Shown here: positions 1 to 23,062 of the stretch, piece by piece
How positions within the stretch are numbered: the stretch's first letter is position 1
Layout: each line of letters starts with the position of its first letter
Virus record (IMG/VR): IMGVR_UViG_3300035698_008450
Coordinates: 1-23,062 of that record
Source: a virus
Strand: one strand, 5' to 3'
DNA: 23,062 nucleotides
The notes under the pieces: model-generated
The model's input: the letters and a program-made list of their open reading frames with translations, nothing else
Databases searched by the model: none
Told to the model about the DNA's origin: nothing
Made by a program: the position numbers and the translations under genes

Positions 1-45
1 ATTTGAAATTTCTCTGTGCGATGAGTATTTCTTCTGATGCTGTAG

Positions 46-978
46 ATGAAAAGAGAGGAATTAACTTTGAATTCTAAAGCGTGGTCCCTTGTTGGAGTCT
101 TGTTCATTCTGTATCTGTGGCTGTTCGCCGCGATCTGTGCTCACGCTCAGCCGCCGCTAACTCCCGCCGGTGTGCAGACGGTTGGCAACCCGCTGGTCCA
201 GGGGCTGGTTGCTGCGTATGCCCCTGGCATCCAAGGAATGGGTGGAGATAGGCTGATTGATTTCAGTAGGTATAGACTGATCTTAGATAGCTGGGTTGGG
301 CCTCCAACATGGGTAGTTGCTGGCTTGGAGTTTAGTTCTAGTGACCAGCGTATTGTTGGGAGCAGCTCAAGTTTTCCTGCCCTGGGTACAGGTGATTACA
401 CTGTGCTTATTGGAGCTACGTCGGCATCCCGCTTAGTCGGCGTGGGCTTGCTCGCGTTTGACACATACGATCCATGTTGGCTCCTAAATGAGAATGGTCA
501 GCTTTATGGATACGACAGTGAGTATTTTGGAAATTCTACCGGGACGGTATCAGAGGACACGTATGCTCAACTGGGATGGGTGAGGACCGGGACAGGATCT
601 GGTGAGCTTCACTACTACATTGATGGAGTTGCTGCTGGAACGGGACAACATGCAGTTTCGATGTCGGCACCAACGTCTGTGGTAGTTGGCTCAGATCGAG
701 TTGTGCCTGGAACTTCTTCTTTCGAGGGTACCATCCACTATGTGCTTATATATGACCGAGCTATCACCGTTTCCGAAATCCGCCAACTCTACGTTGATCC
801 TCTCGCATGGGCTCGGCCGAGTCAGCCTGTGTCCCTGTGGGCGATTCTGAGTGGCGAGGCGGCTCCGGCAGGGGGAAACATTGGAAGCATCAACGGAATC
901 GACTGGGCCAACGTGGGCAGCGTTAACTGGATTGATGCGGCGAATATTGGGACAATCAACGGCATTGATGCAAACTAA
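46..978 (+). CDS. Exported LamG/concanavalin A-like lectin-fold protein
   Basis: The N-terminus has a hydrophobic stretch (about residues 14-30) ending in an A-H-A site before Gln35, which looks like a cleavable signal peptide. The body (about 45-255) has the character of a LamG/ConA-like jellyroll. It shows the H-Y-Y-I-D-G-V strand and the closing pattern in which a Y-D-R-A segment is followed by S-E-I-R-Q-L-Y, typical of this fold. Residues 278-310 are three tandem 11-residue repeats. The fold usually binds glycans or mediates adhesion, so a surface or virion carbohydrate-binding role is inferred. The ATG at 46 has no clear ribosome site. A TTG at 67, preceded by GAGAGGAA, would give a shorter and more typical signal peptide and may be the true start. 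A secretion signal is odd for a virion protein, so it may instead act at the host envelope. Fold fairly sure, function not. Confidence 0.75.
   Translation: MKREELTLNSKAWSLVGVLFILYLWLFAAICAHAQPPLTPAGVQTVGNPLVQGLVAAYAPGIQGMGGDRLIDFSRYRLILDSWVGPPTWVVAGLEFSSSDQRIVGSSSSFPALGTGDYTVLIGATSASRLVGVGLLAFDTYDPCWLLNENGQLYGYDSEYFGNSTGTVSEDTYAQLGWVRTGTGSGELHYYIDGVAAGTGQHAVSMSAPTSVVVGSDRVVPGTSSFEGTIHYVLIYDRAITVSEIRQLYVDPLAWARPSQPVSLWAILSGEAAPAGGNIGSINGIDWANVGSVNWIDAANIGTINGIDAN
877..975 (+). repeat. Three tandem 11-residue repeats (33-base units)
   Basis: The last 33 residues of the LamG-like protein divide into NIGSINGIDWA, NVGSVNWIDAA and NIGTINGIDAN. All share N-[IV]-G-[ST]-[IV]-N-x-I-D. The DNA units diverge at third positions, so selection appears to act on the protein. 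Short Ile/Asn/Gly repeats of this kind occur at the ends of some phage and environmental surface proteins and may form a small beta-solenoid or an oligomerisation tip. That role is inferred. Confidence 0.8.
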
Positions 979-996
979 TGACTGGAGAGAGGTAAT

Positions 997-1260
997 ATGT
1001 CGAGACAGCTTGATAAGTGGTGGGTACAGCTTGGAATAACGGTAGGAACAATGTTGGTTGCTGTTGCTTTGGGCTGGTCTGCCATGAGCGGAGATGTTAA
1101 GGCAAATACATTAAAGAACGAAGAGCAAGATATTTGCCTGAAGGAAAATGTAAAGTCATTGCAGGACTATCGGGAATCACTGGTAAGAATGGATGAACGC
1201 TGGATTTCCGTTGAGAAAAACATGAAACGAATAATTACAAAACTGGACAAAGAAGACTAA
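997..1260 (+). CDS. Small membrane protein with coiled coil, holin/spanin candidate
   Basis: The 87-residue product has one N-terminal transmembrane segment (about residues 10-30), preceded by a short charged end. A long charged helical region (about 38-85) rich in Glu, Lys and Asp follows and is probably a coiled coil. This layout resembles inner-membrane spanin subunits (Rz-like) or small accessory holins. Its place directly before the terminase also suits a lysis gene, since lysis and terminase genes adjoin in many podoviruses. No sequence motif proves it, and no endolysin is visible in the window. GAGAGG lies 6 bases before the ATG. The stop overlaps the terminase start as TAATG, which suggests translational coupling. 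Confidence 0.6.
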   Translation: MSRQLDKWWVQLGITVGTMLVAVALGWSAMSGDVKANTLKNEEQDICLKENVKSLQDYRESLVRMDERWISVEKNMKRIITKLDKED

Positions 1261-3671
1261 TGCCTATATCCGATTCATTAAATGAAATGGATGGGAAAGA
1301 TTTGCTGGATGAAGAAGCGATTCAGCATATGCGGAAGATGTGCAAAGAGTCTCTTTTCTTTCTTGCAAGAGCCGTTCTTGGTTTTACGGATCTGGAGCCA
1401 AAGATTCATCTGCAGATTTGTCGTGACCTGGAGGATAATAACAAAAGCCGCAAGATTATTGTAATGCCGAGAACGTGGTTTAAGAGCACGATTGGCTCTA
1501 TTAGCTTTCCTATTTGGCGAGCTATCAGTGACCCGAATGTCAGAATTCTTATCTGTCAAAACTCTCACAGTAATGCTTGTAAGAAACTTGGTTCTATCAA
1601 GCAGATATTTGAGAAGAATAAGCTCTTCAGGTTGTTATTTCCTGAGATATTACCAACTCGTGATTGTAAGTGGTCCAATGATGTCCTCGAAGTAAAGAGA
1701 ACGGCAACGCATCCAGAGGGAACATTCGAAGCTGCTGGAACCGGCACGATGGTTGTTTCTCGCCATTATGATGTTATTATTGAAGATGACACTGTGGCTC
1801 CTGACAAGGATTCAATGGATGTGGAAATGCAGCAACCGACTGCTATGGAAATTGAAAAGGCCATTGGTTGGCACAACCTTACGGTTCCGCTGCTGGTTCA
1901 CCCATTGAAGGGTCAGATTATCATTATTGGAACACGATGGGCAGAAGAGGATCTCATCGGCCATGTTGTGGAGAACCATAAGAACTATCATATCATAACA
2001 CGTGCTGTTAGAGAGAAAGATGGAAAACCAGCATCTGTGGAAGAGGGCGGATTGCCAGCATGGCCGGAACGCTTTAACGATGAAGTTCTTGCTGAGGTAG
2101 AAAAATCCCTCGGGCCATATATGTTTTGTACTCCAGGTGGTGCTCCTGTTATTATGGCGGATTGGTCAGCAAGACCAATATCAATGATAGAGGCTGGTGA
2201 CAGAGTTGTTGGCTTTACATCTGGAACAACAGGAACAAGAAGTGTTACCAAGCCTACTCTTGTGACAGCAACAGGTTCTAAAGTAGCAACTGTTGTAGAA
2301 TTTCTGATGAGCTCTGGTAGAACAGTTCGTTGTACGCCAGACCATAAATGGCTTGTACAAAAGTCTCATACAACGGCAGGAAAATATCAATACGCTCCTG
2401 CTTGTCAGTGGTCATTGGATAAAAAACGTTTTTGGCCGCATGCGGACAAGACAAGAAGAACGATGCACTTTGTGTGTGATCCGTTTATTGATGCCGTAGA
2501 CGATGACAAAAAGGAGATGGCAGCTTACTTTACTGGACTCTATGATGGTGAAGGCAGTTGTACTCGACATTTGACTATTTCTCAGACTACGACTAGAAAT
2601 GGTCCTGTTTATGCAAGAATGAGAACATGCCTTGGTGCTCTTGGGTTTAAGTATAAGGAATATTTAACGCAAGGAAAAGAAAAACATCATATGCCAAGGG
2701 CTGATCTTGTTTTTGGTACGAAGTTTGAGGAACGAAGGCGGTTTTTGTTACAGATGGCTCCTGCCAAAGATGCTTCTATTATTAAGTCTTTGTATGGTGC
2801 AAGGTTTATTAAAGATGAGGATGAGGTAGTTGCTGTTAGATTACTTGGTGAAATGACAGTCTACTGGATAGAGACAGAAACTGGTAACTATATTTCACAA
2901 GGATATTGCAGTAAAAACAGCACATTGATGATGAACCATCCTACGTCAGCTACTAATATGGTGTTTCGTAGAAGCTGGATAGGCTATTTTGAAACACGAG
3001 ATATTACGAAGCTAATGTGCTGTACGACAATTGATCCTGCAGCTAGTGAACGAGAGACTACTGGTGATCCTGATTACACTGTTATTCTTACAACTGGAGT
3101 CGATCCGACAGAAGGGCAAATATTTGTCCTCGGATATGATAGAGAACGAATGAATCCTGGAGAGACCATTGACAGGTTATTCCAGCATTATAAGCTATAT
3201 CACCCATTGGATGTCGGGATGGAATCTGTTGCCTACCAGCGGACTCTCAAGTATTGGATTATGCAGCAGCAGAAAAAGCAGCGACTATTCTTTCCTGTTA
3301 CGGAAATTCCTAATGCTCGAACAGCAAAAGCTGATAGGATTCGCGGGTTGCAGCCTTTTTTCTCAAATAGGCTTGTATTTATTCGTAGTCATATGGATGT
3401 CCTTGAAAGAGAACTGTTGGCATTTCCTACTGCTAGAGGCCATGACGATGTTATTGATGCTCTTTCTATGCAGATTAAATTCTGGAACGATGCCCTTGGG
3501 CAGGTTCGAGAGAGGAAAGAAAGTCAGCTTGCAGCCAACTTGTTTTCTGGAAAGTGCATTGTTGACGAGTTGCTTGGCAGGTCTATTGCTATTAACCGTT
3601 ATCCATATGATATTGGTAACATGAAGGATCGGTTGTCGTCTAAGCAGAAACTTATTGCACACGTTGTATAG
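1260..3671 (+). CDS. terL: Terminase large subunit interrupted by an intein
   Basis: This is the DNA-packaging motor ATPase and nuclease. The N-terminal ATPase has a Walker A-like motif at P70-RTWFKS-T77, a Walker B at D171-VIIE-D176 with catalytic Glu175, and a coupling motif G224-T-R-W227. After the intein (290-553) comes an RNase H-like nuclease with Asp592, Glu655 and the G-H-D-D-x-x-D cluster at 727-733. Removing the intein gives about 539 residues, a normal TerL length. It also rejoins F289 to S554 in a segment resembling the F-S-x-x-x-x-N-x-P linker of terminases. The ATG overlaps the previous stop (TAATG). An in-frame ATG at 1287 lies just after a palindromic motif contained in codons 5-9. 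No small terminase subunit is seen in the window. Identification is secure. Confidence 0.95.
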   Translation: MPISDSLNEMDGKDLLDEEAIQHMRKMCKESLFFLARAVLGFTDLEPKIHLQICRDLEDNNKSRKIIVMPRTWFKSTIGSISFPIWRAISDPNVRILICQNSHSNACKKLGSIKQIFEKNKLFRLLFPEILPTRDCKWSNDVLEVKRTATHPEGTFEAAGTGTMVVSRHYDVIIEDDTVAPDKDSMDVEMQQPTAMEIEKAIGWHNLTVPLLVHPLKGQIIIIGTRWAEEDLIGHVVENHKNYHIITRAVREKDGKPASVEEGGLPAWPERFNDEVLAEVEKSLGPYMFCTPGGAPVIMADWSARPISMIEAGDRVVGFTSGTTGTRSVTKPTLVTATGSKVATVVEFLMSSGRTVRCTPDHKWLVQKSHTTAGKYQYAPACQWSLDKKRFWPHADKTRRTMHFVCDPFIDAVDDDKKEMAAYFTGLYDGEGSCTRHLTISQTTTRNGPVYARMRTCLGALGFKYKEYLTQGKEKHHMPRADLVFGTKFEERRRFLLQMAPAKDASIIKSLYGARFIKDEDEVVAVRLLGEMTVYWIETETGNYISQGYCSKNSTLMMNHPTSATNMVFRRSWIGYFETRDITKLMCCTTIDPAASERETTGDPDYTVILTTGVDPTEGQIFVLGYDRERMNPGETIDRLFQHYKLYHPLDVGMESVAYQRTLKYWIMQQQKKQRLFFPVTEIPNARTAKADRIRGLQPFFSNRLVFIRSHMDVLERELLAFPTARGHDDVIDALSMQIKFWNDALGQVRERKESQLAANLFSGKCIVDELLGRSIAINRYPYDIGNMKDRLSSKQKLIAHVV
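1274..1293 (+). promoter_or_regulatory. Palindromic motif copy 1 (early codons of terL)
   Basis: The sequence TTCATTAAATGAA is a perfect palindrome around its central base and is followed by ATGGATG. Outer CC (1270-1271) and GG (1289-1290) extend the dyad. The same 20-base directional motif recurs at 12455-12474 (+) and 21847-21866 (-), with one base difference each from this copy. Here it encodes part of the TerL N-terminus and precedes an in-frame ATG at 1287. The role is unknown. A protein-binding operator or a phage-specific promoter element is inferred. Confidence 0.6.
2127..2918 (+). other. Intein with single-motif LAGLIDADG homing endonuclease inside TerL
   Basis: This 264-residue intein covers residues 290-553 of the terminase ORF. 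Block A begins at Cys290 with C-T-P-G-G-A-P-V and an A-G-D-R-V strand. Block B is T359-P-D-H362. The C-terminal end follows the block F/G pattern N-Y-I-S-Q-G-Y-C-S-K-N, with terminal Asn553 and Ser554 as the +1 extein nucleophile. The penultimate residue is Lys552 where His is usual. A LAGLIDADG-like helix Y423-FTGLYDGE-G432 marks an endonuclease domain of roughly 110 residues, with Glu431 at the catalytic acidic position. Only one such motif is visible, so it would act as a dimer if active. The insertion lies in the conserved linker between the ATPase and nuclease lobes, a site class typical for inteins. Splicing is expected but not shown. Confidence 0.9.
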
Positions 3672-3679
3672 GCGGATTG

Positions 3680-5368
3680 ATGAAGAAGAAAACACCAGAA
3701 GATTGGATGTCAGATATCAGCAATGCCCTGCATTTCCGAGAGACCTTCGGAAGGGAGAGTCATTGGGCGGATCTCGAAGATAGCTATATGAATGATCCGA
3801 ATGGTGATACTGCTATTGGGCCGAACCTTGTTTATTCATATGGTGACAGCCTGATGTCGATGCTTTCTGTTCCTGATCCGGAGTTCTTAGTTGCACCGGA
3901 AACACGAGATGGCGTCAAGACAGCACCGATTGTTGAAAGACTGGCCGCTCAGCTGACAAGAAAAACGCGGATGAAGAAGGCTGTTGACAGTGGGCTGTTG
4001 AATGCTTATCTGTATGGAAGGCTTATACTTAAGGTTGGTTACGATAGCCTGTATGGCTTTGACCCTTACTATGACATTGGTTCTAGAGAGCAGCCAATGG
4101 GCATGACCCTTACACAATTTGATAAGAAGGGAAAGCGTCTGGAGTTTGGTCCGCAAAAGCCAGGCTGGCCTTGGGTTCGTCCTGTGATGCCGCATGATTT
4201 TGTTGTCCCCTGGGGAACAGTTGATATTGAGAGTGCTCCTTGGTGTGCTTTTCGCTTCATACGAGAAGTCTCTGCAATGAAGAGCGATCCGAAGTATAAA
4301 AATACTACTCGGCTGCAGGCTGACATGAACATGGAAGAGTTCATGAATAGCTATAAGACAGTTGGTGCGAAGAGGATGAAATATGAATCAGCAAGAACGC
4401 ATGACTACAACAATAAGAAAGCTCTGTTCAAAGAGTTCTGGGAGATAAGAGATGCCTCTAGCCATAGAATCATGGTCGTTACCGATGACTATGATAAATT
4501 TCTTAGAGACGATTTCGATGCCATACAGATGGCCTGTGGTCAGCTGCCAGTTGTCACGGGAACCTTTGTTCAGCATCCCAGGTCTTTCTGGACATCACCG
4601 CTCGCATATTATCTGGGACAAATACAGCATACGCAATTTGATATCTCATTGCAAGCGGAAAAGCAAAGACGATTGTCGGTTCTTAAATTCCTCGTCAGAA
4701 AAGGCGTTCTTACGGAAGAGGCTCGGACGAGGTTACTAAGCGGTGATGTAGGTGCTTGTGAAGAGGCTGAACTTGGAACGAGCACGTCTATTAACGAAGT
4801 TTTTGGAACTGTCCCGACAGGTAATCCTATAAACTTCCAGCTGCATTCAGACACTAACAGAGCAGATGCTAGAGACATGATCGGTTTTTCCAGGAACCAA
4901 GTGGGTGAATATGATTCATCCTCTAGGAGAACTGCTCGAGAAGCGACGTTTGTCAACCAAGGCTCTGAACGGCGTTCTGGTAAAAGAATGCAGATGATTT
5001 CGGATGTTTATCGAGATACCTTGCGGCTTGAGAACAAGCTGGTATTCAAGTTTTGGACAACTCCAAGAGACGTGATGGTTGAAAACGGCTGGGCTTCTGT
5101 TACTGGAAGACAGCTTGCCAGTGACTACGCTTATGATCTTACGCTTTCCAGTAAGAGAAATGTTTCTAAGGCACAACGGAAGGTTGAAGCCTTTCAGGTC
5201 TTCATGCAAATGGCTCAGTTCCCAGGTGCAAACTTGCCGATGCTTTATCAGTATCTTATGGATGCTGCAAATGATCCCGCGTTTGAGCAGCTGTTGCCGT
5301 CTCCAGGTTCTAACCAGGGTGGCAGATCGCCAAGCGGTGGGATGCCTACTATTCCTGGGAGTGCTTAA
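3680..5368 (+). CDS. Portal (head-tail connector) protein
   Basis: The 562-residue protein sits directly after TerL and before the scaffold and capsid genes, the expected portal position. Its length and mix of alpha/beta segments suit a podovirus-type portal, the dodecameric ring through which DNA is packaged and to which the tail attaches. Residues near the start (E-D-S-Y-M-N-D-P-N-G) and a long, mostly helical second half are compatible with the clip, wing, stem and crown layout. The C-terminus is Gly/Ser/Pro-rich and probably disordered. I chose the ATG at 3680 over a TTG one codon upstream; AGGCGG lies just before it. Identification rests on context and general character rather than on a diagnostic motif. 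Confidence 0.8.
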   Translation: MKKKTPEDWMSDISNALHFRETFGRESHWADLEDSYMNDPNGDTAIGPNLVYSYGDSLMSMLSVPDPEFLVAPETRDGVKTAPIVERLAAQLTRKTRMKKAVDSGLLNAYLYGRLILKVGYDSLYGFDPYYDIGSREQPMGMTLTQFDKKGKRLEFGPQKPGWPWVRPVMPHDFVVPWGTVDIESAPWCAFRFIREVSAMKSDPKYKNTTRLQADMNMEEFMNSYKTVGAKRMKYESARTHDYNNKKALFKEFWEIRDASSHRIMVVTDDYDKFLRDDFDAIQMACGQLPVVTGTFVQHPRSFWTSPLAYYLGQIQHTQFDISLQAEKQRRLSVLKFLVRKGVLTEEARTRLLSGDVGACEEAELGTSTSINEVFGTVPTGNPINFQLHSDTNRADARDMIGFSRNQVGEYDSSSRRTAREATFVNQGSERRSGKRMQMISDVYRDTLRLENKLVFKFWTTPRDVMVENGWASVTGRQLASDYAYDLTLSSKRNVSKAQRKVEAFQVFMQMAQFPGANLPMLYQYLMDAANDPAFEQLLPSPGSNQGGRSPSGGMPTIPGSA

Positions 5369-5369
5369 G

Positions 5370-5630
5370 ATGCCCATTTACGATTTAAAATGTCCGAGCT
5401 GTGAAGTTATTAGACGAGACTATTATGCTGTTAACTGTAATGATATCCCTAAGTGCACCAGATGCGGAGCGAAAATGAAACGCCTTGTCAGCCGTATCCA
5501 TGCACACGTTCTTCCCAACGGAGGCATCTTCTTAGAGCATGCCGGTCCGCACGGGAAGAATTTTCAAAGCAAGAAAGAAATGCGTGATTTCGAAAAGCAA
5601 ACAGGATCAATGATCGGGATGCTTCACTAA
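5370..5630 (+). CDS. FmdB-like zinc-ribbon small protein
   Basis: The 86-residue protein begins M-P-I-Y-D-L-K-C-P-S-C and has a second pair C29-T-R-C32-G. This gives the CxxC (8, 11) and CxxC (29, 32) zinc-ribbon layout of the FmdB-type regulatory/zinc-ribbon family, including the typical short start and the K-M-K-R-L after the second knuckle. It starts two bases after the portal stop with GGGAG upstream, and its stop overlaps the next ATG as TAATG, so it belongs to the head operon. Family members occur in phage head operons without a settled role. Binding to nucleic acid or to a head protein is a guess. The tail (about 40-86) has no recognisable motif. Confidence 0.75.
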   Translation: MPIYDLKCPSCEVIRRDYYAVNCNDIPKCTRCGAKMKRLVSRIHAHVLPNGGIFLEHAGPHGKNFQSKKEMRDFEKQTGSMIGMLH

Positions 5631-5974
5631 TGGAACCTAAAAAAGCAAAGATTACATGTGATATCTCCGGTATTGGCGGCCTGAAAGAACCAGCAATTAA
5701 GGTAATATTTGTTGGAGAGCACTTTAGTAAGAGAGCACTATTAAGGCTCTTGAAGGCCATTAGAGCTGAATACCGACGGAGTGTTCGGGAGTATCAGACG
5801 AAGAAAAGAATTGAACAACTAACGAAAGCAAAGGAAGAAAACGATGGACTCGAAAATGGAAAAGCCTCAGGAAGAATCGAAGAAGGAAGAGCAACCGGCA
5901 ACCGTAGAGTTGGTGAATATGCTGAAGACGCTCAAGGAAGAAAACGAACAGTTGCGGCAGGAAGCACAGGGTAA
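5630..5974 (+). CDS. Small conserved-type head-operon protein overlapping the scaffold gene
   Basis: The 114-residue product is not recognised. Residues 6-32 look like a short beta-rich segment, followed by a strongly basic helix (S-K-R-A-L-L-R-L-L-K-A-I-R-A-E-Y-R-R, about 33-50). From about residue 72 onward the reading frame overlaps the scaffold ORF by 131 bases in another frame. This tail is rich in Gly, Arg and Glu and looks less protein-like. The TAATG junction with the zinc-ribbon gene argues that it is translated. It may act with the scaffold or portal, but nothing in the sequence proves this. Confidence 0.6.
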   Translation: MEPKKAKITCDISGIGGLKEPAIKVIFVGEHFSKRALLRLLKAIRAEYRRSVREYQTKKRIEQLTKAKEENDGLENGKASGRIEEGRATGNRRVGEYAEDAQGRKRTVAAGSTG

Positions 5975-6593
5975 GCTTGCGGAAAAGGAAGCTAGTGAAA
6001 GCAAGAAGGCTCAAGACGTGAAAGAAGACCTTGAGAAGAAGAGCAGTCTTTCTGCCGTCCTGAAGGATATTGAGAAGTCTGAGAAGACTGACAAGAAGGT
6101 AGACTTTGATAATCTTACGAACCAGGAGCTGTTGGAAGTTCTCACCAATGCTGTTGAAACATACGTTGGTGCGAGTTCGGAAGTTGTCAGCCAGAAGACT
6201 GAAGCTTCGTATGCGACGTTGCAGAAAGAACTCAAGGATACTCAGAATGCCTTGGGAACGATGATTGCACAGAACAGCGTTGACAAGATGCGAACGCGTT
6301 TTCCTGATTTTGACGATCATAAAGAAGCTATTGCAAAGATGATGGAGGAAACTCCCGGTTTGCCGATTGACAAGGCTTATCGTTTTGCTAAGCTTGAGGC
6401 TCTTGAAAGTCAGCCGAATCCAAGAGAAGTTGAAAGTGAATATCCTAACATGCCGGTTGGCCCATCAGGTCTTCCTCTTGTTGAAAAAAGAGACAAGGAC
6501 TCCAAAGAGTCTAATGTTCATAAGAAAGGACTAACGGGATTTCGAGAAATCTTAGACGCTGGAATTGAACGAGCACAAAACAGAGTATCTTAA
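5844..6593 (+). CDS. Scaffolding (capsid assembly) protein
   Basis: The 249-residue, highly charged protein is rich in Glu, Lys, Gln and Ser and has a clear coiled-coil stretch (about residues 20-80, with L-K-E-E-N-E-Q-L-R-Q-E). It has no Cys and little hydrophobic core. This composition and its position immediately before the major capsid gene are typical of phage scaffolds, which shape the procapsid and then leave or are degraded. The C-terminal end (F-R-E-I-L-D-A-G-I-E-R-A-Q-N-R) is a short amphipathic basic helix, like the coat-binding end of other scaffolds. AAGGAAG lies 7 bases before the ATG. The start lies inside the preceding ORF. Position and composition are the evidence; no family motif was recognised. 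Confidence 0.8.
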   Translation: MDSKMEKPQEESKKEEQPATVELVNMLKTLKEENEQLRQEAQGKLAEKEASESKKAQDVKEDLEKKSSLSAVLKDIEKSEKTDKKVDFDNLTNQELLEVLTNAVETYVGASSEVVSQKTEASYATLQKELKDTQNALGTMIAQNSVDKMRTRFPDFDDHKEAIAKMMEETPGLPIDKAYRFAKLEALESQPNPREVESEYPNMPVGPSGLPLVEKRDKDSKESNVHKKGLTGFREILDAGIERAQNRVS

Positions 6594-6605
6594 TAGGAGA
6601 GCATA

Positions 6606-7673
6606 ATGGCAACACTTCCTACACTATCACGAACACTGAACGATGACTTCACGAATACCTGGTATGAGATTCGTGCTGACGTTATCGACAATGTAACGGA
6701 GTCGCACATCATGTGGCTCGCGTTAAAGGAATATGGATGTTTCACTCCGCAAGTTGGTGGTGAGTATATTGAGAGAACCATTGGGTATGGACAGAAAAGT
6801 ACTCAACGGTTCAGCAAGGGTGCTGTGCTGGAGCAGAATGTTGTTCCTGCCGATACTGCGGGCCTGTGGAACTGGCGATACTTTCTTGTTGACGTTAACA
6901 GAACGACTGTTGATGACATGAAGAATGCTGGTAAGTTCAAGATCAAGAGCTACTTGGCTCGTAGGTTGGAACTTGCTCGCTCGGCCCTAGTGGATGATAG
7001 CGAAACTTACAGTATGCAGTGGGGTGCTTATTATGATGGTGACCAGCAGTTTAATGGTCTCTATGATATCTGTCCGTTGTATGTCGCTGAAACGGCTGTT
7101 GGCGATGGATCTGCAAGTGACACGCAAGCAACTGGAACATCCAATGGCGGATTGAACAGGACAAATGCTTGGTGGAGAAACTGGGTTGCTTATGATGGAG
7201 CTTCTGAAAGTGCTTCCGCTTACATTGCTGGTCCCACCAATGATCCGTTCGCGTTGAACCTTGTAACAGACATGCGTCACATGTGGAACAGCATCTCGAA
7301 CAATCAGGAATCGCCGAACTTTATTCTTATGAGCCAAGCGATGTTTGAGGCTTATGAGGATGAAGCTTCTGATAAGCAACAGATTGTTCAGAGCAGCTTT
7401 ACGCAGACCGCTATTGACCTCGGTTTTGAGGCGTTTACGTTCAAGGGGGCAACATGCTCTTGGAGCGGCAAGTTCGCGTCTGATACTTACCACTTGTTCA
7501 TGCTTAATATGAACTGGATTGAATTCCCGTATCATCCTAATCTGTGGTTTGATATGACGGATTGGAAGCAGACGCCGAACCAGCTGGAACAGGTTGCTTA
7601 CATTGCTTGTATGACTCCTGGTATGATTACCACGCAGCCTCGACGCCACGGATCAATGGAATATTCAAGCTAA
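6606..7673 (+). CDS. Major capsid protein
   Basis: The 355-residue protein follows the scaffold with a strong site (TAGGAGAGCATA then ATG). It has the size, acidic/aromatic character and N-terminal helix followed by beta-rich segments expected of an HK97-fold coat protein. Examples are the long helix region K-S-Y-L-A-R-R-L-E-L-A-R-S-A-L-V (about 117-132) and the P-N-F-I-L-M-S-Q-A-M-F-E-A-Y segment (about 236-250), a typical spine/P-domain pattern in podovirus-type coat proteins. It would form the icosahedral shell. It starts with Met-Ala and no cleaved delta domain is obvious. Its role is inferred mainly from gene order, and this is the best capsid candidate in the window. Confidence 0.85.
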   Translation: MATLPTLSRTLNDDFTNTWYEIRADVIDNVTESHIMWLALKEYGCFTPQVGGEYIERTIGYGQKSTQRFSKGAVLEQNVVPADTAGLWNWRYFLVDVNRTTVDDMKNAGKFKIKSYLARRLELARSALVDDSETYSMQWGAYYDGDQQFNGLYDICPLYVAETAVGDGSASDTQATGTSNGGLNRTNAWWRNWVAYDGASESASAYIAGPTNDPFALNLVTDMRHMWNSISNNQESPNFILMSQAMFEAYEDEASDKQQIVQSSFTQTAIDLGFEAFTFKGATCSWSGKFASDTYHLFMLNMNWIEFPYHPNLWFDMTDWKQTPNQLEQVAYIACMTPGMITTQPRRHGSMEYSS

Positions 7674-7705
7674 TTGACAATGCTTCATGATAGGAGATAA
7701 CAAGT

Positions 7706-8269
7706 ATGGCAAGAAAAGTTTTGTTTAACGAGTGTGCTTTGACAGACCTAAAGGCCTCTGATACTGAGGGTCTTGGGGTGCTGTACGAGGACAAGTATGG
7801 ACGTGTTTATCGTTTTGTGAAGAATGTTGGATCAACGGCTCTTGTGGCTGCTGGTTGTTGCGTGAAGAAACTCGGGCAGTCCTCAGCTCTTGATACCACA
7901 AAGTACGTTTTGTCGTCTGATGCTGCAACCGGCCCGTCTACTTGCTTGGTAACAATGCCGGCTGGTGTTCCTGTTACCGCTATTGCAGCGAGTGGTGCTG
8001 CTACTGGCGATCATGGTTGGATACAGGTAAAAGGGCCTGCTAAGGTTTCGATGCTTCCACTATCAACGGCGGTTAATCAGGAAGCTGGCTGTTGTGCAAT
8101 TTCTACTACGACAGCCGGTGGAAACTGGGGAGCAGCTGTTACTTCTCTTATCAGCAGTACAGCTGGTGGCATTGTAAACCTTCGTTGCGTTCAGCTTTCA
8201 GAACCTTTGACCGAGGTAACGCCAGCAACTGCCGCTAGTGCTTACGTTCAGGTTCGCTGCCTGGACTAA
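7706..8269 (+). CDS. Capsid decoration or minor head protein candidate
   Basis: The 187-residue, small-residue-rich (Ala, Thr, Gly, Val), beta-type protein has no transmembrane segment or signal peptide. Its place immediately after the coat gene, behind TAGGAGATAACAAGT and an ATG, and its all-beta look suit a decoration or head-stabilising protein. It carries nine Cys residues, including two C-C pairs, unusual for a decoration protein. No family was recognised. The gene ends just before the strong ribosome site of the sugar cassette, so it could also be a target for glycosylation. That link is speculative. Confidence 0.55.
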   Translation: MARKVLFNECALTDLKASDTEGLGVLYEDKYGRVYRFVKNVGSTALVAAGCCVKKLGQSSALDTTKYVLSSDAATGPSTCLVTMPAGVPVTAIAASGAATGDHGWIQVKGPAKVSMLPLSTAVNQEAGCCAISTTTAGGNWGAAVTSLISSTAGGIVNLRCVQLSEPLTEVTPATAASAYVQVRCLD

Positions 8270-8279
8270 AGGAGGTGAT
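8269..8279 (+). promoter_or_regulatory. Full-length Shine-Dalgarno site deciding a TTG start
   Basis: AAGGAGGTGAT matches the anti-Shine-Dalgarno end of 16S rRNA over 11 bases. It lies 7 bases (counted from GGAGG) before a TTG at 8283, while no ATG or GTG is correctly placed. It overlaps the stop of the upstream gene and sets the start of the first glycosyltransferase. Confidence 0.85.
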
Positions 8280-8282
8280 TTC

Positions 8283-8996
8283 TTGTCTGAGAACAAAAAC
8301 CTGAAGATTGCAATTTGTTCACATGTTTTCAGAGACATTGATTTCTCTGTTTACTTTAACCATATGTGGTGCATTAGTTCATGGGTTAAAAAGTACGATG
8401 TAGTTTTCTGCGGAAAACGTGGTCTTGATGCTGCTACAGCACGAAACCAACTTGTCGAAAGAGCCGTAGAACATAATTGCACGCATATGTTTTTCATGGA
8501 TGGCGATCATTTGTTTCCGCCGGAAACTTTGCCGTTATTACTGGAGTCCAAGGATGAGGCAATGGTATCTGGTCTGGTGTGTAAAAGAGGGGAAGGTTAT
8601 CAACAGGTTGGTTTCCAGAAGTCCGAAAATGGCTCGTACCAGTCTGTTGACCTTCCCCTTGATGGTAAGGTGTACCAAGTAAGAGTATGTGCATTTGGCT
8701 GTACGCTTATTAACATGAAGTATCTTCTTAAGCTAGAGCCTCCGTACTTTCGCGATAACTGCATTAAGACTTCCAATGGAGACCTTTACAACTTTCGCAG
8801 TGACGTGAATCTTTGTGAAGCCTTTCATGAGATCAAGGAACGCTGTTGGATAGATACTAGAATATTGATTGGACATCACGGATATGACTCTGTTATTTAT
8901 CCACAGCAGGCCAAAGACAGAGTTGCCTGTGATGGCCTCTTGAAAAGTTCTCTTGTGCTGAAGAAGGAAGAAGAAGGGTTTTATTATGAACCATGA
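8283..8996 (+). CDS. GT-A-type glycosyltransferase
   Basis: The 237-residue protein starts at TTG 8283. An upstream in-frame ATG at 8238 lies inside the previous gene and lacks a ribosome site. It opens with a short beta strand (L-K-I-A-I-C-S-H), continues with A-A-T-A-R-N-Q-L-V-E-R-A, and then has F-F-M-D73-G-D75-H. The latter is the DxD motif that binds the metal and nucleotide sugar in GT-A glycosyltransferases. The next segment, L-F-P-P-E-T-L-P-L-L-L, is also typical. It would transfer a sugar to an unknown acceptor in the cytoplasm. It overlaps the next gene by 11 bases and heads a three-gene sugar cassette inside the structural operon. Modification of a virion protein or of host surface glycans is likely. 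Fold confident, substrate unknown. Confidence 0.75.
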   Translation: MSENKNLKIAICSHVFRDIDFSVYFNHMWCISSWVKKYDVVFCGKRGLDAATARNQLVERAVEHNCTHMFFMDGDHLFPPETLPLLLESKDEAMVSGLVCKRGEGYQQVGFQKSENGSYQSVDLPLDGKVYQVRVCAFGCTLINMKYLLKLEPPYFRDNCIKTSNGDLYNFRSDVNLCEAFHEIKERCWIDTRILIGHHGYDSVIYPQQAKDRVACDGLLKSSLVLKKEEEGFYYEP

Positions 8997-9810
8997 TATC
9001 GCTTTCTTTACAGTAAAACAGTGGGCGAGCAGTAAAATTCGTGGCAGTCAAATTGCATACCGATTGGATGCTCTTTGTGATGTGCCTGTTAATCAGGATA
9101 GAATGCCAAAGCACATTGTTTGCGTGAAGTGCTTGCCGATGGAGATTGACCAGTTCATTGACGCTGGCGTGCAGGTGTGGGTTGATCCTATCGACAACGA
9201 TGGGGCTCTGAAAGAGATTGCTAAGAGACCAGGTATAAAAGTTCTTGCAATTGGCGATTCTGCAGAACATTATTTACATGCAAGGTTGGTGAATGATGTT
9301 GTGAAGATACCTGAACATCATTGTAACTTTGATAGAGAACAGACAAGGCGGCGGCAGAATGAATGTGTTGCTGGGTATGTCGGTTATGAGGAGTGTTTTG
9401 ATCTATCATTGAATGATGTAAAAGAAGCTCTTTCAAAGGTTGGTATCAGCTTCAAGTGGCTCTTGCTAAATGCTAACACAACTCGTGAAGAAGTGGTTGG
9501 CTTTTACAAGACCATTGATATGCAGGTGACGTTTAGGCTTCCAAAGATTGTCACTGGTATGCCGCCTGAGATGAAGAATCCTTTGAAGGTTGTGAATGCT
9601 GCCAGCTTCGGAATAGCAACTGTTGGTTATCCTGAAGTCAGTTACGAGGAATTTCCTCCGCTTTACAGCGTTACCAATATCGAAGACCTCGTTATACAGT
9701 GTAAGCGTCTCAAGAATCAGCAGCCGTTTTATACAACGAACCTGTTGGAACGAGCTGAGGCATATCATATTGATAACATTGTTGCTCGATACAAGGAGGT
9801 GCTGGTATGA
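8986..9810 (+). CDS. GT-B-like (glycosyltransferase family 4-type) protein
   Basis: The 274-residue protein has a C-terminal region (about 185-215) with the pattern R-L-P-K then M-K197-N-P-L-K-V-V-N204-A-A-S-F-G209. This corresponds to the donor-binding K-P-x-K-x-x-E-A-x-A-x-G segment of GT-B glycosyltransferases, but the usual Glu is Asn204. The N-terminal half has alternating strands and helices consistent with a Rossmann-like lobe (for example K-V-L-A-I-G-D-S, about 85-92). It is shorter than full GT4 enzymes (about 350-400), so it may be a reduced or divergent form. It starts inside the previous gene and ends with an ATGA overlap with the aminotransferase, so the three are probably translated together. 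Acceptor unknown. Confidence 0.6.
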   Translation: MNHDIAFFTVKQWASSKIRGSQIAYRLDALCDVPVNQDRMPKHIVCVKCLPMEIDQFIDAGVQVWVDPIDNDGALKEIAKRPGIKVLAIGDSAEHYLHARLVNDVVKIPEHHCNFDREQTRRRQNECVAGYVGYEECFDLSLNDVKEALSKVGISFKWLLLNANTTREEVVGFYKTIDMQVTFRLPKIVTGMPPEMKNPLKVVNAASFGIATVGYPEVSYEEFPPLYSVTNIEDLVIQCKRLKNQQPFYTTNLLERAEAYHIDNIVARYKEVLV

Positions 9811-10997
9811 TATCTCTTTTCAAAGTTGCGATGAATAGCAATACACCAAAGGCTGTTGGCGATGTGTTGATGTCTGGTTATATTGGTGAGGGGGAGAAGG
9901 TAGAAGAGTTCACATCGAGGTGTAAAAAGCTCATCGGGTGCAAGCATGCAGTAGCGACAAACAGTGGAACGAGTGCCCTGCAGCTTGCACTTTTCTGTGC
10001 CGGTGTCGGTCATGGAGATGTTGTTATCTCTACGCCTGTCACATGTTTGGCGACAAACACTGCTATCAGGGCGGTTGGTGCTGATATTCTTTGGGCTGAT
10101 GTCGATCCGCGTACGGGTAGTATTGACCCAGAGTCTGTAAAAGATTTGCTAGAGCGAAGTCCTGATACTGTTGGGGCAATCATGTGTGTGCATTGGGGTG
10201 GAATGCCTTGTAACATGAAGAGGCTTCTTGAAATTGCTGATGACTACGGAGTAACGCTTATAGAAGATGCGGCTCAGGCTTGGTTGTCTCGATATGATGA
10301 AAAGAACATCGGCTCTTTTGGTCACTTGACCTGTTTTTCTTTCCAGGCTATTAAACACCTAACAACTGGCGACGGCGGGCTAGTTACAATGAGTTCAAAC
10401 AAACTCTACGAAACTGCCCGCTTAGCCAAGTGGTTTGGGCTTGATAGAAAGTTGTCAACTAGCATGCGATGTGACCAAGACCCACCGATGGCAGGGTTTA
10501 AGTATCAGATGAATGATATTGCGGCAGCCATTGGCTTGTGTAACATAGATGAGTCTGTTGGTAGAGTTGAGCTGCATCAGGCTCACGCTCGTCGTTACGA
10601 TCAGGAGTTTGCTCATCTTCAACATGTAGCTATTCCCTTTTATTCATCTGTGAAGGAAAGTTCCTACTGGCTTTATACGATTCTCGTAGAGAATCAAGAA
10701 GCCTTTATTGCTTTCATGAAAGATCGAGGAGTTGAATGCTCTAAAGTACATGCAAGGAATGACACCAAGACTGTTTTTAAGCAATACAAGGCACCACTGC
10801 CGGGAGTTGCTTCCTTTGATGAGTATCAAGTAAACATTCCCGTTGGCTGGTGGTTGTCTGGCGATGAAATTTCACACATTATAAACTGTATAAGGAGCTT
10901 TGACGATGGCTACAGCAACTGTAGCAAAGAACAAGACGCGTGCGTTTCGCAGAGCAATCAGCATCTTGCAGCAGCCTGCTGGCGAGAGCAACGCTAG
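9807..10997 (+). CDS. DegT/DnrJ/EryC1/StrS-family sugar aminotransferase
   Basis: The 396-residue protein has the main family landmarks. These are G-Y-I-G-E-G near residue 24, N52-S-G-T-S-A for the PLP phosphate, E-D154-A-A-Q157 for the pyridine ring, and F-S-F-Q-A-I-K183-H with the Schiff-base lysine followed by G-D-G-G. Family members transfer an amino group to a keto-sugar nucleotide and so make amino sugars for glycans. With two glycosyltransferases upstream, it probably supplies or elaborates the sugar they attach. The natural family C-terminus seems to be I-I-N-C-I-R-S-F (about 366). The last 30 or so residues run on over the start of the next gene in another frame and look accidental. 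The start is ATGA-coupled. Confidence 0.9.
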   Translation: MISLFKVAMNSNTPKAVGDVLMSGYIGEGEKVEEFTSRCKKLIGCKHAVATNSGTSALQLALFCAGVGHGDVVISTPVTCLATNTAIRAVGADILWADVDPRTGSIDPESVKDLLERSPDTVGAIMCVHWGGMPCNMKRLLEIADDYGVTLIEDAAQAWLSRYDEKNIGSFGHLTCFSFQAIKHLTTGDGGLVTMSSNKLYETARLAKWFGLDRKLSTSMRCDQDPPMAGFKYQMNDIAAAIGLCNIDESVGRVELHQAHARRYDQEFAHLQHVAIPFYSSVKESSYWLYTILVENQEAFIAFMKDRGVECSKVHARNDTKTVFKQYKAPLPGVASFDEYQVNIPVGWWLSGDEISHIINCIRSFDDGYSNCSKEQDACVSQSNQHLAAACWREQR

Positions 10998-11181
10998 TAG
11001 TCGTGCTGGTGCTGCTAAGGAGCATCGCATTAAGAGGGCTATGTGGGTTTGTGCTGGCGTGCCGGCTGGTGCTGCTCCGGATGGCATGGCTGCTGGTGAT
11101 TGGATTCTTGACACTACGAACGATGATGTTTACTGGTGGAAGTCTGCTACTGATTATTACAAACTGAACACTGTCGCATAA
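10906..11181 (+). CDS. Small hypothetical virion protein
   Basis: The 91-residue product starts at ATG 10906, 8 bases after AAGGAG, inside the 3' end of the aminotransferase ORF (92-base overlap). The first 45 residues are basic and Ala-rich. The C-terminal half has the pattern G-D-W-I-L-D-T-T-N-D-D-V-Y-W-W, seen in short beta-domain proteins of phage structural operons. No function is recognised. A minor virion protein is inferred from context. Confidence 0.65.
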   Translation: MATATVAKNKTRAFRRAISILQQPAGESNASSRAGAAKEHRIKRAMWVCAGVPAGAAPDGMAAGDWILDTTNDDVYWWKSATDYYKLNTVA

Positions 11182-11192
11182 GGAGCGAGAAG

Positions 11193-11699
11193 ATGGCAAG
11201 TAAAGTTTATAAGATAAACCCAATTACTGCTTGGCATCAGCTGAGAAGCTCTGTAGCTACGAGCGATTCAGCTTTGACAACCTTTGATTTTGCCTCCTGG
11301 CCTACGAGTGGAGTGTTTGATATTAGCAAACGCCTTGGACAGGTTTCTAATCTTCGAGTGGCCTTCTTTGGCACGGATGCAGCGAATGAGGCTGGAACGT
11401 TTATTCTGTATGGCAGGCAGGTAAACGGTCCATTGCAGAAACTAATCGCTGGAGCAATAACACTGGGAACAAGAGTTATAACAAAACATCCTCTTACAGG
11501 TGTTGCTGGTACAGCTTATTGGGCTGATACTATAACTGGTGCAACGGGATTGTTGACGGCCTCTGATGTTTTGCTTGATGCTGCTGGAGCTGACACAATG
11601 GGGATTATTGAAATTCCTCGAGGGCCCATTAAAGAACTGTATTGCGAAACGGCTCTGTCAACAGCTGCTACTATTGAGTCAATTATTACGGGATACTAA
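11193..11699 (+). CDS. Hypothetical structural protein
   Basis: The 168-residue beta-rich protein starts after AAGGAGCGAGAAG. It contains strands such as N-L-R-V-A-F-F-G and G-T-F-I-L-Y-G-R and a small-residue-rich middle, with no signal peptide or transmembrane segment. It lies between the small virion gene and the probable adaptor, so it is likely a virion component such as a second decoration protein or a stopper-like protein. No family was recognised. Confidence 0.65.
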   Translation: MASKVYKINPITAWHQLRSSVATSDSALTTFDFASWPTSGVFDISKRLGQVSNLRVAFFGTDAANEAGTFILYGRQVNGPLQKLIAGAITLGTRVITKHPLTGVAGTAYWADTITGATGLLTASDVLLDAAGADTMGIIEIPRGPIKELYCETALSTAATIESIITGY

Positions 11700-11700
11700 A

Positions 11701-12447
11701 ATGGCCAGAACCAGAAGTAAAATCAAATCGATGGTTGGACATTTTACTGGGAGAGCCACGGAAAAGGCTTCTCTTATTGAGGAGCTTTGCGATGAAGCAT
11801 TGCAGGTGGCAATTTCCCATCACCCGTTCAAAGAGGCTATGTCGTTTCAGGAGCAATTCGCAATAACGGAAGATTCTGCAAGCGTTGATATATCGTCACT
11901 TACTGGTCTCCGCCATGTTATCTCTGGTACTATCCTAGAGGCTGATAGCGAGCGTTCAACGCCTCTTATTTTCAAGGATGAAACATGGTGGAATAAGAAT
12001 GTTGTTGAAGAAGATGACAACATGAAAGGTTGGCCGGTGTATGCTCTCAGACGCGAGACAACTGTTTACTTGAACTGTCCTGCGGAAGAAGGTCTTACAT
12101 TGCAGCTTGCCGTTGCCACTGATCAGTCGTTTACCACTGACGATACAGAATGTCCAATAGCTGTTGCAGATCTTTTCGTAACCCAGTATGTAACTGCCTT
12201 CGTGTTCTTTTCTGTTGAGGAACTGGAAAAGTACAAGTATTGGTATAACCTTGCAATGGGGTATCAGTATGTAATGAATGGAAAGGTTGGTGGTACACTC
12301 GGTGACATTATTGACCTTGACAGGACTGACAGAGCAACAGTTATGAAAGCTGAGAGAACGACCGTTTCTGCTTCTAACAATGCTGTGGCAGTTAAGAATG
12401 ATATAACTGGTCACTCTGACTATGGGAACATCAGGATGTGGTACTAA
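11701..12447 (+). CDS. Probable head-tail adaptor (tail tubular A-like)
   Basis: The 248-residue protein starts at ATG 11701, one base after the previous stop; an in-frame ATG at 11566 lies inside the upstream gene. It begins with helices (L-I-E-E-L-C-D-E-A-L-Q-V-A-I, about 25-38), has a beta-rich inserted middle (about 50-160), and then returns to a long helix (S-V-E-E-L-E-K-Y-K-Y-W-Y-N-L-A-M-G, about 175-195). A helical bundle with an inserted beta domain, and a position downstream of the coat gene and before the probable nozzle gene, fit the adaptor that docks on the portal in podoviruses. This is inference from layout and predicted shape. It could be another virion protein. Confidence 0.5.
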   Translation: MARTRSKIKSMVGHFTGRATEKASLIEELCDEALQVAISHHPFKEAMSFQEQFAITEDSASVDISSLTGLRHVISGTILEADSERSTPLIFKDETWWNKNVVEEDDNMKGWPVYALRRETTVYLNCPAEEGLTLQLAVATDQSFTTDDTECPIAVADLFVTQYVTAFVFFSVEELEKYKYWYNLAMGYQYVMNGKVGGTLGDIIDLDRTDRATVMKAERTTVSASNNAVAVKNDITGHSDYGNIRMWY

Positions 12448-12454
12448 CAACAGT

Positions 12455-12474
12455 TTCATTTAATGAAATGGATG
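12455..12474 (+). promoter_or_regulatory. Palindromic motif copy 2 (upstream of fibre-like gene)
   Basis: This copy sits in the 33-base intergenic gap. TTCATTTAATGAA is palindromic, extends to 15 bases with the flanking T and A, and is followed by ATGGATG. It ends 6 bases before the ATG at 12481, which lacks a normal ribosome site unless the GGATG of the motif serves as one. It differs from copy 1 by one base in 20. Confidence 0.65.
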
Positions 12475-12480
12475 TGATAA

Positions 12481-13431
12481 ATGGCTGAGAACGATTGGGA
12501 TGTCAGCTTACCAATTAACCATACGAAGATAGGTGATGTACCTTCTAAGATTCGAGATGTAAAAAGTTCCACAAAGCAGATTTTTACCAAGGAACATGTG
12601 ACGCCATCGACAGATAATGCCGGTGGGCAGCATGTAAAAGGTTCTGCTCGTGTGTATCTTGACAGTGCTACGCCAGCTGTTGATCCGGAAGGTAATAACC
12701 TTGACACAACTGCGACAGCTGACAATGGTAGAGTTGCGGTTCTGACAGGCTCAAGTAACATCATACAGGTATACGTTGGAACATCTGCTGGCGTTTCGAC
12801 TGGCTGGGAAGGCGTTGCGTGTCAAAGGGTTTATCTTGCAGAAACAATGAATGCTAACAGCAAGCCTCTCGTTGGCCTCGTGAATGGTACGCAGGCTGAT
12901 GAAGCTGTGCGGCTTGGACAGATTGATACAACGCATCTTGTTACTAACTCAACTGGAGTTATTAGCTTGCCAGTAATTGGAACTTATCTTGCGGCAAGTG
13001 GTACAAGCGGAATTGCTGTTCTCAAGACGCGTGATACTCAACAGTCACAAGCAGTTGGAGCAACAGATATTTCTAACAATACTGGTGACTGGGCTGACAT
13101 GGCTGGTATGTCAATAACGCTCACGACAACTGGTGGAAATGTCCTTCTTATGTTTGCTGCAACTTTTGAATCTTATGACGATGATGAAATTCTTGGTTTA
13201 AGATTTGACCTTGATGACACTGCTTACTGTACACAGCAACAGGTAATGCACGACAATGTTTTAGGAGCACTTGAAGGACAGGAGAAGTTAATATCAATGC
13301 ACTGGTTGTTTACTTCTTTGGCTGCAGGAGAACATACGTTTAAGGTACAGTGGAAAGATGTTCTTTATCTTGTAAAGCAAGATGGTACAAGTTTTCCTCG
13401 GGTGCTTACTGCTTTGGAGATGCCAGCATAA
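12481..13431 (+). CDS. Tail fibre/tail-associated protein candidate
   Basis: The 316-residue protein has an N-terminal segment N-D-W-D-V-S-L-P-I-N-H-T-K-I-G-D-V-P-S, similar in style to N-terminal attachment regions of short fibres. A Thr/Asn/Gly/Val-rich middle (about 60-190) follows. The C-terminal domain of about 120 residues reads like a TNF-like or C1q-like jellyroll (M-S-I-T-L-T-T-T-G-G-N-V-L-L-M-F-A-A-T-F, about 212-231), a fold common at fibre tips. Trimeric receptor or glycan binding is therefore plausible. It is preceded by palindromic motif copy 2 and followed by a TAATG overlap with the next gene. Lying between adaptor and nozzle candidates is unusual for a fibre. Confidence 0.55.
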   Translation: MAENDWDVSLPINHTKIGDVPSKIRDVKSSTKQIFTKEHVTPSTDNAGGQHVKGSARVYLDSATPAVDPEGNNLDTTATADNGRVAVLTGSSNIIQVYVGTSAGVSTGWEGVACQRVYLAETMNANSKPLVGLVNGTQADEAVRLGQIDTTHLVTNSTGVISLPVIGTYLAASGTSGIAVLKTRDTQQSQAVGATDISNNTGDWADMAGMSITLTTTGGNVLLMFAATFESYDDDEILGLRFDLDDTAYCTQQQVMHDNVLGALEGQEKLISMHWLFTSLAAGEHTFKVQWKDVLYLVKQDGTSFPRVLTALEMPA

Positions 13432-15065
13432 TGGCTGCTATACAGCGAATAACATTGCCTGTTGCGTATAACATCAGAGGCCAAAGAGCTGGTGGCTTGA
13501 ATCTTGATGATGAGAGTACAACTTTCAAAGGAAACTATTCGCCATACATGAAAAACATGATGGTGGAGAGTACAAAGGTTCGGAAGCGGCAAGGTTATAG
13601 CAGGCTCGGTACTGGTGATGCTATGAGTGGCATTGGCAGCAGGCTGGTGTCTTACATTGACAATACTGGTACAATGCACTTGTTGGCTTTTACAACCACA
13701 AATGCTTATTTGTACAACAGCACATCAGATGCCTGGGATATTGTAACACCAGGACATGCCACGACTCCTGTTCCGTGGACTGGGGATGCAGATGATAGAT
13801 TTTCCTCTGGCATAGTAACGGATGCTACAGCGTTTAGTAACAATGGAGGCTCTGCACTTTGCGTTGTTAACAATGTTGATGCTGTTAAGTATTTTGAGGG
13901 AAATACTAGCGATGAGTTTGCAACACTTTCTCATGGTTTTCCGTCTTTTTCAAGCTGCTTAGACATTGCTGAGTTTCGGAATCATCTCTTTCTGATTGGT
14001 TATACTGATACAGCAACAAGATGTCGTTCGTTGGCAGTAGCTGGAACGGGGGATATTGATGACTGGTCCAGTGCAACATCGTTTGCAACTACCTTAACAG
14101 ACTCCGTTGGGAAGATTGTTCGTTCTTTGAAACTTGGGACAGACCTGGTAATCTACAGCGATCGATCCATCAGCCGCTGTGGATATATCGGCGGAGCAAC
14201 AATCTTTTCGATTCCTACAATTATACAGGAAGCTGGTCTGTTAGCTTCTGGAGCACTTGTCGGCATTACAAGAGCCCACTTTTTCCTTGGAACGGATCAA
14301 AGAGTTTATTCCTTTGATCAAAGTGGCGGGATGATGAGGATTGGACAGACTGTTGAGAACAGAATATTTGCCGATATATCAATGGAAAAAAAGACAAGGA
14401 TATCATCGGGATATGATGTTGGCAGGAAAAAGGTTCTGTTCTTTATTCCGACATCTGGTGATGACTATCCTTCAAAAGGCTATGTCATAAACCTTGGACT
14501 CGATGGTATGCCGTGGGAGTATTATGAATTTGCTCATACAGTTAGAGACATTGCAGTTCTGAGGAGAACAAAAGGTTCAGCTTATTGCGATGACACTGAG
14601 TGGAAAGACCTTTACTGTGACGCTGTAACATCATATTGCGATGACAAGTACGGTGATGAGAACTACGACATGGCCTGTTTTATAACCGACGATGGATACG
14701 TTTATAAGATGGATGAAGTGAGTGGCTATGATAATTCTTCTGATATAAACTGTGAGTATCAAACGGAAGACATTGTCATTACAGATGAAGAAGAGCATGG
14801 AAGGTTCATATGGTTTTCGTTCACAGCTCTTTCACAGTTTGAAGGAACAGACGTTTTTGTTTATTATTCGACAGACGGTGGAGAATCATTTACGCAGCTA
14901 ACGGATTCACCTGTTTCTCTTGAACAAGAGTGGACAACGCATCGCTTGCCGCTTGATGTCGTTTCGAGGAAGATCCGTTTTAAGCTTGTCCAAAATGGCT
15001 ATGGTGATTTGCAGCTACGATCGAACTTCAGAATAGAAGTTTCTGTAATAACACCGAGGGATTAA
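13431..15065 (+). CDS. Probable tail nozzle/tubular B-like protein
   Basis: The 544-residue protein starts at the TAATG overlap; an in-frame codon at 13350 lies inside the upstream gene and is not needed. It begins with a pattern (G-L-N-L-D-D-E-S then N-Y-S-P-Y-M-K-N-M-M-V) common in podovirus tail tube or nozzle proteins: a region listing the protein's own interactions, then K-V-R-K-R-Q-G-Y. Repeated beta-strand blocks (for example T-M-H-L-L-A-F-T-T-T-N-A-Y-L-Y-N) suggest a propeller-like body, as in P22 gp10/T7 gp12-type proteins. An unusual acidic Cys cluster occurs at C386, C396, C403 and C416. Assignment is by architecture and neighbours, not by a decisive motif. Confidence 0.6.
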   Translation: MAAIQRITLPVAYNIRGQRAGGLNLDDESTTFKGNYSPYMKNMMVESTKVRKRQGYSRLGTGDAMSGIGSRLVSYIDNTGTMHLLAFTTTNAYLYNSTSDAWDIVTPGHATTPVPWTGDADDRFSSGIVTDATAFSNNGGSALCVVNNVDAVKYFEGNTSDEFATLSHGFPSFSSCLDIAEFRNHLFLIGYTDTATRCRSLAVAGTGDIDDWSSATSFATTLTDSVGKIVRSLKLGTDLVIYSDRSISRCGYIGGATIFSIPTIIQEAGLLASGALVGITRAHFFLGTDQRVYSFDQSGGMMRIGQTVENRIFADISMEKKTRISSGYDVGRKKVLFFIPTSGDDYPSKGYVINLGLDGMPWEYYEFAHTVRDIAVLRRTKGSAYCDDTEWKDLYCDAVTSYCDDKYGDENYDMACFITDDGYVYKMDEVSGYDNSSDINCEYQTEDIVITDEEEHGRFIWFSFTALSQFEGTDVFVYYSTDGGESFTQLTDSPVSLEQEWTTHRLPLDVVSRKIRFKLVQNGYGDLQLRSNFRIEVSVITPRD

Positions 15066-15068
15066 ACG

Positions 15069-15272
15069 ATGCCTGATGATATTTTTGACACAACTCGATG
15101 GCCAGAAATTCCAGATGACGTACAAGGCTCTCTTAGAGAATGTCTGCTTGGAATGCAAAGAGCCATTGATGAGCGACTCAATGGAACGGTTAACATCAGC
15201 GGAGACTTAAATGTTGGTGGGTATGTTGTTCTGCAGGGTCCGAATAGAGTAAAGTCTTTTGTGGAGTCTTAA
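15069..15272 (+). CDS. Small hypothetical virion-operon protein
   Basis: The 67-residue product starts 3 bases after the nozzle candidate stop. It has an amphipathic helix (S-L-R-E-C-L-L-G-M-Q-R-A-I-D-E-R-L) and then beta-like N-I-S-G-D-L-N-V-G-G-Y-V-V-L, a style seen in trimeric fibre or tail-accessory pieces. No family was recognised. It ends two bases before the next start, so it is part of the same operon. Confidence 0.6.
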   Translation: MPDDIFDTTRWPEIPDDVQGSLRECLLGMQRAIDERLNGTVNISGDLNVGGYVVLQGPNRVKSFVES

Positions 15273-15274
15273 AA

Positions 15275-16162
15275 ATGGGATTTGACCTAGGTGGCATGAT
15301 CTTTGGCTCGGATCAAAAAACGAGACAAGCATCTCTTTTATCAAAAGATCAGCAAAAACTACTCAAAGACCTTTCTACAACAATAAGAGAAGGTCTTGGA
15401 ACTGGAGCGACACCAAGTGCTTATGCTCCGTATGCTACCAGTGACATGTATTCACAAGCAATGTCTGGTGCCGGAAGCTTGGTTGGCCAGGGAACAGGTA
15501 CCATCATGCAAGCACTTCAAAGGCAAGCATCTGGTACGCCAAAGTATACGTTTGATGCTGGAGCTATTAGTAAGGAGTGGAAAGAAACCTATGCTACGCC
15601 ATTGATGGCAACGTGGAGAGATGAGATTGCTCCTATGGTAAAGGAGAGTTACAATGTTCCTGGCATGTTTTCGTCATCGTTGACTGGTCGAGGTATGTCA
15701 GATGCTGCCAACAGCTTTTATAGTGAATCTGTTGCTCCAAGTTTGTTTACTGCTCTTCAAACTGGTAGACAACAAGCCTTTCAAAGCGGCGAAGCAGCCG
15801 CTAGTAGGCAACTGGCTGGTGCTCAGGCTCTTGGACAGGCACCAACAATGGCATACAGCGGTGCTCTTGGTCTTGGACAAATGGAGCTTGCGGAAAATAG
15901 CAGGATGCTTGCGGCTTTACGTGGTGAAGAACAGCGTATGATGTCCGAATACAACCCATGGTTGCAATCAGCAATGCAAACATCCATGACCGGAACAATG
16001 GAAAATATTGTTACACCAGGGCAGCAAGGCATACTGCCACAAGCTGTCGGTGCTGGTCTTGGGGCTTATTTTGGGAGTTTTGGTGGTGGAGCAACGTCTG
16101 GAGCAACTGCTGGAGGAACAGCGTACAATCCTAGCATGGGTCCAATGAGTATGATGGGATAA
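15275..16162 (+). CDS. Internal virion/ejection protein candidate 1
   Basis: The 295-residue protein is rich in Ala, Gly, Met, Gln and Ser. It has helical segments (L-S-K-D-Q-Q-K-L-L-K-D-L, about 22-33; A-F-Q-S-G-E-A-A-A-S-R-Q-L-A-G, about 167-181) and a Gly/Met-rich C-terminus (A-V-G-A-G-L-G-A-Y-F-G-S-F-G-G-G, about 257-272). Small, Gly-rich, partly helical proteins placed after the nozzle gene and before larger internal proteins are typical of the first of the three podovirus ejection proteins. The Gly-rich hydrophobic end could insert into membranes during DNA injection. The role is inferred from position and composition. Confidence 0.55.
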   Translation: MGFDLGGMIFGSDQKTRQASLLSKDQQKLLKDLSTTIREGLGTGATPSAYAPYATSDMYSQAMSGAGSLVGQGTGTIMQALQRQASGTPKYTFDAGAISKEWKETYATPLMATWRDEIAPMVKESYNVPGMFSSSLTGRGMSDAANSFYSESVAPSLFTALQTGRQQAFQSGEAAASRQLAGAQALGQAPTMAYSGALGLGQMELAENSRMLAALRGEEQRMMSEYNPWLQSAMQTSMTGTMENIVTPGQQGILPQAVGAGLGAYFGSFGGGATSGATAGGTAYNPSMGPMSMMG

Positions 16163-16177
16163 TAACAGGAGCTTAAA

Positions 16178-17203
16178 ATGGCTACAGTCGTACCAGTTCA
16201 ACAGGCACCAGATGTTCTTGGCTTTGCCCTGAAAGTTGCTGGTTTTAGAGAAGAAAAGAAACAAGCAGCTATACAGGCTAAGCAAACAGAAGCGGCTCTT
16301 AGGTTGAAGAGTAAAGGTCTGTCACTTGATGAAAGACGAGTAATTTTGTCTGAAGCATCACAGGCTACTACTCTTAAGTATCAGCAGGCTCAGATTGATC
16401 GTCTTCTCGGTAATGAAAAGAGAGACAGTGAGATACATGATACGGAACGAGAGCTTAAGGTTCTTGGATCTGCTGGTTTGAATGCCAGCTATGAGGCAGA
16501 AACTAAGAAGCATAAGCTTGATTTCCTAAATGGTCTCACTGATCCGTTGCAGGTAAATGAATACTACATGCAACGGACGCTGATGGCATCTATGCAGCAG
16601 GAGATTCGGCAGAAAACCGCAGAAATAGCTGCTGGCAGAGAACAGAGAATGGCAGCTTCGGATCAGTTCCGGCAGCAGCAGACACTTTCTGACAACAAAA
16701 TGAGAGCCTTTAACCAAACATATCGTCCTACTATTGATTCATATGCAGGAACTGTATCGCATTCTGCAGTTGCTCAAGGAGCTATTAACCACAGCAAAAT
16801 AATCGATAACAAAGATGCTACGCCGGAGCAAAGACTTGCTGCGAATAGAGACTGGAACAAGGTTCTTTCCGATGCTGCTAAGCTGAAAAGTGCTAGAGAG
16901 TTAACAGTTCTTCAAGGAAAAGAAGAAGTTATTGGCCAGCAGTCACTAAAGGAGCGGGCAAGTATTGAACTGCTTGGTCATCCTGAGCTGTTCAAGAATA
17001 TAGAAGAGTATAATAAATGGAGTCAGGCTCCTTGGATTCATCCTGTTACAGAAGATCCGTGGTTCGGACCTCCTAAATTTGTTGCTCCGAAGATTACGGA
17101 ACAGCCACAGCCACAGCAACAGCAACAGTCAATGAATAGAAAGCCTTCAACTGATGTAAAGGTAAATAATCCGGCTGTTACAACAGATGTAGGAAGGAAA
17201 TAA
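16178..17203 (+). CDS. Internal virion/ejection protein candidate 2 (helical, Gln-rich)
   Basis: The 341-residue, strongly helical protein is rich in Gln, Lys, Ala and Glu. A coiled-coil-like N-terminal half (about 20-165) contains A-I-Q-A-K-Q-T-E-A-A-L-R-L-K and Q-Q-E-I-R-Q-K-T-A-E-I-A-A. The C-terminus is Pro-rich and has a short Q-P-Q-P-Q-Q-Q-Q-Q run coded by a CAR trinucleotide stretch near 17101-17129. Its start has CAGGAGCTTAAA. As the second of three consecutive genes before a very long ORF, it matches the middle internal protein of podoviruses, which helps form the ejection channel. No motif is diagnostic. Confidence 0.55.
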   Translation: MATVVPVQQAPDVLGFALKVAGFREEKKQAAIQAKQTEAALRLKSKGLSLDERRVILSEASQATTLKYQQAQIDRLLGNEKRDSEIHDTERELKVLGSAGLNASYEAETKKHKLDFLNGLTDPLQVNEYYMQRTLMASMQQEIRQKTAEIAAGREQRMAASDQFRQQQTLSDNKMRAFNQTYRPTIDSYAGTVSHSAVAQGAINHSKIIDNKDATPEQRLAANRDWNKVLSDAAKLKSARELTVLQGKEEVIGQQSLKERASIELLGHPELFKNIEEYNKWSQAPWIHPVTEDPWFGPPKFVAPKITEQPQPQQQQQSMNRKPSTDVKVNNPAVTTDVGRK

Positions 17204-17206
17204 TAG

Positions 17207-20200
17207 ATGGCTGTTATTGAATCTCCATCACAGCTAAGGGCTCGTCTTGCTCCGCAGTATGAAATGGGCGGATCGAAGGCTGTCAAAGCTAAGCTGACAA
17301 TGGATGAGCAAAGGCAGAAGTTTGTCGATGCTGGCTATAATGTTACTGATCTTACGCCGGAAGATAAAGACTCTAGCCTTTTTCCTGGAGTAACTGAAAC
17401 ATGGCGACCGAAAAGTGAGCCTAAATGGTTTGTCTATAAGCTCGATACCGATGGTAATATTGCTGTTGATGATACTGGAAATGAGCTTCAGTCAATTGTG
17501 TATCCAAAAATGGACATCGATTCTGATGATCCATCACGTCCTGTGTATCAGGGTTTTTGGAAGGAACGGCAGAAAGATGCTATTCGTGCTGTGGAAGGTG
17601 TAGGAGCTTCCCTCGGTTCTGCAGCTGATATCATAAAGGGTCTTCTTCAAGAGCAACCAGCTGGAATGGCCATGCAATATGGACCTGCTGTGCAAGCTGG
17701 TCAAATGTCGGATGAAGAGATAGAAACTTTTACAACGCCACTTCGAAAATGGGGAGATGTACTGGCTGAAGATGCTAGAAGCTGGCAAATGGCACCTGGG
17801 AGAGATGGAGAGTGGTATGATAAAGCGTCTGATATGTTTGCACAGACATCTGCTTATATGATGGCGGTTTCTGCAGCAACAGCTATTGGAGTTCCTTTTG
17901 GTGCTAGTGGGCCACTTGCCTTTGTATCAAGCAGTCTCATGATGGGTGATAACATACGAAGGAACGCCATTGATCATGGTGCTTCACAGGAACGAGCGGA
18001 TTTGGAAGCTTGGATTGGTGGTCCTGCTGTTGGTGCTCTTGAATTCTTTCAGCTCAGCAAGTTTATAAAGTTTGCAAAGGGCTACGATAAGCTCGGTAAA
18101 GCTTACATGGCTAAGGCTATTACTGAGAAAAGCCTGACGAAGATGGCAAAGAATCCTAAACATGTGACTAGTATCCTTAAGCTTGCTGGCTCTGAAGCTC
18201 TTGTAGAAGTAATGCAAGAAGCAACAGAGATGGGCATTGCAAAGATGGGACACAGCGAAAAGATAACATTCTATGATGCCATTGAACGCATGACTTATGC
18301 TGCTACTGGTGCTGCTATTATGACGCCTTTCTTCGCTTTTCCAGGCGTTATTTTTAACAGGCGGTTGGAAACAAGTAACAGAAACGAGCCTATTGATCTG
18401 CGATTTGACAGCATCAATGAAGCCATGACTGCTATCAGGACGGAAGCTTCTAATGCTCTTGTTCATGACATGGGTAAGATTAAGGCAACACTTCCAAGTA
18501 GCAAGAAGCTTAAAAGCAAGAAAGCCTTTGATAAGTTTGCAGAAGAGCAACAGTTTTTTCCTGAGAAGAAGGCTGTCGATCCGTTGTCAAAAGAAGAGGT
18601 AACAGCGTATCAGGAAAAGACCGGAGCTGAGTTGTCGGCTGTTCTGAAGGCAACCCCAGAAGATGTGCGAGCGGAGCTTGAAGGTAAGACTGCCGAAGAA
18701 AAAACTGCAGAGCCAATAGGACCAGTTGAAAAGCCAGCAACGTTTGAGGAAAAGTGGGCAGCTGTTGATAAGAAGTTTCACTCACTGACAGGTCTCGCCG
18801 CTCTCGCTAAGCATGTTGCTCCGAAGTGGATGGTGAACAAGCTGGAAGGTATTGAGTATCTAACGAGAGACCTTGAAAGTGCCCGCATATCAGCTGACCT
18901 TATGACGAAGGCTCTGCAGCCATTTGCAGACAAGGCTATTAAGTTCTACCGATCAAAAGCCTCTAGAGGCGATAAGTTTTACAGCTGGCTAACGAACAGA
19001 GCTGTGAAGCCTATTCAACAACTATACGATGACCTTGATAGTAGAGAATGGGCTGATGAAAGTTGGTCACAGGAAGATCAAGAAACATTCAATGACATGC
19101 GAACGCTTCTTCAGGGCCTTAGAGAAGTTGCTAATATTGGCAGGAAAAAAGCTGGTTTGCCAGAAATAAAGAACATCACAAATTACATCAGCCACTGGTC
19201 TGATACTGCTGTTGACGCCGTGTCGTCCTATAGCGAGGTAGAAGATGTTATTGATAACAATGGCGATGTTGTAAAAACGAAAAAGGTTTCTAAGAAGGAG
19301 CTGGAAAGACGGCGAAAAGAAAAGAGCCATCCTCTACAATTTGGTTACATTTGGAGGCTGGCAAAACGGTATGCAGATAAGCCGAAGGACTTTAAGAACT
19401 CCTCGGCGTTTCGCAGGAAGCTAAAGGATGAAATTGAAACTCATTACAGCAAGAACGTTGATGAGATAATGAAGGCTCTCATTTCGTATGATGTTAGGGA
19501 TGCCCTGCTCACAAATCCGTACACAGCTGCAAAGGAGGAACTGACAAGGCTTGAAAAAGATGGTGGAATTCCAAAGGATGTTCGCAATGACCTGGCAAAA
19601 TACATGACGTATGATATTGCTCGTCAGGTTAGTGAGATTGATGAAGAGATTGATAAGATATTTGTAACACCTTTGAAGATTGCGAACTACGCTCTTAAGC
19701 CCTTTAATAGAGAGATACTGAGTGTCGTAAAGCCCACGTCTCGGATGTTTCGGCAGCTTGCACATGTTAGTGCTCTTGGCTTTCGGCTGAAACCAGCTAT
19801 TAGAAACCTTGGGCAACGTATTTTGCTCACTGATCTTTACCATTACAGGGACTTGTGGACAGCTCAGTGTCATCAGGCTGATGGCTTTTGGCCATCTGTT
19901 GATGTTGGGACTGACGAGGAGGTAACGCTCGGTGACTGGTTGAAGGGAAAGAACTGGTATCAAGCGACGGAAAATTACCTGTCGGAAAATGACGAGGCTC
20001 TTACAAACAGGGTTGGTCGTGCGAGTTCAAAGTTATTCCATATGGCTCACATAAGTAACGTAAACGTGTCTGCTCGTGTCGGTTATACTGACTGGCTACG
20101 GAGATACGAGGGATCAAAAGACAAAAACAGTTCTTACTACAAGCATGTTGAGAAGAAAGTAGTAAGCGATCTGCGAAAAGAAGCACAGAAGGAAGGGAAA

Positions 20201-20806
20201 GATGTAAAAGACTTTATAACAAAAAACTATGACAAAGAGATGGAACGGGGTCTTGTCAAGAAAGAAGACATGGAGGATATGATTCACGATGCTGTTCGTC
20301 TGACGCAGTGGGAATATCTTCCAACCAGCATGCCTTTGCATTACCGATCGGATGCTGCCAAAGCCGCAATGCTCTTCCAGTCTTGGGTGCAAAACTATTA
20401 CGGTGGGCATGTTGTTGAGATGGCGTACCGGATGAAACATGGAAGGGATACATCAGGTAGGGTGTTGGAGCCTCGTGGGAGGGCCCAAGCATTGAAGGGC
20501 CTTGGCGGTATACTGGCTGCTGGTAAGGCAATGGAAGCAATGCTTGGTATATCGATCCTGAAGTTTGTGCTCTTTCCGCATGATGATGAAACACCGCCTG
20601 AGAGCATTCCAGCTTTTCAGGTGGTAGATGGTGTGTACAAAGCTGCGTTTTCAGATGATGAATATGAAAGGAAAAAATCTATCAGCAATGCATCGTCTGT
20701 TCTTGAACTGCTGATCCCTGGCAAACAAGCATACAATGATGTTAGAAAGCTGTACGAGCAGCAAGACCTAAAATCATTCCTGTTTTATGACTTACCGAAG
20801 GAGTAA
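17207..20806 (+). CDS. Large internal virion/ejection protein, polyvalent-like
   Basis: This 1199-residue protein is the largest in the window. The N-terminal 130 residues are mixed alpha/beta. Hydrophobic stretches occur around 217-240 (M-A-V-S-A-A-T-A-I-G-V-P-F-G) and 366-383 (G-A-A-I-M-T-P-F-F-A-F-P-G-V-I-F). Between them lies G-S-E-A-L-V-E-V-M-Q-E-A-T-E, a pattern seen in phage large polyvalent proteins. A charged linker (about 430-520) precedes a long helical C-terminal half. Length, position last among the internal proteins, and paired hydrophobic regions fit the big ejection protein that crosses the host envelope. No lytic transglycosylase or polymerase motif is visible. Start: AGGAAGGAAATAATAG then ATG. 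Confidence 0.65.
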   Translation: MAVIESPSQLRARLAPQYEMGGSKAVKAKLTMDEQRQKFVDAGYNVTDLTPEDKDSSLFPGVTETWRPKSEPKWFVYKLDTDGNIAVDDTGNELQSIVYPKMDIDSDDPSRPVYQGFWKERQKDAIRAVEGVGASLGSAADIIKGLLQEQPAGMAMQYGPAVQAGQMSDEEIETFTTPLRKWGDVLAEDARSWQMAPGRDGEWYDKASDMFAQTSAYMMAVSAATAIGVPFGASGPLAFVSSSLMMGDNIRRNAIDHGASQERADLEAWIGGPAVGALEFFQLSKFIKFAKGYDKLGKAYMAKAITEKSLTKMAKNPKHVTSILKLAGSEALVEVMQEATEMGIAKMGHSEKITFYDAIERMTYAATGAAIMTPFFAFPGVIFNRRLETSNRNEPIDLRFDSINEAMTAIRTEASNALVHDMGKIKATLPSSKKLKSKKAFDKFAEEQQFFPEKKAVDPLSKEEVTAYQEKTGAELSAVLKATPEDVRAELEGKTAEEKTAEPIGPVEKPATFEEKWAAVDKKFHSLTGLAALAKHVAPKWMVNKLEGIEYLTRDLESARISADLMTKALQPFADKAIKFYRSKASRGDKFYSWLTNRAVKPIQQLYDDLDSREWADESWSQEDQETFNDMRTLLQGLREVANIGRKKAGLPEIKNITNYISHWSDTAVDAVSSYSEVEDVIDNNGDVVKTKKVSKKELERRRKEKSHPLQFGYIWRLAKRYADKPKDFKNSSAFRRKLKDEIETHYSKNVDEIMKALISYDVRDALLTNPYTAAKEELTRLEKDGGIPKDVRNDLAKYMTYDIARQVSEIDEEIDKIFVTPLKIANYALKPFNREILSVVKPTSRMFRQLAHVSALGFRLKPAIRNLGQRILLTDLYHYRDLWTAQCHQADGFWPSVDVGTDEEVTLGDWLKGKNWYQATENYLSENDEALTNRVGRASSKLFHMAHISNVNVSARVGYTDWLRRYEGSKDKNSSYYKHVEKKVVSDLRKEAQKEGKDVKDFITKNYDKEMERGLVKKEDMEDMIHDAVRLTQWEYLPTSMPLHYRSDAAKAAMLFQSWVQNYYGGHVVEMAYRMKHGRDTSGRVLEPRGRAQALKGLGGILAAGKAMEAMLGISILKFVLFPHDDETPPESIPAFQVVDGVYKAAFSDDEYERKKSISNASSVLELLIPGKQAYNDVRKLYEQQDLKSFLFYDLPKE

Positions 20807-20811
20807 CGAGT

Positions 20812-21294
20812 ATGAAGAAGCTATTAGTAGTAGTTGCAATAGTGGCGTTATTGGGCCAAAACACGGCCCTAGCGGGCGTTGTGGCGGGCGTGTTGGGCAA
20901 TAACGACGTATTGCAAGTCCGGGTCGGCGTTCGGCCGTTAGAACGCACTGAGGCTGGATTGTTCGGAGGATATGGTGATGATAACAACGTCATCAGTAGT
21001 GGCGTGTATGGCACGTATGATCTGGTAGAGGCTCAGGAATTTAAGATCGGAGGCTTTGTTGTTCCAGTCACGTGGTATGTTGGCGGCTTCCTTGGGCTTG
21101 CGGATGAGGAGGAGTTCGAGGATTTTGATGAAACTGAGGTAATGGCATCTGCTCTCAGTGGCCTTTACTTTGGTGATGACAAGATTACTCTTGGCGTGGA
21201 ATATCAGTACGGTTTTGATGATGGCCTGTGGAGTGAACTTGGGAAGGTTCCTGATCAGCATGAGGTTTTGTTTAACGTAAAATGGAGGTTCTAA
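20812..21294 (+). CDS. Outer-membrane beta-barrel protein with signal peptide
   Basis: The 160-residue protein has a textbook signal peptide: M-K-K, a hydrophobic core, and A-L-A before Gly22. The mature part of about 139 residues alternates polar and hydrophobic residues in strands such as I-T-L-G-V-E-Y-Q-Y-G-F. It ends H-E-V-L-F-N-V-K-W-R-F, with the C-terminal aromatic beta-signal read by the BAM machinery. About 8 strands are expected, as in OmpX/Lom-like proteins. It probably sits in the host outer membrane. In a phage this could mean superinfection exclusion or a changed host surface. The first 100 or so bases use GC-richer codons than the neighbours. It starts after AAGGAGTAACGAGT and closes the ejection-protein run. 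Confidence 0.75.
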   Translation: MKKLLVVVAIVALLGQNTALAGVVAGVLGNNDVLQVRVGVRPLERTEAGLFGGYGDDNNVISSGVYGTYDLVEAQEFKIGGFVVPVTWYVGGFLGLADEEEFEDFDETEVMASALSGLYFGDDKITLGVEYQYGFDDGLWSELGKVPDQHEVLFNVKWRF

Positions 21295-21297
21295 CAG

Positions 21298-21552
21298 ATG
21301 TTCGCTAGAATTGCTACCAGTTTATTTCCTCTTCTGTGGGCTTGTAGGATTCACTTGTTGGACGGATTGGTTGCTGGGTATTTCACAGAAGATCGGGCAA
21401 GAAAATGGAGAATCAAGACTGAGAGGCGTTGGATTAAATTTGGAGAACGAGCACATCGGACGAAGAATTGCAAGAGTGATGACGTTATATATCGCTTTGG
21501 TGTTGTTTATCTGAAAAGCTCAAGGGTCCAAGTTGCGTCTCAAGATCGTTGA
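21298..21552 (+). CDS. Uncertain small ORF at end of late operon
   Basis: The 84-residue ORF starts at ATG 21298, 9 bases after GGAGG, and runs to 21552. Its N-terminus (about 1-27) is mildly hydrophobic and the rest is basic, with no known motif. A different frame over the same DNA, from a TTG at 21311 to 21514, encodes 67 residues with two hydrophobic ends (about 1-23 and 53-67) and looks like a small membrane protein, but it has no ribosome site. Either could be real, or a frameshift may separate them. The ORF's distal part is followed by a terminator. Treat as unproven. Confidence 0.35.
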   Translation: MFARIATSLFPLLWACRIHLLDGLVAGYFTEDRARKWRIKTERRWIKFGERAHRTKNCKSDDVIYRFGVVYLKSSRVQVASQDR

Positions 21553-21584
21553 TTCTTTTTAAGACTTCAGGTTTTTGTTGCTCA

Positions 21585-21619
21585 GGGGTAGTCGGCTTGT
21601 TGCTGGCTGCCCCTATTTT
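21585..21619 (+). terminator. Rho-independent terminator of the late operon
   Basis: GGGGTAGTCGGC at 21585-21596 pairs with GCTGGCTGCCCC at 21602-21613 around a TTGTT loop. The 12-position stem starts with four G-C pairs and includes three G-T wobbles. TATTTTA follows directly. The T-rich end is on the plus-strand side only, so it should stop rightward transcription just before the oppositely directed genes. Confidence 0.7.
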
Positions 21620-21827
21620 ACTGCACAGTGAATGGTGGACGAGGGGTTCTGTGCTGACATGAGGATAATTGATTATCGATTGCATCTGCTCTTCTTTCTG
21701 CTGCTACTATTTCACAGTCACAGGGTGTTACATATGTTACCATTTCTGGTTTATAACAGTAAAGAGTCTTTAACGTCTTCTTGCATTTACTGCATTTGAT
21801 TATAAGCTTTACGCTATAGGGATGCAT
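21618..21827 (-). CDS. Small zinc-ribbon-like protein
   Basis: The 69-residue minus-strand protein has C12-S-K-C15 and C36-D-C38, plus C24, a zinc-ribbon-like spacing, with basic and aromatic residues between. Read leftward, AGAGGAGATAAA precedes the ATG, so translation is well supported. It follows the DUF3987-like gene after 49 bases that hold palindromic motif copy 3, and it ends against the late-operon terminator. Nucleic acid binding is possible but not shown. Confidence 0.7.
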   Translation of the reverse strand: MHPYSVKLIIKCSKCKKTLKTLYCYKPEMVTYVTPCDCEIVAAERRADAIDNQLSSCQHRTPRPPFTVQ

Positions 21828-21846
21828 TTTATCTCCTCTTAACTGT

Positions 21847-21866
21847 CATCCGTTTCATTTAATGAA
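21847..21866 (-). promoter_or_regulatory. Palindromic motif copy 3 (minus strand, upstream of zinc-ribbon gene)
   Basis: Read on the minus strand this is TTCATTAAATGAA followed by ACGGATG, one base in 20 from copy 1. It lies between the stop of the DUF3987-like gene and the ribosome site of the zinc-ribbon gene, 19 bases before that ATG. As in the other copies, the GGATG side faces the downstream gene. Confidence 0.65.
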
Positions 21867-21876
21867 TTGGTTGTTA

Positions 21877-23061
21877 TTACTTACCACCTGTCCACACGTA
21901 TACAAGGACACCTTTTTCTGTTTCTTGCGTTAGATATCGAGCATCCAGTAGGTCAGTCAGCAGCACATCAAGCTCTCGACCCGTAAGACGATTCCGATAT
22001 TGTCGTATAAGGTCCGTTCGAGAAACGCGTTTCTTCCTGAAGATAAATTTCACCAGCTCTTCTGATAGATCTCCGCATTCTTGGCTATTGATAGCTGATA
22101 ATACCTTCCTCATACGCTCTTCTGCAGATGCGAGTGTTGTAATGGCTCTCGCCATGTCAATTTCGTCAATCTCTCGTGAGTCCTTTATGCTTGCACTATA
22201 GCACATTGCGAGCTTCAGGACAATAGCATGCCGCCTGCCAGCATACCCACTCATGTTAGGATCAGCGAATAGATCGCTCTTCTCAGAAAAGCTTATATAC
22301 TCATTGCTATATAGATCAATAGCATCGCTCGTAACTGCAAAGCGTCCTCGCAGATGGTCATGAATATGGTTAAGATCATGGACAATATCATCGAAGAGTT
22401 CAAGTGTCTCCTGGTTTCTCTTTGGCCAAGGTACGTATTGTTTCTTTTCATCCTGGAAAACAAACACTATCCGTGCCGTGAAGCCGCCACCAATTGACAC
22501 AACAGGAATGCTCTCTTTTATCCAATGAATTGTCGAGCCACCAAAAATTGTAAGACAAGGGTTTCTGATGGTTTCAAGTCCGCGTCCTCTCGTTCGGTAG
22601 TCAAAGTCCTTGCAGTCATAGAGTTTTGTGAGAATTGAAATCATGCCACTGTTAAAGCTGTTCTTGTCAATGAGTGTCGATAGCTCATCAACAACAGCCA
22701 CACCTGTTGCTAGTGAAACTACCTTTGCAGACTTGTCATCTATTGAACCGGAAAGAGCACCAATCAAAGCTTCCGGTGTGCTCTTCTGTGACAACATGTT
22801 GACCGGCGTTTCAAGGGCTCTTATGAGATCCTCAATAGTATTGATAATGGTAGACTTGCGGCATTGAGCAGAACCAGCAACAAGCACCACGTAGATGTTT
22901 GGGTATACTGTAAAATGCCCCTGGTCAATGAAACAATTCCTACCAAGAGCCGCACTTACTGACACAACACCTCCCCACAGGGAAAATAGTTCTGGAACTT
23001 CCGTCTCAGACATTAGCTGACAAACACCTTGTATCACTCCTTCTTGTAACTTACGAGACAT
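21877..23061 (-). CDS. DUF3987-like AAA+/helicase-type ATPase, possibly partial
   Basis: The visible 394 residues run leftward to a TAA at 21879-21877. A Walker A-like loop G63-SAQCRK69-S70 has Arg where Gly is usual. A Walker B is seen at V-A-V-V-D125-E126. A sensor-like L-T-I-F-G-G-S-T follows, then G-G-G-F-T-A-R-I-V-F-V-F with a candidate arginine finger. This order (Y-P-N-I-Y-V-V-L strand, P-loop, D-E, G-G-S-T, G-G-F-x-x-R) is characteristic of DUF3987-type phage and plasmid replicative ATPases, which are often fused to a primase. The last 60 or so residues look like a winged helix. The first Met lies one base from the window edge and the text before the P-loop resembles the interior of the family, so the gene may extend further. 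Probable role: replication helicase. Confidence 0.75.
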   Translation of the reverse strand: MSRKLQEGVIQGVCQLMSETEVPELFSLWGGVVSVSAALGRNCFIDQGHFTVYPNIYVVLVAGSAQCRKSTIINTIEDLIRALETPVNMLSQKSTPEALIGALSGSIDDKSAKVVSLATGVAVVDELSTLIDKNSFNSGMISILTKLYDCKDFDYRTRGRGLETIRNPCLTIFGGSTIHWIKESIPVVSIGGGFTARIVFVFQDEKKQYVPWPKRNQETLELFDDIVHDLNHIHDHLRGRFAVTSDAIDLYSNEYISFSEKSDLFADPNMSGYAGRRHAIVLKLAMCYSASIKDSREIDEIDMARAITTLASAEERMRKVLSAINSQECGDLSEELVKFIFRKKRVSRTDLIRQYRNRLTGRELDVLLTDLLDARYLTQETEKGVLVYVWTGGK

Positions 23062-23062
23062 C

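Follow-up and report, generated by a model that had tools for sequence, protein, structure and literature searches.

Three palindromes in the window

Our results suggest, with a probability of roughly 0.7, that three dispersed palindromes in a 23,062-base viral genome fragment (the whole stretch analyzed, hereafter the window) are parS-like sites of a phage-encoded fusion that joins a ParB-family protein with an N6/N4 DNA methyltransferase. Judged from sequence, this reading rests on a layout common to related phages, genome-specific letters, recurring gene junctions, even spacing, and site letters that track the recognition helix of the protein.

Within the window, TTCATTWAATGAAAYGGATG occurs in three exact copies (0 mismatches), at 1274-1293 (+), 12455-12474 (+), and 21847-21866 (-). 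With up to 3 mismatches tolerated, the 20-mer matched 6 times in the 23,062-base record, against a mean of 0.01 in 100 dinucleotide shuffles, the count being doubled by the opposite strand of each palindrome, which matches at 2 mismatches; the repeats reported in the initial annotation are thus real, and a chance origin is excluded. The core, TTCATTWAATGAA (at most 1 mismatch), was likewise found at 3 places in the record and its reversed control at none. In a blunter test, based on the commonest odd-centered palindrome family per contig, the three copies were not significant, with 3 reached in 9 of 60 shuffles. The site spans about 25 bp and reads ATCC-N2-TTCA, a 5-bp spacer, and then the mirror image. 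Copy 1 is symmetrical over 25 bases (1268-1292), broken solely at the two inner N positions, and the outer box of the six half-sites is ATCC in four, AACC in one, and AACA in one. Hence, the GGATG of the initial annotation is not strictly one-sided; it belongs for the most part to an outer box (ATCC/GGAT) found on most arms. Copy 1 does lie inside coding sequence, as had been noted, within the terL reading frame and 14 bases past its start; copy 2 falls in the 33-base gap preceding a fiber-like gene, and copy 3 is flanked on both sides by minus-strand genes (Table 1). The terL gene is probably intein-bearing, and a Pfam search with the small Cys-rich gene returned no match.

Table 1. Palindromic sites and neighboring genes in the window
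Feature	Position	Strand	Remarks
terL	1260..3671	+	Overlaps copy 1 at its 5' end; length greater than in relatives
Site copy 1, ATCCGATTCA-TTAAA-TGAAATGGAT	1268..1292 (core 1274-1286)		Within terL 5' end
Site copy 2	12449..12473 (core 12455-12467)		14 bases ahead of fiber-like gene; left outer box weak (AACA)
Fiber-like gene	12481..13431	+	Downstream of copy 2
Small Cys-rich gene	21618..21827	-	Beside copy 3
Site copy 3	21848..21872 (core 21854-21866)		Between DUF3987 gene and small minus-strand gene
DUF3987 (primase/helicase-like) gene	21877..23061	-	Contig ends at about the start of this gene

One layout with genome-specific letters in related phages

Related phages carry 3-9 dispersed palindromes each, in a single half-site-N5-half-site layout but with letters specific to each genome, including TTGTTCA-N5-TGAACAA, CATATTCA-N5-TGAATATG, and TGTCCA-N5-TGGACA. 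Their inner site is odd-centered and 17 bp long, with an N5 spacer, and is accompanied by outer boxes. One relative, G003, has the same core as the window, in 6 copies. The exact window 20-mer had one match in IMG/VR, in a 92-kb contig, and the G003 form was found in G003 alone; letter-by-letter searching therefore misses the site family. By tblastn, the portal protein had no match in 50,697 phage records; in a host search of the genome collection, the major capsid protein (MCP) matched four distant MAG contigs. Two further loci may be mentioned here: in L054, two of the recurrent positions bear another letter set, CTAATCTA-N5-TAGATTAG, and a site in L295, TGTTTCATCGTGAAACA, nearly spells the parS consensus.

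A ParB_N-methyltransferase fusion as the candidate binder

The binder of these sites is, on the sequence evidence, probably a protein fusing ParB_N, a helix-turn-helix, and an N6/N4-methyltransferase, whose gene adjoins polA and DUF3987 in the relatives. Of 18 contigs of at least 30 kb, 15 gave a ParB_N (PF02195) match above cut-off, as did all 10 fusions checked, these being from the relatives rather than the window. The fusions keep the Arg-box residues G-E/G-R-R and E-N-x-x-R, and their profile aligns with ParB 7bnk over residues 2-191, with Noc 7ng0 over residues 3-191, and with methyltransferases over residues of about 195-421. Further, an AlphaFold model of the fusion (pLDDT 84.7) gave structural matches to CcrM, Noc, ParB, and KorB, and places the helix-turn-helix beside ParB_N, in helices 136-143 and 147-162. 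The dimeric binding protein initially suggested by the dyad gains support, in that related phages repeatedly show palindromes of a single layout, whose letters vary with the recognition helix in one family of phage proteins. As for the window itself, the upstream order ParB-methyltransferase, polA, DUF3987 is seen in G022, G047, G049, and the Microcystis phage L418, which would place the partner gene immediately past the right end; since the fragment stops where relatives carry the fusion gene, we infer by analogy that this phage encodes one beyond the contig end.

Sites and fusion co-occur, with exceptions. Sites were accepted in 11 of the 15 ParB_N-bearing contigs of the set of at least 30 kb, with weak shuffle results in G008 and G039 (6 of 60 shuffles each) and 3 of 60 in G025. 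No site family was accepted in the 3 contigs that have polA and DUF3987 without ParB_N; in G033, a contig without ParB_N, an AT-rich TTTAAA family beat 60 shuffles and was not counted. The fusion accompanies such sites even in G049, a phage whose structural genes are unrelated: it has 9 GTTCA-N5-TGAAC sites, no match for MCP or portal, and a terL match of 24%, and has the fusion in common with the relatives, along with polA, DUF3987, and a PDDEXK gene. Conversely, G028, G034, and G038 encode the fusion with no clear sites seen, and G027 has two copies at best; in G028, where the helix serine predicts TCC sites, one such palindrome stands alone. No sites were seen in two of the three named phages examined (L418 and L419), in which the helix region aligns poorly. 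Among fusion loci of at least 7 kb, 35 of 158 pass the shuffle test, a count that includes duplicates and some doubtful GC-rich loci. An initial set of distant loci gave no sign of enrichment (fusion, 5 of 36; methyltransferase only, 3 of 29). A TG-start criterion separated 19 of 190 fusion loci from 2 of 67 others, one of the latter being a piece of G049; as this criterion was chosen after the data had been seen, we prefer the Gly/Ser/Ala locus test below.

Covariation also links the palindromes to the fusion protein at the sequence level. Across 23 protein-site pairs and 375 columns, the best column for half-site bases -2 and -3 is residue 144, which lies in the recognition helix. For base -1, the best columns are in the methyltransferase part (residues 420 and 344) and residue 144 is eighth; relatedness thus inflates the covariation. 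A rule pairing Gly with TTCA, Ser with TCC, and Ala with TWAC or TTTA fits 13 of 18 locus-level matches (permuted mean, 6.2; p 0.0008), in a test that was not fully blind, because the rule was set after pooled counts had been seen and a TTTC class was left unscored. The test drew on 157 loci; removal of 44 duplicates and of 11 loci at least 80% identical to a training protein left 102 non-redundant loci outside the training set, of which 64 carry Gly, Ser, or Ala and 38, with other residues, were unscored. At spacer 5, there were 25 sites with 13 fits, versus 4-16 sites with 0-5 fits at ten other spacers. The rule is violated by G035 and L183 (Gly/Ser) and fits one of three named phages; OP947158, a Desulfofustis phage with a genome of 34.5% GC, has a helix Ser in its fusion (WBK39746.1) and 8-9 sites of the TGTCCC-N5-GGGACA type. 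Fusions of the Gly and Ala type are exemplified by G043 and L316. The protein-to-site rule appears to be partly predictive.

Placement, spacing, and alternative readings

The sites recur at particular junctions, each genome with its own letters. The terL start bears sites in the window, G002 (+20), and G008 (+26). The junction before the fiber gene does so, with differing letters, in the window, G003, G016/G017, and G018, and also in G002; that between MCP and the next gene does so in G015/G024, G016/G017, G018, G019, G022, G029, and L060 (slash-joined names are near-copies). Sites also lie near DUF3987 in G015, G019, G022, G029, and G041. Overall, 67% of 88 sites lie at most 40 nt from a gene end, versus 14% at random, with genes taken as our own ORF calls of at least 80 aa and G008 sites counted with at most 4 mismatches. 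Such placement, together with sites in divergent control regions, fits a KorB/VirB-like regulator, in which the same protein and sites would mainly silence or time transcription at gene junctions and the methyltransferase would be secondary; KorB, a ParB-family clamp, silences promoters from distant operators (PMC11790492). However, some sites are at convergent gene ends (G015 2202, G041 16562, and G029 33325), short junctions may simply be DNA unconstrained by coding, and seven genomes show even spacing rather than promoter clustering. We consider this regulator somewhat unlikely, with odds that overlap those of the parS-like reading, as the binder is common to both. The evenness exceeds chance in those seven genomes (combined p 3e-5), a set that excludes the random-looking G003, G008, G025, and G043 and in which every genome was taken as circular; much of the signal comes from OP947158 (p 0.0013, versus p 0.02-0.22 elsewhere in the set). 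Contig by contig, with 10 contigs taken as lines, P was 0.045-0.74. The largest gaps in the evenly spaced genomes are about 8-15 kb at most.

The initial annotation had each copy pointing toward a downstream gene, a rule broken in G003, where the copies at 23067 and 30720 have the stronger flank pointing opposite to the genes that surround or contain them. This mixed orientation bears on the stoperator model, in which an unrelated immunity repressor would block transcription elongation at dispersed sites. Dispersed junction sites with phage-specific letters are indeed features of Cluster A mycobacteriophages, but stoperators of the L5 type lack symmetry and mostly follow the direction of transcription (both from the available part of PMC6550527), whereas the sites here are palindromic, have an outer box on most arms, and follow the helix of the ParB fusion in their letters; moreover, a tyrosine integrase was found in 0 of 13 contigs. 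We regard this model as improbable.

Least likely among the alternatives are promoters that serve an RNA polymerase or sigma factor specific to the phage. Some contigs do encode a sigma region 4-like protein, and a sigma-70-like promoter is visible by eye near G003 20110; against this stand the convergent-end sites, the orientation unkept in G003, and the outer box on most arms. A sigma-like partner was set aside; sigma region 4 had no match in G047, G041, or G039, all of which bear sites. The resemblance to N4-type hairpin promoters raised in the initial annotation is not supported either, as the relatives have half-sites around a 5-bp spacer instead of a 5-bp stem with a 3-base loop, and antisense sites add to those at convergent ends and to the failed orientation in G003. 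T7-type RNA polymerase (PF00940) was found in 0 of 18 contigs, but also in 0 of 14 control genomes, hence a weak search; Pfam searches with three large ORFs, including the 1199-aa one of the window, gave no polymerase match.

Finally, the palindromes could form a dispersed centromere at which ParB acts in the partition of a plasmid-like prophage, as in N15; the binder would again be of the ParB family, and N15 has four such sites, IR1-4 (PMC7205306, available in part). We think this quite unlikely: ParA (PF13614) was found in 0 of 13 contigs, some of them fragments, while 14 of 14 control genomes were positive. With no ParA found, the site/protein system is not a usual partition system.

A proposed role for the sites

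Under the parS-like reading, a fusion dimer would bind each palindrome through its helix-turn-helix, after which a nucleotide-switched clamp might close and slide along neighboring DNA, by analogy with ParB and KorB; this step is tempered by a 2025 survey that purified 28 ParB-fold proteins and saw no nucleotide binding for 17 of them (PMC12704722, in its available part). Sites at most about 8-15 kb apart would allow such a clamp to cover the whole genome and to bring the methyltransferase onto phage DNA in cis, and local gene silencing may come on top. The same source describes ParB-fold/N6_N4 methyltransferase fusions as frequent in phages and enriched in prophages, with a role “perhaps in anti-defense”. 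One function, which we offer tentatively and at below even odds, is the cis-marking of self, in which the clamp would carry the methyltransferase along its own genome, such that solely site-bearing DNA is methylated. Lineages would then recode site and recognition helix together, yielding a private self-tag that could protect, for instance, from host restriction or from competing phages. The poorly understood role of these fusions becomes approachable, given that the versions of the site in the relatives allow testing; the site set and the partly predictive rule open the way to binding, methylome, and ChIP studies, for example, in the named complete phage genome OP947158.1. If the parS-like reading is true, the sites of this ParB-type system, for which no ParA was found, would be spread along a viral genome, and the phages would offer a natural series of recoded ParB-DNA specificities.

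Comparison with known systems

Promoters of the N4 virion RNA polymerase are hairpins with a 3-base loop, located upstream of genes in the sense direction; a palindrome is common to both, while loop/stem layout and orientation rule differ, and no polymerase was found here in the weak PF00940 search. The IR sites of N15 are dispersed along its genome. As is proposed here, several phage inverted repeats are bound by a ParB-type protein (SopB) in the N15 prophage (PMC7205306, in part), which differs in its SopA partner, ParA not having been found here, and in being a plasmid prophage. L5/Bxb1 stoperators share genome-wide sites and a phage-specific consensus (PMC6550527, in part) but are asymmetric and oriented and use another protein. 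KorB-OB of plasmid RK2 is closer, being a ParB-family member without a strict partition role that has an odd-centered palindromic operator and long-range action as a sliding clamp (PMC11790492), the last a likeness to the clamp proposed here; KorB lacks a methyltransferase, works with KorA, and belongs to a plasmid instead of a phage. Bacterial ParB-parS and Noc-NBS likewise have ParB_N plus a helix-turn-helix and palindromic sites, the pairing of protein and site being a proposal for the phages, and, in the available part of PMC7383237, the ParB/Noc specificity residues lie in the DNA-binding domain, as is suggested for the phage fusions. Unlike these, the phage sites have an odd-centered 17-bp inner part, an N5 spacer, outer boxes, and a genome-wide distribution, and the protein bears a C-terminal methyltransferase, with ParA not found. 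The phage fusions of PMC12704722 have a domain fusion identical to that here; the available part of that source names no DNA sites for them, and we propose a cognate site family.

Results

Site layout in the window and its relatives

The initial annotation held that three copies of a 20-base motif in the window, a virus fragment of 23,062 bases, exceed chance, and this stood (three exact copies; 0.01 matches expected at up to three mismatches). The site itself is larger than that motif and nearly symmetric, with arms placed around a central five bases and a half-site of ATCC-N2-TTCA. Specifically, the inner TTCA occurs in six of six half-sites and the outer box reads ATCC in four, with single instances of AACC and AACA; thus, the GGATG once taken for a directional tail is the outer box of one arm. 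The proposed orientation toward downstream genes does not hold as a rule, as the stronger flank opposes the local genes in two of six copies in G003, a related contig (major capsid protein, MCP, 64% identical) that carries the same core six times with a different outer box.

Relatives' contigs, gathered via the MCP, were scanned one by one for repeated palindromes, and the best odd-centred family of each of 33 contigs was compared with 60 dinucleotide shuffles. The other relatives use the same palindromic device, spelled in different letters per contig (see table, which gives part of the set; further contigs have more). All 60 shuffles were beaten in 12 of the 33 (G022, G015, G029, G047, G041, G003, G043, G040, G023, G024, G032 and G033), although G033 lacks a ParB_N-methyltransferase fusion, and its AT-rich TTTAAA family, confined to 7-16 kb, was not counted. 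The window's own family was weak in this test (9/60 shuffles), G008 and G039 scored 6/60 each, and no even-centred family in the 33 contigs fell below 5/60.

Coordinates and sequences of sites and neighboring features
Genome	Position	Strand	Feature
Window	1274-1293	+	20-base motif copy
Window	12455-12474	+	20-base motif copy
Window	21847-21866	-	20-base motif copy
Window	1260-3671		terL, 803 aa
Window	8238-10997		glycosyltransferase-like gene and aminotransferase (phrog_3139)
G002	3410; 14490; 26540		weaker sites
G015			TTGTTCA-N5-TGAACAA
G019			CATATCCA-N5-KGGATATG
G022			CATATTCA-N5-TGAATATG
G023			TATTTCA-N5-TGAAATA
G025			ATTTCA-N5-TGAAAT
G029, G043			TGTTCA-N5-TGAACA
G041			TGTCCA-N5-TGGACA
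G047			TTCA-ATNAT-TGAA
L161 (G042)	10581; 15019; 19721		~31-base palindrome TAGATTATAATGA-N5-TCATTATAATCTA, minor variation
L161 (G042)			TCTAACA-N5-TGTTAGA-like sites
G003 (in L027)	20409-20455		11-base tandem repeat CTACAATGTTG, early region, right of two sites
OP947158 (L417)	1-127; 44317-44443		identical 127-base stretch

The three dispersed ~31-base copies in L161 form a second palindrome family, possibly terminators. G015 and G019 (L114-L116 and L117-L119) share an identical length of 44,970 bases but differ in their sites and fusion proteins. The window's terL product (803 aa) is longer than those of G022 (521 aa) and G003 (552 aa) and has an internal stretch between the terminase halves, probably an intein, that contains AAYFTGLYDGEGS, which we take to be a LAGLIDADG-like motif. 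The glycosyltransferase-like and aminotransferase genes lie within the structural cluster, as they do in relatives (the former judged by eye there).

Site positions and spacing

Scans around gene starts revealed that sites reuse orthologous gene places while their letters differ between genomes. The window, G003, G016/G017 and G018 each have a site 20-30 bases upstream of the fibre gene; others lie 34-51 bases upstream of the post-MCP gene in G015/G024, G016/G017, G018, G019, G022, G029 and L060, and at the very start of terL (bases 1-30) in G002, G008 and the window. A pre-fibre-gene site was seen separately in G002, the window's nearest relative; the gene-start scan gave none in G015, G019, G022, G025, G029 or G008, and G015 has one ~150 bases upstream. 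Across 16 contigs, 67% of 88 sites have a gene end no more than 40 nt away, compared with 14% of random positions (top of 2,000 trials, 28%). Further, the largest inter-site gap is below random in seven genomes (combined p 3e-5; single P 0.0013-0.22); spacing looks random in G003, G008, G025 and G043, tested as lines.

A candidate site-binding protein

Of 18 contigs of 30 kb or more, 15 carry ParB_N, and all 14 proteins checked in Pfam join it to an N6_N4 methyltransferase. Sites were accepted in 11 of the 15 ParB_N contigs versus none of the three without it, which still encode polA and DUF3987, and a sigma-like protein had no match in site-bearing G047, G041 and G039. G049 pulls these features apart: it combines nine GTTCA-N5-TGAAC sites, the fusion and the same replication genes with no match to the capsid and portal clusters (E 1e-3) and a terL match of just 24%. 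Profile and model both give the fusion a ParB N domain and helix-turn-helix, with a CcrM/DpnA-like methyltransferase C-terminal to them; ParB-like Foldseek matches of the model reach E ~5e-9 to 2e-8 with low whole-chain TM-scores. We predict, with a probability of roughly 80%, that this family binds the sites. The gene order fusion, polA, DUF3987 recurs in G022, G047, G049 and Microcystis phage L418, the third place being held by a gene named DNA primase in OP947158 and an unnamed gene in L419. Since the window's right end lies near the DUF3987 start, the fusion gene would be expected to lie directly outside the window on that side.

Mutual information over 23 protein-site pairs and 375 columns (G041 numbering) ranks residue 144 first for half-site bases -2 (z 5.3) and -3 (z 3.6) and only eighth for base -1, where the best columns are in the methyltransferase. 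By-eye alignment places this residue after the position of Caulobacter ParB R173, a specificity residue (PMC7383237). A further 157 fusion loci gave 102 non-redundant ones, of which 64 carry Gly, Ser or Ala at this position. A rule that pairs Gly with TTCA, Ser with TCC and Ala with TWAC/TTTA, derived from training pairs but fixed after pooled counts were seen, fits 13 of the 18 hits counted by locus (p 0.0008; permuted mean 6.2), with the excess at spacer 5 only; L183 and G035 contradict it. Just 35 of 158 fusion loci passed the shuffle test, and in the first distant set fusion loci were not enriched for sites (5/36 versus 3/29).

Among three named phages, OP947158 (Desulfofustis phage), whose helix and sites were read together in one script, has a Ser helix (SSKSSISRD) and eight TGTCCC-type N5 sites (two exact, six with one mismatch) at 34.5% GC, plus a weaker ninth. 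Neighboring sites stand 2-8 kb apart, and five of these eight fall between genes in a 95% coding genome. Its record, labelled circular, has identical ends, either a terminal repeat or assembly overlap. Clear sites are absent from the other two, L418 and L419, and from G028, G034 and G038, all with the fusion; G027 has two copies at best.

Discussion

Layout, positions, spacing and covariation come directly from computation; loading, sliding and methyltransferase delivery are inferred. Neither ParA nor a tyrosine integrase was found in 13 contigs (some fragments), making partition and classical lysogeny less likely. Among the literature matches listed, judged by title and abstract opening, none gave DNA sites for phage ParB-methyltransferase fusions; subscription papers and preprints were largely outside this scope, and it is no proof of absence from print.

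Known ParB systems suggest two roles. First, ParB is described, in PMC12704722, as a CTP clamp that closes at parS and then spreads. By analogy, the phage fusion would load at its palindromic sites, slide along phage DNA and thereby carry its methyltransferase to it; such clamp delivery is our leading, if tentative, candidate for the main role, at somewhat under even odds. Second, KorB, according to PMC11790492, slides away from its operators and silences genes, and gene regulation, a less probable main role for the fusion than methyltransferase delivery, would resemble that system.

Follow-up and report, generated by a model that had tools for sequence, protein, structure and literature searches.

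A probable class 1 intein without the block F and block G histidines in a phage terminase gene belongs to a widespread phage intein family

The terL gene and its in-frame insert

The window, the sequence analysed here, is a virus record 23,062 bases long. Its terL gene, encoding the precursor of the terminase large subunit (TerL), occupies positions 1260-3671 on the plus strand, like all the parts of the gene given below, and is a single open frame of 803 aa with no internal stop. The frame consists of an N-extein with the ATPase domain (1260-2126, ending in SLGPYMF and aligned to intein-free TerLs), an in-frame intein of 264 aa (2127-2918), and a C-extein from Ser+1 onward (2919-3671, starting with STLMMNHP), which carries the RNase H-like nuclease domain and was placed by TIGR01630 and the junction alignment. 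The exteins, residues 1-289 and 554-803, are those of a TerL according to PHROGs (phrog_38, E 6e-77) and NCBIfam (NF033889, E 3e-19), with a further match to TIGR01630 (E 2e-8) covering residues 605-739.

The intein spans residues 290-553, from the Cys1 codon starting at 2127 to the Asn264 codon ending at 2918, in exact agreement with the original prediction, and its removal leaves a TerL with a computed length of 539 aa, as had also been anticipated. Once the exteins are rejoined, the linker GPYMF-STLMMNHP aligns without gaps with that of the intein-free TerL of Klebsiella phage JD001 (YMFSGQMQQRP), and also with those of further TerLs once their own inteins are taken out, so the rejoined product does have a normal terminase linker. 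The insert lies in the linker between the ATPase and the nuclease of a phage TerL. Residue 553 is the only Asn followed by Cys, Ser or Thr downstream of Cys1, and His-Asn-[Cys/Ser/Thr] does not occur in the whole terL frame; therefore, no canonical alternative junction is available. Together with the restored extein alignment, the single Asn-[Cys/Ser/Thr] rules out a splice junction elsewhere.

Intein blocks and catalytic residues

Block A (CTPGGAPVIMADW, 2127-2165) starts with the nucleophile Cys1 (2127-2129), found in 47 of the 47 inteins of the family core described below. Block B (GRTVRCTPDHKWL, 2316-2354), with the core CTPDHKW, carries Thr70 (B:7), His73 (B:10) and Trp at B:12, and all three residues are present in 47 of 47 core relatives, a conservation that is partly by construction, since the scan pattern itself included T..H.W. 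Block F (VYWIETETGNYISQ, 2859-2900) has Trp at F:4 and, in the segment VYWIETETGNYIS, Gly instead of the block F His. Block G (2904-2918) reads YCSKN before Ser+1, with Ser at G:5, Lys at G:6 and Asn at G:7. Both replacements noticed originally, that of the penultimate His by Lys in an S-K-N end followed by Ser and that of the block F His by Gly, are therefore confirmed, and no His is present in the last 24 residues of the window intein.

The insert has the features that define a class 1 intein: a Cys, Ser or Thr at position 1, Thr B:7 with His B:10, a C-terminal Asn followed by Cys, Ser or Thr (Asn264-Ser+1), a Hint fold in the predicted model, and seamless exteins. Its obligatory residues Cys1, Thr B:7, His B:10, Asn G:7 and Ser+1 are all intact. 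What it lacks are the usual but non-obligatory helpers, with Trp instead of Asp at F:4, Gly instead of His at F:13 and Lys instead of His at G:6; these were not counted as defining class 1 because they are reported to be dispensable in some inteins (PMC4031507). The window intein also belongs to the family that we define here as GNY..SKN, characterized by a TGNY or TGNF block F without His and an S-K-N or S-S-N block G.

Predicted fold and endonuclease domain

The NCBIfam rSAM intein model NF038136 matches intein residues 1-264 (E 5e-11); matches to the Pfam splicing and intein models stay below their cut-offs. An AlphaFold2 model built on 38 sequences, comprising the window and viral-contig rows only, has a mean pLDDT of 89 and a pTM of 0.87, and resembles solved Hint and intein structures such as PI-SceI (E 5e-9), PhoVMA (E 6e-9) and gp41-1 (target-normalised TM 0.80-0.82). 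Along with the intact class 1 residues and the restored extein alignment, these results bear out that the insert is an intein.

A LAGLIDADG endonuclease domain is predicted at about 2508-2829 from the motif FTGLYDGEG, a weak PF14528 match (intein residues 130-190, E 0.11) and the corresponding region of the model, which forms one helix-strand-strand-helix-strand-strand-helices unit; PF14528 is present in 13 of 42 relatives. Only a single LAGLIDADG motif is found in the window intein, versus the two motifs that are usual in intein endonucleases, and the enzyme, if active, would probably need to act as a dimer.

A family of phage inteins without the usual histidines

Viral contigs scanned with the window intein alone gave no match, and with the whole TerL they gave distant TerLs only; a scan of genome contigs returned one distant match. 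A profile (A1) made of the window intein and its relatives from sequenced phages was scanned against 2.9 million viral contigs (IMG/VR), using block B and the endonuclease motif as scan patterns; since blocks F and G were not in the seed, there is no direct bias on their tallies. The resulting 61 loci, plus phage records, yielded 53 distinct full inteins, whose penultimate residue is Lys in 35, Ser in 11, His in five, and Arg and Ala in one each. The alignment proposed to look for a Lys subfamily has thus shown that Lys prevails. The 47-member core used for the residue counts leaves out three long or double-insert frames (L021, L026, L075) and three His-ending outliers (L009, L010, L073), and three loci with an unclear N-terminal end or junction (L024, L036, L072) stand outside all counts.

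Within the core, G:6 is Lys in 34 inteins, Ser in 10, and Arg, Ala or His in one each, meaning that 46 of 47 have no block G His. Gly (43), Asn (2) or Glu (2) stands where block F would have its His, and no member has a His there. None has Asp at F:4 either, this position being Ser (24), Ala (9), Asn (5), Gly (4), Trp (2), Thr (2) or Cys (1), and G:5 is Ser in 43, Thr in two and Ala in two. The last 24 residues are His-free in 43 of the 47. The family does without three usual class 1 helpers at once: Asp at F:4, His at F:13 and His at G:6.

In a tree of the splicing domains, a 50-row family separates from the His-ending relatives and the class 3 inteins with a branch support of 100/98; inside it Lys prevails and Ser arises several times, with many weak inner branches. 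The pattern T-G-N-Y-x-x-x-G-x-x-S-(K/S)-N reads as the signature of a widespread phage intein family, and not as a lesion in this phage. As the non-His state is common to the family, Lys is its normal G:6 residue and a heritable trait. The original prediction was right in describing a TerL intein without either His, but not in seeing it as an odd exception, since the non-His state prevails across the 50-row clade in essential genes. The window intein is real but unexceptional, one of a large and widespread phage family.

Five relatives of 154-171 aa (L049, L050, L055, L062, L063) are too short for an endonuclease; four of them end in S-K-N, three in TerL (L050, L055, L062) and one in a portal-type protein (L063), and the fifth ends in S-S-N. 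That endonuclease-free mini-inteins retain SKN argues for selection on splicing alone.

Among the relatives scanned, the host proteins are mostly TerLs, the rest being portal proteins or SNF2-type helicases. The window intein has no close relative; the nearest, with 41% identity over the whole intein, is a TerL intein of 235 aa (L014, IMG/VR 3300002223_000012), which sits in the same linker region and shares Cys1 and GNYI..GY.SKN; it differs in being inserted one codon downstream, before Cys+1, and in having Ser at F:4 instead of Trp. The portal inteins of C-cluster mycobacteriophages (ScoobyDoobyDoo gp84, JayJay gp96) are about 29-33% identical and also have Cys1, Trp B:12 and TGNY...SKN, whereas their host protein, their Ser at F:4 and their +1 Cys set them apart. 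The other family member with Trp F:4 (L033) also has CSKN followed by Ser, but its TerL site is quite different, lying upstream of the linker by about 100 columns of the alignment. In the Manatee Spring phage (L006, MW202554), the TerL with an intein of this type is annotated as two CDSs, one for the ATPase half and one for the nuclease half, separated by a small ORF.

Proposed splicing mechanism

We give a probability of about 0.88 to the insert being a class 1 TerL intein of the GNY..SKN phage family, with a single-motif endonuclease and a normal four-step splicing that is independent of the missing His. The boundaries, the conservation in the family and the predicted fold are results of the sequence analysis, whereas the splicing itself, the chemistry of its third step and its rate are inferred. 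In the first step, Thr B:7 and His B:10 would assist an N-S acyl shift at Cys1, and transesterification onto Ser+1 would follow. Asn264 would then cyclise with no reliance on a His at F:13 or G:6, and an O-N shift would finally produce the 539-aa TerL. The Lys or Ser at G:6, the Asn-Tyr and Gly of block F, and the Ser at G:5 may replace the role of His or make it needless; by conservation, the candidate substitutes in the window intein are Asn254-Tyr255, Gly259, Ser262 and the Lys/Ser position 263.

Relation to class 3 inteins

Class 3 inteins have Trp-Cys-Thr at B:12, F:4 and G:5 and lack a nucleophile as their first residue, whereas the window intein has Trp-Trp-Ser and Cys1. Membership in class 3 was rejected on two counts, the absence of Cys F:4 and the presence of Cys1. 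Compared with class 3 inteins such as those of Msm DnaB-1 and phage RecB, the window intein shares Trp B:12, a hydroxyl residue at G:5 and the absence of Asp F:4, and differs in that those inteins use Cys F:4 and have no Cys1, while it has Cys1, Trp F:4 and no penultimate His.

The family might combine a class-3-like active site with a Cys1 start, and its members could be relatives or forerunners of class 3 that are still of the Cys1 type, a tentative reading that we consider rather unlikely. It draws on Trp B:12, Ser G:5 and the lack of Asp F:4 in the family, on core combinations such as W-S-S-K (18 inteins) and W-A-S-S (5), on the Trp-Cys-Thr that coexists with Cys1 in the intein of virus Rctr197k, and on true class 3 RecB inteins of the same mycobacteriophage cluster (L090, L093), which also carry the Trp, together with a Thr at G:5. 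However, Trp B:12 was in the scan pattern and is invariant partly by construction, the tree puts class 3 outside the family, on very long branches alongside the His-ending outgroups, and the window intein, with Trp at F:4, is without the class 3 nucleophile. Splicing of class 3 inteins is reported to depend more on Trp B:12, which is important for it, than on Thr G:5 (PMC5222942). Somewhat more doubtful still is that the family represents an undescribed Cys1 sub-class, cyclising Asn without the block F and G His or Asp F:4 on a framework of Trp B:12 and Ser G:5, and maybe the ancestral stock of class 3.

The Rctr197k intein itself (L011, KX853510) mixes marks of class 1 and class 3, namely Cys1, the Trp-Cys-Thr triplet and a penultimate Lys, and resides in a helicase-like host protein annotated as radical SAM-like.

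Penultimate residue and splicing rate

In mycobacteriophage inteins of class 1, conservation of the penultimate His is poor, and Gly, Lys and Ser occur there instead (PMC5050341). Roughly 5% of functional inteins carry a different residue at G:6, neither the F:13 nor the G:6 His is needed by all inteins, and F:4 is most frequently Asp, then Cys and then Trp (PMC4031507). Lys at G:6, Trp at F:4 and a dispensable block F His are, accordingly, variants already described; the GNY..SKN family as such was not found in the open-licence papers searched, which is weak evidence. Npu DnaE, also of class 1, is one of the fastest inteins. It ends in ASN, with a penultimate Ser, and is in this respect like the window intein, but it retains the block F Asp and His that the window family lacks.

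The original prediction further held that altered kinetics would make packaging conditional on slow splicing. A loss of His that slows splicing, and thereby delays TerL activity and packaging or makes them conditional, is improbable in our view. Even though the loss of the G:6 His slows Asn cyclisation in some inteins and its restoration improves some natural variants (PMC4031507), the non-His state prevails in the whole family, in many phages and in several host proteins, and the RDF intein, with a penultimate Gly, splices completely, whereas its Gly-to-His mutant needs more than 5 hours for about half splicing (PMC5050341). Moreover, the only terminase intein with a visible precursor, Pham3880-g (PMC5050341), has a homologue ending in HN. 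This homologue, by our own assignment, is Drazdys gp250 (the published intein being ScottMcG gp245, PMC5050341); it resembles the window intein weakly (25%) and in its terminase-like host protein, and differs by a THN end before Ser with the canonical penultimate His, by another insertion site and by its place outside the family in the tree.

The published cases show no simple link between a missing His and slow splicing, and the claim of altered kinetics is left unsupported. The sequence of the window intein carries no information on splicing rate, and, the missing His being a heritable family trait, the idea of conditional packaging should not rest on it. A family that lacks three helper residues and persists in essential phage genes offers instead a natural set for probing what drives Asn cyclisation.

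Alternatives to splicing

An element that cleaves itself without splicing would split TerL into an ATPase part and a nuclease part. The separate CDSs of MW202554 agree with this idea, as split TerLs may exist, but all the splicing nucleophiles including Ser+1 are present in the window, the extein junction is intact, and the related inteins inserted at this site retain Cys or Ser at +1, making self-cleavage very improbable. A degenerate intein was also considered and rejected. Finally, the chance that the junction is elsewhere or that the insert is a terminase domain is negligible, because, sub-cut-off as the Pfam intein matches are by themselves, the single Asn-[Cys/Ser/Thr] downstream of Cys1, the alignment with intein-free TerLs regained on removal of the insert, NF038136 and the predicted fold all refute it.

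Insertion sites and neighbouring genes

The P-Y-x-F-x-x-Q motif of the TerL linker is interrupted by related inteins at any of three adjacent codons, which lie one, two or three residues past Tyr. This stagger is seen in the window (2126/2127), L014, L017, L020, L025, L030, L044 and others, and the total linker length remains constant. It reflects either repeated invasion or single-codon sliding of the insertion.

Elsewhere in the window, positions 8238-10997 hold a glycosyltransferase-like gene, an unassigned gene and a DegT/DnrJ/EryC1 aminotransferase (E 1e-79), with the major head protein on one side and later virion genes on the other, which suggests that a sugar modification is encoded inside the structural module.
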